A stretch of 64,000 bases of DNA from Patiria pectinifera. Its lineage: Eukaryota > Echinodermata > Asteroidea > Valvatida > Asterinidae. The DNA lies in NCBI GenBank assembly GCA_029964075.1, contig CM057138.1, forward strand, positions 10,782,932 to 10,846,931, read 5' to 3'. Positions 1 through 64,000 of the stretch are shown piece by piece. Each line of letters opens with the position of its first letter. The stretch's first letter is position 1. Position numbers and translations under genes: made by a program. Under the pieces are notes generated by a model. That model did not search any database, was not told the origin of the DNA, and saw only the letters and a list, made by a program, of their open reading frames with translations.

Positions 1-3
1 AAT

Positions 4-28
4 AGTAAATGATTTGAAATCATTTACT
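4..28. repeat. Short perfect palindrome
   Basis: Twelve-base arms (agtaaatgattt) face each other around a single central G. It may be the inner edge of a larger inverted repeat cut by the window boundary. Confidence 0.6.
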
Positions 29-718
29 ACACCACGAGGTAAAGCATTCAATAATTGTTTTATAACACCTCACCCGCAGATTCTGCTTGGTTTTTAATAT
101 TTTAAAATTATTTAAATCTAATACAGTTAAAATGAACTTCTATTTCAATACAAAATTGGTGGGAAATGTATTTCTCTCTTCCAAACCACCCCTTCATGAA
201 TTGTTTGAACCCAATCCTGCAGCACTGGCTCTTGGGAACAATACGCGCTACGCGCACACCAGCATGCAATTTGCACACAAATACCGAGCCATGGAACAAG
301 GATGATCCTAACTGTTGAATAGTAAATCCCATTCACCATGGGCGAATGGGACGTTTTGAGCCCCAGCGCGAATGGGAGCAATAATGAATGTCACGTGATG
401 TGAGTTCCACCAATCAAATGACAAGGATCTCTATGTCAGTTATATAATCAGTGATGTAGTCAAGTCCATCATATATTCAGTCACATCAAGTCCATCAGAA
501 GAATCAGTAGGATGAACAACAACAAAAGGAGTGCTTTTTATTTGCAGTCACAATTTACATGAATAGCTTTATTTGTATTGATATCAGACTTGTGATTAAC
601 CTGATAGGACTTTTGATGGCAACAATCAAATCATTATTGCATGTAACAATAACAAACTTGTACCATCTGAAATCCTTTTTGATGTTCCTCTTTATAAGAC
701 CTAGATACTGTTTATAAA

Positions 719-833
719 TCTTCATGCCTTTATATTTTCCATCAATGCAATGAGAGAGTAATTATATATAAAAAAATGACCTACATTGTGTACTGTTTTA
801 TCTTCATGCCTTTATATTTTCCATCTATGCAAT
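719..833. repeat. Direct repeat, 33 bp, two copies 82 bp apart
   Basis: The segment starting tcttcatgcctttat at 719-751 is repeated at 801-833 with one mismatch. The second copy ends at the left border of the 833-1008 element. Confidence 0.75.
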
Positions 834-1008
834 AGACCTTTATCGTTGCTGCCACCATTTCAGTCATAGTCCCTGTATCCAATAACAGTACTGAATGATA
901 ATATTTTTGTGCAAAAAGGAACCAGACCACTTTTCCTTCCAGCCTCGCTTTGGTTACGTTGATTTGAATGGGGAAAAATCAAGATGGCCGCAACATGATA
1001 ATGGTCTA
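833..1008. mobile_element. MITE family A, copy 1 (176 bp)
   Basis: Imperfect TIRs read TAGACCTTTATCGTTGC on the left and TAGACCATTATCATGTTGC on the right strand. The whole sequence recurs inverted at 44770-44943, with matching interior around the 'cagcctcgctttggtta' segment. Termini begin with TA, so a TA target (Tc1/mariner-like) is possible. It is non-coding. Confidence 0.8.
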
Positions 1009-2712
1009 TGAGAGAGCTGTTTAGCGTCACCTTACTTGACTTGTTTTTTTTTCTTCTTCAAATAAATGTTTTGAAATCAGAAAATGTGCATTTTTTATTT
1101 TGGCAATGAATGAGTATTACTCAATGATGAACCGCATGTATGTATATAAACCACAAAACCATGATGTTGCAGATGCACATAGCGGGCATGCAGGTCCGTG
1201 CATTGTTTCATGACAAAACTGCCTCTTTAACTTGGGGAACTCTGCATCAACTTAGCAATACACAAGTCTGTATTCCCTTCACCTGGACTCCCTGTGCCGT
1301 GGTATGCACACAACACCCATTACCAAATCAAAAACATCCACCCTCTCCCAAGAATCCTGTCACCACAAAATTTGTCAGGCCAAATATTTCCCCCTAGGAG
1401 ATCTGTATTATGTGCCCATGTGTCCAGGAGTGTTGCTCTGTTTGTAAGATCCCCTGGGGATCGGCCTGGGCAGATTTTGTCCCTTGGGGAGACAGCCTCA
1501 CAATGGGTAACCAATTTTCCCGCATGCCACAGCTACTGTCAGTACACAGTAGCAACAAACTGACAGACATTGTTAACAAATTAAATCTGGTCTTTTTTTT
1601 TTGGACAAACTGTAAACACATTTTTGTGATGTTTCATTTTTATTATTTTTTTGGCTTGTCAGTGGCAAAAACAAGAATCCAAAATATGTGTTTACCGGTG
1701 TATAAATAGTGAGATTTAATTTGCGTGTTGGGGATGGTATGCAGAAAACATGACAGCAATTATTTCTCACTGGGGATAGTTTTTTTTAAGGTACGCAAAC
1801 ATTTCTGGAAATCAAATTTCATCAGATTGTTTGTTTGTTTACAACACAGAAGCTAAGGAAGGGAATGCTGAGCATGTGAAACTTATGTCAAAAACTGATC
1901 ATATGATCATATTTATTGAGCTAAAGAAGTTCTGTTATTTACATGTTTCCCATATTATCGTCTGTGTTTTCACGAATTGACAAAAACCCGAAAATCAATA
2001 ATTTTTCAATTTTGAGTTCTGTTGACCATTTTATTATATTTGACACAAATAACAACTTGAACAAATTTCAAAGCAAAATATTGTTTACCTTCTTTATCAT
2101 TATATACAAATATTTGACAAAAAGCCTGAACTCCATTTTTTTTCCATTACCAATATACAAAATACCTTTTTGGTTTGTACATGTTACTTATTTTTTTCTT
2201 TTTAAAATTTATCATGGTTTGATGCAGTGCACTCTGTCCCCCTTTTCTTGCTCAAGCCCCGCCCCCAGATACTACCCCTCAGGCTTGCTCTCTTGTTTAT
2301 GGACATTTTAATACTACAAATGTAGAATATTTTGACAAGCAGGTGTCATTCTGACAAGTTGACAAGTGTCAGTTGTAACGTAATTTGTTTCCTGACAAGA
2401 ATATTTTCGCCTCCCACGGTTTGCTCAGTGTATGGAAGGGGAAGCAACATGTTGTAACCGTTGAACTGAGCTTGAACTTTGTCAGATGACAGAACCATCT
2501 GGAGTGGGGATGGAATAGGAAAAACAGATGGGCGGTGGGATTTGTGGTATGGGTCTTGACTGGAATTTGATTGAGAGAGAGAGTGAGTGAAGGGGTGGAG
2601 TGACTAATTGGGTGCTGATTGACTGACTAGCCGTGTGATTGACTGTTGATGGAGGAATTGGTTGCTTGGGTTTGCTGGTCCCAGAGGGCCAGCCTAGTGT
2701 CTTCATTGTACC
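1009..2712. other. No gene recognised; AT-rich
   Basis: Only short frames occur. The longest, 1943-2311 (+), is hydrophobic because the DNA is T-rich and matches nothing I know. A GAGA run lies near 2573-2585. Confidence 0.5.
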
Positions 2713-2759
2713 TGACTGACTGATTGACTGACTCCCCGACTGACTGACTGACTCCCCGA
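2713..2759. repeat. GACT microsatellite, target of a SINE insertion
   Basis: TGAC/GACT units are interspersed with CCCC. The last 22 bases (2738-2759) are identical to 3099-3120 on the far side of the SINE. Confidence 0.8.
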
Positions 2760-3098
2760 CTCCTCGAGTGGGGTGAGATGGCCTAGCGGTTAAGAACACT
2801 GGACTCATGCTCTGGTGTTTCAGAGGCAACAGTGGCGTGGGTTCAAGCCCAGGCCTGGACACTTAATTGTGCCCTTGAGCAAGGCACTTAGCCCTTATTG
2901 CTTCGTCCTTCGGATGGGACGCAAAGCCGTAGGTCCCATGTGTTGTATACGGCCTAACGCACGTAAAAAAACCCAGCAAACACTTATCGCTAAGAGACGG
3001 GGTTCGCCCCGGTGTTTCTGGCAGTTATCCTCATACATACACCATGAGGCTGTACGCGATAGCCACACCAGGCATTTGTACAGAAGCTAACAGATACA
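2760..3098 (+). mobile_element. tRNA-headed SINE, family 1
   Basis: The head carries an A box (tggcctagcgg, from 2779) and a B box (gggttcaagccc, about 2839-2850), the internal RNA polymerase III promoter of tRNA genes. A body with 'cttcgtccttcggatggga' follows. The body recurs on the minus strand at 4420-4591 and 59310-59430. The element is framed by identical 22-bp sequence that could be its target-site duplication. Confidence 0.82.
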
Positions 3099-3177
3099 GA
3101 CTGACTGACTGACTCCCCGATGGTCACTTGTTAATAAGACTGGTTACTTATTTCACTGAATGACAGTCACTCAGAAG

Positions 3178-4345
3178 TACCGTAATTTTCGGAATATAAG
3201 CCGCGCAGCGTATAAGCCGCAGCACGCAAAAATCTGCACATTAAGATTTGAAGTCGGCGTATAAGCCGCACCGGCGTATAAGCCGCACCGACCGCTGCAG
3301 TTTCAATTTTGTAAGGCCTCCAACTTCTAGTCAAAATGCTCTGAACCAGTTTCATTTACACTACAGAAGCTATTAAAAGGGCCACAAAAGTTATATCAAA
3401 TCATTTACAATTGATACTTTTACAAACAAATATGGGAATTGATGAGAAATAAACACCGAGAACTGCTGCCGGCTGCCCCGTCATAGCCCGGCAGCCTGCG
3501 CCACGCACGCCGGTGAATGACAACATTTTCCCACAGCACGTGAGGGAGTATGAAACCCACCGTGTGTTGTCTGACTGGAGCGCTACAAAAAATACTGCTT
3601 TGTGGCAACAGATGATGATTTGTTTTGTCCACAGAATAAACAGGTCCGTTTTTACCTCAAAACTTATCAAATTATTGCGATTACTAACGAGTAGTTGCGA
3701 TAAAAATTCAAGTTTCGATCATAACTTTCGTCAAAAATAGTCAAAACGAAGCGGACATTTTAATAGACGATTCCATTAATTTTGTAAGGGGTGATTTAGT
3801 CCCTCTTTTGAGTTTTACATCGTTTCTTAAATACATTTCAAGAAAACAAAATATATTGTGACGTTAAACAACTGATTATGTAATAAAAAAATGTTTCGAA
3901 CGCCATAAACATTTTAGTCGTCTTTTTTCTTTTTTTTTAAACAGCGGAAATATTGGTAATTATTGTTCCCAAGAAAGAACACCCCTTTATTACCACGAAT
4001 GGTGTGGTCCGCCGGGGGAAAGCATGCTGCATATCGCTGCTGCACACTGCACTGTACAAGTATCACGTACGGTCGCAAGTGTCGAAGACAGCTTTCATCA
4101 CCGTACTTTTTACCGCTCGGTACCTTTACGTGAGACGTGGTTTCGGTTTGTTAATGACTTTCTTAATTTATAATTCATTTCAGCAACACATCTCTTCTTG
4201 TATCAGTACATTAAATACACATGTGAATCTTATTTTTATTCTTCAAGGCTCGGCGTATAAGCCGCCCTGTGTATAAGCCGCAGTAAACATTTTCATGGGC
4301 AAATTCAACGTATAAGCCGCGGCTTATATTCCGAAAATTATGGTA
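3178..4345. mobile_element. TIR element with TATAAGCCGC word array (1168 bp)
   Basis: The left end TACCGTAATTTTCGGAATAT (continuing AAGCCGCG) and the right end in reverse complement agree over 28 bp with one mismatch. The word GTATAAGCCGC recurs at least three times inside the left end (3208-3290) and again inside the right end (4250-4320), in matching inverted fashion. The centre, about 950 bp, has no recognisable transposase, so it is non-autonomous. Confidence 0.85.
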
Positions 4346-4384
4346 CACCGATCTGGCACCGGCTTTACATAGGCTTATGTATTC

Positions 4385-4406
4385 CTCCTTCCTTCCTTCC
4401 TTCCTT
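4385..4406. repeat. CTTC microsatellite
   Basis: About five tandem CTTC units lie just right of the TATAAGCCGC element. Confidence 0.85.
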
Positions 4407-4419
4407 GAAAGTGAAGCCT

Positions 4420-4591
4420 CAAATGTATGAGGATAAACACACTGCCAGAAAAAATGGGGCGAACCCCTTCTCTCAGTGATATGTTTTACTTGGTTCTTTT
4501 ACAAGCATTTTACAACGCACAGGACCTACGACTTTACGTCCCATCCGAAGGACGAAGCAATAATGGTTAAGTGTCTTGCTTAAGGACACAA
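4420..4591 (-). mobile_element. SINE family 1, 5'-truncated copy
   Basis: The reverse complement matches the body of 2760-3098 from the 'cttgagcaaggcactta' region through 'tggcagt' to the 'cctcatacat' tail. The tRNA head is absent, as expected for 5' truncation. Confidence 0.75.
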
Positions 4592-4599
4592 GTATGTCA

Positions 4600-6936
4600 T
4601 GTAGGGTCTCAACCACAATTAGTCTGACGTCGTCGCTTGTTTCATGTACTTTCACTGTGATACCGTGTATAAAGGCAGTAGTCTCCTCAAGAATGGTGAG
4701 AGTGAATTTTTCATAAATTTCCATTACGTTACTGTTATACAGCCACAAGTGACTTGTGATTTACTTGTGACCATGCAGAATTGCAGTGGACTACCAGTAG
4801 TGATTGACTCAACTACATAATACTGGCCCAAAGTGTGCTGCATAATGCACCTGAGCATGGGTGCAAGACAGCTAGCAATGGCAATATTCCTAGTGTCCCT
4901 CCGGTCTGCATCTCTTCCCTTCTTCAGTTTATTGGACTCTGTGCACGTGGACCCCTCAACAGTACAAATAGAGAGCCGAGGAAGACAACTAGGAGGGACG
5001 TACGAACACATTGCTGACGGTGCGCGACACTCGCGTGAAGTAGCCACAGCTTTGTGCACATCATTCACAATAAAATGAGCTGTCGCTTCATATACATCTT
5101 CATGCCTACATGTACATGTATGTGTGACAAAGTACACGCAGGCCATGTGTCCCCCCCCCCCCCACTGGCGCCCTCAAAAGTGGACACAAAGAGCGCCCCC
5201 TACAGTTGGTGCATATAGAGTCCAAAGTGCACAGCAGAGTCAATAAGCCAAGAAGCTCAGAATCAATCAACCTTGGATGGACAAGCTCCAATTGAACTTG
5301 AAAATAAATCAGCAATCAAGCAGCTTGATATCATAAGCCCACACATCCAGCCCTCTCAGGGGAGCTGACTTTAAATCCCAGCTGATTACGCCCTGGCACG
5401 TTCCTCCAGCTAGAACCCATACTGCTGCAGGTTGGGGTTGCCCACGGCCCTGACCCTGTTGTGCCAACACTGGGTAAATATTTTGGCCAACCGGAACCAG
5501 CCTAAAGAAATCCCTAATTCCGGCCTTGAGCCTATGGATTCCCCCTGAGGGGGTTTTCCTTGTGGTAATGCAGGGTGGTAAATGTGCCATAACATGTCAT
5601 GCAGCTGTTGACATGAGACAAGCCCTTCATATACAAGATCGTAATCTTTGATTCCTTTACAGAGACTAACCACAATTTCAGGAATCCAATTTTCCAAGAA
5701 GCAGATGAAGCTACTTCAAAATGTCTTTTGGTGGAATTGAACCCACGGGTTCCTGTCTAGTGCACTTTTGGGGTGCATGTGCTGTGTATAAAGTTATACA
5801 TTGTATCGATGGAGCTCAAAAAGCCAATATTGAAAGAAAGAAAGGGAAAAAACATGCTGTAGTGACAACTTTGCACACAAAACTGCAGGTTTGTTTATGG
5901 TGTTAATCGAGGATGTTCTAATGTTCCTCATCATCGATTTTTTGCTTATATTATACTCTATTTTTTTGGCAACAACTCCCAAAACTTTACTAGGTCCCAA
6001 TTTGCCTAACAGTAACAATAAAAACTTCCCCATAACGTGGTGAGGGCCCGTCCATTTTGATGGAGACAGAAGACATTTGCCATTGGATAAGGACATTTAA
6101 AATACTGCTTGAGTAAATTTGCAAGATTTGCATGCCCAATACTACCAATGACACACTACAGTTTATACACCAGCACTGCTGCGTTCTGCACCACATTGCA
6201 CAGTACGGACCACGTGTGTGCCAATCTCCATATGAGGAGATTTTAGTACTACATGAGCAAGGCACATACCATAGCTAGAGGGGTGTTTCACAAAACGTGA
6301 AGTTAAATTGTTGAACAAAATCGTTGAAAAATTTATACCTTTTTGACTTGTTTTGACTTTTGGACTGAGGGCCATTATCGGCGACCAAGCCCCTAACAAC
6401 CAAGCACATCTTTATTCCCTTTTTCATATGAAAACAAAAACTTCAATTGTTTAAAACAACAAACCATGCAAAATGTTGTTAAAAGTGGCTTGACATTATA
6501 CACAGAGTACACTGACTGTACTTTGCTGAGCCTCAGTAGTAAACTATATAATTTGCCAATTATCCAGACTGTGTTTTTGTGCCTCAAGGCTTAACACTGG
6601 ACATATTAATTAAACACAGCGATACTCAAGACGGAAGTGGGCAGATATTTTTGCTGCGAACGGTCACTTCACTGCGAAACAAAAACAGGACTTTGAAAAT
6701 TTACACCCTCAGATGAAGGCTGCTGCAGCACATGTTAGTACCTGACAGGGATGTGTTTCATTTCCATAAAAAAAAAAAAGTGTGTGAGCGTTCACCTTGA
6801 AATGGTGCATTAAAATGTTATCTTGGTAGTCTTTGCAACAGTAAATATCTAACTTCAAGTTTCAACTGACTATTCAAAACCAACCAAGTTTGCCATTTGT
6901 ACATGAGACAATACATGTTTGTACTGAAGGTACATA
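4600..6936. other. No gene recognised; one long minus frame
   Basis: A 140-codon minus-strand frame (4724-5146) is Cys-rich and matches nothing known to me, with no splice context. A poly-C run lies at 5151-5163. A B-box-like 'gaattgaacccac' (5734-5746) marks a degenerate minus-strand SINE. The minus frame leading away from it (5410-5697) is probably SINE or other repeat sequence. Confidence 0.4.
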
Positions 6937-7223
6937 CAGGGTGAGTAAAAAAAAAACGAAACCCAAATGTCGGGACTATTGTTTCAGTGAAATTCTTCAT
7001 GTAGCACTTTGAAAATCTATGATATGAAAGCCCAATCCATAAGCTTTCTTTTAGTACATGTACAAGAGTTATTCAAATCAATCATGTACTTTTCAAGTTA
7101 TGGAATTTTAAACACAACCACCGCTTTAAAGTTCTGTTCACGGATCACAAAAAAAGGTGTGCGTTCTTTCGGCTAAACGAAAACAATTCACACACATCCC
7201 TATGTGACTTTTGACTCACCCTG
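6937..7223. mobile_element. Mariner-like MITE with TA target duplication (287 bp)
   Basis: TIRs CAGGGTGAGTAAAA and CAGGGTGAGTCAAAA are each preceded outward by TA (6935-6936 and 7224-7225). Short CAGGG-type termini at a TA dinucleotide fit the Tc1/mariner superfamily. A single left-type end recurs at 22843 without a visible partner. Confidence 0.8.
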
Positions 7224-7225
7224 TA

Positions 7226-8273
7226 CAGTACAATATACTCAAGCGTGGACATGATGAAAATCAAATGGAGTCTAACGGTAGAGAATAAAACAGTCATTTC
7301 AGACTGGTATTCCACAGTGGCACTAAACTAATTTATTCCCAATGTGTGTCTACCATACGAGCTTTGCGCTGACGACAGGCACTGCACGCTGGTAGAATAA
7401 ACATTAAAATTGTGCTTGCAATATATGTCGCGACATCGTTTTCATTGAAACTTAATTAAACAATCAGACTTTGCAAAGAAAAGGTTGTCCGAAAAATCGG
7501 AATTTGAAATTTGAAAAGGTTGGAATTACGATTAAAACCCCTCCCCCCCCCTCCGAGCTTTTCGAAAATGGTACCAAACTTGCTACTGTTCGTGCACCAA
7601 GTCCATTGCAATTGTTTGAAATGACCAGAGTCAATTAACGGGAATATAAATCATTTGCTTTTGCTGTAATTTTCAGATATGGATGGAATTGGGGGGTTGG
7701 AAATATATAGCAAATATAGTTACACTGACTTTTTTGAGGTTCTGGGTTCGAAAATGCTATAAAAACCAAGAAAAACAATCATTTTCCTGTAGTCTAGTTC
7801 CCTGACTCCATATAAGAAGAAACAGAGCAGTTTACATACATTGGGGAATTGTAAGGTCAGGGAACCAGTCTAGCTGGTTTGTACCCGCTCATGCCGGTAG
7901 GTGTGTAATCGATTGCAAACAAGTGCGATGGTCAATTGGGGCCAGTATTTGAAAAAAAGCCAGTTTTTTTCCAACGCTGGTTGGCCGACCAGCGTTGGAA
8001 TTGATACAAAAATACCACTTTTTTTGAAAATGACAGTATACCAGGTGCCATGATTTTACAGGATGCTTTACACTGTCATTCACTAACAGTCCAGCAAGGT
8101 ATTTCAAAATGATTTGGTAGTTTTATTTTTTGATGTTTGCAAATGTTGTATTTTCCCTTTAAATGAAAAATTACTACACACTCTTGCACATAAAGTGCCC
8201 CGAAATCAATTCCTACTTTTGCTCTTATTAAATTTAGGACTCTGAAATACCAGCCTGAAACGGTGCTTCATAC
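7226..8273. other. No gene recognised; probable intron or flank of the minus-strand exon
   Basis: It contains a C-rich run near 7540-7555 and no supported exon. 'ttccaacgctggttggccga' / 'ccagcgttggaa' (7970-8000) forms a small inverted repeat. Confidence 0.4.
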
Positions 8274-8421
8274 CTGTGCTACCGTAGTACAGCTTGTGAA
8301 GGTTGCTAGCAAAGACCACACTGCCTCCGTGGGGATTCAGATAGCAGCCATTGATGGTTTCATTGTTTTCAAGGACAAGAACTTGATGGAAATCGTTCCC
8401 CCCATCATTAGAAAACCACAC
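8274..8421 (-). CDS. Internal exon with Asp-box (BNR) motif, possibly a CatSper accessory subunit
   Basis: On the minus strand a 148-bp open segment is bounded by an acceptor (ending CAACAG, before 8421) and a donor (CAG then GTATGA, after 8274). It enters in phase 0 and ends after one base of a codon. It encodes about 49 residues. Residues 4-11 read Ser-Asn-Asp-Gly-Gly-Asn-Asp-Phe, which fits the Asp-box pattern S-x-D-x-G-x-x-[FW] of beta-propeller blades. Next come a Val/Leu-rich strand, an Asn-Glu-Thr glycosylation sequon, and a Gly-Gly-Ser-Val-Val-Phe ... Lys-Leu-Tyr-Tyr-Gly segment that reads like the next blade. Asp-box propellers with this texture occur in sortilin-type receptors and in the large extracellular domains of CatSper beta/gamma/delta/epsilon subunits of the sperm calcium channel. 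The CatSper guess is from general resemblance only. Partner exons on the minus strand were not identified. Confidence 0.6.
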
Positions 8422-10062
8422 CTGTTGAAGTAAAAAAATAACATCAGATATCATGTATTTGACTGAATGAGCACATCATTTGCTCCAATTACTACCAAAG
8501 TACATATTGCAATTTTGTCATTCGTTAATACAATGTAATGCTTGTTATAGGCCTATGTTTCATTTTTTGATGTTAAGATCAAATTCAACAGAAACTACTG
8601 TTTAAAAAGAACTGATATATTTCCATGCACAAATTTCACACCAATGCTTAGTGTATGGTATAAGAATTATCCATAGACCAAGACACAAAAAGTAAAGAAT
8701 TGATTATTTACTACAACTTGCATAAATTTCTAAAATATAAAGGTTAGAAATAATACTAAATAACCAGTTAATGCTTAGGGGCACACATGGCTTTCAAAAT
8801 TACATGTACATTGTACATGTAGATCACTCAGCTGTGATGTTCACCCCCTGAATACAACAATGGACCAGGCCACTGCAACTTATCACCAATGGGCTGCAGG
8901 TTTAGGTAAGGTTTTATCAGTGGGAGAGTCCAAGTATCAGACATTGGGGGTGATAATTTAGGTACCATGCGCAATACACATGTACACATTACACAGCATG
9001 GCATGAAGCATACTATTCTTGTAGAATTGTACATGTACACATGTACATCTACATGTACATGTGTTCAAACATATTTATTATTGAGAAAAAAAAGCAAAAT
9101 ATTTCAACTGGGCAAGTGCAACAAGTGTTACCTAAACATTTAACAAGACACATGTTCTTTCAGTGGATTTCAGTGTTTTTTTAAATTCTACTGTTGGGCA
9201 TCTGCAAGGAGAATACCCAAAAGAGTTGTTATGTTATTAGTCGTTGCGATGATTACATGTATAACTACCGGTAACAGGCATATTGGGAATTTTAAAAAAA
9301 AATGAGGAAATCCCAAACGACACAAGACTTTGTACAGTATTTTTTCAATTCATAATGTCATTCATAAGAAGAATTAAAAAACGAGGAAATTAGCGGATCC
9401 GAGGAAAAGCTAAATGCCTGAACTAAAGAAAATATGACGTTACGTATGGGACTAACGTTTCCATGCAGCTACTTCAAATTCCCAAAATTTAGACGGATTT
9501 TACAGGGTAAGGGAAGCAAAAAGAGCCCAGCCTACTATTTTTCATAAAGGGCTTTTATAATTATGCCCCCGAAAGAAGAAGTACATAGAAAGTGCCATTG
9601 GATCTCTTCATTGTATGTGTAGTGGGTTTAGGAGGATACAGGAAAGCCCATGATTTAAGGGTTAATGCTTGTTTCCACTAGTGACGTGAAATAATGAGTT
9701 ATTAACAAGTTTGAACGGTTGATGATCTTTTAATCAATCCCGTCTGCCTAAAGCTCTAATCAATTATGCTCAATCTCTATCCAAGCTGAAATAAAGTATC
9801 ACCGCATTTCCTAAAAAAGAATGTGTTTCAATCCACATTTAAAGATCTAAATCTCCTAACCCCTGCTGAATAGGCACTCACAGCAGCGAGGCCCAAAACC
9901 CCTGCAAAATGCCTTCCCCCCCCCCCCCTCCTCTCGGCCTAATCTAGCGTCGGTTGCAAAGTTGCATAAGGCCCTGCTCGCGAGACTCAACTCTGCGCTA
10001 AGGGCTTCTGACAGATGGTCTGCCCTGCGCTAATTTGCGACTAAGCGCATTCTTCCTTCCAG
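8422..10062. other. Probable intron/flank; ACATGTAC-rich
   Basis: It has palindromic ACATGTAC clusters at 8800-8822 and 9029-9062 and a TACCGGTA at 9266-9273. A C run lies at 9916-9930. No further exon of the minus-strand gene could be supported. Confidence 0.4.
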
Positions 10063-10282
10063 GTTGTGCGGTGCGTCAAGAGGAATTTATCACTTTGATG
10101 CTAGTCGGCAGGAGTACGGGTTCTCACAAACCATGTCTAGGCTTGTATTTTGGGCAAGGCCTGCGGTTAACACCCAAGATGTTCTGTATGCCACATCAGG
10201 AAATGATAAAAGTCAAAATGGCAAACCGCAAATTGTGTATGAGACAACGTACTTTTTTTTAAATCCAGTCTTAGGTGGTTAG
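10063..10282 (+). CDS. Weak candidate exon
   Basis: A pyrimidine-rich acceptor (TTCCTTCCAG, ending 10062) precedes an open frame to a TAG at 10280-10282. The predicted peptide (about 70 residues) has a balanced composition with Tyr, His, Trp and Gly, and an Asn/Lys/Gln-rich patch near the middle. A donor could be the GTGTAT near 10220. It lies on the strand opposite to the 8274-8421 exon, so it would be a different gene. Chance is a real alternative because stop-free stretches of this size occur elsewhere in the window. Confidence 0.18.
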
Positions 10283-10698
10283 TGGTTCATGGGTTTTGGA
10301 GTCAAAGTGTTTCCAAAACCATGGTTGCTGAAACCATACATTCGCCTCAACCTTTAGCCCAAAGATTGAGGCGAATCCAGACTTTGGCTACACCTCTGGG
10401 TTTTCACTCAAAAGCAAAACACACCCAGATCCTTCTAAACTTCGGCCTCGTATCTTTTGATCTCGTATACTCCTGATGGCTGAAACTGACCCATACTGAG
10501 CTAAAACTCCTCAAGTTTAATTAGGGACCTGAAATGTGCCAAAGTGAAAAGCAGCAGGGATTAAAGCTGATGCGTCGATAACTCTTAAAAGTTAAAATGT
10601 CTAGAAAAAATTCATAGGTCTAGAAACAGCGGCGTGCAATATCGGAAGCATTTTCTAGGCCCAACACCCCCCCCCTTCTCAAACTTATAATCCCTCTA

Positions 10699-10895
10699 TA
10701 ACCGCTCTCTGCGCGAACAAGAGAGGACTTTTTTAACCGTTTTTGAAAGCCCCTTGGACGGGACACATACCGATACAACGCATATGCACAAAGCAACAGT
10801 GTCTTCGTGAAAGCATCAGGTGTCTTCAGCAGGGTGTTCCAATGTCTCGCCCAGTGGTCTCCCTAATGAGGGGATACTTGTGCAAGGAGCCCATA
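10699..10895. mobile_element. GGCTCCGTGCAC-end MITE family B, copy 1 (degenerate)
   Basis: The right end 'gatacttgtgcaaggagccc' matches the right ends at 20736 and 57119. The left end (accgctctctgcgcgaacaa) is diverged. Interior 'ttggacgggacacat' parallels 'tggacggggcacacc' in the 56863 copy. Confidence 0.6.
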
Positions 10896-11164
10896 CATAT
10901 GACAAAATTTACCAGTGGGATATACTGACAGAGCGTGACATGCAATGTGTATACCATGTTCATTTGATTTTTAAAATGAACAATGCAACCACATTTTCTC
11001 CTCCCCCTCCTACACGTACTTTGTAAAACATTTCCTGGCTCGTAAATTTTGTGACACAAGGATTAAGTACAATGCATTTGGACACTACGCTCAGCACATG
11101 ATTTGTTAAGCAGCCCCAGAAAAATGAAACCAACGATACAAAGTAGGCTACTTTTAAATTGAAC

Positions 11165-11510
11165 AAGTACCAAGTGGTCCAACCAACAGCCGCGGCCGGG
11201 TAACGTGTGAAGACGGCTTACGCCTTACGGCACCGTCCACACTTGCACCCGGGCCGTATCCGTACCTCGAGGGTACAGAAAACGAAAAAGAATGGGGCGT
11301 GATCTAATATGCAAAAATATGCAAATTAGACGTATGCACATAAGTGTTATCAAAACCGGCCTTCAGAAGCAAAGCTGTAATAATTGAGTAGCATGAATAC
11401 AATATATCGCTGAGTAAATTGTCCACCAACCAACCAACCCACCCACCAACCAACCAACATAAGCAGCTCAAGCCCGCGGCGTGTTTCACACCCGCCGTGG
11501 GAAAAATAAA
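11165..11510. repeat. Dispersed repeat C, copy 1
   Basis: It matches 61085-61437 in reverse complement over about 340 bp. Landmarks are 'taacgtgtgaagacggct', 'gcacccgggccgta', 'tacctcga' and 'gatcta'. Both copies contain a CCAA/TTGG microsatellite at the same place (11425-11458 here). The ends are CpG-rich and face each other loosely, so it may be a DNA transposon. Confidence 0.78.
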
Positions 11511-12132
11511 AGGATGTCATTTGTTATTTTCTAAAGTCAGAATGCAACTTAAAGAAACTTTCATTTCAGTAGCGGGAGTCCACCTCGCCACTACTTCTCG
11601 CAATCTCTGCCATAACCTACAACTTCTCACAAAACCGTGAGGAAATTTCGCCAGTCCAGCCGTCTGTCTCAACACCTGGCCAAATCCGGTACCCTGTCTC
11701 TCCTTCCCTCAGATGTCGTCCTTTTTTTTCTCCTTGTGAGTAACTTTTGCCACTTAATAAAGCCCAGGTTACAAAAACCCATAAATCATCCTCAACACTG
11801 GTCGTTTTTTATTATCAGTGAACGGGGCACATGTGGGGGAGGTATTTTTATCCCTCAGACAGGAACTGTAATTTGGAGCAAGGCCTCCCCAGTCCTCTTA
11901 TCAGCTCTAGGGATCTTCAAGACTGACTGGCCAATTTGGAAAATCTGTGTGTTTATCATCAGCTTGGGCATCCGAGTATCTCTGCCGTGGTGCATTCAAA
12001 TGTCCGCTTTTGTAGGACTCTGTAGAGTACAGATATCCTACATACGGACGATTCCGGGCACGGTATCCATTCTACCACAGAGGCACCCTTCAAAGACAAA
12101 AGCATTGTGCTATTTGCTCAGATTATGTTAAG

Positions 12133-12237
12133 GAGAATACACGAGAAAGTGTGGATTCGTAATTTAAGAATTCACGAGGCGCGAAGCGCCGAGTGAATTT
12201 GTAAATTAAGAATCCACACATATGCAAGTGTATTCTT
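12133..12237. repeat. Long hairpin carrying TGTGGATTCG words (105 bp)
   Basis: Arms of roughly 45-48 bp (agaatacac..., gtgtggattcgtaat..., aattcac) face each other around a GC-rich tip 'gaggcgcgaagcgcc'. The same word family fills the right part of the adjoining element. Confidence 0.8.
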
Positions 12238-12240
12238 CGA

Positions 12241-12846
12241 CTTAAACCATTGCGTCAACAGAAGTATTGACAAGAATGTTGCAACCTGACGCCACTTTTT
12301 CCTTCATATATCATCTCAATGAAGGTCATTCGTTGCAAAAATGATGATAAGACATGAATCTGGGACTGAGAAATGTTTCCAATTTTGTTAGGAAATACTT
12401 GAAATGACTCTCCATAGACTTTGTACACAAGCGCGGAAGTGGCGTCAGGTTGCAACATTTTTTCCTGGCGTGTTTAGCATGTGTATGCCACACGTACACC
12501 CGTACAACCAAGTCATTTTGTGTGTGTAGGCTCCTTACGTCAAAATGGATAGTTCAGACGAAGATTTCTTTCTGACTAAGAGTAGATTTTGCAGTGCCGG
12601 CAGAGAATCTGACAGTGAAGATGCATTGGTAATTTTCGGAAAGCAAATTTTCACGCAGACGGTCCTATTCATGCTCATTATGGAGAACAATTGTCCGACG
12701 TGTTCAAAGTGTGGATTCGTAATTCCGAATCCACACTTTACTAAAGATTCGTAGTTCCGAATCCACACTTTGTGACCAGTGTAAGAGATTCGTAGATCCA
12801 AATCCACACTTTTAACAATAGTGTGACGTCATAGCAATGGTTTAAG
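12241..12846. mobile_element. TIR element with TGTGGATTCG word array (606 bp)
   Basis: Termini CTTAAACCATTGC on the left and the same in reverse complement on the right continue with GTCA/GACGTCA. An internal perfect 23-bp inverted repeat (aatgttgcaacctgacgcca...) sits at 12275-12297 and 12437-12459. At 12708-12812 the word GTGTGGATTCGTAA and its inverse occur four to five times. No transposase frame was recognised. Confidence 0.72.
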
Positions 12847-13104
12847 CTCAGATAATCCATCACAGGCAGGGTAGTTGCTTTATACAATAGAGTACATCAT
12901 GATTTCTCCATTGAAAGTGGGAACTCATGTTCAGTGATCACGTGCCTGAATTAGTATAGGGTACAATGCAATGCTGAGTTTCTGTACCGCCCCTGTATAC
13001 TGCCCAAAACCACCCCAGTACTGTATTGCTTCACAGATTCACGAGGGAATTTATACAAATGTTATACAATTTAATACAACTTCTTTTTACTATTCATCAG
13101 ATGA

Positions 13105-13262
13105 ATTTGCGTCAGGGTGGTGTAAATCAATGTTAGGTTTTGCCCTTCACCGACGTATAAATACTGTATACTCAGAGTGTTACCTTCCAAGTGGAAGTTG
13201 GAAAATCGCCAGGGTGGGACTCGAACCCACGACCTCCTGCTTTCTAGAGCTGGGATACATAA
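13105..13262 (-). mobile_element. SINE family 3, copy 1
   Basis: Read on the minus strand, a B box (gggttcgagtccca) is followed by a body ending 'tcggtgaagggcaaaaccta'. The A-box half of the tRNA head is missing. It is paired with a fuller copy at 13515-13695. Confidence 0.75.
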
Positions 13263-13514
13263 ATCATAACTTGATTACAGGTTCAAAGATTTCCTAAGCT
13301 TTGTGAAACCCTAATGTCTAACGAGTTTCATTAGGTCACAATTCTAGGTGGCAATAAAAGAACATGAATTTATCTTTGCCTTTAAATCGTTTGTTTCATA
13401 TTCTTTCAAAGGTGATAAATTATGAGCATTCTTCAATATTCTGAACTTTAATTTTTCACTATTATAATTATGAACTTCAGGATGCACAATATTGTCTGTC
13501 TAAATTTTTTTCTT

Positions 13515-13695
13515 CAAAATTAGGTTTTGCCCTTCACCGATGTATAAACACTGTATACTCAGTGTGTTACCGGTACCTCCCGAGTGAAAGTTGGAAAAAA
13601 ATTACTTGGGTGGGACTCGAACCCACGACCTCCTGCTTTCTAGTGCAGATGTCTTACCACTCCACCACCGAGCTAACGGGATTGATTGGCTGGTT
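13515..13695 (-). mobile_element. SINE family 3, copy 2 with complete tRNA-like head
   Basis: Minus-strand 13678 to 13603 forms a recognisable tRNA-like head. An A box 'tagctcggtggtgg' is followed by a CTGCAC...GCAG anticodon-type stem and then B box 'gggttcgagtcccac'. The body 'ccaactttcactcgg' and 'cactgagtatacagtg' follows and is shared with the other copies. A SINE head is preferred over a functional tRNA gene because the body follows directly and copies recur. Confidence 0.8.
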
Positions 13696-13743
13696 CGAAT
13701 CTGATGTACATAGCAGCAGGTACTGCATTAACTATTCATAAGG

Positions 13744-13815
13744 TGGGATTTTGCGTCGGGGTGATGAAAATCAAATTAGGTTTTGCCCTTCACCGACTTT
13801 TTTTTTTTTTTTAAT
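13744..13815 (-). mobile_element. SINE family 3, 3' fragment with poly-A tail
   Basis: The body segment 'ggttttgcccttcaccgac' (plus-strand reading) is preserved and is followed by a T run (13798-13812). Its position suggests an interrupted or re-inserted copy. Confidence 0.6.
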
Positions 13816-13859
13816 TCCTCACACTAATCCATCATTAAATTCTTACTTACTCTATTTAG

Positions 13860-14117
13860 GAAATGAATAGTACAGCAAACCTGCCAGTGGGACTTCTTCA
13901 TCTCCCCCCCCCTCTTCCTCCAAGAACCAAAATTACCTCACTCGACATACATGAGAACTTTCTAAATGAAGCCAAAGTCAAGATGCAATTTGATGATAAA
14001 GTTATTCTCAAGAAACATCTGTTTGATGTTAAAGAATTTTTTTCCCTACAGGAAGTCCATATCAGCGCAGTTGATGCCAAAGAAAAAGAAAAGATAAATA
14101 AGCAGGAATGTTTTTGA
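13860..14117 (+). CDS. Candidate 3'-terminal coding exon, family unknown
   Basis: After a T-rich stretch and a CTATTTAG acceptor (ending at 13859) an open frame of 85 codons runs to a TGA at 14115-14117. Composition is protein-like. A Pro/Leu patch (about residues 9-21) is followed by a charged stretch rich in Lys, Asp, Glu, Phe and Val with alternating hydrophobic positions, and the end is Lys/Glu-rich and hydrophilic. The ATG at 13863 could also be a start, but the flanking acceptor suggests a last exon. The first AATAAA downstream is at 14560. Upstream is SINE-rich DNA, so the frame could also be a captured or decayed fragment. No family recognised. Confidence 0.35.
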   Translation, partial: EMNSTANLPVGLLHLPPPLPPRTKITSLDIHENFLNEAKVKMQFDDKVILKKHLFDVKEFFSLQEVHISAVDAKEKEKINKQECF

Positions 14118-14838
14118 TGAGGATCAACATTTCGGAAATCCATAATTGAAGCCACTGCCTAGCAACAAGCACCCCAAGGCCTAAACAATGATTATCCTTT
14201 TAAAATATACGAGCACAGAACTGTATCTTGTCTTGTTTTTCCCCCTTTTTTGTTCTAGTCTAAGGCATTTCCGTTAAAAGGGTCTTAAAAAACAGACTGA
14301 CAAAGGATCGTCTATTTCACCAAATCCTTGTCTTTTACTGCGTCTGCCAAAATCACTTTGAAGGCAATTTAGACAGAAAAGGAACTGAAGAATCAGGGAT
14401 TTGTTGAAAAATTAAACAAACTATCACTACGAACTTTGAAAGTTTCCTCTCAAAACACAGACTAATTTGAAGTAAAAAAACACTGGGAAGGGCTACAAAT
14501 GTTGAGCAAAAGGTAAATAATTGTCTAATTTGAACCATTGCTACAGTGTACGTACATGTAATAAAAGCCCAAATCAGCATCATGTAGGATGGAGTGGAGG
14601 CATCACAAGCTCCACTTAATGCATGTGGGCCCCCCCCCCCCTTACATGTACATGTATACCCATCTACTTGCAGAAAATTTGAATTGCGCAAAAACAACCT
14701 TCCTAATAGTTTGAGCCTGACGAGAACATGTTACATGTATTTGTGTCCTTGGACAAGACACTTTTCTACAATTGTCTCTCTCCACCCAGAAGTACAATGT
14801 GGGTACGGTACTTGGGAGGATAGAAACCAAACTGCACT
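14118..14838. other. Possible 3' flank of the 13860 exon; no gene
   Basis: AATAAA occurs at 14560-14565. A poly-C run lies at 14631-14641, followed by ACATGTACATGTAT. Nothing else recognised. Confidence 0.35.
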
Positions 14839-15075
14839 GGGCCCAATTCACGACGCTGCTAAGAACAAAAATTTGCTGCACACAAAAAAAAGTCTGGCTT
14901 ATAAAAACACGTAACTAGCTAAAACTCCATGCTATTTTCATGCTAAGCAAACAACAGCTGAATACTAATCATGAGCAATATACATCACATGGAGTTTTGG
15001 CTGGTAACCTGCTTTCACAAGCCAGACTTTGTGCTTAGCAAATTGTGTGCTTAGCAGCTCCATGAAATTGGGCCC
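14839..15075. mobile_element. Foldback element with GGGCCCAATT ends (237 bp)
   Basis: Both ends read GGGCCCAATT and continue inward as GCTGCTAAG, TTTGCT, AGTCTGGCTT and AAAACTCCATG. About 90 bp on each side are inverted repeats with mismatches, leaving a central loop of roughly 50 bp. A one-armed relative is at 55565-55650. Confidence 0.82.
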
Positions 15076-17371
15076 TGAAGTCAGCTGCAGAAAAGCGGTC
15101 TCTTGGCCTGTTGAACAGGGGTAATAGCCATTATTATTTAGTGCCCCTCCTGCCCAGTGGACCCTAGTCAGGCCACTAGCACACAAGGAAGTTTGCAAGT
15201 GTGCCACTTTAACTCCTTCAATACAGCCGACAATGACAAAATGTAACCAACTGCAAGTCAAATCTACCCACCCCCTCTTGAAGAAATACCCCTTTATAAA
15301 GTGTCCTAAGAAACAGGGCACCTGTGGGGACTTGGGGACTGAGGGGGGGGGGAGGGGAGGAGAAGAGAGATGGGGTAGACAGAGGGACAGCTAGAAAGGG
15401 CCGATGAGCAAGTTCAGGAAGGAAGTGACAACTGGCGGGCCATTGATTTACAGCTGGCCCAACCTGTTGTGGATGGATAGTAACACCTGACTGTACAGAC
15501 ACACACTCATCAACAACAGATTGTCTGGCCCATGCTTCAACGCCGAGCGAACTGGGCAGGAGCGCGGTTGACTGGCATTATGGCAATGGGGTGTGCCCGT
15601 CCATATTTTGGGAAACTTTTCAAAGGCACCAAAAGGGCGTGGAGGATTTCCTATACCTTCACGCTTGTCTGATAATAAATGGTTTGAGGGGAGATACTTG
15701 ATGCGAAATTACAGGTCCTGCAGAGGTGTTAGCTGATTTTAACCACACATGCCCCCTGACGCAAAATTAGAGGGAGGGAGTTAAAGCCAGCCAACTCCAA
15801 AAGTGAGTTTGGTTCATAAAAGTGAACGTGGTGTAATACAGTTAAAAAGGGTGTTGTTTCAAAGCTAGACAAGGGGATGATGGGAAGATGCATGGAATTA
15901 TGGGTACACATATTTTACAAATCCCTTGGAGAACCGATAGATTTCATGTCATTATAGTGCCCTACAATGTGTGAAAAGGCAGCGTTTTGAAGTTTGAGGC
16001 CCGCATACTGATTGGTTTACATGTCAGATGCCTGGGAGCTCATCTACCCAATACTTGACTTGTCTGCGTAAATCAAAGTTGCAACAAACCTGAGTGTTTG
16101 ATGAAACATTGATCCATCTATGATTGATATAACCATGATCTACCCAGACAAGTGAAGAACTGTTACAAACAACATGTGGAGAAAACACGTGTCGGGCCAT
16201 ACTCAACAAGGATCATCTTTGGATTTGACAGGTTGAAAGTAAACACCTGCAGTCTCCAGGGGTGTCATCGGTTTGTGCTCCTTGAAGAAGGGTTTTTTTT
16301 ATCAGGGGAAGGGGAAAATCAAATCAGGGATGACTGCCAGTTTCACCAGCCAGGGGAATTGCAGATAACAAGATCACCTGTGTGGTGCTTCACCTGGGGG
16401 GTAAAAATAGCTGCGCTGCTCCAATTCTCCACACCGAAGGAATTAGTAACTGCCGGTGGAGAAAGAAGGACGAAACTTTTGGGGTGGGGAAGTTGGCTTG
16501 AAAGTAGTCAAGTTTTCCCACACAATCGATGGTTGTGAACACCCTGCTATATAGATGAAAATTCACATTTGGTTTGGGTTAGCGGGTCTAGTCTATCTTA
16601 GGGGAAAGGAAGCAGAAGTGTGTGGGTGAATTGTAGTCGCGAGGATGGTCAGGAAGGGACCGTCTGTCAGAGAGGGGTTTTGACATCAAAAATAAATTGG
16701 CTTGTGGAAGGGAAACTGTGGTGGTTGTTGTTGAGGAGAGGGGTATGGGGGGGGGGGAAGGAGACAAACTAAAGTTTGGTACGTGACTAGGAAGTGCCGG
16801 TAAGGTAACGTATCGACAAAATGTAGGTCTGTGCTTGTTTTCCTGAGGTTACCAAGGTTTGGCAGAGTCTTAAACACCCACTTCAAGAAAACTTTGTGGA
16901 TGGAATTAACCACCTTTAAGCTACCTTTGTAGTTCAATGTTACCTTTGTAGTTCAATGTTACCATTGGTTAACGTGTGGTTGAGTTGTGATGTGCTGTTT
17001 ATCTTCGCACTAATGATGATGCTGATGCGATGCGAGAATGTACGTCATCTGATGCATCTCTTTAAACAGGTAAAAACAAAACTCCCCAGTCCAGGCTCCC
17101 CGCTGTACATGTGCACTAGCAACAGGTGTACCGGTATGCACAACCACTGATAACCAGTAATGCCACCAAAAAGGACATGCAGGCTGTGATCCTGAATAAA
17201 AATAGAACATGTGCTTTGCCCAAGGACACAATGCATGGCAAACAGGTGGATTTGAACATCTGACCCTTAGGTTACAAACCTTCAACAATCACTGAGACGA
17301 GTTTTCTTTAAGAAAAACAAAATCAGAACATACTGTATGGAATGTATACATGAAGAGAGTACATGTACCAG
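15076..17371. other. No gene recognised
   Basis: It holds G/A-rich tracts (15339-15375 and 16744-16765) and a 19-bp unit repeated twice at 16923-16960. A degenerate minus-strand tRNA-like motif lies near 17215-17285. Frames such as 16152-16538 show no family signal. Confidence 0.4.
16923..16960. repeat. 19-bp tandem duplication
   Basis: The unit acctttgtagttcaatgtt is repeated twice without mismatch, which suggests recent slippage. Confidence 0.9.
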
Positions 17372-17684
17372 TACATGTATCATTTGTCATTTGTGCATTG
17401 TTTTTCGTTTGAAGCAACAAAAGCTTAATTACTAACTTTAAGTTTTAGCTCAGTGAATGCTGTCTATTCCAAGTAAACAATATTCTATGATCTCCATTTT
17501 AATTCAAATGTTGCCGAGTTATGTTTTGAATTGCGCCTAAAATCAGCGTCCAGGACACATTGTCATTCAGCCGATTGCAGCTATGCCATGTCATGCACTA
17601 ACAAACGAATTATAGTAACCGCGCGCGTGTGCAACGCGTACTTGTGCTTACCCAATCACCCCTTTGCCAAATTAAAAACAAACT

Positions 17685-18063
17685 GTTAGGCCACAAAAGA
17701 AAAATACTCGGTCTCTGGTCAGCGCGCGTGTCGATTTTAATCATGCGCGACAACCTTTTTTTCTTCTTCAAATTAACACGGAAGCTACAACAGCGCCCTC
17801 TATTGCCGCACCTCCTCAAATATTTGTACCAAGGAGCACCAAGGAATGGGGAAATTGCACCAAGGCAAATGATAAAGGGCACCAAGGCAAATTATGGAGG
17901 ACACCAATGTATAATGAGGACACAAAAAAGCAAAATAGTACCCACCTTGTCTGTACAATACAAGCTTGAAAAAAAAAAAGCCACCCAAAAAAAAAAAACC
18001 CAACGCGTCGCCGCATCAATTCGGTCTGACCAGAGACCGACTATTGTTTTTTTTTGGGCCTAA
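17685..18063. mobile_element. TIR element nested in the TTAA-family copy (379 bp)
   Basis: The left end TTAGGCCACAAAAGAAAAAT and the right end in reverse complement TTAGGCCCAAAAAAAAACAA both continue with CGGTCTCTGGTCAG, giving TIRs of about 40 bp. The interior has CpG-rich sub-ends (gcgcgcgtgtcg, acgcgtcgccgc) and a CACCAAGG minisatellite. Confidence 0.8.
17817..17912. repeat. Minisatellite, about 22-bp units
   Basis: Units resembling 'gcaccaaggcaaatgataaa' repeat four times with drift, in the centre of the nested element. Confidence 0.7.
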
Positions 18064-18066
18064 TAT

Positions 18067-18120
18067 AGGTTCTCTCACTGACCCGGCCTACATCTGGGTA
18101 CTGGAAAGTCAGCGTCACCA
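18067..18120. repeat. Dispersed repeat D, copy 1
   Basis: About 50 bp (tctctcactgacccggccta through agtcagcgtcaccat) recurs in reverse complement at 61486-61550, next to repeat C copy 2. Confidence 0.75.
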
Positions 18121-18325
18121 TACATCTAAAAATACATCTTTAGACACATCTTTGGAAATGACCTTCTTTTGTTGTTTTCTTCACAATGACAGCATGCCAG
18201 AGAGAACAATTTCACAGGGAGTTTAGTGCCATTACTATATTTAAACAAAGTACGCTTTTTCAACAATAATTTTGTTAGTTACGTGTACTTTTCGGATAGC
18301 TGCAAATGATATACTCTATCTTTCA

Positions 18326-19138
18326 AAAAATACTTGTAGTGGGCAGGCAAGGTGGGCCTAGGAAAGGTATGTTGCATCATGCCAAAAACTGAAACTAGAC
18401 AGTAACAAATTGGAATGGATTAAGATGCGTTTCCTTTGGGGATGAGTCTGTGAGTGTCTCCGTGGCAACCAAGAGTTGCCACCGTAAACCAGGAAGTCAG
18501 ACAGCTTAAGGCTATGCACCTGCCTCAGGCCATTGTGACTTCCATTAAATAATAGAGATATAATCATCTCATGAAAAGTGCATTCAACTGTTAGATCGTA
18601 CATACTGGTATGGACTGTATGGGGAGGGGGTTGGGGCCGGTGGAAGTCACAGTTTAAGTGCAATAACCCTGGAAATGCAAAACAGACCTCTGAACTGATT
18701 TATTAGTCATGACAATGCATTTTCTTGAAATTTGATGGAATTTTGTGTAATAGGGATGTAAATTTTTAGACATTAGAACATTGAAAACTACAATGTTTCA
18801 TTCGCAGTGACTATCATTTACATTTACCTGTACTTTATTTTTCGGGAAAACAGCAAAAACCAACACATACAAATTAAAGGACAACAACAGAAAACAAAAA
18901 GAACCTAAGAATTGCACAAAAAAGACCGATTCTCTGTCGTGGGGCTCTCCTGACTAAAAAGGTTCACACACAAAAATGAATGAAATTAAATTAAATTGAA
19001 CTAATCAAATCAAATAAAAGAATTTTTTTTAAAAATTAAAAATATATCCAAAGAAACCTCAAAATGAAACTGACTAGTGTATTAAAAAAATTTATATTAT
19101 ATTAATTAATTAACGTATTAATTAGACAATCATGGGTT
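18326..19138. other. No gene recognised; AT-rich right half
   Basis: Bases 18970-19125 are strongly A/T-rich with attaattaat and similar words. Confidence 0.45.
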
Positions 19139-19330
19139 AATAATTGAGTTCTGCCCTTCACTGACATTATTTACACCTTGTGTATAGTCAGTACTGTTTG
19201 AGAACTTGTGAGAAAAAGAAATATCTCAAGGCTGCACTGCTCTCACAAGCCAGTTGACCAAGTTCTGTTCTCGAGTAGTTAGGACATCTGCACCCGTAAG
19301 CAGGTACGTGGCTATGGGTTCACAGCTCAG
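19139..19330. mobile_element. SINE family 3, diverged copy
   Basis: 'ttctgcccttcactgac' and 'tatagtcagtactg' match the body of the 13515 copy. A segment with 'ttaggacatctgcac' and 'gcaggta' resembles the tRNA head but is rearranged. Confidence 0.5.
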
Positions 19331-19399
19331 TGAGCTCACCCAAGCAAGCTACATGTAGCTCACTTGATACACAATGTACATGTACGTATATTGTTTCTA

Positions 19400-20076
19400 A
19401 AGTCCCAGTCACACATTTATGGTTTGGAGCTACGGATCTCCACAATTTGAAATTCGTGATCAACCGTGGGAGTACCGTATTCATCCTTAGTACCTCCGTG
19501 GTTATCCGTCATCTTCCTTGGGTATTCGTGGAGGGGCTACGGAAGATTTAAACTGATACAAAACTTCCGTGGTGAAATGTCATGAAAATCAATCCGTAGT
19601 GCAACCGTGGGACATCCGTAGGACAACCATACTGATTCGTAGTGTTATGTTATTCGTGGCTATTCGCACATATTCTTGGAGATTTGTAGCTCATTCATGG
19701 TAGAAATCTCTACGAATGTCCTACGGATATGCCCGGATGTGCTTGGGTTCTGCTAATAAAGGTTGTATTCTTGACTATTTGTAGGAGAACCTTGGTCATC
19801 CGTGCTTCCGTGGCCCAATCGCAGACAACCGTGGGGTTAGCGCCTTTATTCTTAGTAATACCGTTGATATTCTTCATTAATCCGTCCATATTCTTGGCAA
19901 ACCGTGGTTTATTCGTAGAGAAACCATAGGACAGTCGTTGCCATTCATCCTGAAACCGTAGTGCATTCTTAGAGAATCGATTTCTCCACGAATCTCGACG
20001 GTTCATGGTGATCGATTGACTCTTGGTAAACCGTAGATATTCGTAGCACCAAACCGTAAATGTGTGACTGGGGCTT
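19400..20076. mobile_element. TIR element with CCGTAG/TTCGTGG word array (677 bp)
   Basis: The left end AAGTCCCAGTCACACATTTA and the right end in reverse complement AAGCCCCAGTCACACATTTA both continue with YGGTTTGG. The interior is filled with short related words in both orientations (ATCCGTAG, ATTCGTAG, ACCGTGG, ATTCTTGG), spaced roughly 10-25 bp through nearly the whole element. No coding frame. It shares its outer TIR core with 27862-28553. Confidence 0.85.
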
Positions 20077-20481
20077 AACAATGAGGTCTCAGTTATGTAC
20101 TTACAAAGAGCAACATTTCTTAATCAAATTGCAATCTGAAATTTGGTGGTCAATATCTACTGTGTAAACGCTGCCGGGCCCTCATAAGGCACATGCATTA
20201 ATTGTACATGTAAGACTGGACCGGACTCAGCTGGATACACGGCTATACAGTGCCAAGGATCGCCAATCCTGGAGACATACAGCTTAAAGTTGGCTGCCAC
20301 CCACCCTCTTTCAGACGACGGCACCGGATAGATAGATCAGGCATGCAACTGGGAAGTCACACAAAAAAGAGGAAATTCACATTTTTCCAAGACTTTGTAC
20401 AGTGTTTTTCTATTTTCAATGGCACACATTGGAAGTGAAAAAAGAGGAAAAGTTGCATGCCTGATAGATAGAGCATGGCGC

Positions 20482-20736
20482 TATGGGCTCCGTGCGCCGA
20501 CGAAAGAGGGCGCGCGTGACCGACTGACGCCATCTTGCCTGACTGCAATTCATTTGCCGCGAAAGCGCGTCCACTGCATGTACAGTACAAATCCACTGAT
20601 GTATGTGCGTCACACACAAGGAACGGTGTGTGCAACCAGCGAAACGTCCCGCCCATGGGACGTCGTTGCAAGGTAAAAGGTACCCCCAACTGTACTGTCT
20701 TTGCCGGTGAGGGGGTACTTGTGAACGGAGCGGATA
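20482..20736. mobile_element. MITE family B, copy 2 (255 bp)
   Basis: The left end TATGGGCTCCGTGCGC and the right end in reverse complement (TATCCGCTCCGTTCACAAGT) are inverted repeats. The interior is CpG-rich (gggcgcgcgtgac, gcgaaagcgcg) and non-coding. Confidence 0.7.
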
Positions 20737-22188
20737 AAAATAGAGTAAGGGCATTTCAAGCATACAAAAACCGAGGTGCATGTAATTGTTGTTCTTAAGA
20801 TTTTTCAGGTTGTATAGGTTGTTGCAAGCACCAGTGAGAAATACCACTGTCTGCAGCTTTCAAATGACATCTCAATTTAAAAACATAATTCCTTTCAACA
20901 CTTCAAGGTCAGGATCCCAGCTAGAGTGTGGAATGACAAATCAATTTGTGTAAGGACAATGTGAAATGAGACATGGAGGGCTGGACACTTACAGCTGGAC
21001 ACTGTGAAATTTCACACCAGCTAAATTGGTCAACTCACAGGCAGTTAGCTTGGAAGGTTTCTGAAGGAATGCAGTATGAGGGCTGTACTGACCAGATGGC
21101 TTAGTGGTGAAGTGGTCTTCTTGCCAAACTGGTGGAAGGCTAGATTTAAAGCCCTAATGCATCCTAATAAAGTCAGCCTCAAGTAGTACTAGTAGAACTA
21201 AACATTGTAGTACTAGTAAAAAAAATTTCAGATTTGGGGGGGGGGGATGTTCAAAATCTAGTCTAAAGATTTCCCCTCATCATTATAACATAGAGCAAGG
21301 AACAGAGAAGGCAAAAATTGTAGTCTCCAGCTTTGGGTCTCACTAGTCTCAAGTCAAATGACATGTGACAATAGGCAATCCTTAGTCGTCTTAATAATAA
21401 TAAACTTTGATTATACATGTAAAGCCCATTTCACAAATGGTCCCAATGTGCTGTAGAGTCACATCCCCCTCCCCCCCCCCCTCCACCGGTGCCCCTTCAC
21501 TTGGCAATGGACCTTCACTGGGGAGGGGGGGGGATTTGAAATCTTTAATTGCACACAAACAATACATGCCCGCAGTGCCCCGCCCCTTGAAAATTGGTGC
21601 ACCCCCATATTAAGTGCACCATATACTATAGCAAATAAATATTCATGTTAGGTGCGTGATGGGATTGGTTAAAATACGATGTACATGTATGCTGAAAAGA
21701 AAAAAAAACGCTAGCTGTTTTGCCTGTCAGCAACAAGCATGATCGATGGATAACGTACGTGTAGATGTACTGGTCCCTACAGCACCACTGGGGAAAGCCT
21801 TCAATAAAAAACACTTCCCAAAACAATCGCTGGGAGAAGCAGATATGAGTAAAAAATCAGTTCAGGGCGTGAATTGCCCCGCCCACCCCCACCTGTAGAC
21901 CTGTACACACACACCTGTCTCAATCACTCACACGTTACAGTCAGTGTACAGAAAGCTCCACAAACCACACGCAGAGAAAGGACTGTGACCTGGATGTGTT
22001 GTCAATTACAAACTTCCCAGAAGTTGGCAAGTAAATTTAATGATTCCGCTGAAACTTCATTTGAGTTCCAGTTGACGGATCGAGTTCACAGTTGCTTCAA
22101 TTAGATGAGGCTTGTGGGGAAACTGTTGGATCTCGGTCAGTTGCCTTATATGGACAAACTGGACCAGAAGTTTTTCCCTTTTACAGTT
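20737..22188. other. No gene; one degenerate tRNA-like SINE
   Basis: 'gatggcttagtggtgaagtgg' (from 21099) with 'agatttaaagccct' (from about 21142) resembles a decayed A/B-box pair on the plus strand. G and C runs occur at 21236-21247, 21470-21482 and 21524-21533. Confidence 0.4.
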
Positions 22189-22192
22189 TTAA

Positions 22193-22733
22193 AGGTATAG
22201 TCCATCATTTGTAATTTGTGCATTTTGTTCGTTTGAAGCAACAAACGTGCTCAAAATCTAAAGAAGGATACTGAACAACTAACCTGATGAAGTTTCAGCT
22301 CAGCTTCAGCTGTATATTCCGAGAAAAACAACATTCTAGGATCTCGACTTCAAATCAAAAGTTGCTGAATCATGTTTTTAATTGGGCCTGAATTCAGCGT
22401 CCGAGACACGTTCTCACTGAGCCGACTGCAGCTACGCGATGTCGCGCACTGATCCGACGAATCATAGCAACTGCGCGCGCATGTGCGTCGTGCCAACGCT
22501 CGCGTGCACTTCGTCGAATAAAAAAAACGAACTACTAACGGAAATTTCCAACGGTGCTTCTTAAGACGCACCGTTGGAAAGGCCTTCTTTTGTTGATTTC
22601 TTCAAAATGACAGCTTGCCAGAAAGAATAATTTCACAGAGAGTTTAGTCCCCCTTACTATCAACCAAGTATAGTTTTTCAACAATAATTATGCCAGTTAC
22701 TTTTTGGATAGCTGCAAATGATGGACTCTGGCT
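22193..22733. mobile_element. TTAA-flanked TIR element, copy 2 (541 bp)
   Basis: It is framed by TTAA on both sides (22189-22192 and 22734-22737). TIRs read AGGTATAGTCCATCATTTG on the left and AGCCAGAGTCCATCATTTG on the right. In the middle a short hairpin (ttccaacggtgc / gcaccgttggaa, about 22550-22580) is seen. A TTAA target is typical of piggyBac and Kolobok superfamilies. Non-coding. Confidence 0.85.
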
Positions 22734-22737
22734 TTAA

Positions 22738-24278
22738 CTAGTCCTACAGGTACATATACCAAGCTTTACAGTATAAACAAACTCCTGGTACTTTAGTCAA
22801 GATTTGTTAAGTTGCTCCTCCAGGTTCCTAGGGGAAGCTGTACAGGGTGAGTGCAAAAGAAAAGGCCCTGGATTAAAAAAAAATTCTCTTCTAAAAAAAA
22901 AAAATCAAATTGATACACACATATATGAAGATTACACTCAAAAGAGCATGTTCTTCCACTCATTTGAAAAAAAAAGAATAACTGAAATTCATCCATGCTA
23001 TCAGCATGCAGTTATGCATGTCTAAAATAAGCTATTTTTATAGCTGTCCATGGAATGCCATTGGAAGATATTGATCTGAGTGAGAATCACAAATTACACA
23101 CAGGCATTCAAATACAATTTAAAGAGATAAATCAGTTGAGTCAAGATTGAAACATAATTTGTGTGTTTTGAACATGAGGAACAAGTCATGAACTCTTATT
23201 TTTTCTGAAATATTGATGGTGATTTTTGTCTGTTTTCCTTTTCCCTCATTTGTGGAGGTGGGAAAACATCCTTGTTTCATTGTATTTGATGGGCATTCAT
23301 CAGTTCGTAGGACAATAAATGATCAGTGGTGGACAGCTGAATTGATATTTTCATTAAAATAAACGTAACTTGGGAATAGCGCGTGCAAATTACGTGAAAT
23401 TTTCACAGTTCATTAATATGTACTTTATCCCTGTGTTATTTTTATGAAATGGAGTGAGCCACTTATTTATAAAAATTGGTTTTTTTTCCTTCTAATTTGG
23501 TCGCTTTCTTTTTGACTTGCATGCGACAGTACCCTCATGAACAAATGAACAAAGCCATTGAGAAACTGGGAAACCGCCAACAAAGGGCTGGATAGCTCAG
23601 TTGGTAGGAACACCGGTACGGATATTCTGGAGGTCGAAGGTTCAAAACCCGCTCCAGACAATTTCTATGTTCCATGTTATAATTATTAGGCTAGATATGC
23701 ACTTAGTCAGTTTATTTGACGATTTGTGTATAAAAAGCTGTATCCCCTCTGAGCGACCCCCATTTGCTATTTCTAAGTTTGCAACACTGCTAATGTTGCT
23801 AGCATTGTGATTTTTGGCGTTACACCTGGCTACATTTCATAAACAGGTTTACAGCTTCTGGGTAGTGTCCATGAACAGTTTCCCTTTGTGGATTTGTTGA
23901 ACATCTATCATGTCAGATGACATCAAAGGCTAGGAAAAGTTTGTCTCATCCCATGCAACACAATTTTGCTCTATGCAAAGTAAGTCTGAAATCTGTTTGA
24001 GGGTCCTTATAAAACTGGCCCACAACTAAAAGTTTGAAACTTCACTCTCATCTAAAAAAAATTTTTTTATTTTTATTTTTTTTGAGAAAAGAAAAGAAAG
24101 AGAAGTTTCTGTTTAAAATTTATGTTTTTTCTTTTTTTAGCTAGTTATGATTATGATTTATGATTTTTGATGACTCTGTTGATTAAATTCATCTCTGTTC
24201 ATTGAAATTGAAAGTGATTAAATGTAAAAATAATTCATACCTGGTATGAGATTGATTTTCTTCCTTTTTAATGAGCAG
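22738..24278. other. No gene; mariner half-end and tRNA-like SINE
   Basis: 'acagggtgagtgcaaaag' at 22842 resembles the left end of the 6937 element but has no partner. A/T homopolymers are common (24055-24085). Confidence 0.45.
23585..23660 (+). mobile_element. tRNA-like SINE head or tRNA pseudogene
   Basis: 'ggatagctcagttggtag' (A box) and 'ggttcaaaaccc' (B box) are correctly spaced, and the flanks GCTGGA/TCCAGA could form a partial acceptor stem. The D and anticodon stems do not fold cleanly, so a functional tRNA is unlikely. Confidence 0.65.
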
Positions 24279-24938
24279 CCAGCACCCGATTTCACGAAGT
24301 ATTGCGACGTGTCACAACTCGAGTTACGACGTGTAACACGTCGCAACTCGCGACGCGTTGTATAATCCATTTCATGAAACTTGCGATGTGTTGAATGCGT
24401 CGTAAGTTCCTTGACAACAGCTTAAAACACGTCGCAAGTTACGACGTGTCTAGTAGTCATCACAAAATAAGAAGAGTCCTTTTCTTAGCCAGTTTTATGC
24501 CATAAAATACATAAAGGAGACTATAATACCGAGACAATGTGTGTAAAGTTGTAAATAGAAAATGCATTGAACAATTATGAATTAGCCTGGGATATTGCAG
24601 TTGAAATTTCAAAGTAGCTGTACAGTCCACTGAGAGCTTGATTTCCTTTAAAATTGCATCACACGACCGCCATTTTGTTTTACGTTTTAAAAAATTTCGA
24701 GAGGAGATCCGACAACTCTTTGTTGAATATCAGACGACTATTTACTGTACGCTGACTAAATACATAAAACAGTCACTGAGTTGTGCTATATCATACAATG
24801 CGTCGCATTTACAACGTGCTTTGTGAAATGGATCGCAGGACTGGACACGTCGCAGCTGCGACACATTGTAGGGATACGACGCGTTGCAGCGCTGCATGCA
24901 TCGTAAGTTACGATGAGTTTTGTGAAATAAGGTGCTGG
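24279..24938. mobile_element. TIR element with CGACGTGT word array (660 bp)
   Basis: The left end CCAGCACCCGATTTCACGAA and the right end in reverse complement CCAGCACCTTATTTCACAAA are TIRs. Immediately inside both ends the word GCGACGTG and its complement CACGTCGC recur many times (24307-24450 and 24797-24915). The centre (24455-24790) lacks them. No coding frame. Confidence 0.85.
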
Positions 24939-24981
24939 AATAAATGGATGTCAGTTTTATCGATGCTATTTTAAAATGACA

Positions 24982-25013
24982 AGCTGCTTAAGGTTAAAGC
25001 TGCTTAAGGTTAA
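24982..25013. repeat. 16-bp tandem duplication
   Basis: The unit agctgcttaaggttaa occurs twice in perfect tandem. Confidence 0.9.
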
Positions 25014-25214
25014 TCAGTTTATGAGTAGGGACATAAAATGCTAGATCTGGCAATTATCAGAAGTGCTCGCCAGTAATGCAAAACATGACACGAAGCAACC
25101 TTTGGCCACCTTTTGGGTAATGAAATTACAGAACCGAACCTTGTTTGACAAAGACAAGAAGGATGTTCAAAATGCCACTTGAGCAGGATTCCGAGGCATG
25201 CTGGCCAATGCCAG

Positions 25215-25380
25215 CGGGGAGGCACACTGGCTCATCAGTCATTACTTCCTTCACCTGTACCTTTCACCTCTCCAACCTATGTTCGAATCCCACTTGAACT
25301 GTGATGTGCATCAGGATTTTTTCAATCCCTGGCTCAAACGCTGGTCAAAATGTCATGGCAAAACTTCTGGATCCTGGCTC
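25215..25380 (+). mobile_element. Probable SINE with B box
   Basis: 'ctggctcatcagtcatta' followed by 'ttcgaatcccac' (about 25280) and a non-coding body 'ccctggctcaaacg' has the form of a tRNA-derived SINE. The A box is weak. There is no second copy in the window. Confidence 0.4.
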
Positions 25381-27043
25381 TGCTAGCGTTATGGAATGCG
25401 CGCGGTGGTTACCACAGCGCGAAACCAACCCCAGTAGGCTGGTTCCAAATGAGTCGACTACGCGTAGTCAACCACGTTGACTAGACAGAGTTCGGCAAGC
25501 AAACGCGTTAACCATTGGTCTACTATCCCTTTGCGCGAAACCTGCCTCAGCGTGCTAGTCTGAGGATCAGACATTCACATGGGCAGAGCCACACGGAGGA
25601 ACGTCTGACATATCCTAGCATGCAAAGTTTATGCGACCCGCGTGACGGCCAATCAGGGTTGACTTCAGAAACTGCACATGATGTCTTTTTGATAAAACAT
25701 GTGGACTAAGCTGTTGATTGGTCAATTTTGCTACTATGTTTTTGTAAAACTACAGATTACAGAAGACCTTTTAAATGCCGCCAACAGGATGGTCATTAGA
25801 ATCTCAAAGTCAAGACATCCAACTGACGGGCTCTCAACCAATGGGAATGGGTAAACTGTCTTAGGTATTTATGAATAAGCACATAAAGGAACAGTTGTAA
25901 TGAAGTAACAAGTCAATCACAAGCGAGTCACAAGTCAATAACAAATCTGCAAGTCTCAAGCCAAGATATGTTATTCAAATTATCTGTGAGTTACAACATG
26001 ATGAAGGCATTCTCTTGCAATTGTTTGACCCCATCACTGAGTTACTCGTGACGAGATACCGGTAACTTTTAATTTGACATGCGAATGACTTGATTAGAAC
26101 TCTAGAGTAACAGCTTGTGCCAGGACAACTGGATAGGGGTGCAGTGAATGGACACTGTCCAATATCACGATCCGGACCTGGTCAATTACCTGGGATTCGA
26201 ACCCAGGTCAAAGATGTGGAGGGCCACGATGGTTATTGTGGTGATACTAAAATGAGCCCTTGTTAGTGTTGCCACCAAGCTGCATGCAATTGACCTATCG
26301 CAGTAGAATCGCGTTGGAATCGCATCAATGAGATTGCGAATCATTGTCCAATTACATGATATACAAATGGACGCAGAACGCGCAAAGTCTGAGACAAACA
26401 AAACTTAGTGTACAAAAACTCCATAGGGTTGTCTAAGGGGCGTGGCTAACTCGCAAACGGTGATAGGCTAATTCCTTTGGGAGCTCACAAGATGGTCTGA
26501 GGAATTTTGTATGAGCCCGGTGAGCGGGGGTAGTAATGACGGAGCAAAGAATGATCCTATCAAAGCCAATTGCACAGCTCTTCTGTCTTCATTCATCAAC
26601 CAACATGGGAGCATGAATGAGAACACGAACGAGAGTTGAATTCATGATCGAGCACAGAAAGCTGATGTTTATTCCCCCACCCCTCCCCCTCCCCCTCCTG
26701 TCGCTTTGGGGGGGGGGGGGGGAGTGGGAAGCCGCTCATCCTTCCATGGAAGGTGGAAGGCATTAATGTCCTTCCTGTTTGGACAACAAGTAGGTCGATT
26801 CAATCATAACACATTGATAAAGGCAAGGAGCTGATGAAGTGAAGACCCACAGTCGCAGATTGATGGAAGGAAGACATATGAAGGACAGCCGTTCAGCTCC
26901 GGGCTGTTTTCTGACCTCTGATCTCAATATCTGGGCCAATTGTAATGTTTGAAATCCTGTGCTGAAGTAGTTACGTCCTTTACCAATTGAATATTTGTAC
27001 ACTGAAATCTACGAGTGACACAGGAATCAAGCCTAAGCATCAA
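25381..27043. other. No gene; B-box-like site and G-run
   Basis: A minus-strand B box 'gggttcgaatccca' (26191-26205) suggests a SINE remnant. C-rich 26673-26700 and a G run of about 14 (26709-26722) form a strand-asymmetric block. Confidence 0.4.
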
Positions 27044-27491
27044 GCAGGAGCGGATCCAGGAATTTTTTCAGGGTGGGGTTTTCATCAGCAAATCAATGCT
27101 GAAAAGTAGAGATTTTTTTCTACAAACTACGGTAGACACGTGGCCTCCATAAAATCAATAGGTTTGGGGGAGGGGGGTAGCTTGTACAACACTTTTAATG
27201 GGAGCGCTGTTCAAATCCGACCATCATGAACAGTACCGTATTACGGAATAGTGTAACTATCCCCGTTCCCAAGCTGGCTCAGTCTGAATGTTGTCTACAG
27301 GCAGACATTATTACCGGTATAATTGTCGTAATTTTTGGGGGTGTCACAGCAGGGGGGTGTCACAGCAGGGGGGTGTGTGGAGGTTCCACATTATTTTAAA
27401 TATTATTTCTATGTAAAAACCAATTTGAGTCAGAGCTGGGGGGGGGGGAGGGTTCAACCCCCAAATCCCCCTTCTGGATCAGCGCCTGCCA
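27044..27491. mobile_element. hAT-like MITE with GCGGATCCAG ends (448 bp)
   Basis: The left end CAGGAGCGGATCCAGG and the right end in reverse complement CAGGCGCTGATCCAGA are related to the CAGTGGCGGATCCAG ends at 33325. The interior is G-rich, with a 17-bp tandem unit (27337-27380). TSDs are not clear. Confidence 0.62.
27337..27380. repeat. 17-bp tandem unit, about 2.5 copies
   Basis: ggggtgtcacagcaggg is repeated inside the hAT-like MITE. Confidence 0.85.
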
Positions 27492-27861
27492 AGGCTGTGT
27501 TGACGAATTACTTTAAATGAGTAGGAACATCAGTGAGTGACAGCTTAAACTCTACTAATGTGAGAAATGAACAAATTTTGCGAAAGGGTGTGACTTGGAC
27601 CAGAATGTGGAAGCCAACTTTCATTGCTGGTTATAAAGCTGTGCTGAGCTCATATTTCACTCCCTAGTAATGCGGATGCCTTTTGTGCACTTGGAAATGT
27701 CTAGTTCATAGAGGAAATCCTCTGGACCAGAGTTGCATGCTTGATCAAACTTTCATGTCCTGCTTACGGTCCCTGTGAATTGAAGGGATGGTCAGTTACA
27801 GATATGTACATTGATCCATATGTATGCATGCAGCATGCATAGTGTATAAGTTCAATGGTCT

Positions 27862-28553
27862 TAAAGCCCCTGTCACACTTTTGCGTATCCTAATTCCATA
27901 CGAGTTCCTTATCAAAATGTTTCACTACGCAGCCGTACGCTCAAAACGTCATATTTTTTTTATTACTTTGACTTTAATGTGCGACGCACATCTAGCGTAC
28001 AAGTAACGAATTCAGCGCATCCACTGCGTATGAGATGCGTATGAGTTGCGGCAAGTACGCTATCTGTGCGTTTCTCATAAGTTACGAATAAGCACAATGC
28101 GCTGCCCGCTCGCAGGATGAGCGGCACTAATTCGTGCAATACGTTGGCATTTGCTATGAGTTCGTTCAGCGTGCGCTGTATCTTCGCTGCAAGTACGCTA
28201 TGTATATGGCGGCTCATATGCTGACGGGTGCGTGCCGGGAGGTCAGCGTATTACCGCGTATGAACGGCTTATCCCCCACGAACACATAGCCTACTCGTAC
28301 CGCGCTCGACCGATGCGGGACCGATGTGCTGCGTATTTATAACGTATGACCTGCGTAACAGCGTAGTTTTGTGCATGCCCAAAACTATCCGGCGTACTGG
28401 GCCGTACCATGCGTATGCCTGCGTACATAAAACTTACACAAAACGATAGAGATGCATATGAGGTGCATATTGTGCGTACGACTGCGTATGAAAAAAATGT
28501 CAATGCGCAACTCATAAGGAATTAGGATACGCAGAAGTGTGACAGGGCCCTAA
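27862..28553. mobile_element. TIR element with GCGTATG word array (692 bp)
   Basis: The left end AAGCCCCTGTCACACTTTTG and the right end in reverse complement AGGGCCCTGTCACACTTCTG both continue with CGTATCCTAATTCC, giving TIRs of about 35 bp. The words GCGTATG, GCGTACG and TACGCT in both orientations crowd the whole interior. No coding frame. The outer CCCxGTCACAC core is shared with 19400-20076, but the words differ. Confidence 0.87.
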
Positions 28554-29854
28554 GATACAGTAGTGAAAAAAAGAGCTGTACAAAGATATCAATGGGAACT
28601 AGTAATGACAGGCAATGGGTGTCCGACACCTGCCACTGTGATATTTAAGGATGCATTAGGCTTTAATGCAGACGAGCACATTAAACATGATCTGCGTGGC
28701 TGTTTGAAAATGTTATCCAGAGGAATATTGCAGAGTCACGGTTTGGAGGTCTGCCAGCTCTAGACGCAGTATGTACTCCCGAAGGCAGGTTTGATGACTC
28801 TTAAATGAACCAAGATCTGAAAATAAACCCAAACACTCATCTCATGAGATTCAAATCTAGAATCTATGCACATTCACAAAGAGTCTGCTGCCATATGCCA
28901 GGCACCTAAGACGAAGATGCTGGTTTGTGCACTTCAGATCCATGTAAAAAAATGTTTAAAGAAGCATAACTTTTAAGCTTTAAGAACACAATTTTGTCCA
29001 ATGTGAGGCTTTCCATGCCTCACCGGCTTCGCTGTGGGAGGATCAAGGCTTAATGTCGCCCACTTTGTGTGTGTGCAATCAACGTAACTCACAAACAACT
29101 CGTACATATGTACATTGTACATGCATACGCCCTTTTCACTTTACTACAGTAAAGCGGTGATAAACTATAAAAGCCTGAGTTAGACTAGACCACACTTCCA
29201 ATACTCTACATACATATATATATATACTATTATTATTTTCCAGTATGAACATGGCTGCAACACACATTTTCAATCTGACATCCCCTCCACTACATAACAC
29301 CCCGTACCCCTCCCCTACCTCTCCTCTTCCCCCTCCTCTCCCACTCCTCCACCCTTCCTCAGCCCCCCGCTCCCACTCCCTCTTCCTCCCATTGAAGGAC
29401 ACTGTCCGAGATTTTTAGCTTATCTAGTGGGAAAAATGGCACAACTTATAACAAGCACAGCAGTTCTTTGAAACTGACTCATCCAACATGTTATAATTGA
29501 CTAAAATCAGGAAACACAAGCGTAGCTACATGTAAGTCCACTCGGTCATGTCAGTATGCGTTAACAGCCATATCAGGTGTTCATATCGAGGTAATTTGTT
29601 CATCGCTTGCCATCAGTTAAAAAAAGGGTCAAGGTGAAGACGTAATGATGACTAATGGACTAGGATGTCTAAGCAGGTGATATCAGTTGGACTTTGATGA
29701 ATGGTGGCTGTTTGGCTGATTATTTGTCATTGCCAATTAGGGCGGTGGTATTCAGTGGCTCCAAAACACTCTTGGCAAGCATTTTTTTTCCCACTAGTTT
29801 GTGTTACCTTTAAAAAAACAGTCAAACTTGGTGTAGTATCCATGGACTAATCAG
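28554..29854. other. No gene; polypyrimidine tract
   Basis: It includes a TA-dinucleotide run (29214-29226) and a nearly uninterrupted C/T stretch at 29270-29398. Confidence 0.5.
29270..29398. repeat. Polypyrimidine tract, about 130 bp
   Basis: Almost entirely C and T from about 29300 to 29398. Such tracts can adopt triplex structures. The minus-strand Gly/Arg-rich frame across it is an artefact of composition. Confidence 0.8.
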
Positions 29855-30125
29855 GCAGTCAGGTTGGCGCAGTGGTTTATTCCTCGCCTTCCACTGCTGT
29901 GACCTGGGTTCGATTCCTGCCCTGGTCACATGTGGATTGGGTTTTCGGTCCCTACCGGTACATGATTCCGTGGGTTTTCCCCAACATAAAATTCTGGGGT
30001 TTTCCTCCTACTGCTCACACCGTAATTGTTCTCATTGCCTTCTCTCTATAGGTTTCTTCAGGCTTGCGAGCTACAGTGCCCCTGTCATGTGCTTTTGAGG
30101 AAGTGAAAGGCTGTCAGCAATTATG
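29855..30125 (+). mobile_element. SINE family 2, copy 1 (full head)
   Basis: A box 'ttggcgcagtggttta' and B box 'gggttcgattcctg' head a body with 'gattccgtgggttttcc' and a tail 'ctataggtttcttcaggctt'. It matches 55688-55935 and, on the minus strand, 57420-57618. Confidence 0.85.
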
Positions 30126-32264
30126 AACTTACATATGGCAGATGCAGAAATTAGAAGATTTCAGCTCCAATAGGATTATTGTGTTCATTGTGTGTGTGCT
30201 TGCCATTTTGGAAAACATAGCTCATGAAGACATAGGGCCTAGCTCATAACAAACTCAATATCAATTTCCATTTCAATTTCATTTATTAAATTTCATTTAT
30301 TTTCTCATGAACACTGTATTCCTTTGTCGTTAACATTCGCCAACTTGGTGGTAAACAGAAAGTGCAACTTGCACAAAAAATGTACCCTCAGGAATGTACC
30401 CTCCGTATCATACTGAAACGAAAACTGGGGAAAAAATGTTTTGCCTATAAAGCTTTCACTCCGAATGCTGATGACTTTTTGATGTACATGTAACAGTCAG
30501 CTTGCAAAAAGGTTGGTGAGGAATGTTTTTTAGTTACCCCACCGTCATTTCAGGAAAGGAAGAAATCAAAAAGTTCCTGTTGATACAGTCGACACAGCTA
30601 CCACAGAATCTGGGAATGTTTTCTCAACATTACAGAAACACTACGGAAGACAACTTGACAGATATCCATTACCCAGAAAAAAAGGAAAGAAAAGAGATTC
30701 AGCATACAAATTAAATATATCCTGGCGGAACACTGGAGTTACGGTTGAGTAGACTCACTGGACCTCCTCGGGGCAGTTTGACTATCCAGGGGTTTGGTGA
30801 AGAGACGTCCTGAAGTCTAACAGATCGACACAAAATGAAAAATTTCCTGGCCAGTGCGAGGGTCGGGCGTAATTGTGATTCTTTTTTCTCTCAGCCCTAG
30901 GGTGTGCGAGTTGAGAACTTGAGCGACACTTGGAGATTTAGAGGAAGTCGTCTGAGGAATCTTGGAGACGACAATGACGATACCTGATGAGTTTAGAAGC
31001 CAGTGGGGACTGCAAATAAAGGGACTAATCGTTTTGGCAGGAAGCGATGATCGTGACTGTGTAGATACCCCCGCCGCTTCCATTATTGAGGCAGCCCTCT
31101 GGGGCACAAGCTTAGCCCCAGTGTTCATCAGTCAAATTCGAGCAGCATCACGGTGTCTGGTGGCTTACCGATCCAAGACTCACTCATTACCAATTGACCT
31201 GATCTTTTAACAAGTGTCCTTTGCAAACAAAACAAAAATAAAAACAAAAAAGTTGTCAACGATGGGTGACAGTCTTGACAGGCAGGTGAGTGAGGCCATG
31301 AAAACAGGAGGAAATGTCAAACTACCTATCGAATTACGGTAAATATGGTTGGTTATATCTTTTTTAAGAGAGTTTCACAGAAAGGACATCCAGGGGCATT
31401 GCCCTGAGATCATCCAGGTATAATGACAGCTCAGACAATGCCGAAGGAGGTGAAATTGTACACTTGCTTCACCTGCTATATTAAGTCTTGATTCTTTAGC
31501 TTAATTAGGCTATAAAGCCATTTTCTGAGGTGGCACTGTGGTGGCACCTCGCGTGAGTCGCGCTCAGGTGGTGAGCACCCACTCCGGGCTCCTTCCACCG
31601 ATAGTGTTACCAAAATGCACGCGAGCATGGCACCAAATGGCGTCTAATTTTGTTCGGCGAAGTACGCAACAGAGAAGAAACACCTGGGCCACATTTCATC
31701 CAACTGCTAACCATGGCATTGTGCGCTTTATGATTTTGTACTCCTGCACAGAGCTAGCACAGAAATTCAGCGCATACCCTGAACACAGAATCCTTAGTTA
31801 TGGGATGTTCACATACTTGTACATGCACATAGTTTTGCTTATAATGCAGTAAGCAGCTAGACATGAAAATCAGGGCCATCCTGCTAACATAAGGAACGTT
31901 TTTTTTTAGGGCTGGGACAGACACGTGAGCGAAAGTTCCAGGTACTTCAGGTTGCATTTGTCAATTTTATTAGCCCAAATCTTCTTTGCACATTCTTACA
32001 CAACTTCTTAAAAAGAAATACGAGTTTTTATTGAGCATGTACTTGCTGATGCTTTCACATTCGAGAAACACTTAATTCGCTGTGGGTCCAGTTGCCAACA
32101 AGGTCTAATGGAGAGCTTGGAATTGTGTTTCAATTCAGCTAGCGTACCGCATCTTACAGGCAGTTTTGGTCTACTACATGTGTGGACTGTGTGGTGCAGT
32201 GGAAAACACCTTCCTTTTGAATTCATGTTATACCAATCAGTTGGTATCTGATCCTTACGGCATC
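30126..32264. other. No supported gene
   Basis: Overlapping opposite frames at 30817-31210 are the only ones with protein-like composition, and they cannot both be coding. A plus frame at 31538-31852 has no family signal. Confidence 0.4.
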
Positions 32265-32680
32265 TGGGGCTGTCCTGAATATACCAAATATTCAAATATT
32301 GGATCATCAACCGAATATTCGATTAGTTTTTGCAGGTTGAAATATTCGGAAAAAAGACAAGAAGACTGTGATATTATTTCATCGTAAAGTTAGGCGCTTT
32401 ATTGTCAGATGCCACTTTTTTGTCAACGGTAATATTTTATATTGACTTCGGTTCATTGTTCCCATCCTTTTAACAGGTTAAAGCCCTTGACAGTTATAAA
32501 ACATTTCCATGCAAAACACTCCAGCGGACCATATTGATCGCCGCATGCAAATTTTAACTGGTGCACTCTGCGTGCAACTTTTGACCGGCACGGCACATGT
32601 AGTTGAAGGTGGCAATTTCAAATATCCGAATATTAAGTCAAATGTAGTTTCAAGTAATAAAATACAAAGTGATCAGCCCC
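32265..32680. mobile_element. hAT-like element with AATATTCG words, copy 1
   Basis: It starts GGGGCTGTCCTGAATA and contains CCAAATATTCAAATATTGG and CCGAATATTCG words. Interior segments ('gccacttttttgtc', 'gcatgcaaattttaactgg') match 48776-49214 in reverse complement. The right border near 'gatcagcccc' is approximate. Confidence 0.68.
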
Positions 32681-33324
32681 AATGGCAATGGGTATATCCT
32701 TTTGCAAAATTACGAGTGAAAGCACAATCCATCAAAACATATTGACACTCTGGCACATGTACTACTTGCAGGTTTAACCTTTTCCCCCCAGGAATGGCAG
32801 GATGATAAATGACAACACTGCCTGTGGGTCAGTTCTGGGGAAGATTTGCAAAGATTGGAAGACATCTTTATTATGACAGGAAGTGTGCTTAGCGATAAGG
32901 TGTCCATCTTAACGCTGTTTATTTATTTATATTTTGAGTCAAAACAAATAACAGGCCACGTCCAGTTGGCAAGTACGGTGGTGAAGTGGGAACTTTTGCC
33001 CCCTCTTATCAAAAGTTTGAGCTCTAAAAACAATAATTTTGGTTTCTCATATTTGAAAACGTTCAGTTCACATGAAAAATCTTCAAGCTGCTGTCAAATA
33101 CATTTGAATGGATGCGACATACAATGTACTTGTATATCATGTATTAAGTTCCATTCTCTGTTTCTGTGAACTCTACAGATTCATGTAAAAAAAAAACTGC
33201 AGAGAACTACATAACATACATAACCCCCAATTCAAGATGTCTTGTTACATGTATGTTTGATTGTCCTTGTCTCATTTGTCTTTGTCTCATTTAAGCCTTT
33301 TGGTCTTTTGAATATGCCTCCATA
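32681..33324. other. No gene recognised
   Basis: Ordinary AT-rich sequence with no repeat partner in the window. Confidence 0.4.
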
Positions 33325-33461
33325 CAGTGGCGGATCCAGAGAGGTTCATGCCGGGGGGGCGCAACGGCTCATTCGAGTGAAAAATGGCCTTATTTTACAA
33401 AATTTTGGTCACTGCCGGGGGGGCGCACGCCCCCGTAGCACCCCCCCTGGATCCGCCAATG
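33325..33461. mobile_element. hAT-like MITE, CAGTGGCGGATCCAG ends (137 bp)
   Basis: TIRs CAGTGGCGGATCCAG and, reversed, CATTGGCGGATCCAGG. Inside, 'gccgggggggcgc' is repeated on both halves. CAGTGGCGGAT termini are widespread in animal hAT families. A clean 8-bp target duplication is not visible. Confidence 0.78.
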
Positions 33462-34359
33462 CCATATGCCCCTCCCCCCTTTTTGTACATATCTTGTAAA
33501 TTCTCCCTCTGAATGCATCACTGTATAATTATCGTCATTATTAATATTGTGAACTTGCTGTATGGAAGTACAAAAGTACATGTTGCAAATTCAACTGAAA
33601 TTGAATTGAAATATTGATAAACACAACCGTGGTAAAGTAAGTCCATCACGAGGGCCAAGGTAAATATGGGGCAATGCAAAACTGGCCATTAAGACGGGGA
33701 TTTTTTGGCGGGCACTTCGGCCAGTAAGAAGACAACGACCACACTGGCTGTTGTGGCCATCAGTTCAATTCAAGCCCTGAAAGTCCATCAAATGACAAAT
33801 AGGTTTAGGAGACCCTGGGGTCAATTTGTGCCAATGGACAATGGCTAAATGCAGTTGCACAGAACTGACTAATATCTCCAGACAATAATGACTTGGCGCA
33901 AATCACCTCTCTCAATCAATAACAAAAACAGAACGGCAAGAAGAGAGAAATGGGTCAAGCTAAATTTAGGGGCAAAGACAAAGAAATGAACGCATCCCCC
34001 TCTCCCACCGGACGTGACCAAAGAAACAGGATGTTCAGTCTTTGTTGGTCAACTGACAACCACTCTTGACAGTCCAGGACACTGATGACAACGGCTATTA
34101 TAACCACGTCATTGTGACAAAGGGGAATCAAACTGACATCTTGTATTCGACCAGACGGATATGAGCAAATGACACAGGACAATCACGCAGAGATGGAAAT
34201 TGAGAGAGACAGTGTGCTGATGAACATCTTATTAATAAGATGAGATCATCAATAGATCTTTAATTTGCAGTATCACAGTCACAGTTTTATGCCGACAAGC
34301 GGTTGGCAAATCACTGATGGCAATATCCCAATACTAAAGAAAGAAATAAATTGTAATGC
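33462..34359. other. No gene recognised
   Basis: Nothing beyond short frames and AT-rich sequence. Confidence 0.4.
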
Positions 34360-34895
34360 TTACATGTAGCACTTTCCATCGTACCACGGGCATTGCCAGG
34401 ATTTTTTCTAGAGGGGGGCAAAGCACCTTTACCCCCCGAAATCCCTGTACTTTTCACGCAGATTCTCGATTTATCATTTTGCCAGGGTGGGCAGGGACAT
34501 TAATTGCCCCCCCCCCCCAGCCCATTATATTAACAGCAATATGACTTCGTGCCTCTTTTTCTTTTCCTTTTTCCCCCCTTTTTGGGGGGCTTTTTGGGGG
34601 GGGGGGGGTTACGCCCCCCTTGCCCTTCCCCCCTCGCGATGCCTATGCATCGTACCAACAATCTCAAAGCACTTTACAATTATTCCCCCGTTCCTCAAGC
34701 CATGAGACCAAGCGGCAGATGATATCAGCGCACATTCGTTCCTCTACCCTCACAGGTACCCATTTATATTCCTGGGTGGAGAGAGGCAATTGTAGCTAAG
34801 TGTCTTGCCCAAGGGCACAAACACCATGTTCCTGGCAGGGTTTGAACCCACGTACCATCGTACATGATTCAAACACTGTAACCACACTGTACCGG
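34360..34895 (-). mobile_element. SINE family 4, copy split by a hAT-like MITE
   Basis: 'gtagcactttccatcgtac' (34366-34384) and 'aacaatctcaaagcacttta' (from 34656) are contiguous in the 58572 copy. Here they are separated by 34385-34647. The right end holds a minus-strand B box 'gggttcaaacc' and 'gcccttgggcaagacactta'. Confidence 0.83.
34385..34647. mobile_element. hAT-like MITE with 8-bp TSD inside a SINE (263 bp)
   Basis: catcgtac flanks both sides (34377-34384 and 34648-34655). Ends CACGGGCATTGCC and, reversed, CATAGGCATCGCG are TIRs of the CA-R-GGCATYGC type. The interior is G/C-run rich. The intact SINE elsewhere proves the empty site. Confidence 0.85.
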
Positions 34896-37150
34896 TAGGT
34901 CAGAAAGTTACATACGTGCATGTACATGCCAATTAACTATCAATGAACAACACTGAACACAAATGGAGGTTTCTTTCTTCTTCCTTTACCTTTTTTTTTT
35001 TTTTTTTTCAATTTTTTTTTTTTTTTTTTTTGAAAAAGGACTGAAAACGTTGAAGGTGAAGGTTAGGGACCTGAAGTCAGCGCATTTGACTGTGACTGAG
35101 ACATGATTGATGATTGACTTACTAAATGACTACCTGATGACTGACTGACTAAGTCAATGTGCATTAAAACATTTAGAGGAGAAGAAAGCAGCCTCTACAT
35201 GGCCTCCTCTACAAGTAACTTACATGCTAAAATCCACGCACACCACGTGCACAGAGACTGAGAAGACACACACACAAATGTCCTTGTCAGGGCAGGTTAC
35301 ACCTACAGTTGCTGTCGAAATCCGAGTCTACGCTTAATGCAATGCAATGTCAAGTCAAGGTCCGCCGCAAGCTCAACGTCAACGTCGAGATCGCCACCAC
35401 CCAACAAGGTGACTATTATTATTCTCAAGGACACAACAACACTACATACGCCAGCTGAGACTTTGGGTCCAGCTCGACTGGGCAAGCCTATAAGTCTTGT
35501 TTTTTGACTGAAAATGAAAATTTATAAAATCATATTCTACGATTTCATTGTACATGAAGTTAAAGTCTTGATGCTGATTCAAACGCATTTGGAAGAAACT
35601 AGCCGGGAAACACTGCAAAGGTGATGGTAACTGACCCCTTTTACCAAGTACTGTGTCGTGCGGTACGTGACCAGGTTAAAAACACTAGGTGCGATGACCA
35701 CTAGGGACTGCGATGTGACAATGGAAAGCTTCAAGGAAGCAATGGAAGTGAGATATTAGTCCCGTGATGCGACCTGTGGCTCACGGCTGCACCTGGAGAG
35801 GAAATCGCGATGGACAAATAAAAAAAAAAGGGCATTTGTGAGACGTTGACACAAGAATCCTCGCAGTAGTTTGCTGGAGATGGGGTGCAGAAAGGGGTTA
35901 TGAGGTGATAATGAAGAAGGTGATGAGGTGTGCGAGAGGAGACTATTCAGGTATTGGGGAGGTACATGTAGAGTGAGAATCAAGTTTGCTCCGGGGTAGT
36001 TGGGGTCGCCTTTTCTCTGAGACTAGTGAGAGGTGATTGTGGATGAAACAAACCTGAAAAAAAAGGAAGTTAGGGGTTGGAACTTGAAGGCATAAGTTGA
36101 CAGGGTTGAAGTTGGCAGCGCAGACAGAAAGGTACAATGACAGGCCAGGCAGGTGAATGACTTCCATGATAGGTCTGTGGCTTGGACAACGACCTTTGTT
36201 CTATCGCATCTGTGCAAGAATATGTGAGGGCACTGTTTGGCCCACTCAAGAAGAAAGTATTTTGAATTTTATGATGAACACAATCTAGAATAGAGGAAGT
36301 CTGGAATAAGGGCCATGACACGAGGCAATTTACAGGCAACTTATTCACGGCAATCTCCAAAAAGTCAACAATATAGGCACATGTAAATTCCATGTGCATG
36401 TACATTCTAAGGAATTTCCATAAACTGTTGGGAAACAAAATGTAATTTGTTCATCGTGAGGGTACCGGTAGCTTGTTGTCTATTTGATTGCCTCCAAGAT
36501 GCCTGTGAAAATTGCCCTGTGTGACATACATATATGGCCCTTAGGAACATAATAACAGAATCGGGAACTACATGTTTGACCAATGACCAATTAATGGTAC
36601 TATACGCTCCAATCTTATGTCTGTGTGAATCAAAGTCAAGCCTTGCGCACATATGGCATTCACTGAATGCAACTCTGACCTACAAGATTACCAACATGAT
36701 GCATAGTCACAGTCACCATTCTTCTGTACGCAAAAATGATCCGGTCATCATGTAATCCAAATTAGATCCGTTTTAATGTCGCCTTCCTCATGCTTTGCTT
36801 GTCAATCAAATGCACAAAAACCAAGGTGAAACATGAGGAAGAGTCTCAATGACAAGGATTATTAAAAGAAAGTTATTTCTGGAAAGTATATCCCGAGGCA
36901 CTCAACGAACTACACAATGTATCATAGGTGTAAATTAACGATCTGTTACTGGTGGTTTCATCACAGATATCCTGGGTCGTTTCTGTCAGCGCTCATTTCA
37001 GAAATGAGAGGGGGAAAATTGCGGCGAAACTTTCGACTGCTCCCTCCTCCATCTTCACACTTCATCATCAAAGCCTTCAGGCACTGACTCAATCGGGGAG
37101 GGGGTGGGGAAACAAAGCTGGCCCAGATTTCTTCACCTCTGACTCTCGGA
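34896..37150. other. No gene recognised
   Basis: A GACT-type microsatellite lies at 35130-35152. Several overlapping short frames on both strands have no splice context. Confidence 0.4.
34991..35031. repeat. Poly-T tract
   Basis: Two T runs of about 18 and 21 bases are separated by CAA. They could be the reverse of a retroelement poly-A tail, but no body is recognisable beside them. Confidence 0.9.
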
Positions 37151-37860
37151 TACACCTGAGGTGTCTTGTGCTAAATCACACCTCGGCTAAATGAGCAATT
37201 CCTGAGAGCTGACCTCGCGCGTTGTCGGTTTTCGCACCTTTGACAATATCCTGCAGCCTACCTTGCAACGAGAGGCTAGAGAAATCTAGTGATACAGATC
37301 AGGGCCAAATATAATCTCCATGGCAACGGCACTTAAAATTCAACAAGTGTTATTAACCTATACAATTTCATGTGCGGGTGCAAACTTTTGGTGACAATTA
37401 TGTTTACAGGCGAGCTTGCTCTCTGCATAAGGATCATAGTGCACATATCAAAATGTGGGTACACTGTGTTCCTGAGCAGGGTATTTTACTCCAGTAATTC
37501 TATAGGTGGGTGTTTCTTGCGCTAAATCACCCGTCAGTCAAAAGAGCAATTCCTTTGGGGTGACCTCGGTTGTCTCAGTATTTCACACCTTTGACAGTAT
37601 CCTGAGGCCAACCTCACAACAAAAGGTGAGGGAGTCCTGAGTGATACTGAACAGAGCAAAAAGCGGATGTCCATGATGACAACACATCCATTTGTCTGTC
37701 TACAAAACTATAGTTTTGTGCACAACTTATTTTGACAACAATTTTTGCCACAACTGAAATGCAGATACCGGTAGGCCCACTCTCAGCAAGGGGATCTGGG
37801 TACACATCTTACACATATTGTGTTCATGAGCTTGAAACTTTACTCCGAGCAGTTCTCTGT
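37151..37860. repeat. Diverged tandem duplication, period about 351 bp
   Basis: 'gctaaatcac', 'agcaattcct', 'tgacctcg', 'cacctttgaca' and 'tatcctg' occur in the same order from 37170 and again from 37520. Later landmarks ('ggtacactgtgttcctgagc' and 'tattgtgttcatgagctt') also pair at that offset. Both units are non-coding. Confidence 0.75.
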
Positions 37861-37871
37861 GAATGTAAACA

Positions 37872-38269
37872 CAGTGGAACGTCGCTATACCAAACAACGC
37901 TATACACATTCGGCTAAACTGAACATCGTCCTTAGCTCCCAATTTTTGTGTACAAAACATACTGAACAATGTTGTTCACAGAAATGTCAACAGAAAAGCG
38001 ACAAGTGGCTAATATAGAAGGGGAAAGCCACCTACCGGTATTGCTGCACTGCACATGTAAGGAGTATACATGTACTAAGCCACAAAAAAATTCCATAGTT
38101 GGCATGTTTTCAAAGTTTTCTTTTAGTAACTACCAGGTGCAGGGTGAAGTTCTGTAGGGCGCTACCGGTACTTATTGAAAAGTGAGTACCGGAGCCCCGG
38201 CAGCTTAAAATCGCTATACCGAACAATTTCTGTGGATCCCTCGATTTTCGTTATAGCAGCGTTCCACTG
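37872..38269. mobile_element. pogo/Tigger-like MITE (398 bp)
   Basis: The left end CAGTGGAACGTCGCTATACC and the right end in reverse complement CAGTGGAACGCTGCTATAAC are TIRs. CAGTGGAAC followed by a CTATA-type tract is characteristic of pogo-group Tc1/mariner elements. TA follows the right end (38270-38271). Confidence 0.82.
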
Positions 38270-39975
38270 TATACCTAGCGGTAGTACATTTGTACTGATT
38301 GTGACAAAAAGACAAAAATATTCACATGATGGTATCACGTACTTCCCTCGTAACAACACTGCATGTTGCAAGTTGCTGAGCCTTTTTACATTGTAAACTG
38401 CACATGATACGGATGAGTTAAACAATTATGAATATGTTAAAACCAATATGATATAATAAAAGGAGCAAAATTTAGGTACAATAAAATCACTGCACACAAC
38501 AATTAAGCTTTACAAATGTTCAGTAATATCTGCAGCATATGCCTTACCATTCACTCAACGTACAGGTGTTCCCTAGCCTTACAGCAAGGGTGCTCATGAA
38601 ATTATCCACTGTTTGACTTCAGTAAAGTCCACCTGGCCATTAAATTGATTTCCTATCTCTGAAAGACGTTTCAACTTTTTGATCAAAATGCCTTGGTTTA
38701 ATCCCACAATAGCAATTATCCCCAACACTGCATTTGTCCTTCAACAGTAAATTGCTTTTTTATTCTTTCCATTGTGATGAAGTGTTGACTTCAAATTCCA
38801 ACCATCCCTGAAATGTTTCCTAATTCTTTTGTGATGAAAGCCACCATTCACAAACATAAAATCTGTGAGGCTTTAAAGGGACACCGAGTCCCTAGACAGC
38901 GCCCACTTTGGCTATACAAAACAAATTTTCCCAAAACGGTAATAGTCGGAAACGCATCGCATGCAGCATGAGCAAGTGTGGGAAATACTAAATGTACGCA
39001 CATGCACATGAACCGTTGAATCTTCTGACATCATGGACACAGAAGTAAGGGGAAAACTCCTCGTACAAGAAGGAGACTTACAGCTGGAACTACGTATACA
39101 TACCCTGTATGCCACAAAATAATATTTTCAAGTGTTTTAAGAAATATCACTATGTCAAAGTACAACTTTAATTAAAAACAAATAATAGTTATAACTTTTA
39201 TCCTTTCAGGTGCAGTATGTAATAATCAAGAGTTTTATGAAAGTATATCACTTTGACTTCAGGACCTTCAAGTTTGTACAAGGGTCTCTGAGAACTGCAT
39301 CATTTCCTACTCAGAACATTCACAAATACCCGGTAAAATACAAACTGAAAAGGTTTTTTGAGCCACCACAAATTTGCAAGGTCTGAAACTTTTAAGGCAA
39401 TTGTCATCAAGACCTATATGGAAAAAAAATGAGCATGCAATATATCAAGCAGGATTAACAAACATCAAACAGTAGCTAGGACCTCATGATCTGCCTTAGG
39501 CTGGTAATTTAGATCAATTCACAGCTGACAAGAACACACTACACCAATACAACACAGCGATTGCCCGTAAGCCCAACACAAAAGAAATGTCGCCAGCGAA
39601 ATTGCCTTCCAATTTCCAGTGATAAATTGGGACCAGTCCTAATGGCATGAGGTCTTCTGAGTTCAAAGAACCTGAAGCAAACACTGCTGACAAGACACAG
39701 TTTGACTAACCTTCAGATCACTGACACAAATGGAACTAATACAAATCAATACCTAAGGCAGATGACTGCTGCAAACTAAACTGCCGAGCGTCCCTGCAAC
39801 TCATCTAATGTGTTTGTTGTGAGGAAACCTGCATTCCTGTAACTAAGAAATATAACATTTCTAGGCTAAGCATTTAAGAAAACTGAAGTGTTTTTATTGA
39901 AACAGTTGAAAAGGTCTCCATCATGATATCCAAGGTTCAAAGGAAAGTTTGATAGAGGATTAATATACCATTCTA
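38270..39975. other. No gene recognised
   Basis: Unremarkable AT-rich DNA with no internal repeats noticed. Confidence 0.4.
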
Positions 39976-40343
39976 AAGATGCACCGTTGGAAATTTCCGT
40001 TAGTAGTTCGTTTTTTTTTTATTTGGTGAAGCGCCCGCCAGCATTGACACAAGAGGCACACGCGCACGCGGTTGCTATGATTCGTCGGATCGGTGCGCGA
40101 CATCACGTAGCTGCAATCGGTTCATTGAAAACGTGTCTTGGATGCTGAATTCAGGCCCAATTGAAAACATGGCTCAGTAACTTTTGATCTAAAATCGAGA
40201 TCCTAGAATGCTGTTTTTCTCGGAATATACAGCTGAAGCTGAGCTGAAACTTCCTCAGGTTAGTTGTTCAGTATCCTTCTTTAGATTTTGAGCACGTTTG
40301 TTGCTTCAAATGAACAAAATGCACAAATTACAAATGATGGATT
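39976..40343. mobile_element. TTAA-family element, copy 3 (inverted, half-element)
   Basis: The reverse complement matches the left half of 22193-22733 from the outer TIR (next to TTAA at 40344-40347) to the central hairpin 'gcaccgttggaa'. The other half is missing, with the break at the hairpin. Confidence 0.8.
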
Positions 40344-40407
40344 TTAAACTAAATTCATCAGCATAAAAATTACAGTGTATTGTTTTCAATGGAAATTGCC
40401 AAAGGCC

Positions 40408-40726
40408 AGCCAAATTCTAGCAAGGAGATACCAGTACACATGAATGGAGGCTGGACAAGGGTTTCTACTTTCTTACTCGTTCAACAAATCCAATTTTGAA
40501 TATATTTTTATAGGATATGCGCTATTTATATTAATAAATTATAAATTACTATAGATGGTGGCTACAACACAATAAAATAAACGATGTGATTCAACTGAGT
40601 TTTTTTGCAAGAACTGTGATAATATACAACACAGTCAACACATACACGTGGGAGCCGAAAATTCTGACAAGGAGATACAAATGGAGGCTAGACAAGGGTT
40701 TATACTTTCTAACTCGTTCAACAAAT
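40408..40726. repeat. Direct repeat, about 80 bp, two copies about 240 bp apart
   Basis: 'aaggagataccagtacacat' to 'tactcgttcaacaaat' (40408-40490) recurs as 'aaggagatacaaatggaggc' to 'aactcgttcaacaaat' (40653-40728), with a small deletion. Confidence 0.8.
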
Positions 40727-41711
40727 TCTTTTTTTTTTTCAATATGATTTTCAACTTGCACATTATATTTCAATGAAAAAAACCCCTCCTTTTTTTGGTC
40801 AGTGACTTAAGGTGTTTATTTTCGGCTGCTTTGTGCACACACAGATCTGACCTGCCTTTAGACCAGTTCTCATTCTGTGCATTATCAATACCGAGTGAGA
40901 GGGAGCAGTAACTTGGCCCAAAAAAAGTCACATTTCAAAATCTGTAAAGTAATTATTCCATAAACTAAAAGTGGGCTAATTTGTTTTGGTCCAAAGTCTA
41001 ATTAAAAAGTGAAAAACCTTTGTTTTGCCAGAAAAAAAAAACACAGGGCAAACAGTTTGAAAGCAGACTATAGGGAATCAATTATTGGTTAAAGTCCCAT
41101 ACATTCCTGCAAACTACTACGTCTTGAACAAGCCTGAGAATAAAGTGATCTATTCAATCTGAATTTTCCCCACCAATTCAAGCAAATACGCTGGAATGAA
41201 ATGATCCATTTTCTACTTTGTAGCACCAGTTCAAAATCCTCCAATTTTTGTTTGACATTCTGCAAGGCATCTAATTTCTGAGACAAATGGCTCATGTCAC
41301 CACACTCAAAAGAACCATTTTGGTTATAAAGGTCAATGCATTTAAACTCAGTATATAAAGACCACCCCCCAAAAAAGCAAAGCACATGAAACATAGAAGA
41401 GAGTAGTGTCGGATCCCATAGTGTTGAAAGATACATCCCTCGCTGTCCAATTAGGTCATTGCTCCGAATTAAGCCAAGTCCACTGTGACAGCTGTAAAGT
41501 TGCAGCAGCAGTAAAACAGTTTACAGCCTGACAAACGTGACAGCAGGAACATGTGATAAAAAGCCATAAATGATCAAACTGTAACTAACTGCAGTGTCTT
41601 TAGACTAGCACTCTTGGAATGTCCACATACCCATGCATTCAGTGTAGAGAAAAGAAGAAATATGTGTAGATCTTCAACTACTGTATCTCATTTGAAAGTC
41701 TGAAGGGTCTA
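40727..41711. other. No supported gene
   Basis: A 115-codon minus-strand frame (41089-41436) has a Lys/Leu-rich amphipathic middle but no recognisable family or splice pattern. Confidence 0.4.
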
Positions 41712-41719
41712 GCATCAAC

Positions 41720-42399
41720 TAATGAAGTGCGAACCCGACCCGAAACCGAAACCAACCCGACCCGAAACCGACTTCGGATTCGGGTCGGGTCGGTTTGTCC
41801 ATCTTTTCAGTCGGGTCGGGTCGGGTCGGTTTCGGTTTTTGCATTTTCCTTTTCGGGTCGGGTTGGGTCGGTTTAGCCATCTTTTGAAAAAAACGAAATA
41901 AACCGAAACAGTTGAGAAATTTAGGTGACGCAAAATCATTGACAGTCACTGTGACTGCAGCCCTAGTGTGGTGTGGCCACCGGCCGAGCGCACTATCAGG
42001 TTCCCACGGTATTAATTTCTGCAGTCGGATGGGACTGGCAGTGAAATAGATACATTGAAACAGTTTTCATGATACCGTGATGATACCATGCGTTTGTTCA
42101 ATAAGCGGAGTTACTCTCGATCAACCCACTGAGTATGACAGAGAGAGAGAGGATGGTTTTGCAAAATAATTCATGCCACATGGGTATAAGGGCAGGCATA
42201 AAAAAGTGATCACTTTGTCCAAGCAAAGTATTTGTTGTTTTTTCGGGTCGGGACGGTTCGGGTCGGTTTCACCTTATTTTTTGTCGGGTCGGGTTGGGTC
42301 GGTTGAGGGAGTTAAGATCGGTTTCGGTTCGGATTCGGTTTATATCTCTAATGTTTCGGGTCAGTTTGGCCTGGTCAACCCGACCGATGCACATCATTA
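41720..42399. mobile_element. hAT-like element with GGGTCGG word arrays and 8-bp TSD (680 bp)
   Basis: gcatcaac flanks both sides exactly (41712-41719 and 42400-42407). Ends TAATGAAGTGCGAACCCGAC and, reversed, TAATGATGTGCATCGGTCGG are imperfect TIRs. Dense CCCGACCC / CGGGTCGG / GGTTTCGG words fill 41733-41900 and 42244-42390 in both orientations, leaving a plain centre. An 8-bp TSD fits the hAT superfamily. Proline/arginine-rich frames across it are artefacts. Confidence 0.87.
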
Positions 42400-42433
42400 G
42401 CATCAACAGTTGACAGTGGTGTAGTCACAACGG

Positions 42434-42642
42434 TTACACCTCTACGTTCTGACACCCCTATGTTCCGACATCCCTATGTTCCGACATCCCTATGTTCCGA
42501 CATCCCTACCGGTATGTTCTGAATGCAGCTATTCCTAACCCTAACCCTAACCCCAAACCAGGAGTAACACAATCTTATGTGCGGGTTGTCGTAACATATA
42601 GGGGTGTCGGAACATTTGGGTGTCGGAACATAGAGCAGTCAC
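42434..42642. mobile_element. TGTTCCGACA word-array element, copy 1
   Basis: CTATGTTCCGACATCC is repeated three to four times at 42465-42510. The inverse (GGTGTCGGAACAT) occurs twice at 42602-42635. The middle has CCCTAA repeats and 'ggagtaacacaatcttatg'. The end TGACTGCTCTATGTTCCG (reversed) matches the start of 53665-53740. Confidence 0.75.
42534..42553. repeat. Short telomere-like CCCTAA run
   Basis: Three CCCTAA units sit in the core of the TGTTCCGACA element. It is too short to be a telomere or a clear fusion scar. Confidence 0.85.
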
Positions 42643-44359
42643 CATCACAACAGTGTGAAAAACTCCTTGACAAGGGACTGACAGACAAAAAGTCCAATCC
42701 CCTCCCCCAAATAAAGAAACAAAATACTAAAGAACAAAAAGTCACAGCTGCACAAAAAGAAAAATGAAACAAAATAAGCAAAAACGCAGTCATAATGCAA
42801 AACATCATACTTTTAATAAGGGATTTTTCCTAAGTATAAGTATAAACAAAATAACAATAAATAAATATCTAAACAGAGAATTAACACAAATTATTAGCGC
42901 TTATTGCATTGCTTCATCTCCTGACATTAGTGTAAAACAACAGAATCGGTACCTACAGTATATGTGTGTACATGTCAGCTCTAGTGCAAAATTTCCATCC
43001 TTTCTATGCCATAAAACTCACATGTACATCAACGTTATTGACTTTGTTTATACAGGAACCTGTAAATAAACCTTTGGGTGACCTATTGTTTTGACCCACA
43101 AACCTGTGTTCAATCAGATAGCACACTGGACAATACCACACTGAATGTGTTAAAACAAACATCCCAAATGATTGATGTCATCAAAATATTGTCAAAAACG
43201 CACTTGGGGGATAATGACTTTTTAAAATCAAGATTTCACACACAGATAGTACTTTTAATTGTGATATTGAGAAGTTGCATCATGATATACTCCGTTCCTA
43301 TACAGCTTGTCTGCATGCTACCCTTTCCTTATCAAGACTAGCCACCGGTTTACATTGATAAAATAAAACAAATACTGGTACAGTCTCCGTGATTTATGAC
43401 TTAATACAACATCAATGCAACCAGTTTGCTCTTGTCAGATAGTGTGAGAACACAGCTTGTCAAACAAGGAGAACCTTTGAAAGTACGGTAGGCCTGGAAG
43501 CTAGGTCCCCTTACTGTATTTTATAAAGTTTTTTTTGGGGGGGGGAGGGGGAAATATAATGTGAGACTTTCTGGCAAAATGAAACGGAACTGGGCACAGG
43601 CCATATAGTGGAAGAAAATGGGGAAAAAATTAAATGGGAGAGATTTTTTTTCTTCGATTTTCAGATTGATATGTCTACTACACATATTTAAAAGAAAAAG
43701 TATAAAAATTGTGGAATAAAAGTGAAACAATTTGGATATATTACAAATATTCACATACATGTACATGTATTACAAATCTTGAAACTTTTAAAGCCTTTTT
43801 CTCAGTAAATTACTTTTTGACATACATGTAAATGCAGTCTTTAAACAGTCATAACTTGTCAACTGAATGTCCGATTGAAGTATTGTAAGGAGAATTTTAT
43901 TGTCATTCCTGAAACCCGCAAACCCTCACTTCAACCACTTGCCCAGTTCTGTCTCATTTTGCCAGGTCTCACATAATGTACTCCCTCCATCTGCCTTACC
44001 TATTGCCTGCACCTTCCTCTCTGAAGTTCAGACCCATCTGCAGTATGTCATCAAGGGGGTCTACCGAATCTCCCTCCATACACATGTACCTCCCACTAAA
44101 CAGACCTAGGATGACCTCAACCACTAATGTGTCACTCTCTGATTGATAGTTCAGGACACTTGCTAATGGATCTGCCAATGAACTTTGGTTTGAGGGGTTG
44201 AAACAGCACTAGCACCCCTGACAAGCAGATGCAGGTTAGGGGAGAGGGAGAGTGCATAACTATAACTAAAAAAAGGGATCTTAAGACAAGTTTTAAAGAG
44301 GTGAGGCTATACATTTTGGGAGATTTACTGCCTAATTAATGCACCAGAATTATGGACTC
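42643..44359. other. No gene recognised
   Basis: AT-rich sequence with a G-run at 43536-43553 and ACATGTACATGTAT near 43757. Confidence 0.4.
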
Positions 44360-44405
44360 CGTAGCGCTTTCTATCGTATCAACAATCTCAAAGCACTTTA
44401 CAATT
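44360..44405 (-). mobile_element. SINE family 4, fragment
   Basis: 'gtagcgctttctatcgtatc' and 'aacaatctcaaagcacttta' match the 58572 copy near its tail. Confidence 0.75.
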
Positions 44406-44769
44406 AACAATTGTTGACTGCTGTGATGTGGGATATGACGTTTTTAACACCCGAGTGGCGCATAGCACCTGAGGCGAATTGGGCCAATAACTCAAAAAGA
44501 TTACTGGTTGTAACTTAATGTCTGAGAAATAAATTAAATCACTGCGATGTAACCTTTGATAACTGAAGGTTCTGATGTCCTGCTGGACATGAGACGAAGC
44601 GTTTGATTTTGCAGTTCTCATTATGCAATGCTAGCCCCCGGAAGGTTCCACACGCGCGTCCATTCCAAAAAAAGTCCCCCCAAAAAACGGACAAACATCC
44701 TTCCGTTACTCAACTTGCACTCTTCAGATTGTTCCTACCGGTATTTACTCCCGGTGAGTGTTTGGGGTA

Positions 44770-44943
44770 TAGACCATCATCATGTTGCGGCCATCTTGAT
44801 TTGTTCCCATTCAAATCAACGTTAACCAAAGCGAGGCTGGAAGGAAAAATAGTCTGGTTCCTTTTTGAAAAAAAATAAATCATTCAGTCTGTTACTGGAT
44901 GCAGGGAACATGACTTAAATGGTGGCAGCACGATAAAGGTCTA
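44770..44943. mobile_element. MITE family A, copy 2 (174 bp, inverted relative to copy 1)
   Basis: It matches 833-1008 in reverse complement over its full length with scattered substitutions and small indels, and has the same TAGACC termini. Two full-length copies with sharp, identical ends define the element borders. Confidence 0.82.
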
Positions 44944-45043
44944 TTGAGGGACTCTATCTCAAAAGCACTGCTAAATATTCTGGGTCTGCTGGTACCTATT
45001 CTGGCCATACCTAGCTCAACTCAGGGGTGCTCATCCCTAAAAT

Positions 45044-45494
45044 TAGCCTTTAGTCAAGTCCCACGCGCTAACCCGGACACGTGACGCACCCCGAATGCTG
45101 ACATGTAAAAAGACTAGCACGAGCGAGGGCCTTTACCATCTCGTGGAGAACGCTTATGTTTTTCTTTACATTTGTCTACCGATTTGGTAGACATACATAA
45201 TGCATTACCCGTTGTGAATTGACCAATGAAAATGCAGAATTACTAACGCAAATCAGCCGTCGTCAGGCGCCCGACAGCGTGGGTGCTGTTGCTGGTAACT
45301 GCAAACCACCATTAGATGATTGGTTTATATTCCTTGATTTATATTACGTGAATCAATAAGTGATTAGTTCCACCAGATAGTAAAGGCCCTCGCGGCTTCG
45401 CCGCTCGTGCTAGTCTTTTTACGTGCCAGCATCCAGGGCGCGTTACTTGGCCGGATGGTCCGGGAATAGACGCGTGGGACTTGACTAAAGGCTA
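45044..45494. mobile_element. TIR element with perfect 9-bp TSD (451 bp)
   Basis: ccctaaaat flanks both sides (45035-45043 and 45495-45503). TIRs read TAGCCTTTAGTCAAGTCCCA, identical at both ends, followed by CGCG. A second inner inverted repeat (AAAAAGACTAGCACGAGCG with GTAAAGGCC) lies at about 45107-45138 and 45380-45421. A 9-bp TSD suggests a Mutator-like superfamily. Non-coding. Confidence 0.9.
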
Positions 45495-45822
45495 CCCTAA
45501 AATCGGACAAACATCCGTCTGTTACTCAACCTGCACTCTTGAGATTGTTCCTATTTACTCCTGGTGAGTGTTTGGAGTTTCCTGTTTTGTGTTGGGACCC
45601 TAGTAAACACCTTCAGATCTGGACCTGACCTCCTGTATTAAACACAGCAACTAAATGATTGATGGTGAATCTTACTGTGGAAGTTTGGGGTGAGAGAGAG
45701 AGTTGCTGATTTACAACTTAGAGATTACCGGGCCACACAGATTGATCAGGGACAGGCATGAATGGGCCCAGTTTCATCCATGGTCTAATTTCATCTGCTA
45801 TACATGTACATGTACACAAGAT

Positions 45823-46537
45823 GGGGTGTCCCAAATAAAGCTGTGCAAGCAGATATCCTTGAATTTCTCAAAAACTACTTGACATGAGTATTTCATCTTG
45901 ATGGAGCATATTAATTATACTCTTGTGTATATTCAGTAAAAATGCCAAGGAAATCCGTTCATGCAAACCAGAGATCTAACATATTGTAAAAGGCTATGGA
46001 TTTTTCACCCATTCCAATGGGATTACACAGTTATATCAGTGCATCAGTTTGTCACAGGCCTTTTCATTCTTGTAAATTATGTTAACTGTGTAAATCCCAT
46101 CCCATTGGTATGGGTGAAAAACCAATAGTAGATCTCTGGTTCGTATGAACAGATTTCCACTGAATATACACAAGAGTATTTAATCAATATGCTCCATCAA
46201 GATGACATACGGTACACATGTTACAAATGTAAACTTGTACTCTCTTCCAAACAGTGAAAATTCACTCCATTCGAGTGAAGATTCACTCCCACAGTTGGAA
46301 ACTAACGGTAGGGACAAGACATTTTTGAGTGAAATTCCGTCAATGGAAAAGATCGAGTTTTCACTAGAGCTTCGACGGATGTGGGTCTGTTTTTTCAGAC
46401 TATTACAATCTAAAAGGAGAGTGATTTTCACTCTAAAAGTAAAACGTCTAGTCCCTAATTTAACTCTTTGGGATTTAGGGAGTAGTTTTTGAGGTATTAC
46501 CGGATATCTGTTGGCACAACTTCTTTTGGGACACCCC
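45823..46537. mobile_element. Composite TIR element with long internal inverted repeat (715 bp)
   Basis: Outer ends GGGGTGTCCCAAATAAAG and, reversed, GGGGTGTCCCAAAAGAAG continue to CAGATATCC and CTCAAAAACTACT, giving TIRs of about 55 bp. Inside, arms at about 45892-46035 and 46080-46206 are roughly 130-bp inverted repeats sharing 'catcttgatggagcatatt' and 'tcttgtgtatattcag'. A smaller element is nested on its right side. Confidence 0.86.
46309..46457. mobile_element. Small TAGGGAC-ended MITE nested in 45823-46537 (149 bp)
   Basis: TAGGGACAAGACATTTTTGA on the left and, reversed, TAGGGACTAGACGTTTTACT on the right are TIRs. GAGTGAA/TTCACTC words occur inside and just outside its left border (46255-46290). 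Confidence 0.7.
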
Positions 46538-48775
46538 GTGTGCTGAAATAAAATCAAACAAGTTTCCTAAATCTTGTCAAAGCAGGATTTACGGGTTGGA
46601 TGTAGTGGACAACCATTCTCCTTCTGTCTGATTAAGTAACTTATTAAACTGTAAATTTGAGAAATGTATGTTTTCACAAATGCCAAACAATACTGTTAAT
46701 CTTGTTTCAAAGCATCAGCCATCAGGCCAACGGCAGATCGAGGGGGGACCACCAGGGGCAATGGTCCTCCCAAAAAAACGAGCCTAATACTTTGGGGGTT
46801 TTTTTCAGTGACGTCGCAATAAAGGCAGCCACTGTGACAACACTATCTTTTGCTAAAACAAAGTGGTTAAAATGGTCAGAAATTGCCTCAGATTGCACAA
46901 CAGTAGAATAAAAAAAAAATTGAGCCCTAAAACGGGCCCCGAACCTCACACCAAACATTTTGTATTCAACTTTTTTTGGTGAACAGACTTTGTTTTGCTC
47001 CCCCCCCCCCAAAAAAAATTGTGTTCTGAATCAGCCCTTGGTCAGGCCTGTGTTCTTATACATGTAACGAACACCAAAGGGCTCCCCCATCTCCCACCCC
47101 AGTCCCCTTTGAAAATGTCTGGATCCATTACTGTTTTACATAAAGGTCTTCACAACACCAACTTTGTCGCGACTAATTAGTAGTTCAAACAGCTATCACC
47201 TCATCAGAGACTATTGCCGATAGATCTTTCTGCTAAGGTACAATGTATGTAAAGACACATAAACCAACTTCATGGTTTGCTCTGGTATTGTCTAATTTCA
47301 AATGACCTATGACATCAACTACATAAAGTCTTCATCTTCTGTTTCTGAACTTAATTTTAACTACAAAGGTTGTTTGGACCACTAAGGTACTCTAGCGTGG
47401 GCTGAAGATTTGATGCTTAAAGACTTTAATATTACAACAGTTTTGAGTGTTTGTTTTGAGCTTTCTGATTTACCTATAGTTTGGAATCTGTTCTAGACCT
47501 TTTGCTGGCACAGCAGTAACTACATGTAATAAAGAAAAATCAATGTGAATTTGTACAACAATTTTAAGAAGGACACTCCATCTATTAGAGTTTTGCACCA
47601 AGCCATAATTAGGAAATGCTAGTAAAGAAAACTGGTGTACTGATAAAACATGTAGGAATAGATGATACTCAGTGTTTACAATTTTACAAGTTTTCTTCTC
47701 TGTAAGCTTGATCTTTTTCACAAGTCTGAAAGATGACATGATCCGAAGCAGACATTACTCACAAAATAGATCCTAAAAACCACAATACTCAATGGAATAC
47801 ATGTACATGCACAGTGTAGTTGTTTAGTTATGTACATTACAGAGTGCATACATGCACATGTATGGATGTACATGCACCTATCAATCAATAAGATGTAGAT
47901 GACATCACAGCTGCTTATCAGCATGACTCAATCTATGACTCCTGATTGGCTCAGAGTTGTAACAGAGATGACCCCAATTGACCAATCACAGACTGGCAGT
48001 GACTGGGGAGTAGTGGAAGGGGGTGTGGCTCCACACACATACTTGTGTTGTGTGTGTTGGTCAGAATAGTGAGACACACTACACTGATTTATTTATTTTC
48101 TTTCTCAAGAATTCCCTCATTGATAAGCCAAGACGCTACCGCAGAGGATTAACTTTTCACTGCTAGAGCTCTCCTTGGACAATAACAGTTGTCTCCACAA
48201 AACCCGCCAGACGATTTATCCCTGTGGCGTTTCTGTTGGAGATTTTGCTGCCTACTAATACTGGACAGACTGGAATTTACTCAGATTTTTTTCCTGTGAA
48301 TTACAAATGTATCTTGGGGAATAGGGGGCTTGGGTGCAAGTTTATAATGTAAGCTGACTGCACTGCCTGGGAGTTTAACAAGTTGATCAGCACACTTTGC
48401 GAGCTTCAATCTCTGAAGGAAGGGAAGGATACTATAAAAACATGGTAAGTGGCGAAGCAGGAATCTTCTTGAATGTACAGCATACAGCATGAAAATATCA
48501 TCTCTAGATACTAGATCCAGGCATTATATGAAGTGTTTCACTCCAATAAAAGGAAGAATACAGCTGCTGGTTAAATGATTTTGGAATTGTACTGATGTTT
48601 TGAATTCTGTCCTTTTGAGTATGGAATGAATTGCCTATTAAATCAGACAGAATTAAAATAATACACTCTGATGTTTGAGTCGATATATTTGCTGGACGTC
48701 TCCTAGGGCCACCAAACTTGTGCTATATTGGGTCACCATACATAACATTTAAAGCTATAGGCGTGTTATTGATAT
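46538..48775. other. No gene recognised
   Basis: C/A-run 46999-47018, scattered ACATGTAC, no repeat pair or exon seen. Confidence 0.4.
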
Positions 48776-49214
48776 GGCTGTCCATTTTCAAATCATTTAG
48801 TATACGATTATTCGAAACTGCATTTCACCGAATATTCAAATATTCAAAACTATCTCCAATCAAGTTTTACACATGCCAGCTGCAACTGCATGCTGCACCA
48901 GTCAAAATTTGCATGCAGCAATCAATAATATGGACCGCAGGCGTGTTTTACAGTATTTTATGCCTACTAAAAGAATGGTAACAATGAACCACGATCGACA
49001 AAAAAGTTACCGTAAAAGTGGCTTCTGACAATAAAGCGCCGCAATTTTACAATTAAAATAACATCACAGTCATGTGTGCACTTGTGCAGGTTTTTTTTTT
49101 CTTTTTTTCCCAAATATTAAAACCGGCAAAAAGCTATTCGAATATTCGGTTGATGATCGAATATTTTCAATTTTTCGGTATACATGTACATGTATTCAGG
49201 ACAGCCCTACATAT
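48776..49214. mobile_element. hAT-like element with AATATTCG words, copy 2 (inverted)
   Basis: Ends read GGCTGTCCATTTT on the left and GTAGGGCTGTCCTGAATACA in reverse complement on the right. Words CGAATATTCAAATATTC and CGAATATTCGG occur inside both ends. GGGCTGTCC-type ends are common among hAT elements. Confidence 0.72.
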
Positions 49215-52200
49215 GTAGTTATTAAACTAATTTTAGACAGCGTATGGTATTGGTAGCATACCGCTACATGTACCGGTATATCCTGCCAATGTACTGTAAT
49301 GCAACCTTTTTCATTCAATTCCATCTTTTGCACCATGTAACGCAGTTCGTCCAGTCAGAAAACAGAATAAAACGTAATTACAATGGGATTCCACACAAAC
49401 ATGCATTTAAGCGTTTAGCCTCCAACATAAGCCAACTCTCCTGAACAATGCTTTTATTTTTACCCCCCAGAAAATAAACTGATAAACATCACGTGGTCCT
49501 ATAGTCCAATAGATGGCAAGTTGACAGTGTCACAGAGATTTATGTGATATTCTAACAATTCAGTTCTCAATGATTCAATTATGGCATATTTCAATTATTT
49601 GTGTTGCCAAAGTTCTGTATTCTTGGAAATCGCCCATTGTTTGAGGTCACCTGTTTTCTCTATAATCAGGGTAGGCTAATTTACAATGGAACAACATCAA
49701 TTACTAAACATGCACTTGTAGGGGCCAAACACACTTTTATTTCCAAAAAAAATAAATACCCAAATGAAAATATCAGCGTCACTGTACGGAATCTGTCAAT
49801 GTGCCTGTGAACAATCAATAACTACACCTGTTTGAACCCTTCACAAATTAACGAACTCTGCTGAGTGCTAAGTACCACACCAATGAGCTAGAGCACTCCT
49901 CTATTCTCTAGACCAAACAAACACCTTGTTGACTAGAAAACAGTTCCACAGGCCTGCTGTGCTTGCAAGCACAGGGTCAGGGGTTCAAACCCCTACTGTG
50001 GCACACATGCACCCGCCCTGGTCCCACAACCCCAATTTGTAAGAATGTCAACATTGACAGCAATGCAGGTTTTATTGGGCCGCGATATGGAGTAATAAGC
50101 GACAAGTTATGATCACAGGTGCTGAACATTACAGCGAATCACTGTACATTGTAGGGCACAACTTAAAGCTGAAATGTTCAAAAGTGACAATAAACTTTGG
50201 CTATTTTATTATTTTAGCAATGGACCTAAGATCTTTGAGTACAATTTTTTTTTATTGTTAATGGATTTCGCTGAAGTAGGCCTACATTTGTGCACATTAA
50301 ATAGTCCATGTACCGGTACATGTATCACTTTTGAGAGTTGTGTGTGCTTCTGAGAAAGTTACTTTCAATTTACAAAGAAAATGAGCACTGCATGTAACCT
50401 TTCGTTTTGTCATCAAATTAACTGGTTCATCACACTCTTCCAATTTAAGACATTCTTCTCAGAACCACACACAAAGAAGACATGCTGTATCATAGAGAAA
50501 GGACCACAGACGGAAGGGGGGGGGTAGGCAGCGGACATTGGTCCCCCCCCCCTAGGTCCTGAAATAGTGTACTCTTGGCCTTATCTGGGTAACATAATAA
50601 AATAAGTTCTCTAGTCTTCTGTTTCTGGAAATACGATCGCTTTTGATCATCTGGAAGACCTCAGTTTACATACAATTGCACTTGGGAAGGGGCAGGGTGT
50701 AACAGTCACCGAAAAACCAAACTTAGAAAGGGGCCCCCTCTTTGCCCCCACCCCCCTTCAAAACTCATAGTGTTCTGCTCCTGCTGGTACAAATAGTCCA
50801 ACATACCGGTACTCAGTGCTTTCTTCCAGCTTGTGAGAAACAGACAATTCACATGCTTACTGTGAGCCTTGAACCCAAGCCTTCCTGCTGTCCTACTAGG
50901 CAAACGTGCACGAAATGCAATGATTTTGATGGAATTTTCTACAAAACGACAAAACAGAACATGCACATTGTGATATTTTCCAGAGCAATTAGCCTATTTG
51001 GCATGGTTGTTCCTTTGAAATTCAAGCCAAGGATAAAGTACATGTACAGTGCAGTTGTGGGCATGTCTTAGATCAAATGATTAGGGGAAGGGAGGGGGTG
51101 TTTATAGGCAAGGTAAGCCTTTGGGAGGGGGAGAGATTAGGCCGAGTGGCACCAGGATGAGGGTTGGGCACAGGTGTGCAGATAAATAGTGTCTGTGTGT
51201 GCCATCTGCTCACCACATACAGACCAAAGACGCTACCGTAACTCTCTTATGCCTGCTATGCAATTTCCTCAGAAATGTCAGTAATCCTCACATTCCATTG
51301 ATAATTTACTTCGCTAATAAGCAAAACCTAAGGCAAACCTACAGCAAAACTATTGGAAGTAGTTCGTCAACTCACTGAGACAATGTCATGTCTTGACACT
51401 TGGTTAGCGAGACTATGCATGTTTGTTCTACTACATGTACCTTGTGTACTGTAAAGATAAGTAATTTGTTAATTGCTAAATCACTTTCAAGTAAACTTAA
51501 TTAGAGCAAGGGGCCCCCGAGAGTGATCAGTGTACTATAGTATGGACTAAAATTGTTTGCAGTGACGTAAGCAAGCAATACCATGGATCATGATTCAGGC
51601 TCAAAAAGCCGAACTCAGTTCTGGAATGGGAACTTGCAATTAAATGTGTTGACTTCAGGAGTCTTAAAGAGTATGACGTAACATGACATTATACGTTTGG
51701 TACTTCAAGGAAATGTTTATTTACCGCACTGATGACTACAATCATTATGATTGCAATACACACGCACATTGTGCAGTATGCACGGACTCAGTGCACAAGA
51801 TATACCCCATCAACGCTTAATTGACCAATAGTGCAACCATTTAAAAATTTCAAAACTGCCCGGACTGATGTGCACCCATGCCCATGTGGGATTATTACGA
51901 GCGTCTTACGAGCGTGAGCCTCACACATTGGAAGAAAATTCAGGGGGATGGGGGTGGGAGGGGAGGTGGGCAGAGGAGATATCTGACCTGAGCCAAGTGT
52001 GTAGGATGGTTTGTGTACGTGCCTCTTCCGATCTTGAAAAAGGGGTGTGCAAAATCGAGACAACCCGCTGCCGCGAGAGAGTGCTATCACGACCAACCAA
52101 TATCACCCACGAACCCGTCGGAAAAATGTCGAGGACATTTCCTAAAATCTCCCCACCCCCCCCAAAAAAATGGGGGAAACTAGTGCGCATGCGTGACTTC

Positions 52201-53664
52201 TGCAGGCCATTACAGTCCTTTTTCAGTCCCATACATACTACACACAACAGAAGAGCTGACCAGTGAAGTTGCACAAAAGTCTTGCTTCATCTTTTATTGG
52301 ACTTGAAGAAATTTGAGAGTTTGCGTCGGAACTACTATGAATTTTTGTAATCGCGTGCTGCATATATTAGGCCAAACAGGTGCACGCGCATTACACAACC
52401 AATAGGAATTGGCCTAGACGTTGTTCTTGATAGCACCCTCTTTTTTTCAACGGCCTAGGATTATCGCGGCGGCGGGTTATTGCATGTCAAATCATATCAA
52501 CGTCTAGCCCTAGACTACACAAAATAGGGCCACTGATCTCCTACTTCTATAATGTTGGTTCTAGCTCTGTGGTTGAAGGTAATCATGATTCAACCATAAA
52601 ACCTTTGCAAGAAAATCTGTTTTCAGCTCCATCACGTGTGTGCTCAAAATGAATGTCAACTGAAAACAAATGAACAATGTCGTGTCAAACACTCTTGCTA
52701 CAAAATTTAAATAAATAAAACTGCCCAAAGCTGCAAAGTACACTATCCTTATTAATTTGAAATTTCTCAAGAAACTTGAGTTAATTCCAAATGCTTCTAC
52801 TCTAGTTAGGGTTTCCAAAAAGCCGAATTTTGTTTGAAAAGGTGCGTTCCATTAAGTCTGTGTACTTTTTCCCATGGTAATCAGTGGCCATACAGTTTCT
52901 ACATTAACACCACGTGTCCAACATACCTTAGTGTTCCTAATTGGTAGATTAGTCCATTAAGATAATGTCACACACGATCCACACAGCATAACAAGTCAAT
53001 GTCAAGTTTTCACTACGTGGCAGCGACAAAGTGCATTGCCACTGTATGGGAGTTCCTAAACCACGTCCAATCTATACCATCCTTATTGTAACTACCATCC
53101 TTATTAAAAGGATGCAAGCTCATCAGATTCAATCACTTTCCACGGTTTGCGAGCCTGCGGTTTCATAAAGAGTTTCTTTAATGACGGATGCTCCAATCCG
53201 TTTATGTCATTATCAAAAGAGTGGATATAATGAGCTGAGCCACGAGTTACTGAGATTACTGGAGAAAGGTCATCAATATCAATTTATGCACACAATTATG
53301 CAGAATATTCGTCACTGAGATAAGAGGAACGCCGCATCTTATGGTTTAGTTTTGTAATTACTGAAGGTCATTAACTAATTTGGGGGGTCTTGTTTCAATT
53401 AATTTTCCATTAGGCCAAACAATCAAAAAGGGTTGAGAGTTTGCTTAACTAAGTAATTCTGTCACTTTTCTGTGTGTGCATGATTGATCAGCAACCTTGA
53501 ATAAAAGTAATGGGTGAGAATCGCAGTTTGTAGGAGAGCAAGTCTTTCAGACTGTGGCCTTCCCAGTTCCACATGTACCGTATGTGACTTTGCAAAAGTC
53601 CAGCCAAACCAGGCCCAAAAAAAAAGGAACTTAGAGTCAGAAAGGCAACCTCCATGCATTTTGT
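49215..53664. other. No gene; one tRNA-like SINE
   Basis: It contains the tRNA-like segment at 49875-50012, TACCGGTA at 49271, 50311 and 50804, and G/C homopolymers near 50517-50552 and 52153-52170. No exon could be supported. Confidence 0.4.
49875..50012 (+). mobile_element. tRNA-like SINE, interrupted head
   Basis: 'caatgagctagagcactcct' (A box region) is separated from B box 'ggggttcaaacccct' (49980-49994) by more than a normal tRNA length. It is a degenerate or internally expanded head. Confidence 0.55.
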
Positions 53665-53740
53665 GACTGCACTATGTTCCAACACCCCTATGTTCTGAGT
53701 TTCAACAACCCGCACATAAGATTGTGTTACTCCCAGAGGC
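53665..53740. mobile_element. TGTTCCGACA element, copy 2 (truncated, inverted)
   Basis: 'tgactgcactatgttccaac' followed by 'caacccgcacataagattgt' and 'gttactcc' is the reverse complement of the right half of 42434-42642. It ends where the CCCTAA core would start. Confidence 0.8.
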
Positions 53741-53871
53741 CTATCCAGAGGCCCCCCCTCCCCAGCTGGATTTATTTGACAACTATTTTTTCCAGCAATT
53801 ATTTCAATAAATCGTTAGAAAGTTCTGACATCAATCCCAAAAAAAGGAAACCCGCTCAAAACGGGGCCGTA

Positions 53872-54087
53872 TCATAAGTCTGACACCTCATAGGTCCGAC
53901 GCCTCATAAGTCCGAAATTTTGGACTTCTGAGGCGTCGGACTTATGAGGCATAACATTTATTTATTCCGCCTCATAGGTCCGACGCCTCATAAGTCCGAC
54001 GTCGGAAAAATGAAGCGTTCAAGGCATTGGAGCTGTGAGGCGTCGGAGCTATGAGGCGTCGGAGCTATGAGGCGTCGGACTTATGAG
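53872..54087. mobile_element. AGTCCGACGCCTCATA word-array element (216 bp)
   Basis: Ends TCATAAGTCTGACACCTCAT and, reversed, TCATAAGTCCGACGCCTCAT. About nine units of CGTCGGACTTATGAGG and its inverse CCTCATAAGTCCGACG, with a GGAGCTATGAGG variant, make up most of the length. The left half is mostly in one orientation and the right half mostly in the other. Confidence 0.83.
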
Positions 54088-55564
54088 CAGACCCCCTCAA
54101 AATACATTACAGTGCACCTTGAAAATGGGCATATAATTTGCAGTATGCATAATAATAGTCAGTTTTGAAGAGCACCCCCATACGGAAGATGGGTACCAAA
54201 TTTATCTCTGTAGCTTAATTTATTACAAAGATATGACGCAGGAACTTCAACAGTGTCCTGCCAAGTTTCTCTAACCTCATTTTGAGGAAAAACAGCTTTG
54301 AAAAAAAAAGACATGCATTGCGCCGCCAACGCCAGTGGAAACCATTCTTCAGTTTACAACTTTTGGGGGTATTTTCCCCCAACAAAAATGCATAGTGTGA
54401 ATCTTGGAAACCTTGACTTCTCAAAAATACGAAACAATCAATATCGATTTTGATTTTTCTAGTATGTCCGATTTCAGGCGTTGATTACTGAAAACAAGGT
54501 ATTGGGGGACATTCCTCATTTTGCCTCAGTAGGTCACATAATTATGTACACCCCTGCTAGTGATGTATTCAGAATGAGACAGCACTTTTTGCGTTTGATT
54601 GTTGTGGTCATCTGTCCACTGGTCAGTTATTGTCATCAAATCTAATCAGGAAGTTTCCCATGGACACAAGACCAGCGCCTGTCCTGAGTCACTAACAAGG
54701 CCTTTTACTCATCGCATACCCCCTTTTTTTTTATCCAAGACACTCCTATCCCTAAAGCCACAAATTTTCAAAGACCTCGGCACATTGAAGCCATCTTTGA
54801 TGATGTGCTTGCTTTTGTTCTACAGCCATATTGAGAAGACATTTCATGTATTCATTGTTACTACAAACCACATTTCAAAGATGATTGAATGTAAAGATTC
54901 TTGGCACTATTTTGAAGCCCAGTGAGTTTCATTCAACTTCAAAGATCCTACAGTGAACTTCTTTTTTATAATCTTCAATACAGGTTAGAATTTCTGATAG
55001 AGCATTTGAGGCCAACTAAATCTTCTTTTATTTGCGTTGAGCAGTTTCTTACAAAAATTCTCGGATTTTTTTCCCTACAAGGCAACAAACTACCCTCCAT
55101 TCTGCTTCTAAAGAAACTTTCCAAAGCACATTTTTTTGTATTTCAAGAAATCAACAATCTGAGTATAGTCTCAAAGTTACACAGACAAAAACTTGACTTT
55201 TTCATCAAGGAATGGGGGGTCGCTAAATTCATATTTTATTATTTCTTGAGTAAACAATAAACTCAGTATTTCTCAGAGATAAACATGAACACACTAAAAC
55301 TTGACTTTTTCATCAAACTGAAAATGTTTGGTGCTTAAACAAGGGAATATACAATAAGAATTTGGCCTCCAAACATTTTGGTCTTGAGCTCTGTGCCATT
55401 ACACATTGTGTGTTCAAGAGAAAATTGAAGGCCCAAGTAATTCTTCTTAAAGAATCAATCAACGCAAGAACTTGACAGTTAGTCGCTGGGGCAGACAGGG
55501 CAAACCTTGTGATCTTAAGTTCCCTACATCAAACCACTCAAGTCTCAGTTTAGATTACACCAGG
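54088..55564. other. No gene recognised
   Basis: Two plus frames (54599-54925 and 54922-55260) follow each other but are T-rich, hydrophobic by composition, and lack splice or domain evidence. Confidence 0.4.
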
Positions 55565-55650
55565 GGCCCAAATTTGTGAAGCGCAGAAAACATTTTGTTT
55601 AGCAAATATGCAGTTTACCAGCCACAAATTAACCACGTGACTTGTGGTTA
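55565..55650. mobile_element. One arm of the GGGCCCAA foldback family
   Basis: 'gggcccaaatttgtgaagcg' followed by 'ttagcaaat' and 'accagccac' parallels one arm of 14839-15075. The opposite arm is not visible. Confidence 0.5.
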
Positions 55651-55687
55651 ATTCTCACCAAAAACACAACAAAAACAAGACAAAGAA

Positions 55688-55935
55688 CAGGTTGGTGCAG
55701 TGGTTCTTTCCTCGCCTTCTACCTCTATGGCTGGGGTTTCGATTCCTGCCCAGGTCCACAATTTAGTTTACTGGTATCTACCTGATTCTGTGGATTTCCT
55801 GATAAAATTGTTCTTGGATTTTTCCTCCCACCCTCTACAAATGGCAATTTCTTCATTGTCTTCCATCTACTGGTGTCTTCAGGCTTGCAAGCTGCAGCTC
55901 CTTAGGCATTTTTGAGGAATCCTTGGTTTAATTTT
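55688..55935 (+). mobile_element. SINE family 2, copy 2
   Basis: 'caggttggtgcagtggttct', 'ggtttcgattcctgcccagg', 'gattctgtggatttcct' and 'gtcttcaggcttgcaagct' align in order with 29855-30125. Confidence 0.82.
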
Positions 55936-55958
55936 CAGAAATTATAATCATAACTAAT

Positions 55959-56017
55959 ATATAAAAGTAAGGTAGCACTTTGAATGACTACCTGAAAGTG
56001 CTACCTTACTTTTATAT
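55959..56017. repeat. Perfect 23-bp hairpin with 13-nt loop
   Basis: The arm atataaaagtaaggtagcac (plus ttt) at 55959-55981 is exactly complementary to 55995-56017, around the loop gaatgactacctg. It lies just right of SINE family 2 copy 2. It could be a tiny foldback transposon remnant or a transcribed hairpin. Confidence 0.92.
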
Positions 56018-56862
56018 TTGATTTTGCCTGACTAACCCGGCTGCCCACCACTTTTAGAATAACTAAGTAAGAAATGTATCGTCTCTCCTTAGCTCAGCTT
56101 CATAAAATTGACCCATGCAACCCACTGCTTTGTGGAAATCATTATCAGAAATAAATAATATCACGCAGACGGCAGTAGTAAGAAGTACATTTTTCTTAGC
56201 AACTCCTAGAAGTTTTTAGCCCAGGTGATAGCTGTTCAATCTGTCACGGCATGAATGCTGCCCTCCAGATAAACCCAGAGCAACTCTATACAGCGTTAAT
56301 GGATGTTACCCAGCCTTTCCCTGCCCTCATTGCGGTCTGACAATGAGGACGGTTGAACCTTTTACCAATGAGTCAAGTGCCTTTGGCTGGTGACAGCTGA
56401 ATGAGTGGGGGCTGATGGCTGATGGGGTGGGCTTGATGACAAGTATGCGCTGACCCCAGCCTGGGCTTAATGAGGCAAGGGGTGGATGGGGGTGATGTGA
56501 GGCGGTGTGTGGTGGTGGAAAACTTCCACCTGGGAGACTGGCACTGAGAATTGGAACCGATCAGGCATTTCTGAAATCAACCTTTTTATTAGGGGAAAAG
56601 GTTTTGTAAACTGGTAGTTGGGCTGTCTTTTTTTTGTAATGAAACATGGGCTTTAAAGGGGAACAATTTTGCAAATTTGTAGTGTACTGAAATCAAGGGG
56701 GACCAGGCTTGCAAATTATTAGTAGGACTAGGTAGGCTTTGAAATCAATGTGGGGAAGGTTTGTTGATTGCGGAACAACTCTCCTGGATGCACATACATG
56801 TATATCAGGGTAGGTAATGAACAGGCTTGCACACTGATATTGGGCACATTTAAAAATCAACC
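56018..56862. other. No gene recognised
   Basis: GGTG-rich stretch 56400-56520 and nothing else notable. Confidence 0.4.
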
Positions 56863-57119
56863 TATAGGCTCCGTGCACAAACAAGGAAGGCCGGTTTTTT
56901 TTTACAATTTCGAGAGCCCAGTGGACGGGGCACACCACATGCGTGTGCTGGGTTGCGCACGTTGAATTCTGAATGTGTACAAAGCCATAGCAGATCGCGT
57001 ACATGAGCATCAGGCGTTGCCAGCAATGCGATCAAATGTCTCTCCGTCTCCCAGTCGTTTCCCCCAACTCCTCCATTTTCTTCCCCATTGTGGAGGTGTA
57101 CTTGTGCACGGAGCCCATG
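56863..57119. mobile_element. MITE family B, copy 3 (257 bp)
   Basis: The left end TATAGGCTCCGTGCACAA and the right end in reverse complement (CATGGGCTCCGTGCACAAGT) pair well. This is the least diverged pair of ends in the family. Confidence 0.78.
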
Positions 57120-58436
57120 CAAAACAGGCTTGCAAATTGGTAGTAACTCTGAATTCAGCTGGGGAAGAACTATTGCACAAAAAATGGTGGGACCGTGGGA
57201 CAGCTCTGCCGTCAACCTAGGGAACAGCTATGCTTTGTAGACTTGGACTGGATGACTTGTGATTGACTTGCGATGGACTTGGGATGACTTGTCGTCCATC
57301 ACAAGTATATATTACAGAGGCCCTGCTTTCAAGGGAGGGAAACAGTTAGGCCAACAAATTGGCACTGAAACTGCTCTGGCACGGGAGAAAGCTAAAGCAC
57401 TGCGATCAGCAAAAGGGCAGCTCATCACTTGGAATTCCCTGTTGATTTTTTGAGGGAGGACCGGAGAACCTCAAGAGAACCCTTGTGGCACAGGAGAGAA
57501 TCAGCGAACAACTCCACTCACACAGAGGCCTATTAAATGACTGAGCCAGGAATCTGACCCAGGCCACAGCGGTGAGAGGCAAGTGCCTTGCGCACTGCAC
57601 CACCCATGCCTCCCATTGGACTTTTGTTCCACGGCCATGCGAAAACTTACCACGACATTCCTTTCCTCAAGTCTACCGTGCGTTACACTTGGATTTTTTG
57701 TAACTGACGGAACGTTTATTCCATGTGAGTGACTGGCAGAATGTCCCCGATAACTTGCCGTGGCTGTGCAGAAATCTTCCATGACCACTTTTGGCCTGGT
57801 AGTTTTACATCACGGTCGTGGTAAGTTGACAGGGAGGTTAGTTTACCGTCTGTACCATTGGGCTTAATTTTGTCATTCTAGTCACGGTATAAGTTAAACC
57901 AAGAAAAGGCCAATGGGAACATTGCTTTTGTTCCCTACTCCCATGAAAAGCTTTCAATAATCAAACTGACTTGATGTTAAACCCGCTGATCATGGCCGTT
58001 TACTACAAAGATCAACTGTGAAGCTATCTAAGTGATGCAGTTTCATCCCTGCACAAGGCCACTACAGATCAGCTGTTACCAAGATGAAAGAAACAAGCAG
58101 CACCCCCGGACAGGAAACGGTCGGGGGAGATTTCCGGGGAGGAGAAAGATCTTCGCAGGCTCTGTGAAGAGGATTTCTGACACAATGCCAACATCCTGTG
58201 TCAGGAAAAAGACAACTTTGACAAAAGGATCTGGCTCAGACAAGGGAGATCTGTTCTTGCGGGGGCTCAGACAATTGGGATTCCGGAGAGATGGCTATCT
58301 TAATGAAGACCTCCTTTGATGTTATCAGGATCCTAGCTTGCTAGACTGTGGGAGGAAGAATCTTCTGAGGAAAGGGGGAAGCTTGTCTAAATACTTGTTG
58401 CTAGATTGATTTCTGTATGATCAGATAAGTTGCCAG
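57120..58436. other. No supported gene apart from the SINE at 57420-57618
   Basis: A GACTTGTGAT word cluster occurs at 57241-57310. A basic 95-codon plus frame (58032-58319) has no family signal. Confidence 0.4.
57420..57618 (-). mobile_element. SINE family 2, copy 3
   Basis: Minus-strand reading gives 'ggtggtgcagtgcgcaagg', then 'ctgggtcagattcctgg' (degenerate B box), then a body ending near the 'gttctccggtcctccct' stretch. Confidence 0.68.
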
Positions 58437-58935
58437 AGAGGTGCAGTAATGTAATCAAGTCCATCAAAACTCCTCACACAAGTCTTCATATGCTTCCATC
58501 ACAAGCCCAAAAGTCTAAAGTCAAGTCACAAGCTACTCAGATGAACTGTAACAAAACATTCCTTTGTAATAATAAATGCGCTTATATAGCGCTTTCCATC
58601 GTATCAACAATCTCAAAGCGCTTTACAATTATCACCCCGTTCATCAAGCCATGGGACCACGCGGCAGCCGATATCAGCGCTCAATCGGTCCTCGACCCTC
58701 ACAGATACCCATTTATACTACTAGGTGGAGAGAGGGAATTGTAGTTAAGTGTCTTGCCCAAGGGCACAAACACCACGTTCCTGGCAGGGCTTGAACCCAC
58801 GCACCTTCGTACACGAGTCAAACACCATAACCACTGGTCCATGGCATTGTTAGTGTTTGTCTCCTGTTACTTGTGACTGGACTTGTGATAGGACTTGTGA
58901 TCTACTCCAAGTTGGCCAGACTTGTGACCGACTTG
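58437..58935. mobile_element. Possible CACAAGTC word-array element split by a SINE
   Basis: CAAGTCCATCA, CACAAGTC and CAAGTCACAAG words at 58455-58535 face GACTTGTGAT words at 58865-58930. SINE family 4 sits between them. The same words occur at 450-500, 4740-4770, 25900-25960 and 57241-57310. Outer borders are uncertain. Confidence 0.5.
58572..58845 (-). mobile_element. SINE family 4, best copy
   Basis: Plus-strand reading starts 'gcgcttatatagcgctttcc' and ends in a minus-strand tRNA-like head (B box 'gggttcaagccctg', A-box region 'ccagtggttatggtg'). It sits between two CACAAGTC word clusters. Confidence 0.83.
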
Positions 58936-59309
58936 AAATGAATTCAACAACAACTCTACAGGGCTGGAGATGAGGGGCAGGCATTCAACATCTGTCTCAG
59001 TTTAATATTAATGTACTTGGTCACAAAGCCTGATTGTGGTGGGGGGGGGGGGATTATGTAAACTTTAACTGAGAAATTCATTCATGTACACGTAGTACAT
59101 GTAGTATTCAAGATTCTGCAACTGTAGTTGATAATATAATAATACTGGAGTCTTACATAGCGCACGTATCTACCGGTACCAACAATGAGGTACTCAAGGC
59201 ACTAATGTGAACTTATTTTAAAGACAGGTAAATGAAGTATTTGAGATACGAGACCCATTTTATGAAGCACCTTTATAAGGGTTTACAAGGTGCTGTGGCG
59301 CATTAAGCA

Positions 59310-59430
59310 GCCACTGCCAGAAACACCAGGGCAAACCCCTTCTCTTGATAAGTGTTACTGGGTTCTTTTACATGCATTACACAACGCACAGGACCTACGG
59401 TTTTCCATCCCATCCAAAGGACGAAGCAAT
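59310..59430 (-). mobile_element. SINE family 1, internal fragment
   Basis: The reverse complement matches the central body of the 2760-3098 SINE, including the 'gaaggacgaagcaat'-type and 'cacaggacctacg' segments. Both ends are missing. Confidence 0.72.
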
Positions 59431-59527
59431 ATTTTCCATCCATTAGACCAGGAAGGCAGAGGGGCCGGGGAGGGGCATGTAATTTCTTTACATTGTTTCT
59501 TCCCACTCCTAAAAACTGCACATTTCT

Positions 59528-59600
59528 TCACTATCCTCTCTGTAGGTTTCTATAGGCTTCTGGGCAACACTGTGCCTGAGTACCGTACTTTTTGAGTAAC
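59528..59600 (+). mobile_element. SINE family 2, 3' fragment
   Basis: 'tctctgtaggtttctatagg' and 'gcttctgggcaacactgtgc' match the 3' portion of 29855-30125. Confidence 0.5.
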
Positions 59601-61084
59601 CAAAAGTTTCACTATTATTACAAAGAAGAATCACAGGCCCTCACAAGGCCCATCCAAAAATATTCACAGTCAAACAAATGTAAAACACCATCGGGAAAAC
59701 CCTGCACAGCAACATCAAAACAAACCTTTCCTCTCTGGCTTGCATGAACTTGAAGCAGACCAGACCCCCCAACAAAAGCAACCCGCCCCAGGGTAGGGAT
59801 CGGGCGTAACCACATCTCTCTACAAGACAGACACCTGCTGTATTAGCCAGGGAAAGTCATATAGCGCCCCGGGGACAGGTGACCCTAAATTAATTGTCTC
59901 TTCCTGATTCCACCACAGAGCCATTTCCTTGTGATTTCCACCTTGGTTCTCTCAGGTGTATTAAGAAACCCAACAATATTAATGCCTGCACAGTGTGTGT
60001 AACAGAACTGATCTGGCGCTCACTTGTATATCTGTAAGCAGACAAATATTGCTGAGCAAATTTTTCCAAGCAGAAATAAGCTTAGAGCCAGAAAATAGTC
60101 CCAACCAGTCTACAATGTACATGTATAATGGGCTTTTAAGAGCTCAGTGAATAAACCTGAAAATGTACTTTCCAAAATACATCCATCATCTAGTACATGT
60201 AGGTAGGCTTGCAACTTTTCCTTGGATCCACTGATTTCCTTGTTTTTACGTGTACCATCTTATGAATGTCAAGTTACAAAATGGATATAAAATGTACAAA
60301 GTCTTGTATGGTTTGGAATTTCCTCTTTTTTCTCTAAATTCCCAGTTGCATGCCTGAGCAGGGCCTAATGGTCAAGGAGACTAGACTAGGAATTTTGGAT
60401 TGTTTCTCTGAATAATTAATTAGATATCATGGTTAATTGGCTGTGTCACGGACATTACACTTCCATTCACAACGCTAGAATTGCCCATATGAATAATTCA
60501 TGGCATTTTGCCTGGTAACATTCGCTGCTCTGGAAACTTTTGTGTCAGCAGCATGAAATTTGCCTTGGTCAGTTAGACAGTGCACCAAATTTGGGCCATT
60601 GCAATAGACATCACGCATTAAGGCGGAGTTACGTGTAGAGGGCAAGGGTTTTGTATTGCGTGGATAGGCATGACTACATGTAAATAGTAAACCATTTGTG
60701 CATTCATTGTTACTACATGTAGATTAAAATAACAAAGAACGGCCTCTGATGAGACAGCCAAGTGCATGAAGTCTATCAGTAGAACAAGGCAATGCCTGCC
60801 CAGGTGTGGGTATTCAGCAATGCGTAAACCTCATCTACCGGTAATGCTCACTGTACATTCATCATGGGACACAGCAGATACACTGGAACAATTGTGAAAA
60901 CCTTTGCTCAAAATAACCACAATAGTTGCACGAAATTGAGGTGCCTTTATAAAATGGCATGTGGTCACTACCTGTGCTGAGTGTGGTTGTCATAGTAAAA
61001 TGGTTGTCAAAATAATGGTTGTCATAATCGTGCTGACCTAGCTCTGGGTGTTGGCTCTGGGTTTTTCTCACAGTTTTTGCCATC
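59601..61084. other. No gene recognised
   Basis: Ordinary sequence with one TACCGGTA at 60836-60843. Confidence 0.4.
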
Positions 61085-61437
61085 CATCACATCTTTTTCC
61101 CACAACGGTGTGGGCTTGAGCTGCTTATGTTGGTTGGTTGGTGGGTTGGTTGGTTGGTGGACACTTTACTCAGCCATATATTGTATTCATACAACTCAAG
61201 TATTTAACAAATTTGCAAGTATTACAGCTTTCTGTTCAAAGACCGGTTTTGCAAACACTGTTGCGCATGCGTCTAATTTGCATACTTTTTGCAGATTAGA
61301 TCACGCCCCATACCTTTTCATTTTCTGTACTCTCGAGGTACCGTTACGGCCCGGGTGCACGGACGGTGCTGTATAGCCGTCTTCACACGTTACCTGGCCT
61401 CGCTGCTACCCAGCCACTGTGGGTTGTACCACTAATT
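61085..61437. repeat. Dispersed repeat C, copy 2 (inverted)
   Basis: Reverse-complement partner of 11165-11510. Its GGTT microsatellite is at 61129-61160. It continues on the right into another repeat shared with 18067-18120. Confidence 0.78.
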
Positions 61438-61485
61438 TGAAGGCTTGCTACTGCGCGTGGCAGTATACTATCTTTGCCTACTACA

Positions 61486-61550
61486 ATGGTGACGCTGACT
61501 TTCCAGTACCCAGATGTAGGCCGGGTCACGTGAGTCAGTTAGAGAACCTG
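61486..61550. repeat. Dispersed repeat D, copy 2 (inverted)
   Basis: Reverse-complement match of 18067-18120, with a small gap near the 'cacgtgagtcag' part. Its adjacency to repeat C suggests both belong to one longer unit. Confidence 0.75.
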
Positions 61551-63307
61551 TATTACTAGAGAAACTTTGTTAGTAGAATGTACATTAGTCTAAAAATGCC
61601 AAACTCTGTTATACTGACAAGCATGTAAGACTGGCAAATTTGTTAAATACTTGAGTTGTAATAATAATAACAACACTTTATATATAGTGCCAAAGTCCGT
61701 CTAAGAGAAGCTCCTCAAGGCACTTCACAAAGATACGCTAGTAGAATGTACATTAGTCTACAAATGCTAAACTCCATCTAAAAAATCACAAAAATACAGT
61801 CATGTCATGTCACTGGCAAGCATGGCAAGTCACAAAACTTCAAAAACATATAACAGGCTCTGGTCCAAGCCTCATTAACCTCAGCCATATTCAGACATAT
61901 CCTGAGGCGCTGCCTCCCTAATGTCAGAATTTAAACAGGATAGGGATTTGCAGCTGGTTTATAAAAAGGAAGACACCTGATACAGTGGATGGTGATCATG
62001 TGTCATGTTTAAAGAGCTTGTGGATGTGTGATGCATGTTGCCTTGTGTGGGGACTGATGATTCAACTTGGACATATTCTGTGTTCCCGGTGGATCTATCT
62101 ATAAACGGGATATTGATGGACTGTTTTTGAACAACTTTCCTGATAATTAAAGGGGTTCCACAGTGGTATAACTAGGGGGAAGGGGGGGATTAAGCGGGGA
62201 GAGGGGTATTGGGTGGGAGGGGGGAGAGAAATGAGGGATTGGGCGTGGGGGAAGGATTGGGCAGGGTGGGGGAAGGATGGGGCACCCCTACTTTAGGCAT
62301 GCATGCTCCTCAAGCTTTTTACTGTTAAACAAATTGAGTGCCCCCTCCATCTAAACGCCCCCCCCCCCTCCTTCCCGCTGGAAGAGGCCCCCGTTCGCCA
62401 CTTGTATCCTAGGAAGACAAACGGTACATGGATTCCCAGCACAAGTACCCTTTCCACAGTCAACATCTTTGCAGTCATTGGCCCCAGTTCTACCATGTGA
62501 AAAAAATGAACACAAGTGATGTCAAGGCAAGTTCACATGTACTTCGCACCTTAAATTTGAACACATTTCAACTACGGCATTTTTGTTGCAACTTTCCCTG
62601 GATGTCAGATTGAAGCAAGTTCGAATGAGGACCATTAGTCAATTTGCGGTTGATGTGTGGTGCAACTTGCACCTGCACTGTAATAGCATCGTGCGAACGC
62701 CTCTCGTCAAACGATGGCGAAGACTTCATCGCAAAACGTCTTGGTCCTTGCTCCCTGCTGTGCATTATGATACACACTCGGCTATTACACCAGGCACTGA
62801 GACCAATCTTAGTAGATGACTAAACTGCTCCAATTTTAGTTGACTACCATTGGTTTGAGCAAAGAGAGCTGCACTATATGGTTAATCGTAGATCCTGCTT
62901 GAAGGTCGGCTTCACCAGGGCCAGGGTCTATATAGACTAGCTTGAAGTTGCCTTTGGCTTTGAATTTCGGTGAAATATGAAACAGACACAAGGTTGTTCT
63001 GAAGTCGGCAGATTGGAGAAGTTACCCAATTCCTTCCAAAATCAAAAGGAAGTTTTGGAAAATTGAGCAGTATTAAGAGAAGTAGATGGAGCCCAGTCAC
63101 TATGACTGTGAATGGTGTTTGATGCCCCTAAACATTAAAGTACAAAGAAAGTGCATTCAATTCCTGTGCAATACAGGATTTGGTTGTTGTAGGAAAGTTC
63201 CTTGCAAAAAAGAGTGCCAAGAGAGATACCTGTACATCCAGGGTAAATACAACGTAGGAAGGAACTTGAATTAATAAAAAAAATTGTCTAAAATCTATTT
63301 TCTGCAG
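61551..63307. other. Presumed upstream intron or flank of the secreted-protein exon
   Basis: A SINE-4-like fragment ('acaacactttatatatagtg') lies near 61668-61735. A G/A-rich block occupies 62163-62284. The missing first coding exon may lie here but could not be identified. Confidence 0.4.
62163..62284. repeat. G/A-rich block with degenerate GGGGGAAGGATTGGG units
   Basis: Purine-rich on the plus strand, with several G runs of 4-7 that could form G-quadruplexes. Confidence 0.75.
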
Positions 63308-63563
63308 GAAAAGCAAGTCTTGCTAGTTCTGGTAGCTGCTCTGCTCTGCACAGTCCTGGTCACGGCCAAGCCATCAGGCAAGCGACGGGTCCAGGAACTG
63401 GAAAACGAGGTTGGCGGCAGTACCAGCGGCCTGGTGTACGAGCTGATGGACAAGATGCAGAGACTCACCGACGAAGTTGACGAACTGAAACGACGCCAAA
63501 ACGAACTGCTGAAAAGAGAGTATGGGCCGGCGGAGATACTGGACAAGCCCATTACAAAAATTG
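63308..63563 (+). CDS. Internal coding exon of a secreted protein (partial gene)
   Basis: This is a 256-bp exon with a consensus acceptor (pyrimidine-rich tract then CAG at 63305-63307) and a consensus donor (GGTAAGA, cut after 63563). It enters in phase 0 and leaves after the first base of a codon. The 85 codons begin with a Lys/Gln-led hydrophobic stretch, residues 3-20, rich in Val, Leu and Ala and ending in Thr-Ala. That is a good signal-peptide core with a plausible signal peptidase site. KRR (25-27) follows, then a heptad-like amphipathic stretch (about 42-70, Leu/Met/Val at a/d spacing) that suggests a short coiled coil with KRR (61-63) and KR (69-70). The tail is Tyr-Gly-Pro-Ala-Glu and onward. 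An in-frame stop at 63275 and no ATG before the exon mean the start codon lies in an upstream exon I could not place. The next exon is beyond the window or unrecognised. It could be a peptide-hormone precursor cut at the dibasic sites, or the oligomerising N-terminus of a secreted lectin or matrix protein. I do not recognise the family. Confidence 0.72.
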
Positions 63564-63861
63564 GTAAGACGAATTTAAAAAACGTTTCTGAAGCACGGTG
63601 CCAACAGGCTTTAGCTACCAGTTTGGCCTGGCTTGCTTTGTACAATTAAGCATCAACATGAAATTTGTGCTGATGTCTAGGCGGAGTAGGGACCATGGAA
63701 CACTGGCGCCTAGGGCCTAGGGAACACTTAAAAAGGCCTTGTGTATGTGTGTACTTTCCTGGCTCAGTATCCTGAGTAGTCCAAACTGTATCAACTACAC
63801 TTCCTGAGGTTCAAAACTACCCCGGACCATATGAGGCCCAAGTCAAGCTTACTATTCAATA
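63564..63861. other. Presumed intron after the secreted-protein exon
   Basis: Begins with donor GTAAGA. No second exon seen before the SINE at 63862. Confidence 0.5.
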
Positions 63862-64000
63862 TCGGGTTTTGACTTACACTGACACAAGAATTATATAAAC
63901 ACTGTATACTCAGTGTTGTTTGAGGGCTTGCTCAAAAGAAAAAGAAAATCACAACTTTTTTGGCTGCGTGGGAGTCAACCTCCTCCTGCTTAATAATTAT
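63862..64000. mobile_element. SINE family 3, copy cut by the window end
   Basis: 'aacactgtatactcagtgtt' and 'cctcctgctt' match the 13515 copy in the same orientation. It lies inside the presumed intron after the 63308-63563 exon. Confidence 0.6.

Follow-up and report, generated by a model that had tools for sequence, protein, structure and literature searches.

Word arrays inside non-autonomous DNA transposons of Patiria pectinifera and a candidate clan with helically spaced CpG-centred words

Results

Three families of short elements (E3, E5 and E11) were found to end in the same sequence, AGCCCC[A/T]GTCACAC, and to carry words through their entire 0.68-0.79-kb bodies at a spacing of 10.5 bp, or one helical turn. 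The CpG-centred word differs from family to family. This helical-spacing clan is what is new here; the other word-bearing elements are mostly ordinary in kind.

Word arrays across the window

The window (64,000 nucleotides of contig CM057138.1) was divided into 635 overlapping 600-bp intervals, and the commonest 7-mer was counted on both strands. Counts of at least six were reached in 19/635 intervals (top count 10) and the maximum was five among 3,175 intervals from five Markov-resampled copies, so the arrays noticed in a sequence-only reading of this DNA exceed chance. Fifteen of the 19 intervals fell on E4, E5, E7, E9 or E10, and the plain count stayed below six at E1, E2, E3, E6 and E8. 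The remaining four contained a separate word, ACATGTA, near 8600, which was absent from the word list of that reading. CpG was present in 9 of the 10 listed words, compared with 10-26% among random words of 6 to 16 letters.

Inverted ends were present at most of the sites named by the sequence-only reading (Table 1), and the arrays lie mostly inside genuine non-autonomous DNA transposons. Copies sought in 613.5 Mb of genome gave constant borders for E1, E2, E3, E4, E5 and E7; E8 and E9 did so with two copies each. For these the alternative of microsatellites without fixed borders was excluded with regard to the borders, and it partly holds for E10. Flanks fell into about five insertion classes: TA (E1), TTAA (E2), TWA (E3/E5), CWG (E4) and 8-bp (E7/E8/E9). 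The elements had been described as unrelated and as ten independent inventions. Neither description survived: the terminal repeats of E3 and E5 are nearly identical, the tips of E8 and E9 agree at 17/25 positions (hand count) with 16-bp units in both, and the clan is a single design with its words changed. 'Subterminal' was likewise too narrow a term for E3 and E5, whose words occupy the entire element. Protein domains were absent from the six window open reading frames examined (205 frames were found in the window).

Table 1. Positions, ends and words of the elements in the window
Element	Position	Strand	Ends and words
E1	3180..4343	.	TA-flanked; tips CCGTAATTTTCGG; 8 intact TATAAGCCGC copies
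E2	12132..12841	.	TTAA at 12128-12131 and 12842-12845; word GTGGATTCG
E3	19401..20075	.	tips AGCCCCAGTCACACAT; whole-body [CT]CGT[AG]G array with helical spacing
E4	24280..24937	.	tips CWGCACCCGATTTCAC; words around CGACGTGT near both ends
E5	27865..28550	.	tips AGCCCCTGTCACACTT; whole-body GCGTA[TC] array
E6a	32265..32683	.	AATATTCG element; tip TGGGGCTGTCCTGAAT
E6b	48773..49209	.	second AATATTCG element; tips TATGGCTGTCC and TAGGGCTGTCC
E7	41720..42399	.	tips TAATGATGTGCA; CCGAC/CCGAA words 5-6 bp apart
E8	42432..42643	.	tips GGTKACWSCTCTATGTTCCGAC; 16-bp units TATGTTCCGACACCCC
E9	53863..54095	.	tips GGGGYCKKMTCATAAGTCCGAC; 16-bp units CATAAGTCCGACGCCT
E10	58437..58935	.	CACAAGTC/GACTTGTG array around short core

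The E3/E5/E11 clan

Genome matches to the clan end pattern AGCCCCNGTCACACNTNNNCG numbered 435, against 0 for the pattern read backwards. For E3 and E5, 40 genome places each (window included) were scored and gave constant borders; the two copies of E11 look like a single duplicated place. E5 and E11 aligned over 30-34 bp at their ends and nowhere else, and E3 aligned with neither at the threshold used, indicating that little is shared beyond the tip; body homology was not found among the three. The TWA 3-bp duplication was imperfect in E3 (exact in 11/26 sites; control 0.265), was seen by eye in 6/10 sites of E5, among which L085 and L087 share like flanks and L082 falls short of the right end, and was not an exact match at the E11 place or its duplicate.

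Helical spacing was first noticed in E3 and then applied to the other elements. The mean of cos(2 pi d/10.5) over same-strand word pairs was 0.72 in E3, 0.50 in E5 and 0.62 in E11, values reached by 0, 6 and 0 of 2000 random placements, respectively. CpG spacing peaked at 10.5 bp in E3 and E5 and at 10.45 bp in E11 (0/200 shuffles each). E11 comprised the two top intervals of a 10.55-bp scan over 186,250 bases (flanks of genome copies plus the window) and was found to carry clan ends afterwards; having been found by its period, it offers no independent test of that period. Periods of 11, 11.5 and 12 bp reached higher maxima in the same scan, and the window copies of E3 (2.44) and E5 (2.55), which are decayed, scored below a non-clan interval at 17801 (2.80). 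A CpG-phase scan of 698 intervals gave non-clan scores of about the E3 level or higher at L022 (0.71), position 62801 of the window (0.55) and L056 (0.55), resting on 42-48 pairs each.

The 10.5-bp word period failed in E1, E4, E6, E8, E9 and E10, and a small E10-like array at 57235 gave 36/200. E2 was formally positive and was left out because its signal rests on three word pairs. A Fourier spectrum of whole elements was dropped as too blunt, since the spacing drifts between 10 and 11, and was replaced by lag and word-gap tests. A half-turn rule covering all arrays (5.2, 10.5 and 16 bp) was set aside because units of 16-17 bp may simply reflect tandem duplication.

Other word-bearing elements

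E1 was represented by 14 distinct insertions (window included), 13 with TA and one with CA on both sides. The 2-bp flanks were therefore equal in 14/14, against a control of 0.857 that is as high as this because nearly all flanks are TA; this is a TA target duplication of Tc1/mariner type. The E1 pattern GGCGTATAAGCCGC matched the genome 505+646 times and its backwards control 1+0 times. Four of the eight intact TATAAGCCGC copies lie within ~110 bp of each end. The four words outside the search pattern showed 1 change in 560 cells versus 6.3% for non-CpG spacers, in copies that were selected by word pattern and with two of these four words overlapping the tips used to locate the ends. Spacer changes were mostly shared between copies (764 versus 166 singletons), and the end spacers were likewise conserved (about 1-2% changed). 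Constraint on words is shown in E1 only, because words and spacers decay at like rates in E3, E5 and E7.

For E2, 40 genome places were scored (90-97%, apart from the window itself), and TTAA stood on both sides in 8/8 sites read (window included), a target site of piggyBac/Kolobok type. The element had been placed at 12241, which the genome copies corrected to the borders in Table 1: the inverted repeat at 12239-12847 is internal. No terminal inverted repeats were found beside the TTAA (GGAGAATACAC did not match the reverse complement of CAATGGT), and E2 was not assigned to piggyBac/Kolobok.

E4 (40 genome places scored, window included; constant borders) carried CWG at both ends in 12/12 sites examined, 11 of them inside YCWG..CWGR. 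It resembles in this the NuwaI group of PHIS, for which CWG duplications are described in the cited text (PMC4482050), but differs in that the middle base was equal in just 5/12 sites, as expected of independent ends.

The two window copies of E6, with putative borders, are related (68% over 430 bp); an 8-bp duplication was not seen in these copies, with 4/8 mismatches at 48773 and 5/8 positions equal by eye at 32265. E7, in contrast to its control (0.002), had an 8-bp duplication in 17/29 copies, including GCATCAAC on either side of the window copy; 40 genome places (window included) gave constant borders, and its words have a period of 5.2 bp. One further copy each of E8 (L038) and E9 (L059) was obtained from the flanks of other genome copies, and the 8-bp duplication was seen in 4/4 sites with at most one mismatch (1 in the window and 0 in the further copy for both elements). 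The L059 copy carries a longer E9 array. E8 and E9 look related by their tips and units. The duplications of E7, E8 and E9 are of hAT type, a length also produced by superfamilies other than hAT.

E10, also proposed as an element with inverted ends, is partly a minisatellite. Its core and array have similar counterparts in L062 and L042, and the 11/12-bp units of the word extend over ~1 kb in L042. In the window, a different repeat interrupts the E10 copy at about 58597-58834.

Discussion

We lean towards the reading that most of these features are MITE-like non-autonomous cut-and-paste transposons whose words would be bound by the DNA-binding component of their transposition machinery. The words are best read as candidate binding-site arrays for a transposase or an accessory DNA-binding protein; the earlier suggestion of transposase-type binding sites appears reasonable, with close published precedents in Herves, Galileo and the hAT/CGG-binding proteins, and the competitive advantage suggested along with it is a hypothesis. 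For the TWA clan, a PIF/Harbinger-type transposase would recognise the constant end, and a second protein, of Myb/SANT type, the CpG-centred word. This second protein would load once per helical turn on one DNA face along the whole element, mark it and help to bring its ends together, and a change in its specificity would change the word while the ends stay. Our tentative proposal, which may well prove wrong, is that a PIF/Harbinger-like MITE clan forms an end-to-end protein-loading lattice with a CpG-centred site at roughly every turn over some 65 turns, coated on one DNA face by the accessory protein. The same principle may apply to E7, E8 and E9 as 8-bp-duplicating (hAT-like) elements.

It is unlikely that the arrays are instead functionless minisatellites that grew within elements through tandem duplication. 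Such growth would account for the 16-bp units of E8 and E9, the lengthened E9 array, the expansion of the E10 word and the decay of words at the rate of spacers in E3, E5 and E7, and the arrays of E8, E9 and E10 do look grown in this way. The array of E3 does not: neighbouring spacers in this element were no closer (27% identity, 16 pairs) than distant ones (30%, 390 pairs), which argues against slippage and makes duplication already unlikely for E3. Word gaps in E3 are a mixture of 10, 11, 12 and 21 bp, the spacing is common to three families with different words, and the words of E1 are fixed while its interior varies.

The helical period of nucleosomal DNA is 10.5 bp, and the period could accordingly be a signal for nucleosome positioning or DNA bending, keeping the element on nucleosomes and drawing its ends together. 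AA/TT and WW were periodic in E3 (1 and 0/200 shuffles) and E11 (9 and 0/200), as was AA/TT in E1 (best 10.35 bp, 0/200), and a role for internal nucleosomes has been proposed for mPing (PMC9921582). We give this explanation a low probability, since neither AA/TT nor WW was periodic in E5 (42 and 133/200) while CpG was periodic in all three families, and the repeats of E3 and E5 are specific 5- to 8-mers, beyond a dinucleotide class. Least probable of all is a mobile CpG-island effect, in which arrays rich in CpG protect the element from methylation or attract host proteins that bind CpG: CpG observed/expected was 0.98-1.48 in 9/11 window elements (E8 0.73, E10 0.63) versus 0.49 elsewhere in the window, but this may just reflect young DNA, most E1 CpGs fall outside its words, CpG sites in E3 decay at more than twice the rate of other sites, as expected if methylated, and family-specific words are left unexplained.

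The binding-array reading has counterparts in known systems. Most published autonomous PIF/Harbinger/PHIS members encode a DDE transposase and a Myb/SANT protein, and the task of the latter is called unclear (PMC4482050); PIF/Harbinger movement requires two element-encoded proteins (PMC2836001). E3, E5 and E11 resemble PIF/Harbinger elements and Tourist-type MITEs of the PHIS superfamily in their TWA-type flanks and short TIRs, but differ in their whole-body helical words and in the change of word under constant ends, a combination for which the portions of the literature returned by a full-text search held no report. E7, E8 and E9 share 8-bp duplications and short family-specific words near the ends with the hAT subterminal repeats of Herves (CGATTCAT), Hermes and CGG-binding hAT proteins (PMC3143072, PMC10368747, PMC8097297); their arrays, however, are denser and more regular. 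Auxiliary binding at the inner repeats of Hermes was judged unlikely in the cited section (PMC10368747), which counts against the binding-array reading. In Galileo, of the P superfamily, one DNA-binding domain has many sites inside terminal tandem repeats of long, internally repetitive TIRs (PMC3688188), whereas arrays of the E3/E5/E11 type are short and whole-body.

The constant ends, changed words and helically fixed spacing of the clan make its families natural substrates for testing. From such a set one can predict the protein that would read each word; further predictions are that spacing would matter modulo one helical turn and that a MITE body can have a function instead of being leftover sequence. 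Autonomous partners carrying the same words, suggested earlier as a check, were not found among the matches listed; comparison by eye of 100 listed clan end sites (C1 to C8) with the listed matches to the transposase domain PF13359 (DDE_Tnp_4) likewise gave no autonomous element with clan ends, the closest pair being ~2 kb apart on C7 with the end facing away. The genome holds at least 152 matches to PF13359 and at least 94 to the hAT transposase domain PF05699, many of them in open frames.

Word arrays

The genome searched comprised 613,548,705 bases in 1,020 contigs, with the window at G000:C10:10782932-10846931. The word-array elements of the sequence-only reading (E1 to E10; a word is a short motif repeated within an element) are tabulated below with other features. 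That reading described them as non-coding, with inverted ends, and took their words for transposase sites amplified under competition. The arrays themselves proved real: the commonest 7-mer reached at least 6 copies in 19 of 635 overlapping 600-bp windows (maximum 10) and never exceeded 5 in 3,175 windows from five resampled copies. Fifteen of the 19 fell on E4, E5, E7, E9 or E10, and the other four on a word absent from that reading, ACATGTA near 8600. E1, E2, E3, E6 and E8 did not stand out in this plain 7-mer window test; E3 and E1 did in a lag test on the consensus. CG was present in 9/10 listed words vs 10–26% of random window 6- to 16-mers, and CpG observed/expected was 0.98–1.48 in 9 of 11 elements (lower in E8, 0.73, and E10, 0.63) vs 0.49 elsewhere in the window. 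Part of the high element CpG can be explained by element youth.

Window positions of word-array elements and neighbouring features. First-look candidates are given for families with at least 40 scored copies; copy counts are lower bounds by scoring and include the window itself.
Feature	Window position	First-look candidates	Observation
Long inverted arms around E1	2861-2947 and 4511-4597		86% complementary
Further arms around E1	2966-3025 and 4441-4500		
E1	3178		
ACATGTA array	8501-9400		6-7 copies per 600 bp
Hairpin, E2 left end	12149-12219		34-bp arms, 85% complementary
E2	12241	2,469	Start in the sequence-only reading
tRNA-like, similar stretch	near 13200		By eye
tRNA-like	13602-13674 (-)		Above Rfam threshold, 35.8 bits; probably a tRNA-derived repeat
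E3	19400	326	
E4	24279	1,147	
E5	27862	456	
E6a	32265		
Match to repeat splitting E10	34648-34885		89%
E7	41720	925	
E8	42434		
E6b	48776		
E9	53872		
E10	58437		
Repeat splitting E10	~58597-58834		
Resembles one E1-flanking arm	~59300		By eye

Borders and flanks

Flank patterns were found for E1, E2, E3, E4, E5, E7, E8 and E9; no target duplication was shown for E6 and no flank duplication for E10. In E7, 8-bp duplications with at most 1 mismatch were present in 17/29 copies (control 0.002; one duplicate row removed, rows with poorly located ends retained), with no comparable signal at other lengths from 2 to 10 bp. Window copies of E8 and E9 carried 8-bp duplications with one mismatch each, and copies fetched elsewhere (L038 for E8, L059 for E9) carried them without mismatch. 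E1 had the same dinucleotide on both sides in 14/14 insertions (13 TA, one CA), against a control of 0.857 that reflects nearly all flanks being TA (one duplicate removed). Being flanked by long inverted arms, E1 seems nested in a larger repeat (window 2861-4597). The start proposed for E2 was wrong, since TTAA stood on both sides of the element in 8/8 sites (7 fetched plus the window).

E3 had TWA-type flanks, equal in 11/26 (control 0.265; two duplicates and two loci without both ends removed), and E5 flanks were equal by eye in 6/10, two of the six having like flanks. E4 was bordered by CWG at both ends in 12/12 sites (10 fetched, the window and the fetched stretch L052), preceded by a pyrimidine in 12/12 and followed by a purine in 11/12; the middle base agreed in 5/12 (own tally), the number expected for independent ends. 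The middle base of CWG or TWA often differed between ends in E4 (7/12) and E3, more than expected from point mutation, and simple duplication of 3 bp fails to account for these triplets.

A clan with common ends and different words

The elements had been described as unrelated. E3 starts with AGCCCCAGTCACACAT and E5 with AGCCCCTGTCACACTT, and E8 and E9 share 17/25 tip positions (own count) and a 16-bp unit; these likenesses mean that the list does not represent ten independent inventions. A further family, E11, had ends as in E3 and E5 (AGCCCC[A/T]GTCACAC) with the word CGGA[AT]. Alignment of E5 with E11 was limited to 30–34 bp at the ends, and E3 aligned with neither at the same threshold. 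The clan end pattern occurred 435 times in the genome and its reversed control 0 times, and E3, E5, E11 and rarer types were visible among the 100 end places listed. Counted from the tip, bases 20-21 read CG in E3, E5 and E11 alike, a dinucleotide that the end pattern itself requires. E5 copies adjoined or were nested at G000:C16:6346791-6349019, C20:27507528-27508900, L082 and L089; in L089, neighbouring copies have flanking TAA in common.

Helical spacing of words

The E3 consensus (26 copies, median divergence 6.7%) carried words [CT]CGT[AG]G across all 677 bp, many at gaps of 10–12, 21 and ~31 bp; counts for a looser word form were 41 and 11 on the two strands. Top 5-mer self-lags were 22, 11, 21, 32, 63, 54, 10, 42 and 43. 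A 10.5-bp test gave 0.72 for E3, 0.50 for E5 and 0.62 for E11, values reached by 0, 6 and 0 of 2000 random placements, respectively, and CpG positions peaked at periods of 10.5, 10.5 and 10.45 bp.

E11 came to light when the window and 125 flank pieces totalling 186,250 bases were scanned at 10.55 bp, and it ranked first and second. The two E11 copies (L016, L023) appear to represent a single locus that was duplicated. Maxima at 11, 11.5 and 12 bp exceeded that at 10.55 bp and probably reflect the E10 minisatellite. Decayed window copies of E3 (2.44) and E5 (2.55) scored below a non-clan window at 17801 (2.80). A CpG-phase scan of 698 windows placed E3 at rank 2, E11 at ranks 5 and 6 and E5 at about rank 11; L022, window 62801 and L056 were also high on few pairs. 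High non-clan stretches show that periods of the 10.5-bp type also occur outside the clan, which is set apart by a whole-body word array combined with these ends. The part worth pursuing is this clan, with constant ends, helix-phased words and words switched between families. The last 540 bases of L022 form a separate 21-bp tandem repeat, GTGTCATTTTGACCCGGAAAA.

Slippage and constraint

Tandem growth by slippage would make neighbouring E3 words similar in their surroundings, but over the four bases after the word neighbours were 27% identical (16 pairs) vs 30% for distant words (390 pairs), a comparison made within the clan for E3 only. Arrays in E8, E9 and E10 do look tandem, and in L042 an array of 11- and 12-bp units, GACTTGTGAT(T)G, extends for about 1 kb (~190-1170) beside an E10-like core.

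The E1 alignment comprised 14 copies other than that in the window, two of them belonging to a single duplicated place. In four words outside the search pattern, two of which overlap tips used for locating ends (at most 6 mismatches allowed), 1/560 cells was changed; words inside the pattern showed 0/560, a count skewed by the way copies were selected. In the window copy, which the pattern did not select, 8/8 words were intact. Variation was 3–14% in bins across bases 101-1050 and ~1–2% in the outer 100 bp. Most spacer changes (764/930) were common to several copies, so the variation arose in source elements. Changes in E3, E5 and E7 were mostly singletons and words decayed like spacers, which says nothing for or against constraint.

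Candidate transposases and published comparisons

Matches to the hAT dimer domain (at least 94 in the genome, open frames up to 919 aa) and Harbinger DDE_Tnp_4 (at least 152, many open frames of 350–500 aa) were not joined to element ends among the places listed. Overall, the sequence-only reading was partly confirmed in its observation and partly supported in its inference: words as transposase sites have published precedents, but ten independent inventions do not stand. No report of helical phasing in such elements appeared in the literature listings, which does not prove absence. CG/AATTCAT repeated at both ends of Herves suffices for binding (PMC3143072), and four hAT-encoded CGG-binding proteins have motifs, most including CGG, that match their own elements' subterminal regions (PMC8097297). 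Exact phasing of Hermes left-end repeats was judged crucial and auxiliary binding at inner repeats unlikely (PMC10368747). Galileo has THAP sites inside tandem repeats of long TIRs (PMC3688188), mPing transposition is altered by internal sequences, with nucleosomes proposed (PMC9921582), and PHIS groups have TWA and CWG duplications and a Myb/SANT partner (PMC4482050).
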